From Roseivivax sp. GX 12232 (GTDB lineage: Bacteria; Pseudomonadota; Alphaproteobacteria; Rhodobacterales; Rhodobacteraceae): a DNA stretch of 64,000 nucleotides. The notes beneath the pieces are model-generated. The model saw nothing but the letters and a program-made list of their open reading frames with translations. It did not search any database and was not told the DNA's origin. Below, one piece after another: positions 1 to 64,000 of this stretch. Every line of letters begins with the position of its first letter. Position 1 is the stretch's first letter. Where the stretch lies: assembly GCF_021272185.1 (NCBI RefSeq), contig NZ_JAJSEC010000004.1:310001-374000 (forward strand). The letters run 5' to 3'. The position numbers and the translations under genes were made by a program.

Positions 1-2225
<2,225 letters not shown>

Positions 2226-2281
2226 TCATCTGATGCGTAGGGTGGGCCCGGCCCACCCTGCCTGCCACCGAGGAGAGCCAC

Positions 2282-2716
2282 ATGGCAGAAACGATGCAGT
2301 TCGACCTGGTGAGCCCGGAACGGCGGCTCATGCAGGAAGAGGTCGTGTCGGTCCAGATCCCGGGCGCCGATGGCGACATGACGGCGATGCCGAACCATGC
2401 GCCGCTGATCACCACCCTGCGCCCCGGCGTGCTGGTGGTCGAGACCCAGAAGGGCACCCAGGAGTTCGTCGTCACCGGCGGTTTCGCCGAGCTGGGCGAG
2501 GGCCTCTCGGTCCTGGCCGAGCGCGCGCTGCCCAAGGCCGACGTCGACCAGGAGACCTACGAGACGCTCGTGGAAGAGGCCGAGGCGGAATACCGCAAGG
2601 CCAAGGAAGTCTTCGTCAACGAGCCCGGCCCGGTCGATGACGCGGCCAAGCTCCTGGCCGACATGGTCGCCGTGGGCACCCATATCGGCCTGTCGACGCG
2701 GCAGCCGAACCTCTGA
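2282..2716 (+). CDS. atpC: ATP synthase F1 epsilon subunit
   Basis: Epsilon subunit of F1, 144 aa, part of the rotor stalk and an inhibitor of ATP hydrolysis. The N-terminal beta-sandwich is recognisable ([22 protein letters not shown], then [19 protein letters not shown] and [21 protein letters not shown]). The short helical C-terminus follows. A GAGGAGA ribosome site precedes the ATG. It is the last gene of the operon: an intrinsic terminator begins 28 bp after the stop. Confidence 0.97.
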
Positions 2717-2743
2717 TCCAGAGGCCGGTTTGGAAGATTGCGG

Positions 2744-2780
2744 AAGGCGCGTCCCTCGGGGCGCGCCTTTTGCGTTTTTG
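2744..2780 (+). terminator. Intrinsic terminator of the atp operon
   Basis: A GGCGCG stem (2746-2751) pairs with CGCGCC (2762-2767). The hairpin is followed by TTTT and then a second T-run (TTTTTG). It starts just after the atpC stop codon, so it fits as the end of the ATP synthase transcript. Confidence 0.85.
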
Positions 2781-2799
2781 GGGTGGGGCGGAAGCGGGA

Positions 2800-3085
2800 C
2801 GCTTGGGGCGTTGAGGCTGGTTGAGGCTGGTTGAGGCTGCGGCGGGCTGTGGGGCGGGGCAAGGCGCGTGGGGCGTTGAGGCTGGTTGAGGCGCGGCGGG
2901 CTGTGCGGCGGGGCAGGGCGCGCGCACGGGTCGATTGAGGACGCGGCGAGCGGTGCTGCTGCGGGGTAGGGACGCGCGCACGGGCCGATTGAGGACGCGG
3001 CGAGCGGTGCTGCTGCGGGGTAGGGACGCGCGCACGGGCCGGTTGAGGACGCGGCGAACGGTGCTGCGGCGGGGCAGGGCGGTTA
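2800..3085. repeat. Minisatellite with a 54-bp period, plus diverged copies
   Basis: Three near-identical 54-bp units run in tandem. The start of the block ACGCGGCGA recurs at 2941, 2995 and 3049, exactly 54 bases apart. The stretch 2800-2940 before it holds diverged, shortened units sharing GTTGAGGC, GGCGGGCTGTG and GGGGCAGGG blocks. Because 54 is a multiple of three, reading frames stay open across it and give Arg/Pro/Ser-rich translations on both strands. I regard these as artefacts. I see nothing recognisable from 3086 to 3364. Confidence 0.85.
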
Positions 3086-3364
3086 CCTGCCATGTCGGTG
3101 CGGCACGCGTGGCTCCGGGTGACGTGGGACGACCGGTTGGGCTATCGGAGCCGGTGCGGCTTGGCTCTTTGGCGCGGCGGGTAGGGCTCCACGCCAAGCG
3201 CAGGGCGGGCGCGCGCCGCATCTGCGGCAGGTGGGCCGTCTTTGGCAGCGAACCGACCACGCTCTGTTGCAAAAGGTTAACGCCTGACCGGCCCGCCTCG
3301 GGGCGAGCTCTTCCCTCCGGCCCCCGCGTCCCTATGCTGCCCGGGCGGCAAGGACAGGGGTGAC

Positions 3365-3715
3365 ATGCGCAGGCTCAATTCCAACGTCATCGGCATCGAC
3401 CAGGGCGAGGTCGAGGTCTTCTCGGATTTCGCCAGCGGCGGCGAGATGTGGACCGGCGAGGGCGCCCGCGAGCGCCGCAAGCGGGTGCGCTTCTCCGAGC
3501 CCTTCCGCGGCAGCCCGGCGGTGCAGGTCGGCCTGTCGCTCTGGGACATCGACAGCGAGGCCAACATCCGCGCCGACCTCGCCGCCGACCGGATCGGCCC
3601 CGAGGGCTTCGACCTGGTCTTCCGCACCTGGGGCGACAGCCGCGTCGCCCGCGTCCGCATGACCTGGACCGCCATCGGGGAGCTGAAAGGCGAGGACGAC
3701 TGGGATTTGTATTGA
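3365..3715 (+). CDS. H-type lectin domain protein
   Basis: A 116-aa protein whose second half looks like the H-type lectin fold known from discoidin I and Helix agglutinin: FSEPFRGSPAVQVGLSLWD at about 47-65, then FDLVFRTWGDSRVARVRMTWTAIG at about 83-106. The H-type lectin family binds N-acetylgalactosamine in eukaryotes. The bacterial role is not known to me. There is no signal peptide or membrane segment, so it is probably cytoplasmic. A GGGGTGAC block just before the ATG may serve as the ribosome site. It lies downstream of the atp operon but is separated from it by a terminator and a minisatellite. Confidence 0.75.
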   Translation: MRRLNSNVIGIDQGEVEVFSDFASGGEMWTGEGARERRKRVRFSEPFRGSPAVQVGLSLWDIDSEANIRADLAADRIGPEGFDLVFRTWGDSRVARVRMTWTAIGELKGEDDWDLY

Positions 3716-3734
3716 AGCGGTGGGGTGGTGAGGG

Positions 3735-3812
3735 TTCGGGTCTAGGCACTGGGCGCTAGGCGCTAGGCACTGGGCACTGGGCACAAGGCACTGACGCTAG
3801 CCACGAGCCGCT
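3735..3812. repeat. Short tandem repeat of CTAGGCACTGGG-type units
   Basis: Degenerate 7-8-base units (CTAGGCA, CTGGGCG, CTAGGCG, CTAGGCA, CTGGGCA, CTGGGCA, CAAGGCA, CTGACG, CTAGCCA) run from about 3742 to 3812, directly after the H-lectin stop codon. The remainder up to 4028 shows no gene that I can support. Confidence 0.7.
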
Positions 3813-4028
3813 AGCCAGTCCCTGAACGCGACTTCGAACTGATTCCAGACGGGCGTCTCAGCGTGTGAGTTGCCTGCACCGGCGAACATCTAACAACCTC
3901 AGCGGTGCACCAAGGTCACTCCGGTTTGGTCCAGCCTGTGCGCCGGGTCATCCGCACCCTAGTCAAATGCCCAACGCAACTCTCACCGCCCAAACCCACG
4001 GTCGGGCCGAAACCCAACGCCTCTTTCT

Positions 4029-4195
4029 TGCGCCCGAACAGCACCGAAGGTGCCGGGCGCGCGCCGGACCGGCCCGATGGGCCGGCGCTCCTTGGGATGG
4101 CGCGCATAACTATCTTTTAGTCCTGACCTTGCTGCCATAAAGCGCCTCGCTCGAAGTTCAGAAGCGCCGGCCCCCGGTCCGCCGCGCGCCCTCTG
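4029..4195 (-). repeat. Dispersed palindromic element, copy 1
   Basis: One of five copies in the window of a roughly 167-bp element. It begins CGCCCGAACAGCACCGAAGGTGCC and ends GGTCCGCCGCGCGCCC. The ends form an inverted repeat, GGGCGCGCGCCGGACCGG against CCGGTCCGCCGCGCGCCC, with one mismatch in this copy. The centre has the conserved blocks GTCCTGACCTTGC and ATAAAGCGC. It lies between the convergent 3' ends of the H-lectin and pyrC-like genes. The rest of the gap (4196-4353) holds a G/T-rich stretch and a C9/A9 homopolymer pair near 4321-4337 but no gene. Confidence 0.85.
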
Positions 4196-4353
4196 GTGGT
4201 GCTGGTGGAGAGGGGTGCTGGCGGAGCGGGCGCGCTGGTGCCCAGGGGGCGTTGGCGGAGAAGGGGGCTGGCGAAAAGCCGGATGCCGTAGGACAGGGAC
4301 CGCCGCCCCTACCACTGCACCCCCCCCCAAAAAAAAACCTCACCACCCACACG

Positions 4354-5655
4354 TCACCCTGCCCGGTAGACCACCCGTCCGCCGACCAGCGTCATCAGCA
4401 CCCGGCCTTGCAGGCGGGCGTTGTCGAAGGGGGTATTCTTCGACTTCGACAGAAGCTTGAACCGGTCCAGAATGAACGGCTTGTCGGGATCGAAGAGCAT
4501 CAGGTCCGCGGGCGCGCCCTTGGCCATGCGGCCGGCCTCGAGCCCCAGCCGCCGGGCGGGGTTCAGCGACAGCGCGCGGAACAGCGCCGGCAGCTCCAGC
4601 TCGCCCGAATGGTAGAGCCGCAGCAGCACCGGCAGCATGGTCTCGAGACCCACCGCCCCCGAGGCGGCCTCCTCGAAGGGCAGGCGCTTGCTCTCCTCGT
4701 CCTGCGGCGTGTGCATCGAGGAGATCGTGTCGATCAGCCCGCTGCGCACCGCCTCGATCACCGCCTGGCGGTCCTCCTCGGAGCGCAGCGGCGGCTTGAC
4801 CTTGAAGAAGGTGCGGTAATCCGCGAGGTCCAGCTCGTTCAGCGTCAGGTGGTGGATCGAGGTGCCCGCGGTCACGTCGAAGCCGTTGCGCTTGGCGCGC
4901 TCCAGCGCGGGCAGGGCGCGGATCGTGGTGATCTGGTCGGCGTGGTAGCGCACGCCGGTCATCTCGACCAGGGCGATGTCGCGATCGAGACCCATGCGCT
5001 CGGCCATGGGCGAGACCGCAGGCAGCCCGCGCAGCGAGGCGAACTTGCCCGAGGTCGCCGCCGCGCCGCGCGACAGACCCGGCTCCTGCGGGTGGCCGAT
5101 GACCAGCGCGCCCAGGCCCTGCGCATAGGTCAGCGCCCGGGTCAGCACCCGCGTGTCCGCGATCACCCGGTCGCAATCGGTGAAGGCCACGGCGCCGGCA
5201 TCCAGGAGAAAGCCGAGCTCGGTCATCTCGGTGCCCGCGCGGCCCTTGGTCAGCGCCGCCATGGGCAGGACGCGCACCGGCGCGGCCTCCTGTCCGCGGC
5301 GGCGGATGAACTCCAGCGCCTCGGGGGTGTCGATCACCGGGTCGGTGTCGGGCCGGGTGACCAGCGTGGTCACGCCGCCCGCGGCCGCCGCCGCCCCGGC
5401 GGTCTTGTAGCTTTCCTTGTGCCGCTCACCCGGCTCGCAGACCTTCACGCCGATGTCGACGATGCCCGGGGCGAGCATCTTGCCGCCCGCCTCGACGCGG
5501 TTCTCGGGCGCGACGCGCTCGGTCAACCGCGGGCCGATCTCCGAGGTGATCTCGGAGATGCGCCCGTCCTCGATGAGCACATGGCCGTCCTCGACGGTGC
5601 CGGCCTCGGGGTCGACGATCCGCGCGCCGGTGATCAGGAGGTCCGCGCCCGCCAT
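4354..5655 (-). CDS. pyrX: Dihydroorotase-like protein, probably non-catalytic (PyrC'/PyrX type)
   Basis: A 433-aa amidohydrolase of the dihydroorotase type (third step of pyrimidine synthesis). Key residues are gone. The usual DxHxH after PGLV reads D67-I-G69-V-K71, so both metal-binding histidines are lost. The usual ATDHAPH reads S312-S-M314-H-T-P-Q, so the catalytic Asp is Met. H188 and H268 remain, and the FEEA-G-VGLET block after them is intact. Pseudomonads are known to carry such an inactive homologue (PyrC') beside pyrB, where it is needed to assemble aspartate carbamoyltransferase. I infer the same role here and expect an active pyrC elsewhere. It is the last gene of a three-gene overlapping minus-strand operon. 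Confidence 0.88.
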   Translation of the reverse strand: MAGADLLITGARIVDPEAGTVEDGHVLIEDGRISEITSEIGPRLTERVAPENRVEAGGKMLAPGIVDIGVKVCEPGERHKESYKTAGAAAAAGGVTTLVTRPDTDPVIDTPEALEFIRRRGQEAAPVRVLPMAALTKGRAGTEMTELGFLLDAGAVAFTDCDRVIADTRVLTRALTYAQGLGALVIGHPQEPGLSRGAAATSGKFASLRGLPAVSPMAERMGLDRDIALVEMTGVRYHADQITTIRALPALERAKRNGFDVTAGTSIHHLTLNELDLADYRTFFKVKPPLRSEEDRQAVIEAVRSGLIDTISSMHTPQDEESKRLPFEEAASGAVGLETMLPVLLRLYHSGELELPALFRALSLNPARRLGLEAGRMAKGAPADLMLFDPDKPFILDRFKLLSKSKNTPFDNARLQGRVLMTLVGGRVVYRAG

Positions 5656-6206
5656 CAGCGCACCACCAGGAAGGCCAGGGCGCCGAGCAGCATCGCGCCG
5701 ACCACGATGATCAGCGCCCGCAGAAGCGGCGAGCTGCCCCGCGCCAGCGGGTCGTCCGGCCCCTCGGAGCGCGGCGCCATGCCCTTGGTGCTCTCGGTCT
5801 TGATCGGCTCGGCGCGGGTCTCGGGGGCATGTTCGGAGAAGGTGCCGACCCAGTTGAGCGGGCTCGAGACGGTCAGCGTCTGGCCGGTGGCGCCGAAGGC
5901 CTGGCTCGGCAGGATCACCACATGGCCCTTGAGCCCGTCGATGCGGCCGCGCATCTGAGCGAACTCCGGCCCGGTGACGCCATGGGCCTCGGCCAGATAG
6001 GCCGAAAGCGGCATCTTGCCGAGGTCGCGGATCGCCACCACGTCAACGAGGCTCGGGCGCAGCCTGGTCGCGCCAAGCGCGTAGGACAGCGGATATTCCC
6101 CGGTGCCGGCCTGTGTGGTGAAGCGGTCGACCGCCTCGGGCGGCAGGTCGAGATGGAAGAGCCGCGTCACCCCGGTCTCGGAGGCGCGGATCTGCATCTT
6201 GGTCAT
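5655..6206 (-). CDS. Tail-anchored membrane protein of unknown function, between pyrB and the pyrC-like gene
   Basis: I do not recognise the family of this 183-aa protein. Residues 1-130 look globular and soluble ([28 protein letters not shown]). A polar, charged linker follows at about 130-162. A single hydrophobic segment ([19 protein letters not shown]) closes the chain, so it looks tail-anchored with its body in the cytoplasm. The start codon overlaps the pyrB stop by 4 bp and its stop shares a base with the next gene's ATG, so translation is probably coupled. The context suggests a link with the pyrimidine enzymes on either side, possibly membrane attachment; that is inference. Confidence 0.8.
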
Positions 6207-7153
6207 GCGGTCAGCTCCGTCGGTCGGGCGCGCAGGTTGCGCGCCAGTAGGTCCAGCGCCGCCATGCGCACGGCCACGCCCATCTCCACCTGTTCCTGGA
6301 TCACCGAGCGGTTGATGTCGTCGGCGATGGTGCCGTCGATCTCGACCCCGCGGTTCATCGGGCCGGGATGCATGACGATGGCATCGGGCTTGGCGACCGA
6401 GAGCTTCTCGGCATCGAGCCCGTAGCGGTAGAAATATTCGCGCTCGGAGGGGATGAAGCCGCCGTCCATGCGCTCGCGCTGAAGGCGCAGCATCATCACC
6501 ACGTCGGCGTCGCGCAGGCCCTCTTCCATGTCGTGGTAGACCTCGACGCCGAAGTCCTCGATGCCCGCGGGCATGAGCGTCGGCGGGCCGACGAGCCGCA
6601 CGCGGTTCTCCATCTTGTGCAAAAGCAGCAGGTTCGAGCGCGCCACCCGGCTGTGCGCGATGTCGCCGCAGATCGCCACGGTCAGCCGGTGCAGCCTCCC
6701 CTTGGCGCGGCGGATGGTCAGCGCGTCGAGCAGCGCCTGGGTCGGATGCTCGTGGCGCCCGTCGCCGGCGTTGACCACCGCGCAGTTGACCTTCTGGGCC
6801 AGAAGGTCGACCGCGCCCGAGTTCGGGTGGCGCACCACCAGGAGGTCGGGATGCATGGCGTTCAGCGTCAGCGCCGTGTCGATCAGCGTCTCGCCCTTCT
6901 TGATCGAGGAGGCGCCCATGGCCATGGACATCACATCCGCCCCGAGCCGCTTACCGGCCAGCTCGAAGCTTGCCTGGGTGCGCGTCGAGTTCTCGAAGAA
7001 CATGTTGATCTGGGTCAGCCCCGAGAGGATCCCCGAGCGCTTCTGCCGCGAGCGGTTCAGCGTGGCGTAGCGATCCGCCAGGTCGAGCAGCGTGGTGATC
7101 TCGTCGGGCCGCAGGGACTCGATGCCAAGAAGGTGGCGCTGGTCGAAACGCAT
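6203..7153 (-). CDS. pyrB: Aspartate carbamoyltransferase catalytic chain
   Basis: Catalyses carbamoyl phosphate plus L-aspartate to N-carbamoyl-aspartate, the committed step of pyrimidine synthesis. The 316-aa length is normal. The carbamoyl-phosphate site [12 protein letters not shown] is at about residues 53-64. HPTQALLD, the aspartate-loop region [10 protein letters not shown] and [11 protein letters not shown] are all intact. No regulatory chain (pyrI) gene is nearby. It is the first gene of the operon. An AAGGGAG ribosome site precedes it, and a good sigma70-type promoter lies about 35-65 bp upstream. Confidence 0.98.
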
Positions 7154-7188
7154 CGGCGGGGGGTGCTCCCTTCGGGGATTGTCGCAGC

Positions 7189-7217
7189 GTTATAGGAATG
7201 CCCCCCGGTCACAGCAA
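7189..7217 (-). promoter_or_regulatory. Sigma70-type promoter of the pyrB operon
   Basis: Read on the minus strand, TTGCTG (complement of 7212-7217) is followed after exactly 17 bases by TATAAC (complement of 7189-7194). Transcription would start near 7183, giving a leader of about 30 bases before the pyrB ATG. The short leader leaves no room for an attenuator. Confidence 0.65.
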
Positions 7218-7287
7218 GGGGGGCTTGGCGTCATCGGTGGTCGCCCGCCTTTCCTCCGGGCGCGTGGCGGGGATAAGGTCGCCGGTG

Positions 7288-8076
7288 ATGGATTCGCTCG
7301 ATTGGCATAGCGCGCAGGCGATGCTGGCCTGGCAGCACGAGATGGGCGTGACCGAGACGATCTCGGAAGCGCCCGTCGACCGCTTCGCCGCGGCCGAGGC
7401 GGCGCTGGCGGAGACCGCCGCGCAGGCCTCTGTGGCCGTGGCCGGCGCCAGCCGCGCCGTGGCCCAGGAGGACCCGGTGGCCGAGGCCGAGGCCGCCGCC
7501 AAATCCGCCCCTGACCTCGCGGCGCTGCGCGAGGCCATGGCCGGTTTCGAGCATTGCGAGCTGAAGCGCGGGGCGCGCAACCTGGTCTTCGCCGACGGCC
7601 GCCCCGAGGCCCGCGTCATGGTGATCGGCGAGGCCCCGGGCCGCGACGAGGACCGCCAGGGCAAGCCCTTTGTCGGCTCTGCCGGGCGTCTTCTCGACCG
7701 GATGTTCGCGGCGATCGGCCTCGACCGCGCGAGCGAGGGGCCGGGGGGCCTCTACATCACCAACGTGCTGCCCTGGCGGCCGCCGCAGAACCGCGAGCCC
7801 ACCGAGGAGGAGATCGCCATGATGCATCCCTTCCTCGCGCGCCATGTCGCGCTGGCTGCCCCCGAGGTGCTGGTGATCATGGGCAATATCTCGGCCTCGG
7901 CGGTGCTGGGCAAACGCGGCATCACGCGGCTCCGCGGCCGCTGGACCGAGGCGCTCGGCCTGCCGGTCATGCCGATGTTCCACCCCGCCTATCTCCTGCG
8001 CAATCCGCAGATGAAGCGCGAAAGCTGGGCGGATCTTCTGGACCTGCAGGCCAAGCTCGAGGAGACCCGCAGATGA
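7288..8076 (+). CDS. Uracil-DNA glycosylase, family-4-like without Fe-S ligands
   Basis: A 262-aa member of the uracil-DNA glycosylase superfamily, which removes uracil from DNA in base excision repair. Motif 1 (GEAPGRDEDRQGKPFVG) is at 114-130 and the HPAYLLRNP motif at 232-240. In family 4 a [4Fe-4S] cluster is held by four cysteines. Here the positions read F87, C90, W163 (LPWRPPQNR instead of KCRPP-NR) and M179, so only one remains. A Fe-S-free relative has been characterised from Bradyrhizobium. The region at 30-75 is Ala/Glu-rich and variable. I chose the ATG at 7288 because GGATAAGG precedes it; an upstream in-frame ATG at 7198 is less likely. The stop overlaps moaB. Confidence 0.88.
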   Translation: MDSLDWHSAQAMLAWQHEMGVTETISEAPVDRFAAAEAALAETAAQASVAVAGASRAVAQEDPVAEAEAAAKSAPDLAALREAMAGFEHCELKRGARNLVFADGRPEARVMVIGEAPGRDEDRQGKPFVGSAGRLLDRMFAAIGLDRASEGPGGLYITNVLPWRPPQNREPTEEEIAMMHPFLARHVALAAPEVLVIMGNISASAVLGKRGITRLRGRWTEALGLPVMPMFHPAYLLRNPQMKRESWADLLDLQAKLEETRR

Positions 8077-8615
8077 GCCGCATCGACGAGAGCCGCGAGT
8101 TCCTGCCGGTCCGCATCGCGGTCCTGACCGTCTCGGACACCCGCAGCCCCGAGGACGACCGCTCGGGCGACGTGCTGGCCGCGCGGATCGCCGAGGCGGG
8201 CCATGTGCTCGCCGCCCGCGAGATCCTGCGCGACGATCGGGAGGCCATCGCCGAGCGGCTGCGGTCCTGGTGCGCCGATCCCGGCATCGACGTTGTGATC
8301 TCCACCGGCGGCACCGGGCTGACCGGGCGCGACGTCACCGTCGAGGCGCATCGCGACGTCTACGAGAAGGAGATCGACGCCTTCGGGGTGGTCTTCACCC
8401 ATGTCTCCATGGCCAAGATCGGCACCTCGGCGGTGCAGAGCCGGGCCACCGGCGGCGTGGCCGCGGGCACCTATCTCTTCGCGCTGCCCGGCAGCCCCGG
8501 CGCCTGCAAGGACGCCTGGGACGAGATCCTGAAGCTTCAGCTCGACTACCGGCACCGCCCCTGCAACTTCGTGGAGATCATGCCGCGGCTCGACGAGCAT
8601 CTGCGGCGGAAGTGA
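8073..8615 (+). CDS. moaB: MoaB-type molybdenum cofactor biosynthesis protein
   Basis: A 180-aa MoaB/Mog-family protein, which binds molybdopterin and adenylates it during molybdenum cofactor synthesis. The conserved STGGTGLTGRDVTVEA block is at about 72-87 and the LPGSPGACKDAWDEIL block at about 136-151. The ATG at 8073 overlaps the stop of the glycosylase gene (ATGA), so the two are probably translated from one message. A longer frame upstream is only a shadow of the glycosylase gene. Confidence 0.93.
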   Translation: MSRIDESREFLPVRIAVLTVSDTRSPEDDRSGDVLAARIAEAGHVLAAREILRDDREAIAERLRSWCADPGIDVVISTGGTGLTGRDVTVEAHRDVYEKEIDAFGVVFTHVSMAKIGTSAVQSRATGGVAAGTYLFALPGSPGACKDAWDEILKLQLDYRHRPCNFVEIMPRLDEHLRRK

Positions 8616-8636
8616 GGGTTTTGGGACGTCTGAGCC

Positions 8637-8803
8637 GAGGGCGCGCGCCGGACCGGGGGCCGGCGCTGCTGACCTCCGAGCGGGGCGCTTTATGGCTGCA
8701 AGGTCAGGGCTAGGGGCGAGTTAGGCGCACCATCCCAAGGAGCGCCGGCCCATCGGGCCGGTCCGGCGCGCGCCCGGCACCTTCGGTGCTATTCGGGCGC
8801 AAG
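8637..8803 (+). repeat. Dispersed palindromic element, copy 2
   Basis: Second copy of the roughly 167-bp element, in the opposite orientation to copy 1. It begins GGGCGCGCGCCGGACCGG, contains GGCGCTTTAT and CAAGGTCAGGGC in the middle, and has CCGGTCCGGCGCGCGCCC followed by the GCACCTTCGGTGC hairpin and ATTCGGGCGCAAG at its end. It lies between the convergent ends of moaB and prs. The remainder of that gap (8804-9034) shows no gene or clear terminator. Confidence 0.9.
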
Positions 8804-9034
8804 TGGGGGCGGGATTGGGCACGGTTGGCAAAAGGGGATGGGGGGAGACTGTTTGATGGCTGGGGAGCGCCGCACTTCAGCGCGCGGTCAGCCCCAAGAC
8901 CGACGGTCAGTCCTCAACCAGCCTGCGGAGGCGCGTCGCCCCAAACGGCAAGCCCGAAGACCATCGGCCATCCCTCGGACAGCCTACCGCAAGGGGCGCC
9001 TCTTCACCGAAGCGCCCCCTCTCACCCCCTACTC

Positions 9035-10045
9035 TTAAAGGATCCCCTCGTAGATCGGCCCCAGCGTCTCCAGCTCGAAGAGCGAGGACACCGAGGTGCC
9101 GTTCCAGATGTTCAGGATCGCCTGCGCGAAGAGCGGCGCGGTGGGCACCACGCGGATGTTCGGCGCGCCCTTGGCCTCGGGCGTGGCGGCGATCGAATCG
9201 GTCACCACCAGCGATTTCATCACGCTGGCCGAGATTCGCTCCACCGCGGGGCCGGAGAGCACGCCATGGGTGATATAGGCATGCACCTCGGTGGCGCCGT
9301 GGTCCATCAGCACCTCGGCCGCCTTGCAGAGCGTCCCGGCGGTGTCGCAGATGTCGTCCACGATGATGCACTTCTTGCCCGAGACATCACCGATCACGGT
9401 CATCTCGGCGACCTCGCCGGCCTTCTCCCGGCGCTTGTCGACGATCGAGAGCGGCGCGTTGATGCGCTTGGCGAGCTCCCGCGCCCGCGCCACGCCGCCG
9501 ACGTCGGGCGAGACCACCATCAGGTCGTCCATCGAATCCTTGAACTGCGACTGCACGTCGAGCGCGAAGATCGGCGAGGCGTAGAGGTTGTCCACCGGGA
9601 TGTCGAAGAAGCCCTGGATCTGGGCCGCGTGCAGATCCATGGTCAGCACCCGCTCGATCCCCGCCGAGACCATCATGTTGGCCACCAGCTTGGCGGTGAT
9701 CGGGGTCCGCGCCTTGGTGCGGCGGTCCTGGCGGGCATAGCCGAAATAGGGGATCACCGCGGTGATCCGCGCCGCCGAGGAGCGCCGCAGCGCATCGGCC
9801 ATGATCAAGAGTTCCATCAGGTTGTCGTTCGCCGGGTTCGAGGTCGGCTGGATGATGAACATGTCCTCGCCGCGGACATTTTCGTAGACCTCGACGAAGA
9901 TCTCGGCGTCGTTGAACCTCTCGATCCGCGCGTCGACGAGGCCCACTGACATGCCCCGGTAAAGCGACATGCGGCGCGCGATGGATTTCGCGAGGTCGAG
10001 GTTGGCGTTCCCGGAGATGAGCTTGGGTTCGATGACGGTGGGCAT
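9035..10045 (-). CDS. prs: Ribose-phosphate pyrophosphokinase
   Basis: Makes PRPP from ribose 5-phosphate and ATP, the shared precursor of purines, pyrimidines, NAD, His and Trp. The 336-aa length is normal for the alphaproteobacterial form. Visible landmarks are [15 protein letters not shown] near the start, the ATP/pyrophosphate-binding [19 protein letters not shown] region, the flexible-loop [12 protein letters not shown] and the PRPP-binding loop [17 protein letters not shown]. It is encoded alone on the minus strand and is divergent from the isomerase gene. Confidence 0.98.
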
Positions 10046-10136
10046 GTGTCGCGCGGTCCATTTGGATTCGATATTGCCGCGCCCTTAGCATGGGCTAGGC
10101 TCGGCGGGAAAGCGCGACACCTCCAGGACCTTGAAT

Positions 10137-10736
10137 ATGCCGCATATCGACTACTATTTCGCGACCATTTCCCCCTTCACCTATCTCGCAGGGCGACGGC
10201 TCGAGGAGATGGCCGAGGCCCATGGCGCCTCGATCACCTACAAGCCGCTCGACATCGTGACGCTGTTTTCCCGCACCGGGGGCACCCCGCCCAAGGACCG
10301 GCACCCCTCGCGGCAGGAGTATCGCGCCCAGGACCTGCCGCGGCAGGCCAAGAAGGCGGGGCTGCCCTTTAACCTCAAGCCCGCGCATTGGCCGACCAAC
10401 GCGGCGCCTTCCTCCTACGCGGTGATCGCCGCGCAGAAGGCCGGCGGCGGCGACATGGGCGCGCTGGTGCACGCTCTCCTGCGGGCCTGCTGGGCCGAGG
10501 AGAGGGACGTGGCCGAGGACGACGTGATCAAGGCCTGCCTCAGCGAAGCGGGCTTCGACCCGGGGCTTGCCGACAGCGGCCTTCTGGCCGGGGCCGAGAC
10601 CTACGAGCGCAATCTCGAGGAGGCGGTGGCCAGCGGCGTCTTCGGCGCGCCCTTCTACGTCGTCGACAGCGGTGAGCGCTTCTGGGGGCAGGACCGGCTG
10701 TCCGACCTGGAGGACCACCTGGCGGGCCGGCTCTGA
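10137..10736 (+). CDS. DsbA-fold isomerase, 2-hydroxychromene-2-carboxylate isomerase family
   Basis: A 199-aa kappa-GST/DsbA-like thioredoxin-fold protein. It matches the 2-hydroxychromene-2-carboxylate isomerase family, whose founding members act glutathione-dependently in naphthalene breakdown. The N-terminal YYFATISPFTYLAG carries the family's active-site Ser. The C-terminus has VFGAPFYVVDSGERFWGQDRLSDLE, the family's cis-Pro loop and substrate end. No aromatic degradation genes are nearby, so the real substrate is unclear. I took the ATG at 10137, which has AGGA at a good distance, over a TTG two codons earlier. The stop overlaps the next gene (TGATG). Confidence 0.85.
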   Translation: MPHIDYYFATISPFTYLAGRRLEEMAEAHGASITYKPLDIVTLFSRTGGTPPKDRHPSRQEYRAQDLPRQAKKAGLPFNLKPAHWPTNAAPSSYAVIAAQKAGGGDMGALVHALLRACWAEERDVAEDDVIKACLSEAGFDPGLADSGLLAGAETYERNLEEAVASGVFGAPFYVVDSGERFWGQDRLSDLEDHLAGRL

Positions 10737-11584
10737 TGCCGCGCGACGCCGAGACCGGAGGCGGGGCCGGGGCCGACGGCAAGACCGGCGCCGTGCATCG
10801 CATCACGCTGGGTGCACCGCGCGGGCAGGGCGCCCCGGCGCTGGCGCTGCATTGCGCGCTGGCCCATTCCGGCGCCTGGGGCGGGCTGGCCGAGCGGCTG
10901 GGCGACCGGCTTGCGATCACCGCGCCCGACATGCCCGGCCATGGCCGCAGCGCCCCTTGGACGGGCCCCGGCCCCGAGAGCTTCCACGACCAGGTGACCG
11001 CCATCGGCGCCGAGCACCTGGAGCCGGGCCTCACGCTTCTCGGCCATTCCTTCGGCGCCACCGTGGCGCTGCGCCTGGCCGAGGATCACCCCGACAAGAT
11101 CCGCCGCATGGTGCTGGTCGAGCCGGTGCTTTTCGCCGCCGCGCGGGCGCGGGCGCCGGAGCTCTTCGAGGCGCGCCGCGCCGCGGGCCGCCCGATGATC
11201 GAGGCGGTCGAGGCCGATGACCTCGACCGCGCGGGACGGGTCTTCACCGCGACCTGGGGCGCGGGCCGTCCCTGGGACGAGATGGGCCCCCGCGCCCGGG
11301 CGCAGATCGGCCGGCAGATGCGGATCGTGGGCGAGACCCAGGCGACGCTGAACGAGGATGCGGCGGGGCTCCTGGCGCCGGGACGGCTCGAGACCTGCGC
11401 CCTGCCGGTGCTTCTGGTGCGGGGGGAGACGACCGAGCCGATCCTCGCGGAGATCCATGCCGAGCTTCTCGCCCGGCTGCCCGAGGCGCGTGAGGTGGTG
11501 ATCCCCGGCGCGGGTCACATGGCGCCGATCACCCATCCCGAGGAGGTGGCCGCCGAGGTCCGGGCCTTCCTCGACGCGACCTGA
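10736..11584 (+). CDS. Alpha/beta hydrolase
   Basis: A 282-aa alpha/beta-hydrolase-fold enzyme of unknown substrate. ITAPDMPGHGRSAPW precedes the nucleophile elbow LLGHSFGATVALRLAE (Ser in GHSFG at about residue 105). The acid is likely in the VLLVRGE region, and the catalytic His is in PGAGHMAPITHPEEVA near the C-terminus. There is no signal peptide. It overlaps the isomerase gene by one base, so they form a two-gene operon. It ends convergent to plsY. Confidence 0.88.
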   Translation: MPRDAETGGGAGADGKTGAVHRITLGAPRGQGAPALALHCALAHSGAWGGLAERLGDRLAITAPDMPGHGRSAPWTGPGPESFHDQVTAIGAEHLEPGLTLLGHSFGATVALRLAEDHPDKIRRMVLVEPVLFAAARARAPELFEARRAAGRPMIEAVEADDLDRAGRVFTATWGAGRPWDEMGPRARAQIGRQMRIVGETQATLNEDAAGLLAPGRLETCALPVLLVRGETTEPILAEIHAELLARLPEAREVVIPGAGHMAPITHPEEVAAEVRAFLDAT

Positions 11585-11594
11585 AGAGTGCCTG

Positions 11595-11628
11595 CGGGCG
11601 TCCGCCCTGGCGGGAGGACGCTCCCGGC
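11595..11628. terminator. Possible hairpin terminator between convergent genes
   Basis: GCGTCC (11598-11603) can pair with GGACGC (11616-11621), and an alternative CCGCC/GGCGG hairpin lies inside it. There is no T-run, so a role in ending the hydrolase and plsY transcripts is only suggested by position. Confidence 0.35.
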
Positions 11629-11634
11629 AGCCGC

Positions 11635-12243
11635 CTAGCTCTTCTGCCCGATCTTCGGCTCGGTCCCGGCTTTCAGCCGCGCAATATTCGTCCGGTGCCG
11701 CCAGTAGATCAGCAGCGTCAGCACCGCGCCGAGGAACAGCGCCTCGGGCCGGGCCAGCAGCACCATCCAGATCGTGGCGCTGGCCGCCGCGACCAAGGCG
11801 CCGAGCGAGGAGATCCGCGTCAGCGCCACGCCCGCGATCCACATCGCGCAGGCCAGCCCGCCCACGACCCAGTCGAGCGCCAGCAGGATGCCGAGGAAGG
11901 TCGCCACCCCCTTGCCGCCGCGAAAGCCCAGCCAGACCGGGTAGCAATGCCCCAGGAAGGCCGCGAGCGCCGCGATCTGCGCCGCGTCCTCGCCCGCGAG
12001 CGCGCGCGCCAGCAGCACCGCGGCCGAGCCCTTGGCCCCGTCGAGCAGCAGCGTCGCCGCCCCCGCCGCCTTGGAGCCGGTGCGCAAGACGTTTGTCGCC
12101 CCGATGTTGCCCGAGCCGATGCCGCGCGGATCGGCAAGCCCCATGCCACGCGTGACGATCAGGCCGAAGGGGATCGAACCCAGGAGGTAGCCGATCACGG
12201 CCCAGATCAGAAGAAGGGTCGGCGCGGTGTCGAGAGGCGGCAT
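11635..12243 (-). CDS. plsY: Glycerol-3-phosphate acyltransferase PlsY
   Basis: An inner-membrane enzyme that moves the acyl group from acyl-phosphate to glycerol 3-phosphate, the first step of phospholipid synthesis. The 202-aa length is normal, with about five membrane segments. The three known motifs are visible: SGNIGATNVLR, the GxLKG-like AKGSAAVLL region, and GFRGGKGVATFLG. I chose the ATG at 12243. The frame stays open for another 4.5 kb upstream, antisense to the efflux genes, but that extension is not coding. Confidence 0.95.
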   Translation of the reverse strand: MPPLDTAPTLLLIWAVIGYLLGSIPFGLIVTRGMGLADPRGIGSGNIGATNVLRTGSKAAGAATLLLDGAKGSAAVLLARALAGEDAAQIAALAAFLGHCYPVWLGFRGGKGVATFLGILLALDWVVGGLACAMWIAGVALTRISSLGALVAAASATIWMVLLARPEALFLGAVLTLLIYWRHRTNIARLKAGTEPKIGQKS

Positions 12244-12277
12244 GGCGGCTCCGGGGTCGTGGGGGCAATTGCCGGCG

Positions 12278-12305
12278 ACATTACAGCCGGAGGGGGATTG
12301 GTCAA
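12278..12305 (-). promoter_or_regulatory. Likely promoter of plsY
   Basis: On the minus strand, TTGACC (complement of 12300-12305) is followed after 16 bases by TAATGT (complement of 12278-12283), about 35 bp before the plsY start codon. The match is good at -35 and moderate at -10. Confidence 0.5.
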
Positions 12306-12454
12306 TCGGCGGGGCTCCGGGGGAGGGGCGGTGTGGCCCGCGGGTTTGGGGGGGCTGGCTCGTTCCGCGCACCGACACCCAAAAAATTCCGCCGCCCCGC
12401 GACGGATCCCGGGCCCGCCCACGTAACACTCCGGTGAGAGCCGCCTGCGGCGCT

Positions 12455-12482
12455 TTGGAAATTTCTCCCATCCGGCTATCTC
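12455..12482 (+). promoter_or_regulatory. Possible promoter of the RND efflux operon
   Basis: TTGGAA (12455-12460) and TATCTC (12477-12482) are 16 bases apart and lie 55 bp before the adaptor start codon. TATGAT at 12487-12492 is another candidate -10. No operator-like palindrome is evident and no regulator gene is adjacent. Confidence 0.35.
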
Positions 12483-12537
12483 GCGCTATGATGGAAACAC
12501 TTGGCCGCGCCTCTGCGGCGCTGGCGAACGAGGTGGA

Positions 12538-14007
12538 ATGCGCTTTCTCCGACGCTCCCTGACGGGTCTCTTCCTCCTGGCGGCGACGCTGGGGCTCCTG
12601 GTCTATGCCGGCACGCTGATCCAGGGCGCCGTGGCGACCCGCATGGCCGACGAGCCGCGCATGCCCGAGGGCCGCGAGCGGGTCTTCGCGGTCAATGTCG
12701 TGACCGCCAACCCGGGCACCGAGGTGCCGGTCCTGACCGCCTATGGCGCGGTGGAAAGCCGCCGCACGCTGGAGATCCGCACCGAGGCAGCGGGGCGTAT
12801 CGTCGAGCTCTCCGAGGATTTCGACGCCGGCGGCGAGGTCACCGAGGGCCAGCTTCTCGCGCGCATCGACCCCGCCGATGCCGAGGCGGCGCTGGCGCGC
12901 GCCCGCTCGGCGCTGACCGACGCCCGGGCCGAGGCCCGCGACGCCCGCCGCGCGGTGGAACTGGCCGGGGCCAACCTCGAGGCCGCCGAGGAACAGGTGG
13001 CGCTTTATGAACGCGCCTTCGCCCGGCAGGAGGACCTGCGCGAGCGCGGCGTCGGCAGCGCCACGGCGGTGGAGACCGCCGAGCTGCAGGCCTCGGCGGC
13101 GCGCGCCACGGTGATCCAGCGCCGCCAGGCCCTGGCCGATGCCGAGGCCCGGGTGGCCCAGGCCGAGACCGTGATCGCCCGCAGCGAACTGGACGTGGCC
13201 GAGGCCGAGCGCCGCCTGTCCGAGACCGAGATCCGCGCGGGCTTCGCGGGCGTGCTGGCCGATGTGACGGTGGTCGAGGGGCGGCTCGTCTCGGCCAACG
13301 AACAGATCGCCACGCTGATCGACCCCGATGCGCTGGAGGTGGCCTTCCGGGTCTCGACCCAGGGCTTCGCGCGGCTCCTGAGCGATGACGGCCGGGTCCG
13401 GCGCGCCCCGGTCAGCGCGACGCTGGATGTCTTCGGCACCGACCTGGTGGCCGAGGGGGTGATCGACCGCGCCAGCCCGCAGGTCGCCGAGGGCGAGACC
13501 GGGCGGCTGATCTACGCGCGGCTGACCTCGGCGGCGGGCTTCCAGCCGGGTGACTTCGTGACCGTCCGGGTCGAGGAGCCGCCGCTCTCGCAGGTCGTGC
13601 GCCTGCCCGCCACCGCGCTCGGCAGCAACGGCCGGGTGCTGCTGGTCGGCGCCGAGGACCGGCTCGAAGAGGCGGATGTGACGCTCCTGCGGCGCCAGGG
13701 CGACGCGGTGCTGGTTGCGGGCGAGGCCCTCGCCGGGCGGCAGGTCGTGGCGCAGCGCACGCCGCTTCTCGGGCCGGGCATCAAGGTGCGGACCCGCGAC
13801 CTCGACGCCGGGGCGGCCGAGGAGGCGGCCCCCGCGGGCGATGAGTTGATGGAGCTCTCCGAGGCCCGCCGCGAGAAGCTGCGCGCCTTCGTCGAAGGCA
13901 ATGCCCGGATGCCCGAGGACGCCAAGGAGCGCATCCTCGCCCAGCTCAGCGAACCGCGCGTGCCCGCGGCCATGGTGGCCCGGCTCGAAGCGCGGATCGG
14001 GGGCTAG
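12538..14007 (+). CDS. RND efflux periplasmic adaptor subunit (membrane fusion protein)
   Basis: A 489-aa HlyD/AcrA-type adaptor that links an inner-membrane RND pump to an outer-membrane channel. Residues 5-28 form one N-terminal membrane anchor or uncleaved signal. The lipoyl half-motif (TLEIRTEAAGRIVELSEDFDAGG) is at about 79-101, and a long Ala/Glu/Arg coiled-coil hairpin spans about 115-225. The second lipoyl half, ETEIRAGFAGVLADVTVVEG, and beta-barrel domains follow. The last 50 residues are an unusual charged helical tail (LSEARREKLRAFVEG). A GAGGTGG ribosome site precedes the ATG. The pump gene starts 3 bp after the stop. Confidence 0.93.
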   Translation: MRFLRRSLTGLFLLAATLGLLVYAGTLIQGAVATRMADEPRMPEGRERVFAVNVVTANPGTEVPVLTAYGAVESRRTLEIRTEAAGRIVELSEDFDAGGEVTEGQLLARIDPADAEAALARARSALTDARAEARDARRAVELAGANLEAAEEQVALYERAFARQEDLRERGVGSATAVETAELQASAARATVIQRRQALADAEARVAQAETVIARSELDVAEAERRLSETEIRAGFAGVLADVTVVEGRLVSANEQIATLIDPDALEVAFRVSTQGFARLLSDDGRVRRAPVSATLDVFGTDLVAEGVIDRASPQVAEGETGRLIYARLTSAAGFQPGDFVTVRVEEPPLSQVVRLPATALGSNGRVLLVGAEDRLEEADVTLLRRQGDAVLVAGEALAGRQVVAQRTPLLGPGIKVRTRDLDAGAAEEAAPAGDELMELSEARREKLRAFVEGNARMPEDAKERILAQLSEPRVPAAMVARLEARIGG

Positions 14008-14010
14008 GGC

Positions 14011-17000
14011 ATGGGCGGTCGGACGAGCGCGCTTTTCGGACTGTTTTCCTATTTCACCCGGCACCGGACGCTGGCGAACCTGCTGTTCGTGGTGATGCTG
14101 GCCGCCGGGGCCTTCGCCGTGCCGAACATGCGCGCGCAGTTCTTCCCCGACGTGGTGATCGACGAGATCGACGTCACCGTCACCTGGGAGGGCGCGGGCG
14201 CCGAGGATGTCGACCAGGGCATCGTGCAGCTTCTCGAACCGGCGCTTCTCTCGGTCGACGGGGTCGAATCGAGCCGCGCCCGCTCGCGCGAGGGGGTGGC
14301 GGCGATCGAGCTGGAGTTCGAGCCCGGCTGGGACATGGGCCGCGCCACCAACGACGTGCGCCAGGCCGTCGACAGCGTGACCCAGCTGCCCGAGGACGCC
14401 GAGGAGCCCGAGATCGGCCGCTCGACCTGGTTCGACCGGGTGACCGACGTGGTGATCCAGGGGCCCATCGCGCCCGAGCAGCTGGCCAATTACGCCGATA
14501 TCTTCGTGAACCGGCTTTTCGCCGAAGGGGTGACCAACACCACGATCCGCGGCCTCTCGGCGCCCGAGACGGTGGTCGAGGTCTCCTCGACCAGCCTGAT
14601 CGCCCATGACGTGACCCTGCGCGAGATCGCCGCGGCGATCGGCGGCGAGGTCGACGCCGACCCGGCGGGCGAGGTCGAGGGCGCCAACGCCCGGGTCCGC
14701 ACCGGCACCGAGAAACGCGCCGCCGACGAGATCGAGACCATCGTTCTGCGCTCCAACCCCGACGGCACCAAGCTGACCGTCGGCGACGTCGCCAGCATCC
14801 GCGTCGAGGGCGTGACCCGCGAGCGCAGCTATTACGTCGGCGAGAACCCCGCCATCTCGATCCGGGTCGACCGCACCGCGCGGGGCGACGCCATCGCCAT
14901 CCAGCGCGAGGTCGAGGAGGTCGCCGCCGAGCTCGAGGCCGAGATGCCCGAGGGCGCCTCGATCGACCTGATCCGCAAGCGGGCCGACATGATCTCGGGG
15001 CGGCTCGACATCCTGGTCGACAACGGGCTGATGGGGCTCGGGCTGGTGGTCTGCCTGTTGTTTCTGTTCCTCAACGCCCGGATCGCCTTCTGGGTGGCCG
15101 CGGGCATCCCGACCGCCATGCTGGCGGCCATCGGGCTCATGTATCTGGCCGGGCTCACGATCAACATGATCTCGCTTTTCGCGCTGATCATCACGCTGGG
15201 GATCGTGGTCGACGACGCCATCGTCGTGGGTGAACATTCCGACCACCTCGCCCGGCGCGGGCTCGGGCCCGCCGCGGCGGCCGAGACCGCGGCGGCGCGC
15301 ATGGCGCTGCCGGTCTTCTGCGCCACGCTGACCACGGTGATCGCCTTCTTCGGGCTGGTGCTGATCGGCGGGCGCTTCGGCTCGCTGATCGCCGACATCC
15401 CCTTCACCGTGATCGCGGTGCTGATCGCGAGCCTCGTCGAGTGCTTCCTGATCCTGCCCAACCACATGCGGCACGCGCTCAGCCATGCCGACAAGCGGCA
15501 TTGGTACGACGCGCCCTCGCGTGTGGTGAACCGGGGCTTCCGCTGGGCCCGCGAGCGGCTCTTCCGCCCGCTCATGGGCTGGGTGATCGCGGGCCGCTAC
15601 GTGGTGCTGGCGGGCACGGTGGTGCTGCTGGCCGGGCAGACCGCGCTCTTGATCAAGGGTGATGTGCCCTGGCGCTTCTTCAACGCGCCGGAACAGGATT
15701 CGGTGACCGGCAATTTCGCCATGGCGCCGGGCGCCGACCGCGCCGACAGTTTCGAGCAGATGCGCGCCATGCAGCGCGCGGTCGAGGAGCTGGCCGCCGA
15801 ATACGAGGAGCGCCACGGCGCCAACCCGGTGGAATACGTCCTCTCCGAGATCGGCGGCAACACCGGGCGCGGGCTCTCGGGCACCGAGAACAAGGAGCCC
15901 GACCAGCTGGGCTCCATCGCGATCGAGCTGATCTCCGCCGACCTGCGGCCCTATTCCTCCTTCCAGTTCGTCGGCGAGCTGCAGGAGCGGGTCGAGCGGC
16001 ACCCGCTCTCCGAGACGGTGAGCTTCCGGGGCTGGCGCTCGGGGCCGGGGGGCGACGCGCTCGACGTGCAGTTCTTCGGCGCCGATGCGAGCACGCTGAA
16101 GGCCGCCGCCGAGGACCTGAAGACCGAGCTGTCGCAGTTCCCCGAGGTCTCGGCGCTGGAGGATGACCTCTCCTACGACAAGGAAGAGCTGATCCTCGAT
16201 CTGACCGCGCGCGGCCAGGCGCTGGGCTTCGACATCGACACGCTGGGCCAGACCCTGCGGGCGCGGCTCGGCGGCGTCGAGGCCGCGACCTACCCGGTGG
16301 GCCCGCGCTCGGCGGCGATCCGGGTGGAGCTGCCCGAGGGCGAGCAGACCGCCGATTTCCTCGAACGCATGCAGCTGCGCACCCCCGAGGGGGCTTACGT
16401 GGCGCTGGCCGACATCGTGCAGGTCGAGCGGCAGGCGGGCTTTTCCACGGTCCGCCGCGAGAACGGCGTGCGGCTGATCTCGGTGAACGGCGATCTTTCC
16501 GAGGACGACCCCGCCCGCGCCGCCGAGGTCATGCAGGCGCTCGAGGACGAGATCCTGCCCGGCATCGCCGCCGAGCGGCAGGTCGACTATCGGCTCTCGG
16601 GGCTCTCCGAACAGGAGGACGAGTTCATGGCCGACGCGCTGGCGGCGCTGGTCATGGTGCTCCTGGGGATCTTCCTGGTGCTCGCCTGGGTCTTCGAGAG
16701 CTGGTCGCGGCCCCTGGTGGTCATGGCGATCATCCCCTTCGGCCTGGTCGGCACGATCCTCGGGCATTGGCACTGGGACGTGCCGATGTCGATGTTCACG
16801 GTGGTGGGGCTCCTGGGCATGACCGGGATCATCATCAACGACAGCATCGTCCTGGTGACCACGATCGACGAATATGCCGCCGAGCGGGGCATCCTGCCGG
16901 CCATCGTTGACGGCGCCGCGGACCGGCTGCGGCCGGTGCTGCTGACCACGCTGACGACGGTGCTGGGGCTGGCGCCTTTGTTGTACGAGGGGTCCTCGCA

Positions 17001-17391
17001 GGCCGAGTTCCTGAAGCCCACGGTGATCACGCTGGTCTACGGGCTGGGCTTCGGGATGCTGCTGGTGCTGCTGGTGGTGCCCGCGCTGATCGCCATCGGA
17101 GAGGATTTCGCCCGGGCCAAGGCCAGCGTGCGGCGCGGGCTGCGCTTCCGCCGCCGCGGGGCGCGGCTGGGCTATCTCGCCGGGTTTTTTGCGGTGCTGG
17201 GCTGGCTGGCGCTGACCATGGGCTGGCAGATCGTCACCGGCGCGCTGGCGGGGGTCTTGGCTGGGGTGATGCCGGTGGAGGGCACCCTCGGCGCGCTCCT
17301 GCTGTTCCTGGTGGGCACCGCGCTGGCGCTGGTGCTGGCCTATGTGCTGCTGGCCGGCCGGATGGCGCTGGCTGGGCGGCGGCGGGTGTGA
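14011..17391 (+). CDS. RND family efflux pump, inner-membrane transporter
   Basis: A 1126-aa AcrB/HAE-type resistance-nodulation-division transporter, a proton-driven pump with 12 membrane helices and two large periplasmic loops. The first helix (LANLLFVVMLAAGAFAVPNM) is at about 19-38. The proton-relay helix 4 carries LGIVVDDAIVVGEH with the paired aspartates. The second half repeats this with GLLGMTGIIINDSIVLVTT. A C-terminal extension of about 90 residues (from about 1035) adds two or three extra hydrophobic segments beyond the normal 1030-1050 length. It forms an operon with the adaptor. No outer-membrane factor is nearby, so it presumably uses a TolC encoded elsewhere. The substrate cannot be read from the sequence. 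Confidence 0.94.
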   Translation: MGGRTSALFGLFSYFTRHRTLANLLFVVMLAAGAFAVPNMRAQFFPDVVIDEIDVTVTWEGAGAEDVDQGIVQLLEPALLSVDGVESSRARSREGVAAIELEFEPGWDMGRATNDVRQAVDSVTQLPEDAEEPEIGRSTWFDRVTDVVIQGPIAPEQLANYADIFVNRLFAEGVTNTTIRGLSAPETVVEVSSTSLIAHDVTLREIAAAIGGEVDADPAGEVEGANARVRTGTEKRAADEIETIVLRSNPDGTKLTVGDVASIRVEGVTRERSYYVGENPAISIRVDRTARGDAIAIQREVEEVAAELEAEMPEGASIDLIRKRADMISGRLDILVDNGLMGLGLVVCLLFLFLNARIAFWVAAGIPTAMLAAIGLMYLAGLTINMISLFALIITLGIVVDDAIVVGEHSDHLARRGLGPAAAAETAAARMALPVFCATLTTVIAFFGLVLIGGRFGSLIADIPFTVIAVLIASLVECFLILPNHMRHALSHADKRHWYDAPSRVVNRGFRWARERLFRPLMGWVIAGRYVVLAGTVVLLAGQTALLIKGDVPWRFFNAPEQDSVTGNFAMAPGADRADSFEQMRAMQRAVEELAAEYEERHGANPVEYVLSEIGGNTGRGLSGTENKEPDQLGSIAIELISADLRPYSSFQFVGELQERVERHPLSETVSFRGWRSGPGGDALDVQFFGADASTLKAAAEDLKTELSQFPEVSALEDDLSYDKEELILDLTARGQALGFDIDTLGQTLRARLGGVEAATYPVGPRSAAIRVELPEGEQTADFLERMQLRTPEGAYVALADIVQVERQAGFSTVRRENGVRLISVNGDLSEDDPARAAEVMQALEDEILPGIAAERQVDYRLSGLSEQEDEFMADALAALVMVLLGIFLVLAWVFESWSRPLVVMAIIPFGLVGTILGHWHWDVPMSMFTVVGLLGMTGIIINDSIVLVTTIDEYAAERGILPAIVDGAADRLRPVLLTTLTTVLGLAPLLYEGSSQAEFLKPTVITLVYGLGFGMLLVLLVVPALIAIGEDFARAKASVRRGLRFRRRGARLGYLAGFFAVLGWLALTMGWQIVTGALAGVLAGVMPVEGTLGALLLFLVGTALALVLAYVLLAGRMALAGRRRV

Positions 17392-17735
17392 GGTGGGTTT
17401 GGTGGTCGGGGCTGGGTGGTTCTGGCTTGAGGGTTAGGGGCCGAAGTGTCTCGCCCGCAGCGGACCGATTAACGGGCGCGCCGGCCGAGCGGTGAGGGTT
17501 CGCCCTGGCCGAGAGGGGGCGTGCTGGCCGAGAGGGCGCGCGCGCTGTCCGAGATGCGAGGGCGGACTCTGGCTGCGAGGTCAGGGATTGCGCAGGCCGA
17601 GACGTGAAGCTCACGCCGAACGACAGGCTTGGCGTGCCCCCCATAAACCAGCGTTCCCGACCCAAGGCGCTCCGACCAACTTGTCACCCCGGGCTTCCCT
17701 TCCACCCTCTCACCCCGCGCCTCCCCGAAAGGCAA

Positions 17736-17901
17736 AGGGCGCGCGCCGGACCGGGGGCCGGCGCTGCCACCCTCTGGGCTTTGCGCTTTATCCCCACAAG
17801 GTCAGGACTAGAGAAAAGCTAAGCACGCCACCCCAAGGAGCGCCGGCCCAAGGGGCCGGTCCGGCGCGCGCCCGGCGCCTGCGGCGCTGTTCGGGCGCAA
17901 G
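17736..17901 (+). repeat. Dispersed palindromic element, copy 3
   Basis: Third copy, in the same orientation as copy 2. It begins GGGCGCGCGCCGGACCGG and has TTTGCGCTTTAT and CAAGGTCAGGACTA in the centre. CCGGCCCAAGGGGCCGG forms a 7-bp stem in its right half, and GCGCCTGCGGCGC replaces the usual small hairpin. It ends TTCGGGCGCAAG. A fragment of the same end (GTGCTATTCGGGCGCAAG) recurs at about 17981-17998. The copy lies between the convergent ends of the RND pump and the 133-aa unknown gene. The other parts of this gap (17392-17735 and 17902-18069) show no gene. Confidence 0.88.
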
Positions 17902-18069
17902 ACGCGCGTGTTGCGAGCGTGGTTCTTGATGACAGACTGATTGGCTTGCATCAGAAGAAGGCCGGGCCCGGTGGCTGTGGTGCTATTCGGGCGCAAGGGT
18001 TCGCTAACGGTGGGCAGCGTGCCTAAGGGCCGAAAGCAGGCCCTCACCGGCCAGCCCAAACACCACCCC

Positions 18070-18471
18070 TCATCCCTTCGTCAGCCGGTCCGCCTTCTTT
18101 CGCACTAGCACCGTGCGCAGGTCGTGCATCGCCAAGAGCAGCGCGTCGGTCACCTCGTCGAGCTGCGCGTCGCTGGCGCGGCTCTGGGCCCATTGCGTCG
18201 TCAGGTTCATGTGGTCGATCGCCCGGTGGATGTCGTCGATGTCGCGCAGCGCCAGGAGCGCCTTGCGCTTGTCCATCCAGTCGCGGATCTCGGCCAGGTC
18301 CTCGTCCGACAAGACCCGGTCGCCCTGCGGCTTGATCTCGCCGTTGCGGATATTGGCCACCGCGATCGGGTCCATGTCGATCCGCCTCTGGCGGTTCTCG
18401 GTGTCGATCCGAAAGACCAGCGCGCCGTTCTCGCGGATGCGGAAGTAATACTCGGGAAGATCGCCCGCCAT
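18070..18471 (-). CDS. Conserved small protein of unknown function downstream of an aminotransferase
   Basis: A 133-aa soluble, highly charged protein that I do not recognise as a named family. The first 60 residues look beta-rich (EYYFRIRENGALVFRID), and the rest looks alpha-helical (DEDLAEIRDWMDKRKALLA and DAQLDEVTDALLLAMHDLRTVLVRKK). It starts 9 bp after the aminotransferase stop, so the two are probably co-transcribed. The start is supported by that tight spacing. There is no signal peptide, membrane segment or Cys cluster. Confidence 0.75.
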   Translation of the reverse strand: MAGDLPEYYFRIRENGALVFRIDTENRQRRIDMDPIAVANIRNGEIKPQGDRVLSDEDLAEIRDWMDKRKALLALRDIDDIHRAIDHMNLTTQWAQSRASDAQLDEVTDALLLAMHDLRTVLVRKKADRLTKG

Positions 18472-18480
18472 GGCTGGCCC

Positions 18481-19719
<1,239 letters not shown>

Positions 19720-19779
19720 TTACGGGGGCGGAGACCACGGCGCAAGGCGCGCCCTGCCACGGTGAGGAGAACAGGATTG

Positions 19780-20172
19780 ATGAGCGATTTCGATTGGTAC
19801 GGCCCCGATGCCGCGACCTTCGGAGACCGGATCGCCGGGGCCCGCGAGGCCGCCGGCATGACGCCTGAACAGCTGTCGCGGCGGCTGGGGGTGAAGCTGA
19901 AGACGCTGCAGAACTGGGAGAACGACCTCTCCGAGCCGCGCGCCAACAAGCTGTCGATGATCTCGGGGCTGCTAAACGTCTCGATCATCTGGCTTTTGAC
20001 CGGCGAGGGCGAGGGCGTCTCGCCGCCGGGCGAGGAGCCCGCCGGCAGCCAGGACCTGCGCGAGGCCATCGCCGAGCTGCGCGCGATCCGCGTCGAGATG
20101 CAGGCGCTGGCCGACCGCTCCGCGCGGCTCGAGAAGCGCCTGCGCGCCACCGGCCAGACGGAGCCCGCATGA
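19780..20172 (+). CDS. XRE-family transcriptional regulator
   Basis: A 130-aa protein with a helix-turn-helix of the Cro/XRE type at about residues 13-68 (GDRIAGAREAAGMTPEQLSRRLG, then KTLQNWENDLSEPRANKLSMISG). A C-terminal helix with heptad-like Leu/Met spacing (LREAIAELRAIRVEMQALADRSARLEKRL) probably makes it a dimer. The target is unknown. The ATG at 19780 was chosen because GGTGAGGAGA precedes it and the frame upstream overlaps the aminotransferase. The stop overlaps the sdhE start by 4 bp, so the two are co-translated. Confidence 0.88.
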   Translation: MSDFDWYGPDAATFGDRIAGAREAAGMTPEQLSRRLGVKLKTLQNWENDLSEPRANKLSMISGLLNVSIIWLLTGEGEGVSPPGEEPAGSQDLREAIAELRAIRVEMQALADRSARLEKRLRATGQTEPA

Positions 20173-20468
20173 TCAAGGAAACACCCCGCACCGGAGAGCC
20201 CCGCGCCGAGCGGATCAAGCGGCTGCGCATGCGCTCGATGCGGCGCGGCATCAAGGAGATGGACCTGATCCTCTCGCGCTTTGCCGAGAGCCGGCTGGCC
20301 GATCTCGACGCGGCCGGCCTCGCGGCCTATGACGCGCTGCTCTCCGAGAACGACCAGGACCTCTACCAGTGGGTGACCGGCCAGGTCGCGCCGCCCGAGG
20401 AGCACGCCCCGATCGTGGCCGAGATCTCGGGCGCCATCGCCGCCCATCCCTCGGGCGCCGGGGGCTGA
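20169..20468 (+). CDS. sdhE: Succinate dehydrogenase flavinylation factor SdhE
   Basis: A 99-aa SdhE (YgfY/DUF339, yeast Sdh5) protein, which promotes covalent FAD attachment to the succinate dehydrogenase flavoprotein subunit. The diagnostic RGIKEMD motif (RGxxEMD) is at about 27-33, followed by the conserved helix region LLSENDQDLYQWVTGQ at about 57-72. It overlaps the XRE regulator gene by ATGA. No sdh genes are nearby in the window. Confidence 0.92.
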   Translation: MIKETPRTGEPRAERIKRLRMRSMRRGIKEMDLILSRFAESRLADLDAAGLAAYDALLSENDQDLYQWVTGQVAPPEEHAPIVAEISGAIAAHPSGAGG

Positions 20469-20511
20469 GGCCGGGGTAGGGCCGGAGGAGGGCCGGGGGC
20501 TCGTCCGGCTT

Positions 20512-20540
20512 AACCCTTCCTTGGGGGTTTTGCGTTTTCC
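20512..20540 (+). terminator. Weak hairpin followed by T-runs after sdhE
   Basis: AACCC (20512-20516) can pair with GGGTT (20525-20529), followed by TTGCGTTTT. The stem is short, so this is a tentative terminator in the 104-bp gap before the MarR gene. Confidence 0.4.
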
Positions 20541-20572
20541 TGCCGCCAATCGCGCAATTGCGGAGGCGGCGG

Positions 20573-21070
20573 ATGAGCATCATTTCCAGTGTCGGGCGGG
20601 CCCAGGGTCCGGGTCAGATGACCTCCTATCTCGACACGCTCGCCATGGTCGAGCGGCTGCACCGGCTGCTTCTCGACGTGATCAAGGACGAGTTCGAACG
20701 CACCGGCCTGCTCGAGATCAACGCCGTGCAGGCGCTCCTGCTGTTCAACATCGGCGACAACGAGGTCACCGCCGGCGAGCTGAAATCGCGCGGCTACTAC
20801 CAGGGCAGCAACGTCAGCTACAATCTGAAGAAACTGGTGGAGGCAGGCTACATGCACCACCAGCGCTCCGAGGTGGACCGCCGCTCGGTCCGGGTGCGGC
20901 TGACCCGCAAGGGTCACGACGTGCGCCAGTTGATGGAAGCGCTCTTCGCCCGCCACGCCGAAGGCATGACCCGCACCGGCGTCGTCGGGCCCGAGGGTTT
21001 CTCCGACGTGCTGCACACCCTGCGCCGCGTGGAGCGGTATTGGACGGACCAGATCCGGTATATTTATTGA
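20573..21070 (+). CDS. MarR-family winged-helix regulator
   Basis: A 165-aa MarR-type regulator. A winged helix lies at about 45-110, with VTAGELKSRGYYQGSNVSYNLKKLVEAGYMHHQ as the recognition region and EVDRRSVRVRLTRKGHDV as the wing. Flanking helices (MVERLHRLLLDVIKDEFERTGL and VLHTLRRVERYWTDQI) would form the dimer interface. The look is close to the LdtR group of alphaproteobacteria, but I cannot prove that. GGAGG lies about 8 bp before the ATG at 20573; an in-frame TTG at 20558 is less likely. It is monocistronic. Confidence 0.88.
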   Translation: MSIISSVGRAQGPGQMTSYLDTLAMVERLHRLLLDVIKDEFERTGLLEINAVQALLLFNIGDNEVTAGELKSRGYYQGSNVSYNLKKLVEAGYMHHQRSEVDRRSVRVRLTRKGHDVRQLMEALFARHAEGMTRTGVVGPEGFSDVLHTLRRVERYWTDQIRYIY

Positions 21071-21292
21071 AGGTGGGGCGGCACGGGGTGCATCGCGGGA
21101 GAGGGTTGTGATGTGCCGGGCCAATACGCTGTGAGGCTCTCCTGAAAGCGTTGAGATTGGGCGTTTTGGCTAGGGTGACGTGCGTAGCTTGGGCTAGGCT
21201 TCAGGTCGGACGGCGGGCCATGCGACGGGCCCCTCCTGCCTCTGCGGGCCGCTCCAGGCTGTGCACCTACCCGCTAACCAACCTTCCCAACA

Positions 21293-21460
21293 GAGGGCGC
21301 GCGCCGGACCGGGGGACGGCGCTTCTGACCCCAGAGCGAGGCGCTTTATCCCAGCAAGGTCAGGACGAACGACACGCTAAGCGCGCCATCCCAAGGAGCG
21401 CCGGCCCAAGGGGCCGGTCCGGCGCGCGCCCGGCATCTTCGATGCTATTCGGGCGCAAGA
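21293..21460 (+). repeat. Dispersed palindromic element, copy 4
   Basis: Fourth copy, in the orientation of copies 2 and 3. It begins AGGGCGCGCGCCGGACCGG, has GGCGCTTTAT and CAAGGTCAGGAC in the centre, then CCGGCCCAAGGGGCCGG, CGGCGCGCGCCC and the variant hairpin GCATCTTCGATGC, and ends ATTCGGGCGCAAG. The small hairpin carries paired changes (C to T and G to A) that keep it paired. It lies between two same-strand genes, 222 bp after the MarR stop. Stretch 21071-21292 shows no gene. Confidence 0.9.
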
Positions 21461-21471
21461 AGCGCGCTATA

Positions 21472-21495
21472 GTCATCCGGTTGGCACAGGATGAC
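21472..21495. repeat. Inverted repeat GTCATCC-N10-GGATGAC
   Basis: Perfect 7-bp arms at 21472-21478 and 21489-21495 with a 10-base spacer, just after dispersed element copy 4. It could be an operator or a remnant. It is about 450 bp before the next start codon. Confidence 0.5.
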
Positions 21496-21569
21496 GATGA
21501 ATAGTCGTCGCGACGGATAATGCCGCTTCGCTGCTGCCTATTCCGCGGGGCGACAATCCTTCATGGCAA

Positions 21570-21690
21570 CTCAGGGCGCCGCACTGCAACGCACCGGACT
21601 GAACTGCAGCGCACTGCGCTGCACTGCAACGCACCGAACTGCAGCGCACTGGACCGCACTACAACGCGCCGGACTGAAGTGCAGCGCATC
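21570..21690. repeat. Short-period tandem repeat, CTGCARCGCACY-type
   Basis: Degenerate units of about 10 bases (ACTGCAACGC, ACTGCAGCGC, ACTACAACGC and similar) run for about 120 bp. Their translation gives a Thr/Ala/Cys-rich stretch in frame with the downstream dehydrogenase, but I regard it as non-coding. From 21691 to 21940 the sequence is C-rich and I see nothing definite. Confidence 0.75.
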
Positions 21691-21940
21691 GTGTATCACT
21701 GTGACACCTGCAGCCGCGCCGAACCGCAGCCCTCAACCGCGCGATGCCTCCCGGCCTATCACAGCCACCAGACCGGCCGATCCATCCCCCGGACCCTCCC
21801 ATCCGGCACCGCAGCCACACCTTCCAGCCAATCACCTAACCACCCCGCCCCAATGTCGCTTTCCCCACATGACAAGTCGGGCGCCGCGTAAGCCCTCTTC
21901 GGCTGCCGCGTTAGGACGAGCGGGACAGGACAGGGAAGAA

Positions 21941-24451
21941 ATGCCGATGAAAACCCATGTGAAAGCCCTCGTGGTCGGCGGCGGCGCCGTCGGCACCTCC
22001 ATCGCCTATCACCTCGCCCGGCACGGCTGGGACGAGGTGATGCTGCTCGAACGCGACGAGCTGACGAGCGGCTCGACCTGGCATGCGGCGGGGCTCCTGC
22101 CCTATTTCAACATGTCCTACGCGACGACCCATATCCACGACTACTCGATCCGGTTCTACAAGACCCTGGAGGCGGAGACCGGCCTCAACGCCGGCTTCTC
22201 GGTGGTGGGCAACCTGCGCATGGCGCAGTCGAAGGCGCGCATGGACGAATACTTGCTCTATGCCACCACCGCCGAGACCTGCGACGTGCCTTTCGAGTGG
22301 CTCACGCCCTCGGAGATCAAGGCGCGCTGGCCGCTCCTGCGGACCGAGGACCTCGAAGGGGCGATCTACCACCCGACGGACGGCTACATTAACCCCGCCG
22401 ACGTCACCATGGCCATGGCCAAGGGCGCGCGCCAGCGCGGCGTCACGATCGAGCGCAAATGGCAGGTCGACGGCTACGAGTGGACCGGCGCGGAATGGCG
22501 GGTCTCGGTCTCGAAGATGGTCGAGAAGGGCGGCAACCTGGTGCCCTCCGAGGAGACCGCGGTGATCACCGCCGAACACGTGGTGACCGCCACCGGCAAC
22601 CACGCGCAGCGCACCGCGCGGATGCTCGGCATCAAGATCCCCGCGATCCCGGTCGAGCACCAGTATATCGTCACCGAACCCGACCCGGCGCTGGTCGCCT
22701 ACCGCCGCGAGGGCGGCGGCGAACACCCCGTGCTGCGCGACGCCGACGCCAAGTGGTACGTCCGCGAGGAGCGCGGCGGCTGGATCCTCGGCCCCTACGA
22801 GCGCAACGCCCCCGCGCGCTTCGAATACGGCGTACCCGACAGCTTCCGCGCCGATCTCTTCCCGCTCGACCTCGAGCGCATAGAGGAAGAGTACATGTCG
22901 ATGATCCACCGCATTCCGTCGTCCGAGGAGGTCGGCCTCAAGGACGATTACAACGGCCCGATCTGCTACACCCCCGATGGCAACCCGCTGATCGGCCCGG
23001 CGCCGGGGCTGCGCAACATGTGGCTGGCCGAGGGCTTTTCCTTCGGGATCACCGCCGCGGGCGGGGCGGGGGAATACCTCGCGCAGATGATGGTCGCCGG
23101 CGAGGCCGAGATCGACATGGCCTCGCTCGATCCCAAGCGCTACGGCGACTGGATGACGACGGACTACGCCGCCCGCAAGAACGAGGAGGCCTACGAGCAC
23201 GTCTACATCCTGCACCACCCCGACGAGGAACGCCCGGCCTGCCGGCCGCTGCGCACCGCGCCGGTCTACGACCGCCAGAAGGCCCGGGGCGCGCAGTTCG
23301 GCCAGGTCAATGGCTGGGAGCGGCCGAACTACTACGGCTCCGCCGAGGCCGAGGAGGATTTCGACCACGCCGCCCGCAGCTTCCGGCGCGGCGGCTGGTG
23401 GGACTACGCCCGCACCGAGGCCGAGGCGATCCGCAACGGCGTCGGGCTGATAGACGCCACGGCCTTCACCAAGCACCTGGTCAAGGGGCCGGGGGCCGCG
23501 GCCTTCATGGATTGGTTCACCTGCAACCGCCTGCCCAAGACCGGCCGCATCAACCTGACCTATGCGCTGACCGGGGCGGGCACCACGCGCACCGAATACA
23601 CCGTGGTGCGTCTGGCCGAGGACAGCTTCTACCTGGTCTCGGCGGGCGCCTGGACGGGTTATGACGGCGACTACCTGCGCAAGGCCGCCGAGGACCGCCG
23701 CGAAGAGCTGGGCTGGATCGAGGTGCAGGACGTGACCACCCAATGGGGCGTCTTCGCCGTCGCGGGCCCGAAGTCGCGCGACCTCCTCGGCGCGCTGGTC
23801 AAGGACGCCGATCCGGCGACAGTGCTGTCGAACAAGCGCTTCCCCTGGCTGTCCTGCCGCGACATCGAGTTGGGCATGGTGCCGGTGCGCGCCATCCGTG
23901 TCGCCTACACCGGCGAGCTCGGCTGGGAGCTGCACCACCCGATCGAGATGCAGACCCACCTCTGGGACCGGCTGATGGAGGCGGGCGAGCCGCTGGGCCT
24001 GAAGCTCGTGGGCGCGCGGGCGCAGAACTGGCTGCGCCAGGAAAAGAGCTACCGCGCCTTCGGCCATGAGCTCGGCCGCGACGCGACCCCGCTCGAGGCC
24101 GATCTGCCGCGCTTCGTCGACCTCTCGAAGGAGTTTCACGGCAAGGCGGAGATGCAGGCCAAGGGCATCCGCTCGCGCTGCGTCACGGTGCTGATTGACG
24201 GGCCTTCGGACGCCGATCCCTGGGGCCGCGAGGCGCTCTATCTGGGTGACGGTACCCGAGTCGGGCGGCTGACCTCGGGCGGCTATTCGGTGGCCTTCGG
24301 CAAATCCATCGGCATGGGCTACGTGCGCCCGGATCTCGCCAAGGCGGGGCAGGCGCTGCAGGTGCGGATGCTGGGCCAGCTCTGGGACGCGGTGGTGACC
24401 GAGGACAGCCCCTACGACCCGGAGAACGCGCGGATCCGCCAGGACGGCTAG
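21941..24451 (+). CDS. FAD-dependent dimethylglycine/sarcosine dehydrogenase-type enzyme with a GcvT-like domain
   Basis: An 836-aa two-domain oxidase/dehydrogenase. The N-terminal FAD domain has ALVVGGGAVGTSIAYHLA at about 9-26 and TSGSTWHAAGLLP, whose His is the covalent flavin site in dimethylglycine and sarcosine dehydrogenases. The C-terminal half is an aminomethyltransferase (GcvT-like) tetrahydrofolate-binding domain (YTGELGWELHHP, then LRQEKSYRAFGHELG and TSGGYSVAFGKSIGMGYV). The reaction would be oxidative demethylation of an N-methylated glycine, handing the one-carbon unit to folate. The exact substrate is open. I chose the ATG at 21941, preceded by GGGAAG; the frame runs 126 codons further upstream through repeats. 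Confidence 0.9.
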   Translation: MPMKTHVKALVVGGGAVGTSIAYHLARHGWDEVMLLERDELTSGSTWHAAGLLPYFNMSYATTHIHDYSIRFYKTLEAETGLNAGFSVVGNLRMAQSKARMDEYLLYATTAETCDVPFEWLTPSEIKARWPLLRTEDLEGAIYHPTDGYINPADVTMAMAKGARQRGVTIERKWQVDGYEWTGAEWRVSVSKMVEKGGNLVPSEETAVITAEHVVTATGNHAQRTARMLGIKIPAIPVEHQYIVTEPDPALVAYRREGGGEHPVLRDADAKWYVREERGGWILGPYERNAPARFEYGVPDSFRADLFPLDLERIEEEYMSMIHRIPSSEEVGLKDDYNGPICYTPDGNPLIGPAPGLRNMWLAEGFSFGITAAGGAGEYLAQMMVAGEAEIDMASLDPKRYGDWMTTDYAARKNEEAYEHVYILHHPDEERPACRPLRTAPVYDRQKARGAQFGQVNGWERPNYYGSAEAEEDFDHAARSFRRGGWWDYARTEAEAIRNGVGLIDATAFTKHLVKGPGAAAFMDWFTCNRLPKTGRINLTYALTGAGTTRTEYTVVRLAEDSFYLVSAGAWTGYDGDYLRKAAEDRREELGWIEVQDVTTQWGVFAVAGPKSRDLLGALVKDADPATVLSNKRFPWLSCRDIELGMVPVRAIRVAYTGELGWELHHPIEMQTHLWDRLMEAGEPLGLKLVGARAQNWLRQEKSYRAFGHELGRDATPLEADLPRFVDLSKEFHGKAEMQAKGIRSRCVTVLIDGPSDADPWGREALYLGDGTRVGRLTSGGYSVAFGKSIGMGYVRPDLAKAGQALQVRMLGQLWDAVVTEDSPYDPENARIRQDG

Positions 24452-24478
24452 GCGCGCGGGTCTCGCCGCGACCAGCAC

Positions 24479-24514
24479 AAAAAAAGGCCCCGTGCAGCGC
24501 GCGCGGGGCCTTCT
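24479..24514 (-). terminator. Intrinsic terminator, mainly for accA
   Basis: GGCCCCG (24486-24492) pairs with CGGGGCC (24504-24510). On the minus strand the stem is followed by a run of seven T, which makes a good terminator for accA. In the plus direction it is followed only by TTCTC, so it may also help end the dehydrogenase transcript. Confidence 0.8.
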
Positions 24515-24557
24515 CACTTGATCGGGGAGGCGGGCGCGGCAGGCGCCCCCTCGGACG

Positions 24558-25520
24558 TCAGGCCGCGAGGCCCTTCGAGCCCATCTCCAGGAACTTCTTG
24601 CGGCGCGCGGCGACCAGCTCCTCGGGGGAAGCCTTGTGGAACTCGCCCAGCATGGCCTCGATCGCCTCGCCCACGGCGGCGATGGCGGCATGGCCGTCGC
24701 GATGGGCGCCGCCCAGGGGCTCGGGGATGATCCGGTCGCAGATGCCCAGCTTCTTGAGGTCCTGCGCGGTCAGGCGCAGCGCCTCGGCGGCCTCGCGCAT
24801 CTTCTCGGCGTTCTTCCACAGGATCGAGGCGCAGCCCTCGGGCGAGATCACCGAATAGACCGAATGCTCGAGCATCGCGATGCGGTTGGCGCTGGCGAAG
24901 GCCACCGCGCCGCCCGAGCCGCCCTCGCCGATGATCACCGACAGGAGCGGCACGCCGATCTGCAGGCATTTCTCGGTCGAGCGCGCGATGGCCTCGGACT
25001 GGCCGCGCTCCTCGGCGCCCTTGCCGGGGTAGGCGCCGGGGGTGTCGACCAGGGTGATGACCGGCAGGCCGAAGCGGTCGGCCATGTCCATCAGGCGGAT
25101 CGCCTTGCGGTAGCCCTCGGGGCGGGCCATGCCGAAGTTGTGGGTCAGCCGCGACTGGGTGTCGTTGCCCTTCTCGTGGCCGATCACCACGACGGGCCGG
25201 TCGTTGAACCGCGCGAGCCCGCCCATCACCGCGTGGTCGTCGCCGAAGGCGCGGTCGCCCGCAAGCGGCGTGTACTCGGTGAAGAGCGCGTCGATGTAGT
25301 CGCGGCAATGCGGCCGGTCGGGGTGCCGGGCGACCTGGCACTTCCGCCAGGGCGTCAGCTTGGCGTAGAGATCCTTGAGAAGGTTCGTGGCCTTCTTGTC
25401 GAGCGCCCGGGCCTCGGCCTCGATATCCATGCCCTCGCTCGACCGCGCCATGGCGCGCAGCTCTTCGGACTTGCCTTCGATCTCGGCGAGCGGCTTTTCG
25501 AAGTCGAGATAATGCGTCAT
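24558..25520 (-). CDS. accA: Acetyl-CoA carboxylase carboxyltransferase subunit alpha
   Basis: Alpha half of the carboxyltransferase that moves CO2 from carboxybiotin to acetyl-CoA, making malonyl-CoA for fatty acid synthesis. The 320-aa length is normal. It begins [17 protein letters not shown], contains [44 protein letters not shown] and [16 protein letters not shown] (oxyanion-hole glycines), and ends with the family's long helical tail. I used the ATG at 25520, which has AAAGGGA upstream; the 18 codons before it look like leader. It is encoded away from accD, as is common. Confidence 0.97.
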
Positions 25521-25590
25521 CGCGTATTCCCTTTGACCTCGGGCCGATATGCCGCGCGACGCCCTGTTTTGCAACCGGATGCGGGCGCGC

Positions 25591-26193
25591 TCAGCGCAGG
25601 ATCACCGGGATCAGCGAGGCTACGAGCAGCCCGGCCATGGTCCAGTTGAAGACCCGCAGCCGCGCGGGCTGCTGCAGGAAGCGCCTGAGCTGGGTGCCAA
25701 GCGCCGTCCAGCCGGTGGTCGAGATCGCCGAACAGGCCACATAGGCGGCCACCACCCAGAGCACCGCGCCGAGGCTGCGCCCCGAGGCGTAGAGCGTGAT
25801 CGCCGAGAGCGCCATGGACCAGGCCTTGGGGTTCACCCATTGGAACGAGGCCGCCTCGAAGAACGACAGGGGCTTGCCGGTGGCGGGGCCCTGGCCGCCC
25901 TTCTCGGGGGCGGCGGCATTGGCGATCTTCCAGGCCAGGAACAGCATGTAGCCGACCGAGAGCACCGTCAGGATGGTGTAGAGCGGCGGCCAGAGGTCGA
26001 AGAGCCGCATCACCCCGAGCCCGACGCAGAAGCACATCGCCGGAAAGCCCAGCCCGATGCCCAGCATATGCGGCACCGTGCGGCGGAAACCGAAGTTCGC
26101 GCCCGAGGCCATCAGCATGAAGTTGTTCGGCCCCGGCGTGATGACGGTGACGAAGGCGAAGGCCAGGAGGGCGGGCAGGAGCTCGGGTATCAT
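25591..26193 (-). CDS. LysE/RhtB-family exporter
   Basis: A 200-aa inner-membrane protein of the LysE/RhtB amino-acid exporter family, with about six membrane segments. The family signature near the N-terminus is intact ([22 protein letters not shown], about 14-35), as is the later [13 protein letters not shown]. The substrate is unknown; the family exports basic amino acids, homoserine, threonine or cysteine pathway products. I used the ATG at 26193, since the upstream part of the frame reads through a 42-bp tandem repeat. It is one of three LysE-type genes within 2.6 kb. Confidence 0.88.
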
Positions 26194-26254
26194 GCGGCGC
26201 AGAATCCGCGAAACGGCGGATGATGCAATCGGCTTTTTGCGCCGTGGGGGCGCG

Positions 26255-26450
26255 GGGCGGCGAACCGGTCCAAAGGAATTTCGGCCGTTGCGGTGCGGCG
26301 CCCGAACCAATCCCCGGGAAATTGCGTGGCCGGGGTGTGGCACCCGAACCGGCCCCGGGGATATGCGCTGCTGGGGTGTGGCTCCCGAACTGGCCCCCTG
26401 AGAAATTCCGCCGCCCGAGCGCCACCCTCGAACCGGCCCCCGGAACCGCG
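26255..26450. repeat. Minisatellite with a 42-bp period
   Basis: About five imperfect units. The shared block CGAACC(G/A)GYCCC recurs with its G at 26262, 26304, 26346, 26387 and 26430, that is 42, 42, 41 and 43 bases apart. Units also share GGGAAATT and GGTGTGG blocks. It fills the gap between the divergent LysE-type and free-Met-sulfoxide reductase genes, so promoters for both must lie in or beside it. Confidence 0.8.
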
Positions 26451-26518
26451 CCCCGGCCTTGCCGGCGCGGGCCGGGCGCGATAGCCCGGCGGGGCACGGC
26501 AGCAAGCGGAGGCAAGCG

Positions 26519-26977
26519 ATGCGCGCGGATTATGACGAGCTGGCCAAGACCATCGGCGCCCTGACCGAGGGCGAGACCGACAGCGTGGCGCTCATGGCGA
26601 CGCTGGTCTGCGAGCTGCACCACGCCGACGACCGCTTCGACTGGACCGGCTTCTACCGCGTCACCGCGCCCGAGCTTCTGAAGATCGGCCCCTACCAGGG
26701 CGGCCACGGCTGCCTGGTGATCCCCTTCGACCGGGGCGTCTGCGGCGCCGCCGCGCGCACCGGCGAGACCCAGCTCGTTGACGACGTCGAGGCCTTCCCG
26801 GGCCATATCGCCTGTTCCAGCTCCACCCGTTCCGAGATCGTGCTGCCGGTCTGGACCGGGGCGGGGCGTCTCCTGGGCGTCCTCGACATCGACAGCGACT
26901 TGCCCGGCGCCTTCGACGCAACCGACGCCAAGGCGCTGGCGGCGATCCTCAAGACCACCTTCGAGCGGGCGGAATGA
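26519..26977 (+). CDS. msrC: Free methionine-(R)-sulfoxide reductase (GAF domain)
   Basis: A 152-aa single GAF-domain enzyme that reduces free methionine-R-sulfoxide, complementing MsrA and MsrB. All three cysteines of the E. coli enzyme are present: one in GGHGCLVIPF, one in DRGVCGAAART, and one in GHIACSSSTRSEIVLPV. The GAF core WTGFYRV and LGVLDIDSD is typical. The ATG at 26519 follows GGAGG at a fair distance. The stop overlaps the next LysE-type gene by 4 bp, so they are co-translated. Confidence 0.92.
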   Translation: MRADYDELAKTIGALTEGETDSVALMATLVCELHHADDRFDWTGFYRVTAPELLKIGPYQGGHGCLVIPFDRGVCGAAARTGETQLVDDVEAFPGHIACSSSTRSEIVLPVWTGAGRLLGVLDIDSDLPGAFDATDAKALAAILKTTFERAE

Positions 26978-27585
26978 GCCCAGCGGACTGGCTCGTCTTC
27001 GCGGGCTTCTGGGTGATCTTCGTCACCTCGCCGGGGCCGAACGCGGTCAACTGCATCCAGAACGGCATGAGCCACGGCTTTCTGCGCGCGCTCTGGGGCG
27101 TTGCGGCGATCCTGACCCAGGCGGCGCTGTTTCTCGGGCTCTCGGCGCTGGGCATCACCGCGCTTCTGACCAAGGCCCCGGCGCTGTTCCTCGCGGCCAA
27201 GGTGGCCGGGGCGGCGGTGCTGATCTGGCTGGGCCTGCGCGGCTGGCGGCGCGCGGCACAGCCTCTGGCCGCCGAGCCCTCGGAGCGCGGGCGGATCTAC
27301 GGCCGCGCCTTCGCGGTCGCCACGATCAACCCCAAGAGCGTCGCGGGCTACCTCGCCGCCTTCTCGCAGTTCGTCGCCCCCGACGTGCCGATCGGCCAGC
27401 AGATGTGGGTCATCGTGCCGACCGCGCTGAGCATCACCGCGGCGAGCTACGCCAGCTACACCGCGCTCGGCGCCTGGATCGGGCAGGCCGCGCTCGGGGC
27501 GGTTGCGAACCGGGTCGTGAGGCGTATCCTCGCGGCCTGTTTCATCTTCTACGGGCTGGCGCTGGGGGCCACGATCTTTGTCTGA
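26974..27585 (+). CDS. LysE/RhtB-family exporter, second copy
   Basis: A 203-aa LysE-family inner-membrane exporter with about six hydrophobic segments. The signature is FVTSPGPNAVNCIQNGMSHG at about 16-35, with INPKSVAGYLAAFSQF at about 116-131. Its start codon overlaps the stop of the free-Met-sulfoxide reductase gene (ATGA). I infer that it may move methionine or a related compound, but no residue proves this. Confidence 0.88.
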   Translation: MSPADWLVFAGFWVIFVTSPGPNAVNCIQNGMSHGFLRALWGVAAILTQAALFLGLSALGITALLTKAPALFLAAKVAGAAVLIWLGLRGWRRAAQPLAAEPSERGRIYGRAFAVATINPKSVAGYLAAFSQFVAPDVPIGQQMWVIVPTALSITAASYASYTALGAWIGQAALGAVANRVVRRILAACFIFYGLALGATIFV

Positions 27586-27615
27586 GCACCACATTCTCAC
27601 CCGCGCGGGGCGGCC

Positions 27616-28227
27616 ATGATCGCCCTGCCCGAGACCGCGACGCTCCTGGCCTTCCTGGGCGCAGGGCTGGCGGTGAACCTCACCCCCGGGGCGGATGTGA
27701 TGTTCGCCCTGGCCTCGGGGGCGCGCGGCGGCCCGCGGGCGGGGCTCGCGGCGGCGGCGGGCGTCAGCATCGGCTGCCTGGGCCATGTGCTCCTGGTGGC
27801 CTTCGGCGTGGCGGCGGCGCTCAGGGCGCTGCCCGGCGCCTTCGAGGTCATCCGCTGGGCCGGAGCGGGCTACCTTCTGTTCCTGGCCTGGCGGGCCTGG
27901 CGCGCGCCGCCGGGGGTGACGGGCGAGGGCAGCACCGGGCTGGCCCAGGCCTTCCGGCGCGGGGTGATCACCAACCTTCTCAACCCCAAGGTGGCGCTGT
28001 TTATCCTGGCCTTCCTGCCGCAATTCGCCGACCCCGCGCGCGGGCCGGTCTGGTCGCAGCTCCTGAGCCTCGGGGCGCTTTTCGTGGCCACGGCCTTCGT
28101 CGTGACCGGCGCCTATGGCGCGGCGGGCGGGGCGCTGCGGCACGTGCTGGCGGCGCGGGGCCGGCTCTTGAACCGGATCGCGGCGCTGGTCTTCGGCGGG
28201 CTGGCGGTTAGGTTGGCCTGGGGATAG
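27616..28227 (+). CDS. LysE/RhtB-family exporter, third copy
   Basis: A 203-aa LysE-family exporter starting 30 bp after the previous one, which suggests one operon. The signature LTPGADVMFALASGARGG is at about 22-39, and NLLNPKVALFILAFLPQFAD at about 119-138 is the best-conserved RhtB-type block. The two genes differ strongly, so this is not a recent duplication. The sequence from 28228 to 28440 before the next gene holds no obvious promoter or riboswitch. Confidence 0.9.
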   Translation: MIALPETATLLAFLGAGLAVNLTPGADVMFALASGARGGPRAGLAAAAGVSIGCLGHVLLVAFGVAAALRALPGAFEVIRWAGAGYLLFLAWRAWRAPPGVTGEGSTGLAQAFRRGVITNLLNPKVALFILAFLPQFADPARGPVWSQLLSLGALFVATAFVVTGAYGAAGGALRHVLAARGRLLNRIAALVFGGLAVRLAWG

Positions 28228-28440
28228 ACCCCGTGGGAGAGACGTGTCGTGCGGAGCCTTGGGGCCATCGGCTTGGGCCGGGTCCGAGGAGCCGGACGCG
28301 ACAGGACCGAGGGCCCGGGGCCTCCAAAAGGGCCCCAAGCGGGGCGCACCCCCGGAACCACCAAGACCCGGCGGAACCACCCGCCGGAGACGCACAGACC
28401 GGGCCACCCCCGGTCACGCCAGGAGACGAAAGGAGCGGGC

Positions 28441-29337
28441 ATGGCCAAGATCACATTGCTGGATGGCGGGCTCGGACAGGAGCTGATCCGCCGCTCGGGC
28501 GAGGCGCCGACCCCGCTCTGGGCGACGCAGGTGATGATCGACCGGCCCGGGCTGGTGCAGCAGGTGCACGAGGATTTCTTCCGCGCCGGGGCCAGCGTCG
28601 CCATGGCCAACACCTATGCGATCCTGCCCGACCGGCTCGAACGCGCGGGCCTCTCGGACCGCATCGAGGAGTTCCGCGCCGCCGCCCTGGCCGAGGCCGA
28701 ATGGGCCCGCGACGCTCATGGCAAGGGCCGGATCGCCGGCTGCATCGGGCCGCTCGGCGCCTCCTACCGCACCGATGTCTTCCCGGGCATGGAAACCGCG
28801 GTCGCCACCTATTCCGAGATCGTCCGCCGCATGGCCCCAGAGGTCGACGTGATCGTCTTCGAGACCCAGGCCACGCTCGAGAACCTCGAGGCGGCGCTGC
28901 GCGCGGGCCGCGAGAGCAGCCGCCCGGTCTGGGTGGCGATCACCGTCGACGACGCGGACGGCAGCAAGCTGCGCTCGGGCGAGCCCGTCTCCGAGGCCGT
29001 GGCGCTGGCCGAGAAGGGCGGCTGCCAGGCGATCCTCGCCAATTGCTCGGCGCCCGAGGCCATGGGCCCGGCGCTCGACATCCTGGCCCGCTCCGAGCTG
29101 CCCTTCGGCGCCTATGCCAACGCCTTCTCGGGGCTGACCAAGGAGTTCCTGACGCCCGACCCGACGGTCGACGCGCTTTCCACCCGGCGCGACATGGGGC
29201 CGGAACGCTACGCGGGCTTCGCGCTCGACTGGGTGCGCCGCGGGGCGACCATCGTCGGCGGCTGCTGCGAGACCGGGCCGGACCACATCCGCGCCATCGC
29301 CGAGGCGCTGCGCAACGACGGCCACGAGATTGTCTGA
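28441..29337 (+). CDS. Homocysteine S-methyltransferase family protein
   Basis: A 298-aa zinc-dependent methyltransferase of the MmuM/betaine-homocysteine type, which makes methionine from homocysteine and a methyl donor such as S-methylmethionine. It starts with LLDGGLGQELIRR. The three zinc cysteines are in ILANCSAPEA and VGGCCETGPDHI, exactly as in the family. I took the ATG at 28441; the frame is open 64 codons further up, but the composition there is unlike a gene. The end overlaps rluA by 8 bp. Confidence 0.9.
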   Translation: MAKITLLDGGLGQELIRRSGEAPTPLWATQVMIDRPGLVQQVHEDFFRAGASVAMANTYAILPDRLERAGLSDRIEEFRAAALAEAEWARDAHGKGRIAGCIGPLGASYRTDVFPGMETAVATYSEIVRRMAPEVDVIVFETQATLENLEAALRAGRESSRPVWVAITVDDADGSKLRSGEPVSEAVALAEKGGCQAILANCSAPEAMGPALDILARSELPFGAYANAFSGLTKEFLTPDPTVDALSTRRDMGPERYAGFALDWVRRGATIVGGCCETGPDHIRAIAEALRNDGHEIV

Positions 29338-29986
29338 GACCCGCGCCGACTACGACCCCCCGCAAGGAGAGATCCCCGTCCTGCACGCCGATCACGAGAT
29401 CCTCGTGGTCGACAAGCCGGCCGGGCTTCTGTCGGTGCCCGGCAAGGGGCCGGAGCTGGCCGACTGCCTGATCGCCCGGCTCTCGGTGGCCTTCCCCGAG
29501 GTGCTCCTGGTGCACCGGCTCGACCGCGACACCTCGGGCGTGATGGTCTTCGCGCTGACCCCGCATGCGCAGCGCCACCTCGGGCTGCAGTTCGAGAAGC
29601 GGCAGGTGAAGAAGACCTATGTCGCCCGGGTGACCGGCGAGATGACCGAGCCCCGGGGCGAGATCGACCTGCCGATCGCCGTCGACTGGCCGAACCGCCC
29701 GCGCCAGAAGATCGACCACGCCGAGGGCCGCCCCGCCTTCACCGCCTGGAAGCTGCAACGCAAGGGCGCGGGCGAAAGCCGGGTGCGGCTCTTCCCGAAG
29801 ACCGGGCGCTCGCACCAGCTGCGGGTGCACATGCTGGCGCTCGGCCACCCGATCCTGGGCGATCCGCTCTACGCCGGAGAGGCGGCGGGCGAGCACCCCC
29901 GGATGATGCTGCACGCAGAGGAGCTGCGCCTGCGCCACCCCGACGGCGGGCGCGGCATGCAGTTCCGCGCCAAGCCGCCGTTCTAG
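29330..29986 (+). CDS. rluA: RluA-family pseudouridine synthase
   Basis: A 218-aa RNA pseudouridine synthase, the same length as E. coli RluA (about 219 aa), which modifies 23S rRNA and some tRNAs. The catalytic HRLDRDTSG motif is at about 62-70, with the RTGRSHQLRVH-type block KTGRSHQLRVHM later. No S4 domain is present, which also fits RluA over RluC/D. The start is probably the TTG at 29330, overlapping the upstream gene by 8 bp, since no ATG lies near the conserved beginning. Confidence 0.9.
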   Translation: MSETRADYDPPQGEIPVLHADHEILVVDKPAGLLSVPGKGPELADCLIARLSVAFPEVLLVHRLDRDTSGVMVFALTPHAQRHLGLQFEKRQVKKTYVARVTGEMTEPRGEIDLPIAVDWPNRPRQKIDHAEGRPAFTAWKLQRKGAGESRVRLFPKTGRSHQLRVHMLALGHPILGDPLYAGEAAGEHPRMMLHAEELRLRHPDGGRGMQFRAKPPF

Positions 29987-30017
29987 GGCGCTTTTGAGGT
30001 GCTGCGCTGGCTGTGAG

Positions 30018-30310
30018 GCCGGGGGGCCAGCCCCCCGGACCCCCCGAGGTAATTTTGCCAAGCTGAAGGGCGGGGCGGGGGGGCTGGTTGTGGGTCTTGG
30101 CGCGCCGGTTTGGAGCGTGGGTTTCGTGGCGCCTGCGGGACCGGGGGCCCGCCCCCGGACCCCCGAGGTATTTTTGCCAAGCTGAAGAGCGGGGCGGGGC
30201 GCTGGTTGAGGGGCGCGGCGCGCTGTTCTGGCGGGTGGGTCTCGTGGGGCCTGCGGGACCGGGAGCCAGCCCCCCGGACCCCGAAGAGTGTTCGCCAAGG
30301 TGAGGAGCGG
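30018..30310. repeat. Stem-loop repeat family 2, three tandem copies about 119 bp apart
   Basis: Each unit has a GC stem-loop followed by ACCCCCGAGGTATTTTTGCC and AAGCTGAAG. The first is CCGGGGGGC-CA-GCCCCCCGG (30019-30038) and the second CCGGGGGC-CC-GCCCCCGG. The third is decayed (GGGAGCCAGCCCCCCGG). The GCCAAG blocks start at 30057, 30176 and 30294. The tract fills the gap between the convergent ends of rluA and truB. Related single copies occur at 48215 and 58013. Confidence 0.85.
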
Positions 30311-30379
30311 AAGCGGGCGCGCGGTTTCACACGCGGGCCGCTTCGCCCCTACCGCACGCATCCGCGCGCGTCTTCGCCC

Positions 30380-31285
30380 CTAGCGCGCGAAGACGCGCGC
30401 GGGGTGCAACTGACCCGCCTTGAACCGGCCGACGGCCACGGCGCGGCCTTCGCAGGAGGCCCAGCATTCCTCGCCGTAGTCGATGTCCTGGGCGAGCACC
30501 ATGCCGGGGTTGCCGTTGCGGATCTTCTGGGCTTCCTCGGGGCTGCAACGGGTCTCGGGCAGCTCGGTCAGGCCGTGCTCCAGCGGCAGCAGATGGGCGT
30601 CGAGCGCGGGATCCTTGGCCAGCCGTTCGACCTCTTCGAGGCTCAGGCCCTGGGCGGCCTCGAAGGGGCCCGACCAGGTGCGGCGCAGTTCGCGGACATG
30701 GCCGAGGCAGCCCAGCCGCTCGCCGAGGTCGCGCGCCACGCTGCGCACGTAGCCGCCCTTGCCGCAGACCATCTCGAGGGTGACGTGATCGGCGTCGGGA
30801 CGGTCGATCAGGGTCAGCTCCTCGACCCAGAGCGGGCGGGCGGCGATCTCCATCTCCTCGCCGTCGCGGGCGCGCTTGTAGGCGCGTTCGCCGTCGATCT
30901 TCACCGCCGAGAACTGCGGCGGAACCTGCATGATCTCGCCCACGAAACCGTTGAGCGCCTCCTTGATCTCGGCGTCCTCGGGGCGCGCCTCGGAGGTGGC
31001 GATCACCTCGCCCTCGGCATCGTCGGTGTTGGTGGCCGCACCCAGGCGCACGGTGAAGCGATAGGCCTTCAGCGCGTCGGTGACATAGGGCACGGTCTTG
31101 GTCGCCTCGCCCAGGGCCACGGCCAGGACGCCCGTCGCCTCGGGATCGAGCGTGCCCGCATGGCCCGCCTTCTTCGCGGTGAGCGCCCAGCGCACCTTGT
31201 TGACCACCGCGGTCGAGGTGACCCCCGCGGGTTTGTCGATCACCAGCCAGCCGGAAATGTCACGACCCTTGCGCGCGCGTCCCAT
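30380..31285 (-). CDS. truB: tRNA pseudouridine(55) synthase
   Basis: Makes the universal pseudouridine-55 in the T-loop of tRNAs. The 301-aa length is normal. It starts [18 protein letters not shown], the catalytic Asp is in [12 protein letters not shown], and the [12 protein letters not shown] motif lies in the second half, followed by the small C-terminal domain. A textbook AAGGAGGT ribosome site lies just before the ATG. Confidence 0.97.
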
Positions 31286-31378
31286 GAGACCTCCTTCGGA
31301 ACAGAGGCGCGGGGCGTAGCCCAGGGCCGCGGGGCTGTCAATTCCGCTTGGGGAAAGGGGGGGGGGCGGGAGCGGCGC

Positions 31379-31570
31379 TCAGGCCGGGTCGTCGAGCACC
31401 CGCGCCTCGGCGCGCAGCATGACCGGAATGCCGTCGCGGATCGGATAGGCGAGATTGGCGGTCTCGCTGACCAGCTCCTGGCGCTCGGCGTCGTAGCGCA
31501 GGGTGCCCTGGCTTTCGGGGCAGATCAGCCCGTCGAGCATGCGGCGGTCGAACCCGGGGCCCTCGGTCAT
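31379..31570 (-). CDS. Trm112-like zinc-ribbon-type small protein
   Basis: A 63-aa Trm112/YcaR-family protein ([16 protein letters not shown], then [25 protein letters not shown]). The eukaryotic relative activates methyltransferases; the bacterial role is unsettled. Only one Cys remains of the zinc-binding set, so metal binding is doubtful. The start overlaps the stop of the LON-domain gene by 4 bp. Confidence 0.9.
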
Positions 31571-32211
31571 TGCATCAGGTCTCCGTGATCGTCGCCCGAG
31601 CGCAGCGCGTATTCCAGAAGCGTCACCAGCGTCTCGCGCCGGGTCGAGAGGCAGGGCGCCTCGAGCAGGGCCTGCTTCTCCTCGGGGTCGAAGTCGAGCA
31701 GCATGGCCAGGGAGTTGATCAGCAGCTCGTCGTCGGCCTCTTTCAGGCTCTCCCAGTCGGCGGAGAGCTCGCGGGCCGAGAAGAACCGGTCGAGGATCGA
31801 CAGGAAGCGGCGGCGGTCGAAGCTGCCGTCCTCCTCGGTGGCGCCGCGGTCGGCCTCGAAGCCGGCCCAGTCGACCCGGGCGCGGCGGTAGGGGGTGAAA
31901 CCGTCCACTTCCTCGATCAGCCGGTAGCGCGAGATGCCGGTGAGGGTGACCATGTAGCGCCCGTCTTCGGTCTCGGAGAACTGCGTCACCCGGCCGGCGC
32001 AGCCGATCCGGTGCAGGGCCTTGTCGTTGCCCGGCACCGGGTTCGGCTGGACCATGCCGATGAGCCGCGCGTCGGTCTTCAGCATGTCGTCGAACATCTG
32101 CAGGTAGCGCGGCTCGAAGAGGTGCAACGGCAGATGCGCCCGCGGCAGCAGGAGCGCGCCGGGCAACGGGAAGAGCGCGATTGTCTCGGGTAGATCCGCG
32201 AGCCTTGACAT
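31567..32211 (-). CDS. LON peptidase N-terminal (substrate-binding) domain protein
   Basis: A 214-aa stand-alone LON-N domain without protease or ATPase parts. Signature parts are [28 protein letters not shown] at about 9-36 and IGMVQPNP at about 51-58; the helical second half includes [21 protein letters not shown]. The function is not established in bacteria. It lies between the CnoX-like gene and the Trm112-like gene on the same strand, with close spacing. Confidence 0.92.
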
Positions 32212-32238
32212 GAGGGTTCAGCTAGCGTCCCGGGCGCC

Positions 32239-33150
32239 TCAGGCAAATATCATCGAGGTGAGTTTCCGGCGGCCGTTCAGAACGATCGGATCGCTGGGCT
32301 TGAGCGCGTCGAAGATGGTGAAGAGCTGCTGCTTCGCGGCGCCCTCGTTCCATTCGCGGTCGCGGCGGAACAGCTCGAGAAGCTGGTCCACCGCCTCTTC
32401 GGTGCGCCCGCCCGCGTGCAGCGCCTGGGCGAGGTCGAAGCGCGCCTGGTGATCGGCGGGATCCGCGGCGACCTTGGCCTCGAGCTCGGCGATCGGCCCG
32501 GCCTGTTCGGCCTGGCGCGCCAGTTCGATCTGGGCGCGGGCGGCCTCGAGCTCGGCGGCCTCGGAAATCTCGGCCGGGGCGCCGTTCAGGATCGCCTCGG
32601 CCTGGTCGGGATCCCCCGCCGCCAGCGCGATGCGCGCCAGCCCGCCGTAGGCCGCGGCGTTGTTCGGGTCCTCGCCGATCACCGCCTGGAAGATCTGCTG
32701 GGCGTCCTCGAGCTGGCCGGCCTCGATCATCTCGTCGGCCGCGGCGAGCGCGTCATCTAGCCCGCCCGAAGTGTCGCCGCCGCCCATCTTGGCGAGCTGT
32801 TCGACGAACTGCTTCACCTGGCTTTCGGGCACCGCGCCCTGGAAGCCGTCGACCGGCTGGCCCTTGTGGAAGGCATAGACCGTCGGAATCGACTGGATGC
32901 GCAGCTGGCCGGCGATCTGCTGAGCCTCGTCGACATTGACCTTGGCCATCTTGACCGCGCCGCGCTGCGCGCGCACCGCCGCCTCGATCTGCGGGCCGAG
33001 GGTCTTGCAGGGGCCGCACCAGGGCGCCCAGAAGTCGACGATGACCGGCACCTCCTGGCTGGCCTCGATGACCTCTTTCATGAAGTCCTGTTCGGCGACG
33101 TCCTTGATGATGTCGGCGTCGTTCTGGGCGGTCGTTCCGAGCTCGATCAT
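32239..33150 (-). CDS. cnoX: CnoX/YbbN-type thioredoxin-TPR chaperone
   Basis: A 303-aa protein with a thioredoxin domain at about 1-115 and a TPR-like helical part at about 130-303. The active site WCGPC (Cys45 and Cys48) is complete. E. coli CnoX lacks this activity, whereas the Caulobacter protein keeps it and acts as a redox-active holdase. It probably protects proteins from over-oxidation and hands clients to GroEL or DnaK. The ATG at 33150 was preferred (AGAGGGA upstream); 12 extra codons are open before it. It heads a probable operon with LON-N and Trm112-like genes. Confidence 0.9.
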   Translation of the reverse strand: MIELGTTAQNDADIIKDVAEQDFMKEVIEASQEVPVIVDFWAPWCGPCKTLGPQIEAAVRAQRGAVKMAKVNVDEAQQIAGQLRIQSIPTVYAFHKGQPVDGFQGAVPESQVKQFVEQLAKMGGGDTSGGLDDALAAADEMIEAGQLEDAQQIFQAVIGEDPNNAAAYGGLARIALAAGDPDQAEAILNGAPAEISEAAELEAARAQIELARQAEQAGPIAELEAKVAADPADHQARFDLAQALHAGGRTEEAVDQLLELFRRDREWNEGAAKQQLFTIFDALKPSDPIVLNGRRKLTSMIFA

Positions 33151-33243
33151 GGGGCGTTGCTCCCTCTTCGTCGGCGGTGAATCCAATGGCAGCTAGATGG
33201 CGCTCGCGGCGCCGTGATGCAAGGGCGGGTCTGCGCGCGTCTC

Positions 33244-34032
33244 TCAGAGGTCGAAGCTGGCGAAGACCGGCGCGTGGTCCGAGGGCTGCTCCCAGCCGCG
33301 CACCGGGCGCAGGATGCGGCTGCCATGGGCGGCCCCGGCGATGTCCGGCGTGGCCCAGATGTGGTCGAGCCTCCGGCCCTTGTCGGCGGCGTCCCAGTCG
33401 GGCGAGCGGTAGGACCACCAGGAGTAGAGCTGCCCCTCGGGGATGTCGGCGCGGGTGACGTCGACCCAGCCGCCGGCCTCCTGGGCGGCGCCCAGGTGCT
33501 CGACCTCGACGGGAGTGTGCGAGACCACCTTGACCATCTTCTTGTGGGACCAGACGTCGTCTTCGCGGGGGGCGATGTTCAGATCGCCCACCAGGATCGC
33601 GCGCTCGGGGCGCTCCGCGTGGAACCAGTCGCGCATCTCGGTGAGGTAGTCGAGCTTCTGGCCGAACTTCTCGTTCACCGCGCGGTCGGGTTTGTCGCCG
33701 CCCGCGGGGACGTAGAAATTGTGGATGGTTGTGCCGTCCTCGAGCCGCCCGGCGACGTGGCGAGCGTGGCCGAGGGCGGCGAAATCCTTGTCCCCGGCAT
33801 CCTCGATCGGCAGTTTCGACAGGATCGCGACGCCGTTGTAGCCCTTCTGCCCGCGGGCGACCATGTGCCGGTAGCCGAGCTCGCGGAAGCGCTCCATGGG
33901 GATCTTCTCGACCGGGCTCTTGCACTCTTGCAGGCAGAGGATGTCGGGGGCCTCCTCGGTCAGGAGCCGCGCGACGAGGCCCTCGCGCAAGCGCACGGAG
34001 TTGATGTTCCAGGTGGCGAGCGTGAAGGGCAT
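33244..34032 (-). CDS. xthA: Exodeoxyribonuclease III (AP endonuclease)
   Basis: A 262-aa ExoIII-family enzyme that cuts at abasic sites and acts as a 3'-5' exonuclease in base excision repair. It starts FTLATWNINSVRLR. The metal Glu is in DILCLQECKSP, the catalytic Asp/Asn in ILVGDLNIAP, and the closing motif is RRLDHIWATP and PSDHAPVFA. The ATG at 34032 has AGGAGAG upstream. The product of the uracil-DNA glycosylase encoded at 7.3 kb would be a substrate for it. Confidence 0.96.
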   Translation of the reverse strand: MPFTLATWNINSVRLREGLVARLLTEEAPDILCLQECKSPVEKIPMERFRELGYRHMVARGQKGYNGVAILSKLPIEDAGDKDFAALGHARHVAGRLEDGTTIHNFYVPAGGDKPDRAVNEKFGQKLDYLTEMRDWFHAERPERAILVGDLNIAPREDDVWSHKKMVKVVSHTPVEVEHLGAAQEAGGWVDVTRADIPEGQLYSWWSYRSPDWDAADKGRRLDHIWATPDIAGAAHGSRILRPVRGWEQPSDHAPVFASFDL

Positions 34033-34271
34033 AGGGTCTCTCTCCTGTCGGGCGGGCCCGGTCTGGCGCATCGCCGGGGCCATGGCAAGGGGCGGGGGGC
34101 GGTGTGGTCTGCCTGCGGCCAGCGGTTGGGCCGCGGTCGGGGGCGGTGTTGGATTGTCCGGCGGGGGGTGTTCGCCGCGCAGCGTGTGGCGTGTTGTCGG
34201 TCGGATCAGGCGCTGCGGCTGGCGGCGTGCCGTCGGCCGGGGCGCGGCGGCCCTTTGCGCCCCACGCGGTG

Positions 34272-35297
34272 TCAGATGATCTCGTCCTCGTCGTAGAGCG
34301 CCGGCACGTCGAGGTGGTCGGCCATGGCGTCGGGCTCCACCGGGCGGGCCGGGGTGGCGACGTGGAAGCAGGCGTCGCCCTCGTTCACCACCGGCAGGTT
34401 GGTGCGCCCGATCACCACGCCGCTGGCGGGCGCCGGGATCTCGGCGTCGACATGGCCGAAGGGGTCCGAGATGATGCCGATGGTCTCGCCGTCCTCGACC
34501 CAGTCGCCCGCCGCCTTCAGCGTCCTGAGAAGCCCGCCCGAGGGCGCCCGCGCCCAGGTCGAGGCCTTGCAGAAGACCGAGGCGCCGCGCGCCTTCGGCA
34601 CCCCGCGGGCCGAGATCATGCCCAGGTGGTTCAGCACCCGCAGGATGCCCGCGACGCCCGCCCGCGCGGCGGTCTCGTCAAAGCGCAGCCCTTCGCCCGC
34701 CTCATAGAGGAGGACGTCGACCCCGGCCTCGTCGGCGGCCTCGCGGAGCGAGCCCTCGCGCACCCGGGAGGTCATGGTGACCGGCGCGGCGAAAGCCTGG
34801 CCCAGCTCGGCCAGCCGGGGGTCGTTGGGGGTCAGGCGGATCTGCGGCAGGTTGGTGCGCCCGACGGCGGCGGAATGCAGGTCGATGCCGACGTCGCAGC
34901 GGGTGACGATCTCCGTCAGGAAGATGTCTGCGAGCCGCGCGGCCAGCGAGCCCTCGGCATGGCCCGGGAAGGAGCGGTTCAGGTCGCGGCGGTCGGGCAG
35001 GTAGCGCGACTGGTTCAGGAAGCCGAAGGTATTGACCACCGGCACCGCGATCAGCGTGCCCGCGAGCCGCGACAGCGGCTGGGCGCGCAACAGGCGGCGG
35101 ACGATCTCCACGCCGATCACCTCGTCGCCGTGGATCGCGGCGGAGACGAAGACCGTGGGGCCGGGGCGGCGGCCGTGGATCACCTCGGCCGAGAGCGTCA
35201 CCGGCGTGTGGTCGGAGAGGACCGAGACCGGCAGGTTCACCGTGGCGCGGCTGCCGGGGGCGACGCGGGTCTCGCCGATGACGAAGTCCTGGGTCAT
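34272..35297 (-). CDS. Succinylglutamate desuccinylase/aspartoacylase-type zinc hydrolase
   Basis: A 341-aa M14-like zinc deacylase. The zinc ligands are visible: H and E in AAIHGDEVIGVEIV at about 53-66 and H in VGIDLHSAAVG at about 136-146. Near the middle, VNTFGFLNQSRYLPDRRDLNRSFPG carries the substrate-binding Asn/Arg set. The C-terminal part resembles a biotin/lipoyl-like beta domain (APASGVVIGRTNLPVVNEGD). Relatives remove acyl groups from amino acids or glutamate-modified substrates. The substrate here is unknown, and no arginine catabolism genes are near. Confidence 0.85.
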   Translation of the reverse strand: MTQDFVIGETRVAPGSRATVNLPVSVLSDHTPVTLSAEVIHGRRPGPTVFVSAAIHGDEVIGVEIVRRLLRAQPLSRLAGTLIAVPVVNTFGFLNQSRYLPDRRDLNRSFPGHAEGSLAARLADIFLTEIVTRCDVGIDLHSAAVGRTNLPQIRLTPNDPRLAELGQAFAAPVTMTSRVREGSLREAADEAGVDVLLYEAGEGLRFDETAARAGVAGILRVLNHLGMISARGVPKARGASVFCKASTWARAPSGGLLRTLKAAGDWVEDGETIGIISDPFGHVDAEIPAPASGVVIGRTNLPVVNEGDACFHVATPARPVEPDAMADHLDVPALYDEDEII

Positions 35298-35366
35298 GCT
35301 GCTCTCGCTTGCTTGGGCGGCTCGCGCCCCGCGATACGCTGCGGGACGGGCCTGGGCAACCGCCGC

Positions 35367-36641
35367 TCAGGCGCGGCGGCGCTGGTAGAGGCCCCAGCCT
35401 TCGGCATAGGCGGCCAGCGTCAGCGCGATCACGCCCAGGACCGCGAAGCCCGCGAACATCGGCAGCACCGTGCCGTCATAGAGAAGCCCCAGGCAGGCGC
35501 CGATGATGCCGCCGCCCAGCGTCTGGATCGTGCCCAGCACCGCCGAGGCGGTGCCCGCGACCTGGCCCAGCTCTTCCATGGCGAGCGCGTTGAAGTTCGC
35601 CGGGATGAAGCCGAAGAAGCAGAACTGCGGGATCAAGAGCACCAGGAACAGCGCGAAAGGCGTGGCGCCGCCCCAGCTCCAGGCCAGGACGAAGTGCAGC
35701 GCGCCCAGCGCGGCGAAGCCGGTCAGCGCGCCGTGGCTCAGCCGGCGGGTGCCGAAGATCCGCACCAGCCGCGAGTTGGCGAAGCTCGAGACCGCCATGA
35801 AACAGGCGACCAGCGCGAAGTAGACCGTGAACTCCGGCCCGATCTCGTAGACCTCGGTGTAGATCTGCTCGGCCTGGCTGACGAAGGAGAAAAGCACCCC
35901 GAAGAAGGCGCCGGTGGCCAGCGTGTAGCCGAAGGCGCGGCGGTTGGTGAAGATCAGGCGGAAGGCCTCGAAGACGCGGCGGCCGGTCAGCTCGCGGCGG
36001 TCCTCCTCGCGCAGGGTCTCGGGCAGGCGGAACCAGGTCCAGACCAGCGCCGCGAAGCCGAAGAGGAACATCGCCAGCGCCAGCACCCGCCAGCTGCCGA
36101 AAAGCAGGATGCCCGAGCCGAGGTTGGGCGCCAGGACCGGCATGACCATGAAGACCATCATCACCAGCGACATGACCGAGGCCATGGCCTCGCCCTTGAA
36201 GCGGTCGCGCACCACCGAAAGCGCCACCACCCGCGTCGAGGCCGCCCCGAGCCCCTGCACGAAGCGCAGCGCCAGAAGCGCGCCGAAGGTGGGCGCGAAG
36301 GCGGCCAGAACCGCGGCGACGCAGTAGATCCCGAGGCCCGTGAACAAGACGGGGCGTCGCCCGAAGCGGTCCGAGAGCGGGCCGTAGATCATCTGCGCCC
36401 CGCCGAAGCCCACCACATAGGCGCCGATCACCAGCTGGCGGGCGTTCTCGCTCTCGACGTTCAGCGCCGCGCCGATCTCGGAGAGGCCGGGGATGTAGAT
36501 GTCGATCGCGGCGGCGTTCAGCGCCATGAGGAAGGCGACCATGGCCACGAACTCCCAGTAGGGAATCCGCTCCGCCGCCGAGGTCGGGCGGCGGTTGTGC
36601 GGGGTGGTCGCGGCCGAGGGCGAAACAGCGGGATGGGGCAT
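35367..36641 (-). CDS. Bcr/CflA-type multidrug MFS transporter
   Basis: A 424-aa major facilitator with 12 predicted membrane segments, of the drug/proton antiporter (Bcr/CflA) type. The conserved loop GPLSDRFGRRPVLFTGL follows helix 2, and the helix-4/5 region has RFVQGLGAASTRVVALSVVRDRF. The substrate is unknown. I chose the ATG at 36641, because an upstream start at 36698 would place the coding sequence inside the peroxiredoxin terminator hairpin. Confidence 0.9.
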   Translation of the reverse strand: MPHPAVSPSAATTPHNRRPTSAAERIPYWEFVAMVAFLMALNAAAIDIYIPGLSEIGAALNVESENARQLVIGAYVVGFGGAQMIYGPLSDRFGRRPVLFTGLGIYCVAAVLAAFAPTFGALLALRFVQGLGAASTRVVALSVVRDRFKGEAMASVMSLVMMVFMVMPVLAPNLGSGILLFGSWRVLALAMFLFGFAALVWTWFRLPETLREEDRRELTGRRVFEAFRLIFTNRRAFGYTLATGAFFGVLFSFVSQAEQIYTEVYEIGPEFTVYFALVACFMAVSSFANSRLVRIFGTRRLSHGALTGFAALGALHFVLAWSWGGATPFALFLVLLIPQFCFFGFIPANFNALAMEELGQVAGTASAVLGTIQTLGGGIIGACLGLLYDGTVLPMFAGFAVLGVIALTLAAYAEGWGLYQRRRA

Positions 36642-36664
36642 CAGGGACAAACCAAAGGTCGGAT

Positions 36665-36705
36665 CAGAAAAGCAAAGGGCCCGGCGTGGCATCCACACCG
36701 GGCCC
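36665..36705 (-). terminator. Intrinsic terminator of the peroxiredoxin gene
   Basis: A long stem spans 36677-36705: GGGCCCGGTGTGG pairs with CCACGCCGGGCCC around a short loop, with one mismatch. On the minus strand it is followed by TTTGCTTTT. It lies about 100 bp after the peroxiredoxin stop codon and before the MFS start. Confidence 0.85.
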
Positions 36706-36802
36706 GTCTGCCTTATCTATGCCGAACCTCAGCGGTTCAATGCCGCGAAGAGCGCGCCTGCGCAGACCGGCCCCGGTCTGAGCGCACATCCGGCGCGCAG
36801 GA

Positions 36803-37456
36803 TCACTCGGGCAGCTTGGCCATCCGCAGGTAGGGCAGCACGGTCTGATACTGGCCGAAGCGCTCGCGGGCGTCCTCGTCGCTGACGGTCGCGGGGATCA
36901 CCACGTCCTCGCCCACCGACCAGTTGGCCGGGGTCGCGACGGTATGGGTCGCGGCGGTCTGCAACCCGTCGAGGGCGCGCAGCACCTCGGCGAAGTTGCG
37001 GCCGACGTTCATCGGGTAGGTCATCGACAGCTTCAGCTGCTTGTCCGGCCCGATGATGAAGACCGCGCGCACGGTGGCGGTGTCGTTGGGGGTGCGGCCG
37101 TCGGGCAGATAGGCCTCGGCGGGCAGCATGCCGAAGGCCTTGGAGACCTCGAGCCCGCTGTCGGCGATGATCGGGAAGGCGGGGTCGGCGCCGCCGGCCT
37201 TCTCGATGTCCTTCTTCCAGGACTTGTGCTCCTCGACGCCGTCGACGGAGACGCCGATCACCTTGACGCCGCGCTTGTCCCATTCGTCCTTGAGCTGGGC
37301 CACGGCGCCGAACTCGGTGGTGCAGACGGGGGTGAAGTCCTTGGGGTGCGAGAAGAGGATCGCCCAGCTGTCGCCGACCCACTCGTGCAGGCTGAAGGAG
37401 CCGAGGTCGGTCTCGACGGTGAGATCGGGGATCGTTTCGTTGATGCGCAGGGACAT
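36803..37456 (-). CDS. 1-Cys peroxiredoxin (Prx6 type)
   Basis: A 217-aa peroxiredoxin that reduces hydrogen peroxide and organic peroxides. The peroxidatic Cys45 is in HPKDFTPVCTTEFG. No resolving Cys is seen, and the long C-terminal domain (NWSVGEDVVIPATVSDEDA) is the Prx6 dimerisation arm. It is transcribed alone and ends in its own terminator. It is divergent from the aldehyde dehydrogenase gene. Confidence 0.95.
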   Translation of the reverse strand: MSLRINETIPDLTVETDLGSFSLHEWVGDSWAILFSHPKDFTPVCTTEFGAVAQLKDEWDKRGVKVIGVSVDGVEEHKSWKKDIEKAGGADPAFPIIADSGLEVSKAFGMLPAEAYLPDGRTPNDTATVRAVFIIGPDKQLKLSMTYPMNVGRNFAEVLRALDGLQTAATHTVATPANWSVGEDVVIPATVSDEDARERFGQYQTVLPYLRMAKLPE

Positions 37457-37600
37457 GAGGACCTCCTATCGGGGTGTGACGCCTTCTACCTAATGGGAAG
37501 CGCGGGCCATTGCATCCCCTCGGGCGCGGTATCATTCTCATGCGGAAGATGATCAAATTTCGCGCCGCCCCCGGGGGCGGCCCGAGCCGGGGGAAAGACC

Positions 37601-39046
37601 ATGATCGACAAGCGCGAGTTCTACATCGACGGGGCCTGGATGGCGCCGAAAGAGGGGCGCGACCACGCGGTGGTCGACCCCGCCACCGAAGAGCCCTTTG
37701 CCACCATCTCGCTGGGCGGCCAGGCCGACACCGATGCCGCCGTGGCCGCCGCGCGGGCGGCGCTGCCGGGCTGGATGGCGACCCCGCCGGCCGAGCGCAT
37801 CGCCGCGGTCGAGCGGCTCGCCGCCGCCTACCAGGAGCGCACCGAGGACCTCGCCCAGGCGATGAGCCGCGAGATGGGCGCCCCGATCGACCTGGCGCGC
37901 AAGAGCCAGGCCATGGCCGGGGCCTTCCACCTGAAGAACTTCATCCGCGCCGCCAAGGACTTCGCCTGGGAGGCGCCGCTCGGCGATCACGCGCCGAACG
38001 ACCGGATCATCCACGAGGCGGTGGGCGTCTGCGCGCTGATCACGCCCTGGAACTGGCCGATGAACCAGATCACCCTGAAGGTCGGCGCGGCGGCGGTCGC
38101 GGGCAACACCATGGTGCTGAAGCCCTCCGAGGAAAGCCCGCTCTCGGCGATGATCTTCGCCGAATGCATCGAGGCGGCGGGCTTCCCCGAGGGTGTCTTC
38201 AACCTGGTCAACGGCGACGGCGCGGGCGTGGGCTCGCAGCTCTCGGCGCATCCCGATGTCGACATGGTCAGCTTCACAGGCTCGACCCGCGCCGGGCGGC
38301 TCATTTCCATCGCCGCGGCGGACACGCTGAAGCGCGTGCACCTCGAGCTCGGCGGCAAGGGCGCGAACCTGATCTTCTCCGATGCCGACGACAAGGCGGT
38401 GAAGCGCGGCGTGTTGCACATGATGCAGAACACCGGCCAGAGCTGTAACGCGCCCTCGCGGATGATGGTCGAGGCGGGCATCTACGACCGTGTCGTCGAA
38501 GAGGCCGCCGAGGTCGCGGGCAAGGTCACGGTCGGGCCCTCCTCCGAGGAGGGGCGGCACATCGGCCCGGTGGTGAACCGCACCCAGTGGGACAAGATCC
38601 AGGGCCTGATCCAGACCGGCATCGACGAGGGCGCGCGGCTGGTCGCCGGGGGCCCCGGCCTGCCCGAGGGCGTGAACAAGGGCTACTACGTGCGCCCGAC
38701 GGTCTTCGCCGATGTCACCCCTGAAATGACCATCGCCCAGGAGGAGATCTTCGGTCCGGTCCTGTCGATCATGCGCTTCGAGGACGAGGCCGAGGCGCTG
38801 CGGATCGCCAATGACACGCCCTACGGGCTGACCAACTACGTGCAGACCCAGGACGGCGCGCGGCGCAACCGGCTGGCGCGCGGGCTGCGCTCGGGCATGG
38901 TCGAGATGAACGGCGAAAGCCGCGGGCCCGGTTCGCCCTTCGGCGGCATGAAGATGTCCGGCAACGGCCGCGAGGGCGGGCCCTGGGGCATCCATGACTT
39001 CGTGGAGGTGAAGGCCGTGGCCGGCTGGGATCCCGAGGCGGCCTGA
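37601..39046 (+). CDS. NAD(P)-dependent aldehyde dehydrogenase
   Basis: A 481-aa aldehyde dehydrogenase superfamily enzyme. The NAD-binding block ALITPWNWPMNQITLKVGAA is at about 146-165, SFTGSTRAGR is present, the general base Glu is in HLELGGKGAN, and the catalytic Cys is in NTGQSCNAPSR (about residue 281). The substrate cannot be read from the motifs; the overall look is of a broad aliphatic aldehyde or betaine-aldehyde-like member. The GntR gene downstream on the other strand might regulate it, but this is uncertain. A strong terminator follows. Confidence 0.92.
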   Translation: MIDKREFYIDGAWMAPKEGRDHAVVDPATEEPFATISLGGQADTDAAVAAARAALPGWMATPPAERIAAVERLAAAYQERTEDLAQAMSREMGAPIDLARKSQAMAGAFHLKNFIRAAKDFAWEAPLGDHAPNDRIIHEAVGVCALITPWNWPMNQITLKVGAAAVAGNTMVLKPSEESPLSAMIFAECIEAAGFPEGVFNLVNGDGAGVGSQLSAHPDVDMVSFTGSTRAGRLISIAAADTLKRVHLELGGKGANLIFSDADDKAVKRGVLHMMQNTGQSCNAPSRMMVEAGIYDRVVEEAAEVAGKVTVGPSSEEGRHIGPVVNRTQWDKIQGLIQTGIDEGARLVAGGPGLPEGVNKGYYVRPTVFADVTPEMTIAQEEIFGPVLSIMRFEDEAEALRIANDTPYGLTNYVQTQDGARRNRLARGLRSGMVEMNGESRGPGSPFGGMKMSGNGREGGPWGIHDFVEVKAVAGWDPEAA

Positions 39047-39070
39047 GCCGTTGCAGCAGTCGAAATGAAG

Positions 39071-39105
39071 AACCCCCGGCAACACCGCCGGGGGTTTTTT
39101 GTTTT
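39071..39105 (+). terminator. Strong intrinsic terminator after the aldehyde dehydrogenase gene
   Basis: CCCCCGGC (39073-39080) and GCCGGGGG (39087-39094) form a perfect 8-bp stem with a 6-base loop, followed by TTTTTTGTTTT. Confidence 0.95.
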
Positions 39106-39158
39106 GCGAGAGGCGCGCAGGCCCCGCTCGGCGGGTTCACGTCTGGACAGCCGCCCGC

Positions 39159-39833
39159 TCAGGCGACCAGCATCTTCAGCCCCTGCGTCACGTCCGAGCG
39201 CACCGCGAGCCGCAGCGAGGGCTCGTCGCCCGCCTTCAGCGCCGCGATGATCAACCGGTGGTATTGCGGCGCCTCGGTGCGCCTGAGCCGCGCGTAAAGC
39301 GCCCGCATCGTCGGCCCGAGCTGCAGCCAGACGGTCTCGGCCATGGCCAGCATGGCCGGCGCCTGGGCGCGCAGGTAGAGCGTGCGGTGAAACTCGAGGT
39401 TGGTGCGGATGTAGCCCACCGCGTCGCGGTTCGAGACCACGTCCGAGATCGCGCTGTTGATGGTCTGGAGCCGGTCGATCAGCGCGATATGCGCGCGGGG
39501 CAGGGCGCGGGAGGCGAGCTCGACCTCGATCAGCGCGCGCAGGGCGGCCAGCTCCTCGATCCGCTCCGAGGTCAGCTCGGGCGTGCCGATCCGCCCCGAG
39601 GCCGACATCGAGAGCGCGCCTTCCGCGACCAGCCGGTTCACCGCCTCGCGGGCGGGCGTCATGGAGACGCCGAACTCGCGCCCGATGCCGCGCAGGGTCA
39701 GGGGCTCGCCCGGGGCCATCTGGCCGAACATGATGCGCGAGCGCAGCCCGCGGTAGACGCGGTCATGCGCCGAAGGCGCGGCCTCGGCGACGCGGGGGGC
39801 GGTCACGGGCCCGGGGCGGGGTGTCGATAACAT
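39159..39833 (-). CDS. GntR-family regulator, FCD (FadR) subfamily
   Basis: A 224-aa regulator with an N-terminal winged helix at about 22-90 (DRVYRGLRSRIMFGQMAPGEPLTLRGIGREFGVSMTPAREAVNRL type). A helical FCD effector domain follows (RALIEVELASRAL, then LEFHRTLYLRAQ and HRLIIAALKAGDE), whose His/Asp residues often bind metal plus a carboxylate ligand. The ligand is unknown. A perfect TGTGATCACA palindrome lies 10 bp before the start codon, consistent with self-repression. Confidence 0.92.
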   Translation of the reverse strand: MLSTPRPGPVTAPRVAEAAPSAHDRVYRGLRSRIMFGQMAPGEPLTLRGIGREFGVSMTPAREAVNRLVAEGALSMSASGRIGTPELTSERIEELAALRALIEVELASRALPRAHIALIDRLQTINSAISDVVSNRDAVGYIRTNLEFHRTLYLRAQAPAMLAMAETVWLQLGPTMRALYARLRRTEAPQYHRLIIAALKAGDEPSLRLAVRSDVTQGLKMLVA

Positions 39834-39843
39834 GGGCCAGATG

Positions 39844-39853
39844 TGTGATCACA
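39844..39853. promoter_or_regulatory. Likely GntR operator TGTGATCACA
   Basis: A perfect 10-bp palindrome in the context ATGTGTGATCACAAAT, directly before the GntR start codon. FCD-type GntR proteins commonly bind short TTGT-N-ACAA-like palindromes, so autoregulation is the simplest reading. Confidence 0.6.
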
Positions 39854-39990
39854 AATGCCGCCGCGGTCAATCGGGAAAGCGTCTGGCGGGGTGGTGAAGG
39901 GCAGGTGCAAAGAGGAGGAGCGGGGAGCGTATTGTGCCGCTCCCCTTGGGAGCGCGTGGCCTGTGCGCTACGGACGGCCCTCCGCGTTAA

Positions 39991-40017
39991 GCTACCGAAG
40001 CTACCGAAGCTACCGGG
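39991..40017. repeat. Three tandem GCTACCGAA units
   Basis: The 9-base unit GCTACCGAA occurs at 39991 and 40000 and again, changed at its end, at 40009. It lies in the gap between the GntR gene and the YgjP-type protease gene; no gene is seen in that gap. Confidence 0.75.
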
Positions 40018-40089
40018 CCCCGGCGTGTCTCAGCCGCCCCGTCAGTGCAACGCACTCCGCGCCGCCTCGCCAGGACGGCCACCCGACCT

Positions 40090-40794
40090 TCACTCCGCGT
40101 CCCCCGCCTCGAAGCGGTAGCGGTGCAGACCCGTCCCGTGCCGGCGCAGCCAATCGCGCGGGGCCGACCAATCGCCGTAGAGCCGCGTGACCAGCGCCCA
40201 GAAGCGCCGCGAATGGTTCATCTCCTGCAGATGCGCCACCTCGTGGGCGGCCACGTAGTCCAGCACCTCGGGCGGCGCGAGGATCAGCCGCCAGGAATAG
40301 GACAGCGCCCCCTCCGAGGAGCAGGACCCCCAGCGCGAGCGCGTGTCCCTCAGCGTGATCCGGCTGTAGTCCCGCCCGAGGCTGCGCGCGTGCCGGTCCG
40401 AGGCCTCGGCCAGCCGCTCGCGCGCCAGGGTCTTCAGGAAGCCCAGCGCGCGCGGAGCGATTCGCGCCTCGGGTCCGGGCACCAGCAGCGCGCCCTCGTG
40501 CAAAGTGACCCGCCGCCCGGTGCCGGGAGTGATGAGACGCGGGCGTCCCTCGATCGGCAGTTCGGCCCCGGGGCCGATCGCCACGGGCGCCTCCTGCTGG
40601 GCCAGGTGGCCGCGCAGCCAGCCCTCCTTTTCGCGCAGGAAGGCCAGCCCCTCGCGCTCGGGCACGCGCGCGGGCAGGGTCAGCGTCACCCGCCCGTCGA
40701 TGCCCGACATCCTGAGCGAGATCCGCCGCGCGCGCTTGGAGCGGCGCAGCGTGACCGCGATGGGCGGGTTGCCGGCAAGTTCGATCACACCCAT
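40090..40794 (-). CDS. YgjP-type (DUF45) zinc metallopeptidase
   Basis: A 234-aa protein of the YgjP/SprT-like (M48-related) group. The zinc-binding helix VAAHEVAHLQEMNHSRRFW is near the C-terminus, and the RDTRSRWGSCSSEGALSYSWRLILAP block just before it is diagnostic. The N-terminal half is a beta domain (RRISLRMSGIDGRVTLTLPARVP). The cellular substrate is not known. The start at 40794 follows a non-coding region. It is divergent from the TIGR02300 gene. Confidence 0.92.
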   Translation of the reverse strand: MGVIELAGNPPIAVTLRRSKRARRISLRMSGIDGRVTLTLPARVPEREGLAFLREKEGWLRGHLAQQEAPVAIGPGAELPIEGRPRLITPGTGRRVTLHEGALLVPGPEARIAPRALGFLKTLARERLAEASDRHARSLGRDYSRITLRDTRSRWGSCSSEGALSYSWRLILAPPEVLDYVAAHEVAHLQEMNHSRRFWALVTRLYGDWSAPRDWLRRHGTGLHRYRFEAGDAE

Positions 40795-40910
40795 ATGGGC
40801 CTCTGACAGATGCAGCGGGGCGCGCGTGTCAAAGCCTTTGACACCGCCCGGGCCTTATGGCAGGTGCCCCGAATTGTCCGCAAGAACGACGAGATTGAAA
40901 GGGACTTCGC

Positions 40911-41234
40911 ATGGCGAAGGAAGAATGGGGCGTCAAACGGGTCTGCCCGACGACCGGCAAGCGGTTCTACGACCTGAACCAGGATCCGGTGATCAGCCCT
41001 TACACGGGTGAGGTCGTCGAGGTCGAGACCGGCAAGCGCAGCATGATCGCCGCGGATTCCGCCGATGGTGCGAGCCGCAAGTCCAAGTCGAAGAAATCCG
41101 AAGAGACCGAGTCGACCGAGGACGATGATGTCGATGTCGACCTGGGCGACGACGACGTTCTGGACGACGACGAGGACGACGACAACGTCTCGCTGGACGA
41201 GATCGCGGACGTCTCCGAGAACGACGACGACTGA
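40911..41234 (+). CDS. TIGR02300 family protein (FYDLN acidic protein)
   Basis: A 107-aa protein common in alphaproteobacteria. The N-terminus matches the family (WGVKRVCPTTGKRFYDLN, then PVISPYTGE). A Lys/Ser stretch at about 55-65 leads into a very acidic tail of Asp, Glu and Val (about 70-107). The N-terminal CPxxGxxFYDL region looks like a half zinc ribbon with only one Cys. The function is unknown. The tail may act as a charged interaction surface. It is followed by the tRNA-Ala gene. Confidence 0.93.
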   Translation: MAKEEWGVKRVCPTTGKRFYDLNQDPVISPYTGEVVEVETGKRSMIAADSADGASRKSKSKKSEETESTEDDDVDVDLGDDDVLDDDEDDDNVSLDEIADVSENDDD

Positions 41235-41270
41235 TCCGGGCGGGCCTTGGCGAAAAGGGAAATTTTCCCC

Positions 41271-41299
41271 TTGAACCCCCAGGGCCCACTCGATATCTG
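41271..41299 (+). promoter_or_regulatory. Promoter of tRNA-Ala
   Basis: TTGAAC (41271-41276) and TATCTG (41294-41299) are 17 bases apart; transcription would start near 41306, about 30 bp before the mature tRNA. The palindromic AAGGGAAATTTTCCCCTT just before -35 (41255-41272) may be the terminator of the TIGR02300 gene. Confidence 0.55.
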
Positions 41300-41335
41300 A
41301 CGCGACACACGGCCTCGAGGGGCCGCGTCAGGAAC

Positions 41336-41411
41336 GGGGCCTTAGCTCAGCTGGGAGAGCGCCTGCATGGCATGCAGGAGGTCAGGGGTTCGATCCCCCT
41401 AGGCTCCACCA
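41336..41411 (+). tRNA. tRNA-Ala (anticodon GGC)
   Basis: A 76-base tRNA with an encoded 3' CCA. The acceptor arm GGGGCCT pairs with AGGCTCC (one G-U pair). The D arm is GCTCAGCTGGGAGAGC, the anticodon arm CCTGC-ATGGCAT-GCAGG gives anticodon GGC, and the T arm is CAGGGGTTCGATCCCCCT. The GGC anticodon reads GCC and GCU codons, and GCC is heavily used in this GC-rich genome. Confidence 0.98.
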
Positions 41412-41435
41412 ACCTCCTCTTGCGGGAGGGATGGG

Positions 41436-41465
41436 AACCGCCCTTGGGGGCGGTTTTTTGTTTTT
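41436..41465 (+). terminator. Intrinsic terminator after tRNA-Ala
   Basis: AACCGCCC (41436-41443) pairs with GGGCGGTT (41448-41455) with a 4-base loop and is followed by TTTTGTTTTT. Confidence 0.93.
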
Positions 41466-41584
41466 GGGGTTGGTGGTTTGGAGCGCGAATGGCGCGGGGT
41501 CGTAGTGCGGCGCACCGCTCCGCTCAGTTCCGGGATCAACGCGTAATCTTTCGCCGTCTCCCACCTCTCCACGACCTCCCACCG

Positions 41585-41835
41585 TCAGCCACCCAAAGCC
41601 CCTCCTTTGCGCCCGAACAGCACCGAAGGTGCCACGCAGAGGCCCAAGCGGCCTCTTGTGTCCGAAGGGCACCTAAGCGGCCACGCTGAGTCCAAAGCCC
41701 CTCCTTGCGTCCGAACAGTTCCGAAGGTGGCCCGCAGGGGCCCAAGCGACGTCTTGCGTCCGAAGGGCACCGAAGATGCCACGCTGGGTCCAAAGCCGCT
41801 TCTTGCGCCCGAATAGCACCGAAGGTGCCGGGCGC
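41585..41835. repeat. Minisatellite with a 49-bp period merging into dispersed element copy 5
   Basis: The block CCGAA starts at 41613, 41662, 41711, 41760 and 41809, exactly 49 bases apart each time. Units 1 and 3 resemble each other (GAACAG, CGCAGRGGCCCAAGCG), and units 2 and 4 resemble each other (GAAGGGCACC, GCCACGCTG, GTCCAAAGCC), so there is a higher-order 98-bp repeat. The unit contains CGAACAGCACCGAAGGTGCC, the end hairpin of the dispersed element. The fifth unit is itself the end of element copy 5. Confidence 0.9.
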
Positions 41836-41970
41836 GCGCCGGACCGGCCCCTTGGGCCGGCGCTCCTTGGAGTGGTGCGCTTAGCTTGTCGTTTGTCCTG
41901 ACCTTGCTGGGATAAAGCGCATAGCTCAGAGGGCAGCAGCGCCGGCCCCCGGTCCGGCGCGCGCCCTCTG
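41803..41970 (-). repeat. Dispersed palindromic element, copy 5
   Basis: Fifth copy, oriented like copy 1. The small hairpin CGCCCGAATAGCACCGAAGG begins it. The perfect 18-bp inverted arms are GGGCGCGCGCCGGACCGG (41830-41847) and CCGGTCCGGCGCGCGCCC (41949-41966). The centre has GTCCTGACCTTGC and ATAAAGCGC. It lies between tRNA-Ala and the MscS gene on the same strand. From 41971 to 42185 I see no gene. Confidence 0.92.
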
Positions 41971-42185
41971 GTGCGCAGGGTTGAGAGGGCAGAGGGGCGG
42001 TGCGTTTCGGCGACGGGGTGGGGGCTGCCGTCCCGGGGGTGTGGGGCGCCGGGAGAGTGGAGCGATTGGCCCGCATTGCTGAGCGCAGTGTGGTCATCGG
42101 TTCCGAACCAGCCGCCTCTGCTTTTGAGCCCACCGTTCCCGCTCGGAATCACCCGATCCCGCTTCCAACCACCCGAGCCGCTCCG

Positions 42186-42370
42186 ATGCACCGGCCTTCA
42201 CGCCACGCGAGCCCGCGTCGACGCGCTGGCCTTCACGCCACCCCAGCCCGCTCCGATGCGCCGGCCGTCACGGCACGCCACGCCGCTCCAATCCGCCGGC
42301 CTTCACGCCACCCCAGCCCGCTCCGATCTGCCGACCTTCGCTCCACGCCACCCCAGGCGCTCCGAGCCAA
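42186..42370. repeat. Minisatellite with a 35-bp period
   Basis: Five units with the block C(C/T)GGCCTTCACGCCACCCC recur at 42191, 42226, 42261, 42296 and 42331, exactly 35 bases apart. The shared unit end is CAGCCCGCTCCGATG. Because 35 is not a multiple of three, the frame shifts at each unit, which argues against coding. The sequence after it (42371-42570) is C/A-rich with no gene. Confidence 0.88.
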
Positions 42371-42570
42371 GGGACCGGCTCCAAACGACGCACCCCACAC
42401 CGAAATCCCACTGCTCTCAACCCAATCCCCGACGCCACCACAGGCGTTCCAAGCCAAGGGACCACACCCAAATCCCACCGCCCGCAACCCACTCCCCCGT
42501 GAACACCCCGGGAACACAACCGACTACTTGGTTGTTATGGGCCAAACCTTGCGCGATACCATCCCCTCGG

Positions 42571-42596
42571 CGGCCCCGGCCTTCGGGGCCGTTTTG
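42571..42596 (+). terminator. Terminator-like hairpin in the leader region of the MscS gene
   Basis: CGGCCCC (42571-42577) pairs with GGGGCCG (42585-42591) and is followed by TTTTG. It lies 33 bp before the MscS start codon with no gene just upstream. It could end read-through from the repeat region or act in the leader of the channel transcript. Confidence 0.5.
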
Positions 42597-42628
42597 CCGT
42601 CGTAAGGACCAGTAACGAGGGACCGTCG

Positions 42629-45076
42629 ATGACCCGAAGCATCTTTGCCACGCTCGCCCGCCGGGTGCTGCCGCTGCAGCTCCTGGCGCTGAGCTTCCTG
42701 GCCTTTGTCGTGGCCGTCACCCCCGCCGAGGCGCCTGCGCAGGACGGCGCCGCCTCCGGCCAGACCGCCGAGGGCGCCGAAACCGAAGGAGCCGAAGGAG
42801 CCGCCGCCGAGGCGCCCTTTGCCATCGAGGCGCTCCTGCAGGTGCTGACCGACGAGGAGGCCCGCCAGACCCTGATCGCCGAGCTCGAGCGCATCGTCTC
42901 GGGCGAGGCCAGCCTCGAGACCGGGACGGAAACCGCCGCCGCGGAGACCACCGAGGAAGCGGCCCCCAGCGCCTCGATCGGCGCCCGGGTGGCCGAGTTC
43001 ACCCAGGACGCCGCCCAGGGCATCGCCGGCAACGTGCTGGGGCTCTACGAGCGCGTCACCAGCGGCGAGACGGTGCTCGACGGGCTCTCGGGAGACGAGA
43101 TCGCGGTGCTGCTGGAAGCCTTCCAGGCGCTGATCCTGGTCATCGTCGTCACGGTTGCGGTCTACCTGCTGCTCCGGCGGATGCTGGTGCCGCTCTACTC
43201 GCGGATGGGCCAGCGCGCCGAAGAGGCCAATGCGCTCCGCACGGTCTTCATCTTCATCGAGTCGCTGCTTCTGGACATCCTGACGGTCATCGCGGCCTGG
43301 GGCATCGGCTATGTCATCGCCGTCACGCTCCTGGGCGACGCGGGCCAGGTCGGCTTCCGCCAGGCGCTCTATCTCAACGCCTTCCTGCTGGTCGAACTGG
43401 TCAAGGTCGCGGTCCGGGCGATCATCTCGCCGGCCAGCGGCGGTCTGCGGCTCGTCAATGTCGCCAACCGCGCGGCGGTCTCGCTCAACCGGCATGTGAA
43501 CCTCGTGGTCAGCGTGCTGGGCTACGGGCAGCTCCTGATCGTGCCGATCGTGAACCGCAACGCCTCGCTGGCGGCGGGCACGGCGGTCTCGGCGATCCTG
43601 TCGATCGTGGTGCTGGCCTATCTCGTGGTGGTGGTGATCCGCAGCCGCGACGGCGTGGCCAACTGGATCGCGCGCCGGATCATGGCGCAGGACGCCGCCC
43701 CCGAGGAAGACGAGGACCCGCGCGCGCCGAAGCAGCGGCTGGGCGGCACGCTCGGCACGCTGACGCGCACCTGGCACTGGTTCGTGCTGGCCTACCTGGC
43801 CTTCATGGTCGCGGTGGTGCTGTCGCAGCCCAACGAGGTGGTCTTCGACTACATCCTGGGCTCGGCCAAGGTCTTCGCCGCGGTGCTCGTGGGCTCGGTC
43901 ATCGTCGGTGCCATCGGCGGCTGGCTGCGCGAGGGCATCCACCTGCCCTCGGACCTGAGCAGCCGCCTGCCGCTTCTCGAGGACCGGCTGAACCGCATCG
44001 TGCCGAAGCTGCTGATCGGGCTGCGCGTCGTCGTCGCCCTCGCGGTGGTGCTCTACGCGGTGGACGCCATCGGGCTTCTGAACATCGGCGGCTGGCTGTC
44101 GAGCGACCTGGGCATCGAGGCTTCGGGGCGTCTTGTCTCGGTGGTGCTGATCCTGGCCGTGGCGGGGCTGATCTGGCTCGCCATGAACTCCTGGGTCGAC
44201 TACCGGCTCAGCCCGGACACCGGCAAGGTGCCGACCTCGCGCGAGACGACGCTGCTGACGCTGATGCGCAACGCGGCCACCATCGTGCTGATCGTGCTGA
44301 CGCTGATGTTCGCCCTGGCCGAGATCGGCATCAACATCGGGCCGCTCTTGGCCTCGGCCGGTGTCCTTGGCCTGGCCATCGGTTTCGGTGCGCAGAAGAT
44401 GGTGCAGGACATCATCACCGGCGTCTTCATCCAGTTCGAGAACGCGATGAACGTCGGCGACGTGGTGACCGTGGGCGGGACCACCGGCGTGGTCGAGAAG
44501 CTGACCGTGCGCTCGGTCAGCCTGCGCGACCTGCAGGGGACCTATCACATCATCCCCTTCTCCTCGGTCGACATGGTGTCGAACTTCATGCGCGATTTCT
44601 CCTACTTCGTCTGCGACATGGGCATCGCCTACCGCGAGGACATCGAAGAGGCGAAACAGGCGATGTTCGACGGCTTCGCCGAGCTGCGCGAGGATCCCGA
44701 CCAGAACGCGCTGATCCTCGGCGACCTGGAGTGGTTCGGCCTGAACTCCTTCGGCGACAGCGCCGTGGTGCTGCGGGCGCGGATCAAGACCGTGCCGGGC
44801 AGCCAGTGGGGCGTCGGCCGGGCCTACAACGGCATCCTCAAGCGGATCTTCGACGAGCGCGGGATCGAGATTCCCTTCCCGCACCAGACGATCTTCTTCG
44901 GCGAGGCCAAGGACGGGCGCACCCAGGCGCTGCGCCTGCGCAAGGCCGGCGACGAGGAGATCGAGGGCAGCGTTCAGGAAGAGCCGACCCCGGCCGAGAG
45001 CGCGGAGAGCGGCAAGCGTCCGACCCAGGACGCGCCGCCGGACGAGGAAGGCCCGGAGGGCGAACCGGGCCGCTGA
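42629..45076 (+). CDS. Large MscS-family mechanosensitive channel (YbiO-like)
   Basis: An 815-aa inner-membrane channel that should open under osmotic down-shock. A signal peptide (about 1-37, cut near APAQD) is followed by an Ala/Glu-rich periplasmic stretch (about 38-165) and about ten membrane segments between about 165 and 580. The MscS core starts with the pore helix LLASAGVLGLAIGFGAQKMVQD. The beta domain then has GDVVTVGGTTGVVEKLTVRSVSLRD and the C-terminal cage region FPHQTIFF. It ends in an acidic tail. Length and layout fit YbiO (about 740 aa) better than small MscS. A GAGGGA ribosome site precedes the ATG. Confidence 0.93.
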   Translation: MTRSIFATLARRVLPLQLLALSFLAFVVAVTPAEAPAQDGAASGQTAEGAETEGAEGAAAEAPFAIEALLQVLTDEEARQTLIAELERIVSGEASLETGTETAAAETTEEAAPSASIGARVAEFTQDAAQGIAGNVLGLYERVTSGETVLDGLSGDEIAVLLEAFQALILVIVVTVAVYLLLRRMLVPLYSRMGQRAEEANALRTVFIFIESLLLDILTVIAAWGIGYVIAVTLLGDAGQVGFRQALYLNAFLLVELVKVAVRAIISPASGGLRLVNVANRAAVSLNRHVNLVVSVLGYGQLLIVPIVNRNASLAAGTAVSAILSIVVLAYLVVVVIRSRDGVANWIARRIMAQDAAPEEDEDPRAPKQRLGGTLGTLTRTWHWFVLAYLAFMVAVVLSQPNEVVFDYILGSAKVFAAVLVGSVIVGAIGGWLREGIHLPSDLSSRLPLLEDRLNRIVPKLLIGLRVVVALAVVLYAVDAIGLLNIGGWLSSDLGIEASGRLVSVVLILAVAGLIWLAMNSWVDYRLSPDTGKVPTSRETTLLTLMRNAATIVLIVLTLMFALAEIGINIGPLLASAGVLGLAIGFGAQKMVQDIITGVFIQFENAMNVGDVVTVGGTTGVVEKLTVRSVSLRDLQGTYHIIPFSSVDMVSNFMRDFSYFVCDMGIAYREDIEEAKQAMFDGFAELREDPDQNALILGDLEWFGLNSFGDSAVVLRARIKTVPGSQWGVGRAYNGILKRIFDERGIEIPFPHQTIFFGEAKDGRTQALRLRKAGDEEIEGSVQEEPTPAESAESGKRPTQDAPPDEEGPEGEPGR

Positions 45077-45109
45077 GCCGGTCACAGGCTCTTGCCCGTG
45101 GAGAGATCA

Positions 45110-45140
45110 GGCGCCGCCCCTCGGGGCGGCGTCTGGCGTT
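45110..45140 (+). terminator. Hairpin terminator after the MscS gene
   Basis: GCCGCCCC (45113-45120) and GGGGCGGC (45123-45130) form an 8-bp stem with a two-base loop, followed by a poor T-stretch (GTCTGGCGTTTG). It lies 37 bp after the MscS stop. Confidence 0.65.
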
Positions 45141-45214
45141 TGAGGGGGTGGGCAATCGGTGCGGTGCCCCTCGCGCGACGTGCCGGCAGGGGGCCGCACC
45201 CGCGGGGCTGTGAC

Positions 45215-45243
45215 TTCCATATAGAACAAAATAGGAACATAAT
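45215..45243 (+). promoter_or_regulatory. LexA (SOS) box inside the dnaE2 promoter
   Basis: GAAC-N7-GAAC at 45224-45238 is the reverse complement of the alphaproteobacterial LexA site GTTC-N7-GTTC. It lies exactly between a possible -35 (TTCCAT, 45215-45220) and a -10 (CATAAT, 45238-45243) spaced 17 bases. LexA bound here would block RNA polymerase. Confidence 0.85.
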
Positions 45244-45270
45244 GCCCTGTCGAAAGTGAGTCGCCCCCCG

Positions 45271-48162
45271 ATGTCCGTCGAACTGAGCATCACCTCGAAC
45301 TTCACCTTCCTGACCGGCGCCTCCCACCCGGAGGAATACATGGAGCGCGCCGCCCTCGAAGGGCTGGAGGCCATCGCCCTGGCCGATGAGAACTCGGTCG
45401 CGGGCATCGTGCGCGCCTTCCAGCGCCGCCGCGAGATCGCCCGCATCCAGGCCGAACGCGCCGAGGCCGAGGCGCGCGACGGCCCGATCGGCCCGCCCGC
45501 GCCGCCGGGCGCGCCCGCCGCGCCCTCGCTGTCGCTGACAAACCTGCCGCGGCTCATTCCCGCCGCCCGGCTGGTCTTCTCGGACGGGGTGGAGCTGACC
45601 GCGCTGGCCGCCAGCCGCGCGGGCTGGGCGCGGCTCTGCCGGCTGATCTCGAAGGGGCGGCTCCGGGCGGTGAAGGGCGCCTGCGAGCTGCGCCTGACCG
45701 ACCTGATGGAGGGCGCCGAGGGGCTCGAGCTCTTGCTCTCGGGGCCCGAGCCCGCCGAGGAGCCGCGCTGGCGCCCGCTGGCCCGCCGGCTCGCCGCGCG
45801 CTTTCCCGACCGGCTGCACCTGGTCCTGGCGCCGCGCTACGACGGGCGCGACGCGGCGCGTTTCGACCGGCTGGCGGGGCTCGCGGCGGAGCTGGCGCTG
45901 CCGACCCTGGCCAGCGCCCGGCCGATCATGCACCACGGCCGCCGCCGCAAGCTCGCCGATGTGCTGACCGCGGTGCGCCAGGGCGTGCGGGTCGACGACC
46001 TGGGCCGCATGGCGCTGGCCAACGGCGAGCAGCGCCTGCGCTCGGAGCCCGAGATGCGCCGGCTGCTGGGCGCCCATGGGCCCGCGCTCGACCGCGCGGC
46101 GGAGCTGGCCCGGCGCTGCGACTTCGACCTCGGCACGCTGCGCTACGAATATCCCTCGGAGATCGCCGAGGGCGAGACCGCCGACGCGCGGCTGGCGCGG
46201 CTGGCGCGCGCGGGCCTGGCCTGGCGCTACCCCGGCGGCGCGCCCCAGCGGGTGCGTGACCTTCTCGAGCACGAGCTGGCGCTGATCCGGCAGTTGGCCT
46301 ATGCGCCCTATTTCCTGACCGTGCGCGACATCGTGGCCTTCGCCCGCTCGCGCGACATCCTCTGCCAGGGGCGCGGCTCGGCGGCCAATTCGGTGGTCTG
46401 CTACTGCCTCGGCGTGACCTCGGTCAGCCCCGAGATCGGCACCATGGTCTTCGAGCGCTTCGTCTCCGAGGCCCGCGACGAGCCGCCCGACATCGACGTC
46501 GACTTCGAGCACGAGCGCCGCGAGGAGGTGATCCAGCACATCTACGAGCGCTACGGCCGCCACCGCGCGGGCCTTTGCGCCACGGTGATCCACTACCGCG
46601 GCAAGCGCGCCATCCGCGAGGTCGGCGCCGCCATGGGGCTCAGCCAGGACACCATCGGGGCGCTCTCCTCGCAGCTCTGGGGGTTCTTCTCGACCAGCGG
46701 CATGGAGGAGGCGCGGATGCGCGAGATCGGGCTCGACCCGGCGGATCCGCGGCTGCGGCTGACGCTCGAGCTGATCCAGGAGATCATCGGCTTCCCCCGC
46801 CACCTCAGCCAGCACGTCGGCGGTTTCGTGATCACCGAGGGACGGCTCGACGAGCTGGTCCCGGTGGAGAACGCCAGCATGGAGGACCGCACGGTTATCT
46901 GCTGGGACAAGGACGACATCGACGCGCTGGGCATCCTCAAGGTCGACGTGCTGTCGCTGGGCATGCTGACCTGCATCCGCAAGGCCTTCGACCTGGTGGC
47001 GCGGCACCACGGCGCCCGGCACAGCCTGGCGACCCTGCCGCCCGAGGACCCCAAGGTCTATGATATGCTCTGCCGGGCCGATTCCGTCGGGGTCTTCCAG
47101 GTCGAGAGCCGGGCGCAGATGAACTTCCTGCCGCGGATGAAGCCGCGCTGCTTCTACGACCTGGTGATCGAAGTGGCGATCATCCGCCCCGGGCCGATCC
47201 AGGGCGACATGGTGCATCCCTACATCCGCCGCCGCAACGGCGAGGAGCAGGTGAGCTTTCCCTCGGACGCCCTGGGCGAGGTGCTGGGCAAGACCCTGGG
47301 GGTGCCGCTCTTCCAGGAGCAGGCCATGCAGATCGCCATCATCGGCGCGGGCTTCACGCCTTCGGAGGCCGACCGCCTGCGCCGGGCGCTCGCCACCTTC
47401 AAGAAGCTCGGCCACGTGGGCGACTTCCGCGAGCGCTTCCTGCGCGGCATGGCGCGGAACGGCTACGCGCGGGAGTTCGCGGAGCGCTGCTTCAGCCAGA
47501 TCGAGGGCTTCGGCTCCTACGGCTTTCCCGAAAGCCATGCGGCGAGCTTCGCGCTCCTGGTCTATGCCTCGGCCTGGCTGAAGTGCCACCACCCCGGGAT
47601 CTTCGCCTGCGCGCTGCTGAACGCCCAGCCCATGGGTTTCTACGCCCCCGCCCAGATCGTCCGCGACGCCCGCGAACACGGCGTCGAGGTGCGCCCGGTG
47701 GCGATCAACGAGAGCTACTGGGACAACGTCATGGAGCCCGACGGCCAGGGCGGGCTGGCGCTGCGGCTGGGGTTCCGCCAGATCAAGGGCCTGGCCGAGG
47801 AGGACGCGGTCTGGCTGACCGCCGCGCGCGGCAACGGCTACCGCTCGGTGCGCGACGTCTGGCGCCGGGCCGGGCTGGGCGCGCGGGTGCTGACCCGGCT
47901 CGCCGAGGCGGATGTCTTCGCCGGGCTGGCGCTCAGCCGCCGCGACGCGCTCTGGGAGGCGCGGGCGCTGTCCGAGACCGGCGAGCTGCCGCTTTTTGCC
48001 GGCGACATGGAGGGCGAGGCGATCCGCGAGCCCGCCGCGGTCCTGCCCGCGATGACCGAGGGCGAGGAGGTGGTCGAGGATTACGTCGCCATGCGCCTCA
48101 CCCTGCGCCGCCACCCGGTGGCGCTCCTGCGCCATATCCTGACGCCGGGGCGGGCGGCGTGA
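45271..48162 (+). CDS. dnaE2: Error-prone DNA polymerase DnaE2 (ImuC), short C-terminus
   Basis: A 963-aa C-family polymerase for damage-induced mutagenesis. The PHP domain begins ELSITSNFTFLTGASHPEEY. The catalytic aspartates are in PPDIDVDFEHERREEVI, with ILCQGRGSAANS before them. Helix-hairpin-helix parts follow (FPESHAASFALLVYASAWLKCHHPG). Typical DnaE2 is about 1050-1100 aa and continues after the LRRHPVALLR motif into an OB-fold domain. Here the protein stops 11 residues after that motif. The ATG at 45271 gives the family start; a GTG at 45256 is possible. No imuA or imuB gene is adjacent. Confidence 0.93.
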   Translation: MSVELSITSNFTFLTGASHPEEYMERAALEGLEAIALADENSVAGIVRAFQRRREIARIQAERAEAEARDGPIGPPAPPGAPAAPSLSLTNLPRLIPAARLVFSDGVELTALAASRAGWARLCRLISKGRLRAVKGACELRLTDLMEGAEGLELLLSGPEPAEEPRWRPLARRLAARFPDRLHLVLAPRYDGRDAARFDRLAGLAAELALPTLASARPIMHHGRRRKLADVLTAVRQGVRVDDLGRMALANGEQRLRSEPEMRRLLGAHGPALDRAAELARRCDFDLGTLRYEYPSEIAEGETADARLARLARAGLAWRYPGGAPQRVRDLLEHELALIRQLAYAPYFLTVRDIVAFARSRDILCQGRGSAANSVVCYCLGVTSVSPEIGTMVFERFVSEARDEPPDIDVDFEHERREEVIQHIYERYGRHRAGLCATVIHYRGKRAIREVGAAMGLSQDTIGALSSQLWGFFSTSGMEEARMREIGLDPADPRLRLTLELIQEIIGFPRHLSQHVGGFVITEGRLDELVPVENASMEDRTVICWDKDDIDALGILKVDVLSLGMLTCIRKAFDLVARHHGARHSLATLPPEDPKVYDMLCRADSVGVFQVESRAQMNFLPRMKPRCFYDLVIEVAIIRPGPIQGDMVHPYIRRRNGEEQVSFPSDALGEVLGKTLGVPLFQEQAMQIAIIGAGFTPSEADRLRRALATFKKLGHVGDFRERFLRGMARNGYAREFAERCFSQIEGFGSYGFPESHAASFALLVYASAWLKCHHPGIFACALLNAQPMGFYAPAQIVRDAREHGVEVRPVAINESYWDNVMEPDGQGGLALRLGFRQIKGLAEEDAVWLTAARGNGYRSVRDVWRRAGLGARVLTRLAEADVFAGLALSRRDALWEARALSETGELPLFAGDMEGEAIREPAAVLPAMTEGEEVVEDYVAMRLTLRRHPVALLRHILTPGRAA

Positions 48163-48214
48163 GTTTGGCGCGGGGGGATCGCCCGGGCCCGGCATCGAGC
48201 CGGCCCCGGCCGAC

Positions 48215-48270
48215 CGAGAGGCGCTGCCTCTCGGGCTCTCCGGAGTATTTCCGGCCCGGTCATGCAGGAA
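48215..48270. repeat. Stem-loop repeat family 2, single copy
   Basis: CGAGAGGC-GCT-GCCTCTCG (48215-48233) is a perfect 8-bp stem with a 3-base loop. It is followed by CTCCGGAGTATTTCCGGCCCGG and TCATGC, the tail seen in the 58-kb copy. It lies downstream of dnaE2. Confidence 0.8.
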
Positions 48271-48378
48271 GCGGGGTGGGGTGCGGGGTGGTGTTTGTGG
48301 CGCGTCATGCCCGATGGGGGAGGGGCGTTTTGCCCGGGGCGCGGTTGCGGTAGGAGGGCGCGCGAGGAGGAGGACGCC

Positions 48379-48753
48379 ATGATCGCCATCATTTTCGAAG
48401 TCATCCCGGCCGAGGGGCGCCGGGCGGAGTATCTCGACATCGCGGCCGAGATGCGGCCCATGGTCGAGGAGGTGGAGGGCTTCCTCTCGGTCGAGCGCTT
48501 CCAGAGCCTGACCAACCCCGAGAAGCTTCTGTCGATCTCCTTTTTCGAGGACGAGGCGGCGGTGGCGCGCTGGCGCCGGCTGGCGGCGCATCGCGGCGCC
48601 CAGGGCAAGGGGCGCGCGGGGGTCTTCTCGGACTACCGGCTGCGGGTGGCGCATGTGCTGCGCGACTACGGGATGTTCGACCGGGACGAGGCGCCGGAGG
48701 ACAGCCGGGAGGTCTTCGCGGCGGAGGGCCCGGAGGGCTCGGCGGCGCGGTGA
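48379..48753 (+). CDS. Antibiotic biosynthesis monooxygenase (ABM) domain protein
   Basis: A 124-aa dimeric alpha-beta barrel protein: IAIIFEVIPAEGRRAEYLDIAAEMRP at the start, VEGFLSVERFQSL, then LLSISFFEDEAAVARWR and a His-rich RLAAHRGAQGKGR helix. The ABM fold covers small cofactor-free monooxygenases and heme-degrading enzymes; which reaction this one runs is unknown. I used the ATG at 48379, after a GAGGAGGAGG ribosome site. It stands alone and is convergent with uppP. Confidence 0.88.
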   Translation: MIAIIFEVIPAEGRRAEYLDIAAEMRPMVEEVEGFLSVERFQSLTNPEKLLSISFFEDEAAVARWRRLAAHRGAQGKGRAGVFSDYRLRVAHVLRDYGMFDRDEAPEDSREVFAAEGPEGSAAR

Positions 48754-48791
48754 GGCTCGGGCCGGGCCTTGGCCGCGCCCGGCGGGCCGCG

Positions 48792-49595
48792 TCAGCTGTA
48801 GGCGTAGACCAGGAGGCCCGCGCCGAGGATCACCCGGTAGATCACGTAGGGGGTAAAGCTCAGCGTGTTCAGAAGCCGCATCATCAGCGCCAGGGCCGCC
48901 AGCGCGGCGAGGAAGGCCAGGAGCGCCGCGAGCCCCGCGTCGCCCCAGGGGAAGGCGCCGGGGGCGACCAGGGCCTCGATCCCCAGAAGCCCGCCCGAGG
49001 CCAGGATCGTCGGGATCGACATCAGCATCGCCAGCCGCGCCGCGTCGTGGCGGGCGTAGCCGAGCTGCCGGGCGCCGGTGATGGTGATGCCCGCCCGCGA
49101 GGTGCCGGGGATCAGCGCCAGCACCTGCCAGAGGCCCAGGATCACCGCGTGGCGCAGGGTCCAGGCCTCGGCGGCGCGGGTCTCGGGGCCGGTGCGGTCG
49201 GCCCAGTAGAGCACCAGCCCGAAGCCCAGCATCGCCCAGCCGATCACCGCGACCGAGCGCAGCGCCGCGTCGAGCCCGGTGGCATGCAGCACCAGGCCCA
49301 CCAGCATCACCGGCAGGGTGGCGACCAGCAGGCAGAGCGCCAGGAAGGCACCGCGGGTGTCGATCCGCCCGCGCAGGAGCCGGAGCGTGCCCGCGAGCGC
49401 CACCCGCACATCGGCCCAGAAATAGAGGATCACCGCCCCGAGCGTGCCGACATGCACCGCGACGTCGAGCGCGAGCCCCTGATCCTCGGCCCCGGTGAGG
49501 CCGGGCAGGAGGATCAGATGGCCCGAGGAGGAGATCGGCAGGAACTCGGTGATGCCCTGAATCAGGGCCAGAATGACAAGGTGAAACAGCGACAT
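48792..49595 (-). CDS. uppP: Undecaprenyl-diphosphatase
   Basis: An inner-membrane enzyme of the BacA type that recycles the cell-wall carrier lipid by removing a phosphate from undecaprenyl pyrophosphate. It is 267 aa with about eight membrane segments. The two motifs are present: ALIQGITEFLPISSSGHLILLP at about 9-30 and LALIPGTSRAGITITGARQLGYAR in the second half. The ATG at 49595 is preferred over the in-frame TTG at 49610. It is divergent from gltD. Confidence 0.96.
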   Translation of the reverse strand: MSLFHLVILALIQGITEFLPISSSGHLILLPGLTGAEDQGLALDVAVHVGTLGAVILYFWADVRVALAGTLRLLRGRIDTRGAFLALCLLVATLPVMLVGLVLHATGLDAALRSVAVIGWAMLGFGLVLYWADRTGPETRAAEAWTLRHAVILGLWQVLALIPGTSRAGITITGARQLGYARHDAARLAMLMSIPTILASGGLLGIEALVAPGAFPWGDAGLAALLAFLAALAALALMMRLLNTLSFTPYVIYRVILGAGLLVYAYS

Positions 49596-49715
49596 GGGGC
49601 GGAAATCCAAGAAGAAATAGGTCGTGAGATCCTGCTACCGCGCGGGGATCGTCCAAGGAAGCCGGAAAATATGTCGCAAAACGGACCTAATTTTGTGCCG
49701 CAAGGCCAGGCGCTT

Positions 49716-49745
49716 TTGCGGATGCGACGAAACTTTTGCGATATA
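49716..49745 (+). promoter_or_regulatory. Possible promoter of the gltD operon
   Basis: TTGCGG (49716-49721) and GATATA (49740-49745) are 18 bases apart in an unusually AT-richer stretch 75 bp before the gltD start. A second TTTTGCG lies inside the spacer. Confidence 0.4.
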
Positions 49746-49820
49746 GGTCAGCATGTGTTACTTTTCTTTTCCCGAGGCTGGCTATATGAGACCGCCAAGA
49801 GGGAATCCGAGGATATTGTC

Positions 49821-51257
49821 ATGGCGAAGCAGCCGATGCTGAAATTCGTGTCCGTGGGGCGGGACATGCCCCAGAAGCGCACCGCCGAGGAGCGCGCCCG
49901 CGACTTTCAGGAGATCTACGCGGAATTTGCCGAGCGGAAGGCCGAGGAACAGGCCGGGCGCTGTTCGCAGTGCGGCGTGCCCTACTGCCAGTCGCATTGC
50001 CCGCTGCACAACAACATCCCCGACTGGCTCCGGCTGACCGCCGAGGGCCGCCTGCAGGAGGCCTACGAGATCTCCCAGGCCACCAATACCTTCCCCGAGA
50101 TCTGCGGCCGCATCTGCCCGCAGGACCGGCTCTGCGAAGGCAATTGCGTGATCGAACAGTCGGGCCACGGCACCGTGACCATCGGCGCGGTGGAAAAGCA
50201 CATCACCGACACCGCCTGGGAAGAGGGCTGGGTGCAGCCGATCGCGCCCGCCTCTGAGCGGCCCGAGAGCGTCGGCATCATCGGCGCGGGCCCGGGCGGC
50301 CTCGCGGCGGCGGACGTGCTGCGCCGCGCCGGCGTGCAGGTCACCGTCTACGACCGCCACGACCGCGCGGGCGGGCTGATGACCTATGGCATCCCGGGCT
50401 TCAAGCTCGAGAAGGAAGTGGTCATGCGCCGCAACGTGCAGCTCGAAGAGGGCGGCGTGACCTTCCAGCTCAACTGCGCGGTGGGCGAGGACATCACCTT
50501 CGCCGAGATCCGCGAGAAACATGACGCGGTGATCATCGCGACCGGCGTCTACAAGAGCCGCGAGCTGCAGGGGCCGGGCGCCGGCGCGCCGGGCATCGTG
50601 CGCGCCATCGACTTCCTGACCGCCTCGAACCGGGCGGTGAACTTCGGCGACGACGTGCCGGAGTTCGAGAGCGGCGAGCTCAATGCCAAGGGCAAGCGCG
50701 TGGTGGTCATCGGCGGCGGCGACACCGCCATGGACTGCGTGCGCACCTCGATCCGGCAGGGCGCGACCAGCGTGAAGTGCCTCTACCGCCGCGACCGGCA
50801 GAACATGCCCGGCTCGCAGCGCGAGGTCGCCAACGCCGAGGAAGAGGGCGTCCAGTTCGAATGGCTGACCGCGCCCAAGGGCTTCAAGGGCGAGCCGGTC
50901 AGTGCCGTGGTGGTGCAGAAGATGCGCCTCGGCGCGCCCGATGCCACCGGCCGCCAGAGCCCCGAGATCATCGAGGGCTCGGACTACGACGAGCCCGCCG
51001 ACCTGGTGATCAAGGCGCTGGGCTTCGAGGCCGAGGCGCTGCCGACCCTCTGGGACACGCCCGAGCTGGAGGTGACCCGCTGGGGCACCGTGAAGGCCGA
51101 GTTCACCACCGGCGCGACCGCGCTGCCCGGCGTCTATGCCGTGGGCGACATCGTGCGCGGCGCGAGCCTGGTGGTCTGGGCGATCCGCGACGGCCGCGAC
51201 TGCGCCGAGGCGGTGCTGCGCCAGTTCGACGGCGCCGCGGCGGTGGCGGCCGAGTGA
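49821..51257 (+). CDS. gltD: Glutamate synthase small (beta) subunit
   Basis: The NADPH-oxidising partner of GltB in the GOGAT reaction (glutamine plus 2-oxoglutarate to two glutamates). 478 aa is normal. The N-terminal Fe-S region has CSQCGVPYCQSHCPLHNNIPDW and CGRICPQDRLCEGNC. The FAD-binding VGIIGAGPGGLAAADVLRR is at about 152-170, and the NADPH-binding VVVIGGGDTAMDCVRTS at about 293-309. The ATG at 49821 follows GAGG at a good distance. Its stop overlaps the GFA gene by 4 bp. Confidence 0.97.
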   Translation: MAKQPMLKFVSVGRDMPQKRTAEERARDFQEIYAEFAERKAEEQAGRCSQCGVPYCQSHCPLHNNIPDWLRLTAEGRLQEAYEISQATNTFPEICGRICPQDRLCEGNCVIEQSGHGTVTIGAVEKHITDTAWEEGWVQPIAPASERPESVGIIGAGPGGLAAADVLRRAGVQVTVYDRHDRAGGLMTYGIPGFKLEKEVVMRRNVQLEEGGVTFQLNCAVGEDITFAEIREKHDAVIIATGVYKSRELQGPGAGAPGIVRAIDFLTASNRAVNFGDDVPEFESGELNAKGKRVVVIGGGDTAMDCVRTSIRQGATSVKCLYRRDRQNMPGSQREVANAEEEGVQFEWLTAPKGFKGEPVSAVVVQKMRLGAPDATGRQSPEIIEGSDYDEPADLVIKALGFEAEALPTLWDTPELEVTRWGTVKAEFTTGATALPGVYAVGDIVRGASLVVWAIRDGRDCAEAVLRQFDGAAAVAAE

Positions 51258-51712
51258 GCATCGAGGCCCAGGCCGGCACGACGTCCACCGCGCTGGTCGG
51301 GCGGTGCCTCTGCGGCGCGGTGACGATCCGCGTGGCAGAGCATGACCCGGAGCTGCGGGTCTGCCACTGCGCCATGTGCCGCCGCTGGACCGGCAGCCTC
51401 TACGCGATGTTCGCCGCCGGCCCCGAGGGGCTCGAGATCGACGGGCCGGTGACGCGCTACCGCAGCTCGGCCTTCTCGGAGCGGGCCTTCTGCGGGAGCT
51501 GCGGCAGCCATCTCTGGCTGCGCGACGACGGCGACGAGGCTTATGAACTGATGCCGGGGCTTTTCGAGGCGGCGCGCGCCTTCCCCCTGGTGTCCGAGAT
51601 TTACACGGACCGCGCCATCGCCGCCCTGCGGCTGCCCGGCGAGCACACCCGCCACACGCGGTCCGAATACGAAGCATGTAACCCCTTCGTGTCAGAGGAG
51701 GATCTGCCATGA
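51254..51712 (+). CDS. GFA-family (Mss4-like fold) zinc protein between gltD and gltB
   Basis: A 152-aa protein of the GFA/DUF636 family. Zinc-type cysteines are in GRCLCGAVTI, VCHCAMCRRWTG and FCGSCGSHLWLR. Members bind zinc, and some have been proposed to bind glutathione or act as carbon-sulfur lyases; the substrate here is unknown. A GTG start at 51254 overlaps the gltD stop, and the stop overlaps the gltB ATG at 51709 by 4 bp. It is therefore translationally coupled on both sides, which suggests that it is made together with glutamate synthase. Confidence 0.88.
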   Translation: MSIEAQAGTTSTALVGRCLCGAVTIRVAEHDPELRVCHCAMCRRWTGSLYAMFAAGPEGLEIDGPVTRYRSSAFSERAFCGSCGSHLWLRDDGDEAYELMPGLFEAARAFPLVSEIYTDRAIAALRLPGEHTRHTRSEYEACNPFVSEEDLP

Positions 51713-54700
51713 CCAAATACGACGCAAACTGGGCCGCCGAAATGGAGGCCAAGCGCAAGTGGCTGGCCGAGAACGGTCTCTATTCCGAGGCCGAGGAACA
51801 TTCCTCCTGCGGGGTGGGGCTGGTTGTCTCGCTCGACGGGACGCCCTCGCGGAAGGTGGTGGAATCCGGCATCTCGGCGCTCAAGGCGATCTGGCACCGG
51901 GGTGCCGTGGACGCCGACGGCAAGACCGGCGACGGCGCGGGCATCCACGTGCAGATCCCCGTCTCCTTCTTCTACGACCAGATCGAGCGCACCGGCCACA
52001 CGCCGCGCAAGGACCAGCTCATGGCCGTCGGCCAGGTCTTCCTGCCGCGCACCGATTTCGGCGCCCAGGAAACCTGCCGGACCATCGTGGAGACCGAGGT
52101 CCTGCGCATGGGCTACTACATCTACGGCTGGCGCCACGTGCCGGTGAACGTCGACTGCCTGGGCGAGAAGGCCAATGCCACCCGCCCGGAGATCGAGCAG
52201 ATCCTGATCTCCAACGCCCGCGGCGTGGACGAGGAGACCTTCGAGCGCGAGCTCTACGTCATCCGCCGCCGCATCGAGAAGGCCGCGGCGGCCGCCGGGG
52301 TGAACCAGCTCTACATCGCCTCGCTGTCCTGCCGGTCGATCATCTACAAGGGCATGATGCTCGCCCAGGACGTGGCCGAGTTCTATCCCGACCTCCAGGA
52401 CGACCGCTTCGAAAGCGCCTTCGCGATCTACCACCAGCGTTATTCGACCAACACCTTCCCGCAGTGGTGGCTGGCCCAGCCCTTCCGCATGCTCGCCCAT
52501 AACGGCGAGATCAACACGCTGAAGGGCAACACCAACTGGATGAAGAGCCACGAGATCCGCATGGCCTCGGCGACCTTCGGAGAGATGGCGGGCGACATCA
52601 AACCGATCATCGCCAACGGCGCCTCGGATTCGGCCGCGCTCGACGCGGTCTTCGAGGTGCTGGTGCGCGCGGGCCGCAACGCGCCCATGGCCAAGACCAT
52701 GCTGGTGCCGGAGAGCTGGTCCAAGCAGGCCGAGGAGCTGCCCCAGGCCTGGCGCGACATGTATTCCTACTGCAACTCGGTCATGGAGCCCTGGGACGGC
52801 CCGGCGGCGCTCGCCATGACCGACGGCCGCTGGGTCTGCGGCGGGCTCGACCGCAACGGCCTGCGCCCGATGCGCTACGTGGTGACTGGCGACGACCTGC
52901 TGATCGCGGGCTCCGAGGCGGGCATGGTGCCCACCGACGAGGCCACCGTGAAGGAGAAGGGCGCGCTTGGCCCCGGCCAGATGATCGCCGTGGACATGGC
53001 CGAGAAGAAGCTCTTCCACGACGTCGAGATCAAGAACAAGCTCGCCGCCGCCCAGCCCTTCGGCGATTGGGTCGGCAAGATCACCGAGCTCGACGAGCCG
53101 CTGAGCGGCGTGCAGGAGACGCCGCTGTTTGACGCAGGCGAGCTGCGCCGCCGCCAGATCGCCGCGGGCTACACCATCGAGGAGATCGAACAGATCCTCG
53201 TGCCCATGGCCGAGGACGGCAAGGAAAGCGTGGCTTCGATGGGCGACGACACGCCCTCGGCGGTGCTGTCCAAGCGCTACCGCCCGCTGTCGCATTACTT
53301 CCGGCAGAACTTCAGCCAGGTGACCAACCCGCCGATCGACAGCCTGCGCGAGTTCCGCGTGATGTCGCTGAAGACGCGCTTCGGCAACCTCAAGAACGTG
53401 CTCGACGAAAGCTCGTCGCAGACCGAGATCCTGGTGCTCGACACGCCCTTCGTCGGCAATGCCCAGTTCGAGGAGCTGAAGACGCATTTCAACGCCGAGA
53501 TGGTCGAGATCGACTGCACCTTCCCGACCGGCGGTGGGCGCGACACCCTGAAGGAGAACCTCGAGCGCATCCGCGCCGAGGCCGAGGACGCGGTGCGCTC
53601 GGGCGCGGGGCATATCACCCTGACCGATCACCGCGCCGACGAGGACAAGGTCGCCATGCCGATGATCCTCGCGACCAGCGCCGTGCACAGCCATCTGACC
53701 CGCAAGGGCCTGCGCACCTTCTGCTCGCTGAACGTGCGCTCGGCGGAATGCATCGACCCGCATTACTTCGCGGTGCTGATCGGCGCCGGCGCGACGGTGG
53801 TGAACCCCTATCTCGCCGAGGACACGATCGCCGACCGCATCCGCCGCGAGCTGCTCGACGGCACGCTGACCGAGGCGATGCGCCGCTACCGCGACGCCAT
53901 CGACCTGGGCGTGCTGAAGATCATGTCGAAGATGGGCATCTCGGTGGTCTCTTCCTACCGGGGCGGGCTCAACTTCGAGGCGGTGGGCCTCAGCCGCGCC
54001 ATGTGCGCCGAGTATTTCCCCGGCATGATCAGCCGGATCTCGGGCATCGGCGTCTCGGGCATCCAGAAGAAGGTCGAGGAAATCCACGCGCTGGGCTTCC
54101 GCGGCGGCCGCGACGTCATGCCGATCGGCGGTTTCTACAAGGCCCGCAAATCCGGCGAGACCCACGCCTGGGGCGCGCAGACCATGCACCTCATGCAGGC
54201 GGCCTGCGACCGGGCCTCCTACGAGCTTTGGTCGCAGTTCTCCAAGGCGATGCGGGCCAACCCGCCGATCCACCTGCGCGACCTTCTGGACATCAAGCCG
54301 CTCGGCAAGCCGGTGCCCATCGAGGAGGTGGAAAGCATCACCTCGATCCGCAAGCGCTTCGTGACGCCGGGCATGTCGCTGGGGGCGCTGTCGCCCGAGG
54401 CGCACCGGACGCTCTCGATCGCGATGAACCGCATCGGCGCGAAGTCCGACAGCGGTGAGGGCGGCGAGGATCCCAAGGATTTCACCCCCGACACCAATGG
54501 CGACAACCGCTCGGCCAAGATCAAGCAGGTGGCCTCTGGCCGCTTCGGGGTCACGGCGGAATACCTGCTGAACTGCGAGGAGCTCGAGATCAAGGTGGCC
54601 CAGGGCGCCAAGCCCGGCGAGGGCGGCCAGCTTCCGGGCATGAAGGTCACCCAGCTGATCGCCAAGCTGCGCCATTCGACGCCCGGCGTGACGCTGATCT

Positions 54701-56247
54701 CGCCGCCGCCGCACCACGACATCTACTCGATCGAGGACCTGGCGCAGCTGATCTACGACCTCAAGCAGATCAACCCGCGCGCCAAGGTGACGGTGAAGCT
54801 GGTGGCCTCCTCCGGGGTCGGCACGATCGCCGCGGGCGTGGCCAAGGCCAAGGCCGACGTGATCCTGATCTCGGGTCACAACGGCGGCACCGGCGCCTCG
54901 CCGGCGACCTCGATCAAATACGCGGGCCTGCCCTGGGAGATGGGCCTGACCGAGGCGCACCAGGTGCTGTCGATGAACAACCTGCGCAGCCGCGTCACCC
55001 TGCGGACCGACGGCGGTCTGCGCACGGGCCGCGACATCGTCATGGCGGCAATGATGGGCGCCGAGGAATACGGCATCGGCACCGCCGCGCTGATTGCCAT
55101 GGGCTGCATCATGGTCCGCCAGTGCCAGTCGAACACCTGCCCGGTGGGCGTCTGCACCCAGGACGATGACCTGCGCGAGAAGTTCACCGGCAATGCCGAC
55201 AAGGTGGTGAACCTCATCACCTTCTACGCCCAGGAGGTGCGCGAGCTTCTGGCCCAGATCGGCGCGCGGTCGCTCGACGAGGTGATCGGCCGGGCCGACC
55301 TTCTGAGCCAGGTGAGCCGCGGGTCGGACCACCTCGACGACCTGGACCTGAACCCGCTTCTGATCCGGGTCGACGGCGCCGACGACGTGATCTTCGACCG
55401 CAACGGCCCGCGCAACGAGGTCGACGACACGCTCGACGCCGAGATCGTGAAGGACGCCGCGCGCTTCCTGAACGACGGCGAGAAGATGCAGCTCTCCTAC
55501 GCGGTGCAGAACACGCATCGGACCGTGGGCACGCGCACCTCGAGCCACATCGTCGAGCGCTTCGGCATGCGCAATTCGCTGCAGCCGAACCACCTGACGG
55601 TGAAGCTGACCGGTTCGGCCGGGCAGTCGCTGGGGGCCTTCGCGGCGCCGGGGCTGAAGATCGAGGTCTCGGGCGATGCCAACGACTATGTCGGCAAGGG
55701 GCTCTCGGGCGGCACCGTGGTGGTGCGTCCGCCCATGGCCTCGCCCCTGGTGGCCGCCGACAACACGATCATCGGCAACACCGTGCTTTACGGCGCGACG
55801 GCGGGCTACCTCTTCGCCGCGGGCCGGGCGGGCGAGCGCTTCGCCGTGCGGAACTCCGGCGCGCATGTGGTGGTCGAGGGCTGCGGCTCGAACGGCTGCG
55901 AATACATGACCGGCGGGGTCGCGGTGATCCTGGGCTCGATCGGCGCCAACTTCGGCGCGGGCATGACCGGCGGCATGGCTTATCTCTACGATCCCGAGGG
56001 CCGCGCGCCCGAGCTGATCAACATGGAGAGCCTGGTCGCCTGCCCGGTAAACACCGCCCATTGGGAGGCCGAGCTGAAAGGGCTGATCCAGCGACACCAG
56101 GAAGAGACCGGCAGCCGCAAGGCCGCCGAGATCCTGCAGCACTGGGACGAGGAGAAGGCCCGCTTCCTGCAGGTCTGCCCGAAGGAAATGCTGGACAAGA
56201 TCGAGCATCCGCTGGGCATCGAGGACCACGCCGTCCCGGCGGAGTGA
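51709..56247 (+). CDS. gltB: Glutamate synthase large (alpha) subunit
   Basis: A 1512-aa GltB, full length. The Ntn-type glutaminase starts at Cys34 (HSSCGVGLV) after a 33-residue propeptide that must be cut off. The central and FMN-binding synthase domains follow, with SGHNGGTGASPATSIKYAG and the [3Fe-4S] region CQSNTCPVGVC. The C-terminal beta-helix (GXG domain) has VVEGCGSNGCEYMTGG and GANFGAGMTGG. Together with GltD it assimilates ammonia by way of glutamine. An intrinsic terminator follows 40 bp later. Confidence 0.98.
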   Translation: MTKYDANWAAEMEAKRKWLAENGLYSEAEEHSSCGVGLVVSLDGTPSRKVVESGISALKAIWHRGAVDADGKTGDGAGIHVQIPVSFFYDQIERTGHTPRKDQLMAVGQVFLPRTDFGAQETCRTIVETEVLRMGYYIYGWRHVPVNVDCLGEKANATRPEIEQILISNARGVDEETFERELYVIRRRIEKAAAAAGVNQLYIASLSCRSIIYKGMMLAQDVAEFYPDLQDDRFESAFAIYHQRYSTNTFPQWWLAQPFRMLAHNGEINTLKGNTNWMKSHEIRMASATFGEMAGDIKPIIANGASDSAALDAVFEVLVRAGRNAPMAKTMLVPESWSKQAEELPQAWRDMYSYCNSVMEPWDGPAALAMTDGRWVCGGLDRNGLRPMRYVVTGDDLLIAGSEAGMVPTDEATVKEKGALGPGQMIAVDMAEKKLFHDVEIKNKLAAAQPFGDWVGKITELDEPLSGVQETPLFDAGELRRRQIAAGYTIEEIEQILVPMAEDGKESVASMGDDTPSAVLSKRYRPLSHYFRQNFSQVTNPPIDSLREFRVMSLKTRFGNLKNVLDESSSQTEILVLDTPFVGNAQFEELKTHFNAEMVEIDCTFPTGGGRDTLKENLERIRAEAEDAVRSGAGHITLTDHRADEDKVAMPMILATSAVHSHLTRKGLRTFCSLNVRSAECIDPHYFAVLIGAGATVVNPYLAEDTIADRIRRELLDGTLTEAMRRYRDAIDLGVLKIMSKMGISVVSSYRGGLNFEAVGLSRAMCAEYFPGMISRISGIGVSGIQKKVEEIHALGFRGGRDVMPIGGFYKARKSGETHAWGAQTMHLMQAACDRASYELWSQFSKAMRANPPIHLRDLLDIKPLGKPVPIEEVESITSIRKRFVTPGMSLGALSPEAHRTLSIAMNRIGAKSDSGEGGEDPKDFTPDTNGDNRSAKIKQVASGRFGVTAEYLLNCEELEIKVAQGAKPGEGGQLPGMKVTQLIAKLRHSTPGVTLISPPPHHDIYSIEDLAQLIYDLKQINPRAKVTVKLVASSGVGTIAAGVAKAKADVILISGHNGGTGASPATSIKYAGLPWEMGLTEAHQVLSMNNLRSRVTLRTDGGLRTGRDIVMAAMMGAEEYGIGTAALIAMGCIMVRQCQSNTCPVGVCTQDDDLREKFTGNADKVVNLITFYAQEVRELLAQIGARSLDEVIGRADLLSQVSRGSDHLDDLDLNPLLIRVDGADDVIFDRNGPRNEVDDTLDAEIVKDAARFLNDGEKMQLSYAVQNTHRTVGTRTSSHIVERFGMRNSLQPNHLTVKLTGSAGQSLGAFAAPGLKIEVSGDANDYVGKGLSGGTVVVRPPMASPLVAADNTIIGNTVLYGATAGYLFAAGRAGERFAVRNSGAHVVVEGCGSNGCEYMTGGVAVILGSIGANFGAGMTGGMAYLYDPEGRAPELINMESLVACPVNTAHWEAELKGLIQRHQEETGSRKAAEILQHWDEEKARFLQVCPKEMLDKIEHPLGIEDHAVPAE

Positions 56248-56286
56248 TCCGCGGGCGCGCCCTTGCGGGCGTGCGGTGAATTCAGC

Positions 56287-56319
56287 AAAGGGCCGCCTCG
56301 CTTTGGGGCGGCCCTTTTC
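56287..56319 (+). terminator. Intrinsic terminator of the gltD-GFA-gltB operon
   Basis: GGGCCGCC (56290-56297) pairs with GGCGGCCC (56307-56314), extended by AAA/TTT, and is followed by TTTT. Confidence 0.9.
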
Positions 56320-56418
56320 GCTGGCGGGCCGGTTTCTGCCCGGCGACCCGAGGTCCTGGCCCGCGGTCCCGCGCCTTTTGCTTTGCCGCCCCCCGGCCCG
56401 CCCGGCTATGAGAGAGCC

Positions 56419-57144
56419 ATGGCCAAGAAATCGAGCAAACCCAAAACCAAGACCAAGCCCGCCCGCCTGCGCCCCGGCCGGCTATTGCTGCGCTGGGGCC
56501 TGCGCGGGGTGCTCGCCCTGGCGGTGATCCTGGCGCTCGCCGTGGGGCTCTATCGAATCGTGCCGCCGCCGACGACGCCCTACATCATCGCCGAGGCCCG
56601 ACGGCTCGACGGCGTGGCCCGCGACTGGGTCCCGGCCGAGCGCATCGCCCCGGTCATGCTGCGCGCCGCGGTCGCCGCCGAGGACGCGAATTTCTGCCGC
56701 CACTGGGGCTTCGACATGACCGCGATCCGGGACGCCATCGAGGAGGGCGGCAACCGCGGCGCCTCGACCATTTCCCAGCAGGTAGTGAAGAACGTCTACC
56801 TCTGGCACGGACGGAGTTGGTCGCGGAAGGCGCTCGAGGCGGTGATCACCCCGGCGATCGAGGCGGTCTGGCCCAAGCGCCGCATCCTCGAGGTCTATCT
56901 GAACATCGCCGAGTTCGACGAGGGCGTCTTCGGCGTCGAGGCCGCCGCCCGGCATTACTTCAGCGTCAGCGCCGCCGATCTGAGCCCGACCCAGGCCGCG
57001 CGGCTCGCCGCGATCCTGCCCGACCCCAAGGGCCGCTCCGCCGCCGACCCCTCGGGCGCGGTGCGCCGGCGCGCGGCCTCGATCCTCGACGGGGCCGCCA
57101 CCATCGAGCGCGACGGCCGCGCGGCCTGTTTCGGGGCGGCGTAA
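56419..57144 (+). CDS. mtgA: Monofunctional peptidoglycan transglycosylase
   Basis: A 241-aa MtgA that polymerises glycan strands from lipid II. A Lys/Arg-rich N-terminus is followed by one membrane anchor (VLALAVILALAVGLYRIVPP, about 32-51). The GT51 motifs are intact: RAAVAAEDANFCRHWGFD with the catalytic Glu, GASTISQQVVKNVYLWHGRS, KRRILEVYLNIAEFDEGVFGVEAAA, and the second Glu within it. The ATG at 56419 was chosen; the frame upstream is only the gltB terminator region. It is monocistronic. Confidence 0.96.
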   Translation: MAKKSSKPKTKTKPARLRPGRLLLRWGLRGVLALAVILALAVGLYRIVPPPTTPYIIAEARRLDGVARDWVPAERIAPVMLRAAVAAEDANFCRHWGFDMTAIRDAIEEGGNRGASTISQQVVKNVYLWHGRSWSRKALEAVITPAIEAVWPKRRILEVYLNIAEFDEGVFGVEAAARHYFSVSAADLSPTQAARLAAILPDPKGRSAADPSGAVRRRAASILDGAATIERDGRAACFGAA

Positions 57145-57244
57145 CCCCGCCCCGCGGTGCCTTGCGGGGCCTTGGATGGTTGAACAGCTTGGCCCGCAGG
57201 CGCTAGAGACAAGACGGATTTCAGGAAGCGTTTCGGACCCCTTC

Positions 57245-57910
57245 ATGGCAAAGCTCTACCACGTGCCGCTGTCGCCCTTCTGCCGCAAGGTGCGGCTCAG
57301 CCTCGCCGAGAAACGGATCGAGGTCGAGCTGATCGAAGAGCGCTACTGGGAGAAGGATCCCGATTTCCTGCGCCGGAACCCGGCGGCCAAGGTGCCGATC
57401 CTGAAGATCGACGGCAAGACCATGGCCGAGAGCGCGGCGATCTGCGAGTGGATCGAGGAGAAGCACCCCGAGCCCGCGCTACTGCCCCGCGGTGCGGACG
57501 CGCGCTACGAGGTGCGCCGGCTGGTCGGCTGGTTCGACGACAAGTTCCACAACGAGGTCACCTCCAAGCTGCTCTACGAGCGGGTGAACAAGAAGGTGAT
57601 GAAGGCGGGCTTCCCGGACAGCTCCAACGTCAAGGCCGGGGCCAAGGCGATCAAGTATCATCTCGACTACATGGCCTGGCTGCTCGACCACCGCCGCTGG
57701 CTGGCGGGCGACGTGATGACACTGGCCGATTTTGCCGCCGCCGCGCATCTCTCGGCGCTGGATTACATCTCGGACGTCGACTGGAACCGGCAGGCGGCGG
57801 TGAAGGACTGGTACGCGAAGATCAAGTCGCGGCCCGCCTTCCGCTCGATCCTCGCCGACCAGCTGCCCGGCTTCCCGCAGCCGCCGCATTATGCCGACCT
57901 CGATTTCTGA
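57245..57910 (+). CDS. Glutathione S-transferase family protein
   Basis: A 221-aa GST-fold protein. The thioredoxin-like N-terminal domain has LYHVPLSPFCRKVRLSLAEK (a Ser and Cys in the active-site area), the cis-Pro AAKVPIL, and ESAAICEWIEEKHPE for gamma-glutamyl binding. The C-terminal all-helical domain ends with LADFAAAAHLSALDYI and a PAFRSILADQLPGF tail. The substrate is unknown. I used the ATG at 57245; it is followed by repeats and then queG on the same strand. Confidence 0.92.
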   Translation: MAKLYHVPLSPFCRKVRLSLAEKRIEVELIEERYWEKDPDFLRRNPAAKVPILKIDGKTMAESAAICEWIEEKHPEPALLPRGADARYEVRRLVGWFDDKFHNEVTSKLLYERVNKKVMKAGFPDSSNVKAGAKAIKYHLDYMAWLLDHRRWLAGDVMTLADFAAAAHLSALDYISDVDWNRQAAVKDWYAKIKSRPAFRSILADQLPGFPQPPHYADLDF

Positions 57911-58004
57911 TCCTGGTCCCTGCGCGGTTTTGGCGTGGGGTTTTGGTGGTTGGGTCTGTCCTCCTGGCTATGGTTTTGGTTGCGCCCCACGCCTTCGGCG
58001 CGGG

Positions 58005-58075
58005 TCGCCCGAGCGGGGGCTCCGCCCCCGCACCCCCGGAGTATTTTTGGCCCGATCATGCCCGGGGGTGGGCGT
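58005..58075. repeat. Stem-loop repeat family 2, single copy
   Basis: GCGGGGGC-TCC-GCCCCCGC (58013-58031) is a perfect 8-bp stem with a 3-base loop. It is followed by ACCCCCGGAGTATTTTTGG and CCCGATCATGCC. It is the cleanest single copy of the family and lies downstream of the GST gene. The stretch 57911-58004 shows no gene. Confidence 0.85.
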
Positions 58076-58209
58076 GGATCTGGGGCGGCGTGACTTTGGG
58101 ACTGCGCCGGATCGCCGTATCGATTTGGCCGAGCGCTTCTCCGCTGCTCTGGGCGCGCGCTTGTCCGCTGATTTGACAGCGCGCTTCTTCACCGCTCTGG
58201 TCGCGCGCC

Positions 58210-58414
58210 CATCAGATCACGCCACGGGGTGGGCATCGGATCGAACGGAACGCTCCTCCGATCACGCCAAGGGATACGCGTTGGATCGACCCGAGCGCAC
58301 CTCCGATCACGCCAAGGGGTGCGTGTTGGATCGCCCCGAACGCTCCCCCGATCGCACCATTGGGTGCGCAGTGGATCGCCCCGAGCGCCTCCTCGATCAC
58401 GCCAGAGGGACCGC
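58210..58414. repeat. Minisatellite with a 45-bp period directly before queG
   Basis: GATCAC or GATCGC starts a unit at 58215, 58260, 58305, 58350 and 58395, exactly 45 bases apart. The unit also shares GCCAAGGGGT, GTTGGATCG and CCGARCGC. Looser relatives extend back to about 58125. The last unit reads GATCACGCCAGAGGGACCGC and runs into the queG ATG, so it supplies the AGAGGGA ribosome site. As 45 is a multiple of three, the queG frame stays open upstream for 62 codons. Confidence 0.92.
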
Positions 58415-59455
58415 ATGGATCTGACGACCCGCCTCAAGGAAGAGGCCCGCGCGCAGGGCTTCACCCTTTGCCGGATCTGCGGACCCGACGACATTCCAGA
58501 GGTGCCCGAACGCCTGCGCGCCTTTCTCGCAGCAGGGCGGCATGGACAGATGTCCTGGCTCGAGGATCGTGCCTCCTGGCGCGGGGACCCGCGCGTCCTC
58601 TGGCCCGAGGCACAATCCATCATCATGTTGGGCGAGAGCTACACGCCCGGGCATGACCCGCTGGAGGTGCTGGGCCAACCCGACCGCGCGGCGATCTCGG
58701 TTTATGCTCAGAATCGAGACTACCATGACGTTGTTAAGAAACGGTTGAAGCGCCTGGGCCGCTGGCTGATCGAGGCCGCCGAGGGCGCGCCCGAGATCAA
58801 GGTCTTCGTCGACACCGCCCCGGTCGCGGAAAAGCCCTTAGGCCAGGCGGCGGGCCTGGGCTGGCAGGGCAAGCACACCAACCTGGTCAGCCGGGAGATG
58901 GGCTCTTGGTTCTTCATCGGCGCGATCTTCACCACGCTCGATCTGGACCGCGACGCTCCCGAGAGCGATCACTGCGGCAGTTGCCGCGCCTGCCTCGACG
59001 TCTGCCCGACGGATGCCTTCCCGGCACCCTACCAGCTCGATGCGCGGCGCTGCATTTCCTACCTCACGATCGAGCACAAGGGCCCGGTCGACGAGGCGCT
59101 GCGCCCCGGGCTCGGCAACCGGATCTACGGCTGCGACGATTGCCTCGCGGTTTGCCCCTGGAACAAATTCGCGGCCGAGGCCCAAGAGGCCAAATACCAG
59201 GCCCGCGACGACCTTCTGGCGCCGCCCTTGGCCGAGCTGGCCATGCTCGACGACGCCGGGTTCCGTGCGCGGTTTTCCGGCTCTCCGATAAAGCGGATCG
59301 GCCGCGACCGCTTCGTGCGGAACGTGGCTTATGCCATCGGGAACTCCGGCGATGCGGCGCTGCGCGAGGTGGCGCGCGCCTTGACGGAGGATGCCGACCC
59401 CACGGTGCGCGACGCGGCGCGCTGGGCCTTGGCGCGGCTGCCGGAAGAGGGGTGA
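58415..59455 (+). CDS. queG: Epoxyqueuosine reductase
   Basis: A cobalamin- and Fe-S-dependent enzyme for the last step of queuosine synthesis in tRNA (epoxyqueuosine to queuosine). It is 346 aa from the ATG at 58415. Two [4Fe-4S] clusters are held by [16 protein letters not shown] and the later [11 protein letters not shown]. The N-terminal domain has [21 protein letters not shown] and the [25 protein letters not shown]-type core. A C-terminal HEAT-like repeat ends the chain ([15 protein letters not shown]). I prefer this ATG over one at 58229, whose extra codons come from the tandem repeat. Confidence 0.95.
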
Positions 59456-59652
59456 ACGTCGAGGGCAGTGCGCGCGTGTGGCTTGGAAGCAAAATTCGCG
59501 CCTCGCGTTGAGCCGCCTGGGAATGCGAGGCAGAGAGCGCACGCAAACCATTAAATTCACTGTGTCTTTGCGACTGGCTTGATGCCCGCCGTGGCCAAAT
59601 GGGCCTTGGATGTCCGGCCCCCGCGCGGGGAAGACGCGGGGGCCGGTGCGCG

Positions 59653-60141
59653 TCAGGCGCGATCGTCGATCAGCAGCTCCACGGTGCCCGCGCTGCCCGC
59701 GAAGACGCCGATCACGTCCTCGGGAGCGTAGCCTTCGGCCTCCAGAGCGTCGCTGAGCGCGGCATTGCCGGCCACGGCATCCTGGATCTCGGTCAGCTCG
59801 CCCTCGGCATCAGCCAGCGCGAGGTCGAGGCGTTCCGCCTCGCCCGGGGCCGCGCCCGGAAAGTCGGAGATCGCCATGGTTTCGATCGCCGCGTCGGCGG
59901 GCAGGTCGGAGACCTCGGCCATGGGCGGCAGCCCGTCCTCATAGGCCGTCACCAGCGCGTCCAGCGTCTCGGGTGCGCCGCCAGCCGCGCGCGGGGCCTC
60001 CATGCCGAGCGGGCTCGTTTGGCTGCTGGCCTCGGGCGCCGACAGGCTGCTGTCGGGTGCGGTCTGGGCCTGCACCCCGGCGGCAAGCGCTGTGGAGGCA
60101 AGAAGGGCGGTGACGCCCAGGGTCTTGCTGCGGATGGTCAT
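59653..60141 (-). CDS. Small secreted protein of unknown function
   Basis: A 162-aa protein with a clear signal peptide (TIRSKTLGVTALLASTALAAGVQAQ, cut near residue 26). The mature part is acidic and Ala/Ser/Pro-rich, then has a compact region at about 55-162 (ETLDALVTAYEDGLP, then ELTEIQDAVAGNAALSDALEAEGY). It contains no Cys and no known motif that I recognise. A strong AAAGGAG ribosome site lies 7 bp before the ATG at 60141. It is divergent from msrB. Confidence 0.82.
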   Translation of the reverse strand: MTIRSKTLGVTALLASTALAAGVQAQTAPDSSLSAPEASSQTSPLGMEAPRAAGGAPETLDALVTAYEDGLPPMAEVSDLPADAAIETMAISDFPGAAPGEAERLDLALADAEGELTEIQDAVAGNAALSDALEAEGYAPEDVIGVFAGSAGTVELLIDDRA

Positions 60142-60450
60142 AGCAATACTCCTTTGCTCTGCTCGGCCCCGTTGCCGAGGATCGGCGCCGGGGCTGGGCA
60201 AGACATGGGCGCTTGGCCGAGGCCTGTCGCCACCTCGCTGCGCGACACCGCATTTTGAGCGCTGGCCCGCCCGCGGCGCGGGCTTGGGTGGTGCGACTCC
60301 TTGCCGGTTCCCGGGCTTGCCGCGTCGATGGCGCCCGGTCGCCGAGAGGGTTGGCATCTCACGGCGGGCTGGCGCCGAAGATCCCCCCCGTTGCGTTCGC
60401 GCTGCAGGGCCCCATCTTGAACCCAAAGGACCACTGACCAGGAGGGGCCC
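60142..60450. other. Gene-free stretch between divergent genes
   Basis: This 309-bp region must carry promoters for the secreted-protein gene and for msrB. I see a CCGCCCGCGGCGCGGGC palindrome near 60270 and no convincing -35/-10 pair. An AGGAGG ribosome site for msrB lies at its right end. Confidence 0.5.
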
Positions 60451-60900
60451 ATGGCCGACTACCGCAAAGACCCCGACATCGTCGCGGCGCTCGACCCCGA
60501 GAGCTACCGTGTCACCCAGGAGAACGGCACCGAGCGGCCGGGCACGGGGCGCTATCTGCAGAACAAGGAGCCGGGCATCTACGTCGACATCGTTTCCGGT
60601 GAACCGCTCTTTGCCTCCTCTTCCAAGTATGAGTCGGGCTGCGGTTGGCCCAGCTTCGTGAAACCGATCGAGCCCGCGAATATTGCGGAACTGCGTGATA
60701 CCACCCACGGCATGATCCGGACCGAGGTGCGCTCCAAGCACGGCGACAGCCATCTGGGCCATGTATTTCCGGACGGTCCGGCCGACCGAGGCGGGCTGCG
60801 CTACTGCATCAATTCGGCGGCCTTGCGGTTCGTGCATCGCGACGACATGGAGGCTGAGGGCTACGGCCAATATCTTGACCAGGTGGAGGAAAGAGCATGA
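60451..60900 (+). CDS. msrB: Peptide methionine-(R)-S-oxide reductase
   Basis: A 149-aa MsrB that repairs the R-form of methionine sulfoxide in proteins. The signature blocks are [12 protein letters not shown] at about 62-73, [17 protein letters not shown] and the catalytic Cys in [13 protein letters not shown]. The two zinc CxxC pairs seen in E. coli MsrB are absent, so this is the zinc-free type. An AGGAGG ribosome site lies just before the ATG. It overlaps msrA by 4 bp. Confidence 0.96.
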
Positions 60901-61409
60901 GCGAACATCAACGCGCGGTCCTGGCCGGAGGCTGCTTCTGGGGCATGCAGGACCTCATCCGCAAGCTCGACGGCGTCGAGGGCACCCGGGTCGGCTATAC
61001 CGGCGGCGACGTCCCGAATGCGACCTACCGCAATCACGGCACCCATGCCGAGGGCATCGAGATCATCTTCGACCCTGCGCGCATCTCCTACCGGCGGCTC
61101 CTGGAGGTCTTCTTCCAGATCCACGATCCGACCACGCTCAATCGTCAGGGCAATGACATCGGTCTCTCCTATCGGTCGGCGATCTACTATGTCGACGAGG
61201 CGCAGAAACAGACGGCGCTCGACACGATCGCGGATGTCGAGGCGTCCGGCCTCTGGCCGGGCAAGGTGGTCACCGAGGTCGAACCTGTCGGCGACTTCTG
61301 GGAAGCCGAGCCGGAGCACCAGGACTACCTGGAGCGGATCCCGAACGGCTACACCTGCCACTTCCCGCGTCCCGACTGGGTTCTGCCGCGGCGCGACGCG
61401 GCGGAGTGA
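60897..61409 (+). CDS. msrA: Peptide methionine-(S)-S-oxide reductase
   Basis: A 170-aa MsrA that repairs the S-form of methionine sulfoxide. The active-site motif [13 protein letters not shown] is at about 9-21 (Cys13), with [12 protein letters not shown] and the conserved [22 protein letters not shown] region. EHQDYLER near the end completes the site. The start codon overlaps the msrB stop, so the two repair enzymes are made together. A strong terminator follows. Confidence 0.97.
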
Positions 61410-61419
61410 CCCGAGCTTT

Positions 61420-61456
61420 CCCCGCGGCCTGGTCAGGGCCGCGGGGGCGCGTTTTG
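61420..61456 (+). terminator. Intrinsic terminator of msrBA
   Basis: CCCCGCGGCC (61420-61429) pairs with GGCCGCGGGG (61437-61446) around a 7-base loop, with GCGCGTTTT after it. Confidence 0.88.
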
Positions 61457-61536
61457 GGGAAACGAGCGCTTGGGGGACCCTGAATGCCGGGTCTGCCGCT
61501 AGAATTCCCCGAAAGGTGTGAAGAAAGGGTTAAGAG

Positions 61537-61557
61537 GCTGCAAAAATATTCTGCAGC
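61537..61557. repeat. Inverted repeat GCTGCA-N9-TGCAGC upstream of radC
   Basis: Perfect 6-bp arms (61537-61542 and 61552-61557) flank an AT-rich spacer AAAATATTC. This AT-rich spot in a GC-rich region is a plausible regulator or promoter site for radC. Confidence 0.45.
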
Positions 61558-61561
61558 GCCG

Positions 61562-61576
61562 TTAATCCCGCTTTAA
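61562..61576. promoter_or_regulatory. CtrA-type box TTAA-N7-TTAA before radC
   Basis: TTAATCCCGCTTTAA matches the full CtrA consensus TTAA-N7-TTAA and is followed by CC. It ends 24 bp before the radC start codon. A further TTAA lies at 61530-61533. In Rhodobacterales CtrA controls motility, gene transfer agents and DNA-uptake genes. Confidence 0.6.
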
Positions 61577-61600
61577 CCCGCCGCGCGGCAGCCTGCGGGT

Positions 61601-62350
61601 ATGTTCATACGCGGATTTTCAGAAGCGCAGGGCCAGCTGTTCGACACCCCGTCGCGGGATGCGGGCGGCCCGGTTTTGCCCTCTTACCTGCGCGACCACC
61701 GGCAACGGTTGCGCGACCGCTTCCTCTCGGGCGGGGCCGAGGCGGTGCCGGATTACGAGCTTCTTGAGCTGGTCCTATTCCGGGCGATTCCGCGCCGCGA
61801 TGTGAAACCTCTTGCGCGCCGCCTGATCGAGACGTTCGGAGACTACGGCCAGGTCCTGGCGGCCCCCGCGACCCGCCTGGCCGAGGTCGAGGGCGTCGGC
61901 CCCGCCGTGATCTGCGAGCTCAAGGTCATCGAGGCCGCAGCGCAGCGCCTGGCCCGCGCGCGGGTGATCAACCGGCCGGTGGTCTCGAGCTGGCAGGCGC
62001 TTTTGGACTATTGCCGGACCGCGCTCGCCAACCGCGAGGTCGAGGAGTTTCGCCTGCTGTTCCTCGACCGCAAGAACGTATTGATCGCCGACGAAGCCCA
62101 GGCGCGCGGCACGGTCGACCATGTGCCGGTCTACCCGCGTGAGGTGATCAAACGCGCGCTGGAGCTGAACGCCTCGGCCCTGATCCTGGTGCACAACCAT
62201 CCATCCGGCGACGCCGCGCCGTCCGAGGCCGACATCGCGATGACACAGCAGGTTGCCGCGGTGGCCGAGGTCATGGGCGTGGTCCTGCATGACCACCTGG
62301 TGATCGGCAAGAAGGGGGCGCTCAGCTTCCGGGCGGAGGGGCTGATCTAA
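61601..62350 (+). CDS. radC: RadC-family JAB-domain protein
   Basis: A 249-aa RadC (YeeS) protein. An N-terminal helix-hairpin-helix-like part (RLAEVEGVGPAVICELKVIEAA at about 91-112) is followed by a JAB/MPN domain, whose metal motif HNHPSGDAAPSEADIAMT is at about 197-214. The old link with DNA repair is doubtful. In other bacteria radC-like genes are tied to natural transformation. The stop overlaps that of the PBP-OmpA gene by 4 bp tail to tail. Confidence 0.95.
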   Translation: MFIRGFSEAQGQLFDTPSRDAGGPVLPSYLRDHRQRLRDRFLSGGAEAVPDYELLELVLFRAIPRRDVKPLARRLIETFGDYGQVLAAPATRLAEVEGVGPAVICELKVIEAAAQRLARARVINRPVVSSWQALLDYCRTALANREVEEFRLLFLDRKNVLIADEAQARGTVDHVPVYPREVIKRALELNASALILVHNHPSGDAAPSEADIAMTQQVAAVAEVMGVVLHDHLVIGKKGALSFRAEGLI

Positions 62351-63942
62351 TGCAGCCAGACCTCGACCCGCCGATTCGCACCACGGCCCCATTGGGTGTC
62401 GTCGCAGGCCATGGGCATGGCCTCGCCGAAGGCTTCGGTGGCGATCTCGATCCGTTCCAGCTCGGCGGCATCCGCCTCGGCCAGCACCGCGTCGCGGACC
62501 GCCTCGGCGCGCTTGCGCGCGATGGCAAGGTTGGCGGCAGCCGGGCCGGCGCCATCGGAAAAGCCCGCAAAAAGCAGACGGCGGTTGTCGAAGACCCCGG
62601 CCTCGATGTCGGCGGCGAGGTTTTGCACGTTGGCGCGGCTTTGCGCGTCGAGACGCGCAGACCCGGGCTCAAAACGAAAGGATGTGGTCAATCGATTGAG
62701 CGGAGCAAGTTCCGCCTGAAGCCGCTTCAAGGCAGAAAGGCCTTCGGGCCCTTCAGCCACAGCTATTGCATTTGCGAGACGCGCGCCCTGGTCCGAGATC
62801 GGCACTTCCTCGGGGGCCTGGTCGGTGAAGCCGACTCGCCGGATCACGTTCTGGGCCGGGGCCGAGGCGGTATAGGCGATGAAATCCCGTCCGATCTTCG
62901 GCAGGCGCCTGGCCGGCAGATACAGGAAGAGCGGCGCGGTCAGGGGCCAGTCCTCGGTCTTGATGGTGCGCCGCCCGGCGTCGAGGGTGAAGCCGCAAGG
63001 GCCGGTCAGGGCGAGGCGCTTGGCGAGACCCGTCTCGGAATGGCTGGCGATACCGAGACCGAACGGATCGACGGCCAGGGCGGCGGCCAGCGCATCTTGG
63101 CTCTCGTGGCGGATGACCGCGCCATCGGAAGCCTCGGGCAGAGGGCGACCAAGGCGCGCCTCGATCGATTGGGCCAGCCCCGATCGGGGTGCGGGCAGAT
63201 GCAACACGACCGGCGCGTCCGGTCCGCCAAGTGCCGTCCAATTGGCGATCTTGCCGGACAGGACCGCGCTCAGGCCCGACAGCGAAATCTGATCGACCGG
63301 GTTGCCCGGGGCGACCACGGGCACCATGGCGTCGAGCGCGAGCACGCGGGACCATTTCGCCTGGGTCAGATCGCCCAGGCCTGCCTCGCGCGCCTGGGCC
63401 GCTTCGCGCGGGGTGATCTCGCGCAGCGCCATGACCATGTCGGCTTCATCCGCCAGAAGATCCGCGAAGCCCTCGTCCGTGTAGGTGCTGTAGATGCGGA
63501 AACGTGCGGCGGGGGCGCCGCTGGTCTCGTCGATGAGGCGGTAGAGGGTCACACGGGGCCCCAGGGCCGCGCGCTCCGTGCGGTAGCCTTCGCGCAGGGC
63601 GAATCCTTCGATCAGGGCGGGCAGCAACACGCGGCCAATGGTGGCGGAGCCGGAGAAACGCAGCTCGGCGACGAAGTTCGTGAGGGATGGGCAAGCGATC
63701 CCGTCGCAGGAGACGCCGGAGGCATCGACGGTCAACTCGCCGTATTCCGAGCGGATTCGGTAGTATTCGCCGTCAAAGCCCAGAAGCGTGCCGGACAGCG
63801 AGACGCCGCCGTCCTGCGAGCGCAGGGTCACATCTTCGGCGCTGGCTTGAGACACGGCCAGCAGCAGGGCCGCGGCCATCAGGGCGGCGCGGGTAGCGCA
63901 TCGGGCGGCAAGTCTGCGGATGAGAAAAATGGTGCCCCCCAA
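62347..63942 (-). CDS. Phosphate-type substrate-binding domain fused to an OmpA C-terminal domain
   Basis: A 531-aa envelope protein. The signal peptide ends in ALLLAVSQASA (about residues 22-35). The middle (about 90-370) resembles a PstS-like periplasmic binding protein (FSGSATIGRVLLPALIEGFALREGY, then VVAPGNPVDQISLSGLSAVLSGKIANW). The last about 110 residues are OmpA-like (GFSDGAGPAAANLAIARKRA with the peptidoglycan-binding Asp, and NRRVEVWLH with the Arg). It should be tethered to the cell wall and bind a small ligand, perhaps phosphate. The best start is the TTG at 63942, since the next ATG lies inside the signal. From 63943 to 64000 I see nothing. Confidence 0.88.
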   Translation of the reverse strand: MGGTIFLIRRLAARCATRAALMAAALLLAVSQASAEDVTLRSQDGGVSLSGTLLGFDGEYYRIRSEYGELTVDASGVSCDGIACPSLTNFVAELRFSGSATIGRVLLPALIEGFALREGYRTERAALGPRVTLYRLIDETSGAPAARFRIYSTYTDEGFADLLADEADMVMALREITPREAAQAREAGLGDLTQAKWSRVLALDAMVPVVAPGNPVDQISLSGLSAVLSGKIANWTALGGPDAPVVLHLPAPRSGLAQSIEARLGRPLPEASDGAVIRHESQDALAAALAVDPFGLGIASHSETGLAKRLALTGPCGFTLDAGRRTIKTEDWPLTAPLFLYLPARRLPKIGRDFIAYTASAPAQNVIRRVGFTDQAPEEVPISDQGARLANAIAVAEGPEGLSALKRLQAELAPLNRLTTSFRFEPGSARLDAQSRANVQNLAADIEAGVFDNRRLLFAGFSDGAGPAAANLAIARKRAEAVRDAVLAEADAAELERIEIATEAFGEAMPMACDDTQWGRGANRRVEVWLH

Positions 63943-64000
63943 GGTCGCCAGGATTTGCCCGCGCGACTTTTCCCGGAGGACCGCGGAATTTCAATAGGCG

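Follow-up and report, generated by a model that had tools for sequence, protein, structure and literature searches.

In a 64,000-nucleotide stretch of the Roseivivax sp. GX 12232 genome (the window), five copies of a palindromic repeat lie between genes (Table 1). Five were expected from the original prediction, and covariance-model matches recovered 5/5 at the coordinates it gave, with scores of 138–152 bits. Their location is thus right and their extent is not, since the closing stem continues beyond the ends first proposed, to ...TTCGGGCGCAAG. The 18-bp inverted ends are present, with one arm mismatch in copy 1; the inner hairpin, the central blocks and all three paired variants of the end hairpin can be seen in the copies. 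Gene calls, made with a home-made HMM, agree with the earlier assignment of three copies to gaps between convergent genes and two to gaps between same-strand genes. Pfam matches were obtained for 9 of 10 tested proteins flanking the window copies, and none of the 10 is a transposase.

Table 1. Coordinates of the repeat copies, tail-only units and copy 3 arms in the window
Feature	Covariance-model match	Extent (copies: with tail)	Strand	Context, partner or basis
Copy 1	4030-4191	4016..4198	(-)	between convergent genes
Copy 2	8639-8800	8635..8812	(+)	between convergent genes
Copy 3	17737-17898	17733..17909	(+)	between convergent genes
Copy 4	21295-21456	21288..21470	(+)	between same-strand genes
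Copy 5	41805-41966	41791..41972	(-)	between same-strand genes
Copy 3 arm a		17737..17754	(+)	partner a'
Copy 3 arm b		17755..17765	(+)	partner b'
Copy 3 GCGCTTTAT block		17783..17791	(+)	near-invariant in alignment of copies
Copy 3 arm b'		17839..17849	(+)	partner b or a'
Copy 3 arm a'		17856..17873	(+)	partner a, b' or tail
Weak tail-only unit 3' of copy 3		17965..18003	(+)	profile match, 14.5 bits
Array of tail-only units adjoining copy 5		41601..41781	(-)	three tail-only profile matches

The repeat is about 165 bases long, G+C-rich and folded. Its outer edges, read from the flanks of 37 copies, are CAG/AGGG... and ...GCAAG/ (slash, edge). It contains four arms (a, b, b', a'), all complementary to one another, plus a tail on one side, and can take either of two folds: a single long stem-loop, pairing a with a' and b with b', or a set of local hairpins, pairing b' with a' and a' with the tail. 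The folds are very stable on both strands.

The five copies belong to a genome-wide and family-wide repeat, larger than originally noted. At least 227 copies are present in this genome, counted as matches with up to 3 mismatches to a 39-base segment of the 3' stem; the same pattern read backwards gives 0 matches, which rules out a chance repeat. In the 464 kb searched, all 37 core copies are full length. The covariance-model search of relatives that the original prediction had proposed found far more than five copies, with the repeat in 113 of 246 sampled genera of Rhodobacteraceae (its own genome counted) and copy numbers per genome ranging from none detected to more than 200. Of 192 genomes sampled across the class, the model finds the repeat in its own genome only. 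Phage records gave no match to a single query copy from Ruegeria (L127), which matches six plasmid records, from Salipiger and Pacificitalea; a single Thioclava copy (L158) matches no plasmid record. The repeat is a family-wide dispersed palindromic element of Rhodobacteraceae. It does look undescribed: at the Rfam gathering score only a tRNA is matched in the window and no family matches the element, a lax threshold adds only three weak sub-threshold matches, all at copy 4, and no description was found in the literature searched.

Placement relative to genes is non-random and fits the proposed preference for gene 3' ends over divergent gaps. Convergent gaps make up 28 of 63 element loci versus 21 of 184 control gaps, and divergent gaps 3 of 63 versus 51 of 184. 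Orientation to the gene is close to balanced, with 10 same and 9 opposite in this genome and 22 same and 14 opposite in other genera. Approached from either side, the core is preceded in this genome by 50 C-rich bases. Complementarity between the long flanks of one locus is not above that between other loci. A shared host gene in low-copy genomes was also considered and rejected; 10 flanking proteins from 6 loci have no Pfam family in common.

That structure rather than sequence is kept, as first suggested from the paired changes in the small hairpin, is borne out by arms that change in compensating pairs between genera; for each helix, the covariation score lies above all 500 shuffles and all slid controls. 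Main-stem mismatches number 30/24, 2/5 and 9/22 (G-T/A-C), and 22/22 summed in a second count. This near parity suggests that the shape is preserved at the DNA level or on both strands, and a structured RNA acting on a single strand is not supported by the main stems, which have no G-U excess. The tail pairs are an exception: at 47/10 and 39/5, concentrated at three pairs, they have more G-T than A-C, and the tail may therefore act as RNA. At same-strand loci, the transcript strand carries 28 G-U versus 21 A-C (p 0.39).

Resident copies themselves are probably selected for shape, judging from orthologous sequences. In two orthologous copies in the congeners G005 and G007, 0 of 140 paired bases have changed as against 23 of 185 unpaired bases, the latter near the rate of their flanks (79/574). 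The count comprises two copies, and gene conversion could likewise keep stems alike. Divergence among the copies of this genome is 1.8% in stems and 14% in other columns (82 rows). Private changes, taken alone, would favor no selection on residents (19 in 76 paired columns, 18 in 89 unpaired; 37 copies, unselected), opposite to the orthologue comparison; we do not rely on this test, because saturated loop columns hide private changes. A fold that persists while its sequence varies suggests that the shape of the copies does something at their sites.

The positions of copies turn over between species: at element sites that are collinear with G005, that genome lacks a copy in 8 of 9 gaps. One copy is nested inside another, and direct doublets of the element occur (profile search, 464 kb). 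Turnover and nesting support the idea of a mobile element, but neither an enzyme for it nor a target duplication nor an exact empty site has been found. The closest pair of compared copies has 12 differences here and 10 in P. tamaricis, so no two of those compared are near-identical and no recent burst is seen. Among 76 copies of this genome, linkage does not extend past about 10 bases, which makes them clear mosaics; the signal is weaker in P. tamaricis (r2 at >40 bases 0.038 versus 0.017 by chance). Against congeners, copies 1–4 lie at rearrangement junctions, and copy 5 lies where gene content differs. In C1, element loci are collinear with G005 in 9 of 10 testable cases, and gaps without copies in 67 of 67 testable cases; breakpoint location is thus not a general property of the element.

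Three roles were originally suggested. A part in supercoiling or in the protection of RNA ends is possible. Termination is not supported, given near-even orientation, the lack of a U-run after the palindrome, and a similar frequency of ordinary terminators next to copies (12 of 41 gene ends, with two of these terminators lying within a copy) and elsewhere (44 of 201). A scan for intrinsic terminators between 3700 and 22000 of the window found no site at the outer palindrome; in 2 copies, a loose scan accepts a small inner hairpin that precedes TTTAT.

Our preferred explanation, held tentatively and short of an even chance, is a structured DNA element that sits at gene 3' ends irrespective of orientation, kept for its shape and able to reach new sites. 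The folded shape would act in place there, whichever way it points, and most likely as DNA: a palindrome between transcription units that is extruded or bound by protein. New sites would be reached by a process that is probably structure-recognising, and copies near promoters or inside genes would be lost. The range from none to more than 200 copies per genome is odd for an essential role and counts against this explanation. It is possible, if doubtful, that the element is ancient in the family and plays a resident role where transcription units converge, that it spreads by a structure-recognising or template-switching process leaving short-range mosaics, and that it can seed rearrangements.

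It is rather unlikely that the repeat is selfish and non-autonomous with no resident role, its stems alike through gene conversion or because only well-folded copies spread. Turnover, nesting, direct doublets and the short reach of linkage would all fit, promoter avoidance could be simple tolerance, and private changes are similar in stems and loops, though that test is confounded; orthologous copies, however, keep stems and not loops in place, and near-identical copies are lacking. Unlikely, too, is a transcript 3'-end element, whose RNA hairpins from both sides would protect mRNA ends or help end converging transcripts. Convergent, 3'-end placement, stability on both strands and the C-rich 50 bases favor it, and a two-strand requirement would likewise equalize G-T and A-C, but terminators are not depleted beside copies, the transcript-strand G-U count is unremarkable and there is no U-run. 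A classical MITE, derived by shortening of a DDE insertion sequence and moved by the transposase of that sequence via fixed ends, would account for the size, the inverted ends and their homogeneity within a genome. We consider it very unlikely, as end arms change in compensation between genera, flanking duplications are not obvious by eye around 37 copies, and no longer relative lies in 464 kb. Hardly credible is a REPIN mobilised by a RAYT (Y1 transposase), despite the palindromic form, intergenic location and high copy number: Y1_Tnp (PF01797) was not found in this genome or 8 congeners, which refutes the idea for this genome within reach of that Pfam model. The model matched 5 of 14 control genomes and, within the family, only G015 and G023.

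Abundant, non-coding and present in close to half of the sampled genera of a large bacterial family, the element offers a way to ask how repeats of this kind spread when no transposase for them is recognised. With a conserved shape and stems fixed in resident copies, it also makes testable the old question of whether extragenic palindromes are parasites or working parts.

On the preferred explanation, the element would work like the ERIC and YPAL repeats but form a distinct family, set apart from them by their descriptions. ERIC (IRU, RU-1) of enterobacteria is likewise an intergenic palindrome of similar size, family-wide in tens to hundreds of copies, with reported 3'-end effects (PMC2229807, PMC10969869). 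ERIC is 127 bp with TA ends, whereas the Roseivivax element has about 165 G+C-rich bases, AGGG.../...GCAAG ends, and arms that vary between genera by compensation; the flanks of 37 copies do not show the terminal TA dinucleotide, which speaks against membership in ERIC. YPAL (RU-2) of Yersinia is close by description (about 168 bp, intergenic and not A+T-rich, with inverted repeats inside it) but inserts next to dyad symmetry with duplications of 3-26 bp, none of which is obvious by eye here (PMC2229807). REP, BIME and REPIN sequences with TnpA-REP are also high-copy extragenic palindromes whose structure matters, but their units measure 20-40 bp and carry a GTAG-type tag, and they come with a Y1 enzyme, which was not found here (PMC8266576). 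The HRC-8-4 motif, also from Rhodobacterales, occurs mainly at one locus type between cco operons, as a stem followed by a U-run, and is not described as a dispersed repeat in the part of the source consulted (PMC8632094). Among alphaproteobacterial intergenic repeats, CIR of Caulobacter and Brucella shares two inverted-repeat arms with a linker but, by description, carries GANTC (PMC2229807). Br-REP1/2 of Bradyrhizobium, palindromic repeats of the same class, similarly lie in 3' ends, one of them between convergent genes, with much shorter palindromes and other sequences (PMC5082802).

The original prediction had five copies of a palindromic repeat in the window, and covariance-model matches confirm all five where they had been placed. 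In the whole own genome, a pattern search with a 39-base part of b'-a' (≤3 mismatches) gives 227 matches, and the reversed pattern, used as a control, gives none. Over 464 kb (positions 1-400000 of contig C1 plus the window), 47 profile matches comprise 37 full-length copies and 10 units that carry the tail hairpin without the core. Copies in C1 also occur as same-orientation pairs, at 7 loci, with a spacing of 86-186 bases. A C-rich stretch (consensus roughly CCCTCTCAACCC...CACCAG) lies directly before many copies of this genome and is missing from others.

Parts of the element, in order along its own orientation, and coordinates of copies and related features (G000, own genome; L numbers, single fetched stretches)
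Feature	Position (strand)	Sequence or size	Remark
Arm a		GGGCGCGCGCCGGACCGG	first part of element
Arm b		GGGCCGGCGCT	directly after arm a
Central part		~70 bases	contains blocks GCGCTTTAT and AAGGTCAGGAC
Arm b'		AGCGCCGGCCC	after central part; then a short loop
Arm a'		CCGGTCCGGCGCGCGCCC	after the short loop
Tail hairpin		closed by CGGGCGC	after arm a'
Copy 1	4016..4198 (-)		window
Copy 2	8635..8812 (+)		window
Copy 3	17733..17909 (+)		window
Copy 4	21288..21470 (+)		window
Copy 5	41791..41972 (-)		window
Tail units in tandem on their own	41601-41781 (-); G000 C1:90717-90912		adjoin a full copy
Moved block	4361-8613, within 3718-12529	~4.2 kb	moved relative to eight congeners
Nested copy	L293:3300-4000; L302:3250-3950		site common to two congeners

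By DNA comparison, the element is matched in 10 of 61 genomes including its own, the single other-family genome (G040) over just 27 bases. The covariance model R1, built from 29 sequences, finds it in 23 of the 61, every one from the window's family, and in 0 of 24 genomes from other families. Across the family, a threshold of 1e-6 gives matches in at least 113 of 246 genomes, counting its own, a lower bound because just 11 candidates were scored per genome. Across the class, 1 of 192 genomes matches, namely the own genome; this draw includes at least two other family members without an R1 match. A pattern scan over named genomes returned at least 88 stretches, and R1 confirmed 66 of the 80 tested, with 85 copies. 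By record title these come from Roseivivax, Pseudoroseicyclus (17 of 66), Allosediminivita, Ruegeria, Paracoccus, Thioclava and others, genera of the Rhodobacteraceae in the wide sense. The 14 stretches without a match include Brenneria, Clostridiales, Burkholderiales and Pseudotabrizicola, the last a member of the family.

In the resident copies compared, changes fall mainly outside the stems, probably because selection keeps their shape. An orthologue search with eight stretches each of the congeners G005 and G007 yielded four sites at which both congeners carry a copy. At the two sites counted, 0 of 140 paired and 23 of 185 unpaired bases differ (p 2e-6); the flanks, partly coding, differ at 79 of 574 aligned sites. 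The other two were left out of the count: L294/L108, where the G007 copy has lost its similarity in the 3' part, and L293/L302, which holds a copy of another subfamily, reversed within the remnants of an older one. Own-genome copies differ from their consensus by 1.8% in stems vs 14% elsewhere; the sample is 82 rows, 76 distinct, of which 39 were retrieved as similar to two query copies. Gene conversion may be an alternative source of this stem likeness.

To test covariation, 29 copies were aligned with MAFFT, with no fitting to structure. The scores of a:a' with b:b', of b':a' and of a':tail exceed those of all 500 shuffles and of every slid version. By some counts the margin is smaller: the number of double-change pairs in b':a' is reached by 66 of 500 shuffles. 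The same helices top the covariation list in 71 non-redundant copies; they cannot form all together, because a' is common to several. G-T vs A-C mismatches number 30 vs 24 in a:a', 2 vs 5 in b:b' and 9 vs 22 in b':a'. Summed over helices, the own genome has 22 vs 22 (82 rows), and at same-strand loci the transcript strand shows 28 G-U vs 21 A-C mismatches (p 0.39). The excess of G-U over A-C that would mark a one-strand RNA was thus not seen in the main stems; such an RNA is unsupported, and the balance fits DNA, or a need on both strands. The tail could be an exception, with 47 G-T vs 10 A-C in its outer stem, where the two end pairs account for 36 of the 47, and 39 vs 5 in its inner stem (37 at one pair).

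Copies favour convergent gaps and are scarce in divergent ones. At 63 loci in named genera, a good part from one species, 28 gaps are convergent, 32 same-strand and 3 divergent, vs 21, 112 and 51 control gaps of ≥80 bases (p 4e-11 and 7e-6); the count omits 13 copies at stretch edges and one in a predicted gene. The own genome has 13, 15 and 2 (30 loci) vs 30, 115 and 45 (convergent p 3e-4, divergent 0.03), or p 0.017 and 0.15 after weighting by bases. Plasmid copies lie between two convergent genes (annotated, Salipiger) and between same-strand genes (Pacificitalea). Median gap lengths are 515-845 bases with copies vs 65-201 without. Along the element strand, GC skew in the own genome runs positive, negative, core, positive, negative over ~350 bases each side, independently of gene orientation; it is weaker in other genera. 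The leading inferred readings are that the element acts as an orientation-independent DNA structure or as hairpins in both converging transcripts.

Ten of 25 element gaps in C1 have both flanking genes within a fetched 400 kb of G005, adjacent there in nine. In G005 eight of these nine gaps lack a copy, and the copy in the ninth is diverged and points the other way; overall, those 400 kb carry 3 copies vs 32 in C1. Blocks lie in the order A-B-C-D in the window; in all eight congeners B lies between the end of C and D, with B split in G003. Of the three new junctions, two coincide with copies 1 and 2, and between copies 3 and 4 lies a 3-kb block that is located elsewhere in G004 and G005. Among 76 own-genome copies, variable sites are linked with an r2 of 0.15 when they are neighbours and no more than by chance when over 10 bases apart; each of 45 tested site pairs (45 of 45) shows all four allele combinations. 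This suggests that the copies are mosaics; part of the pattern can also arise from recurrent mutation in loop columns that are free to vary. Copies in Pseudoroseicyclus tamaricis show less mixing.

Full-text searches of an open-access library, which lacks most subscription papers, yielded no description of the element. It is not a REPIN, as a Y1 transposase was not found in the own genome or eight congeners, and its ends set it apart from ERIC. ERIC and YPAL are likewise extragenic palindromes of similar size, a comparison that for YPAL rests on its description; by analogy, the element probably works as they do.
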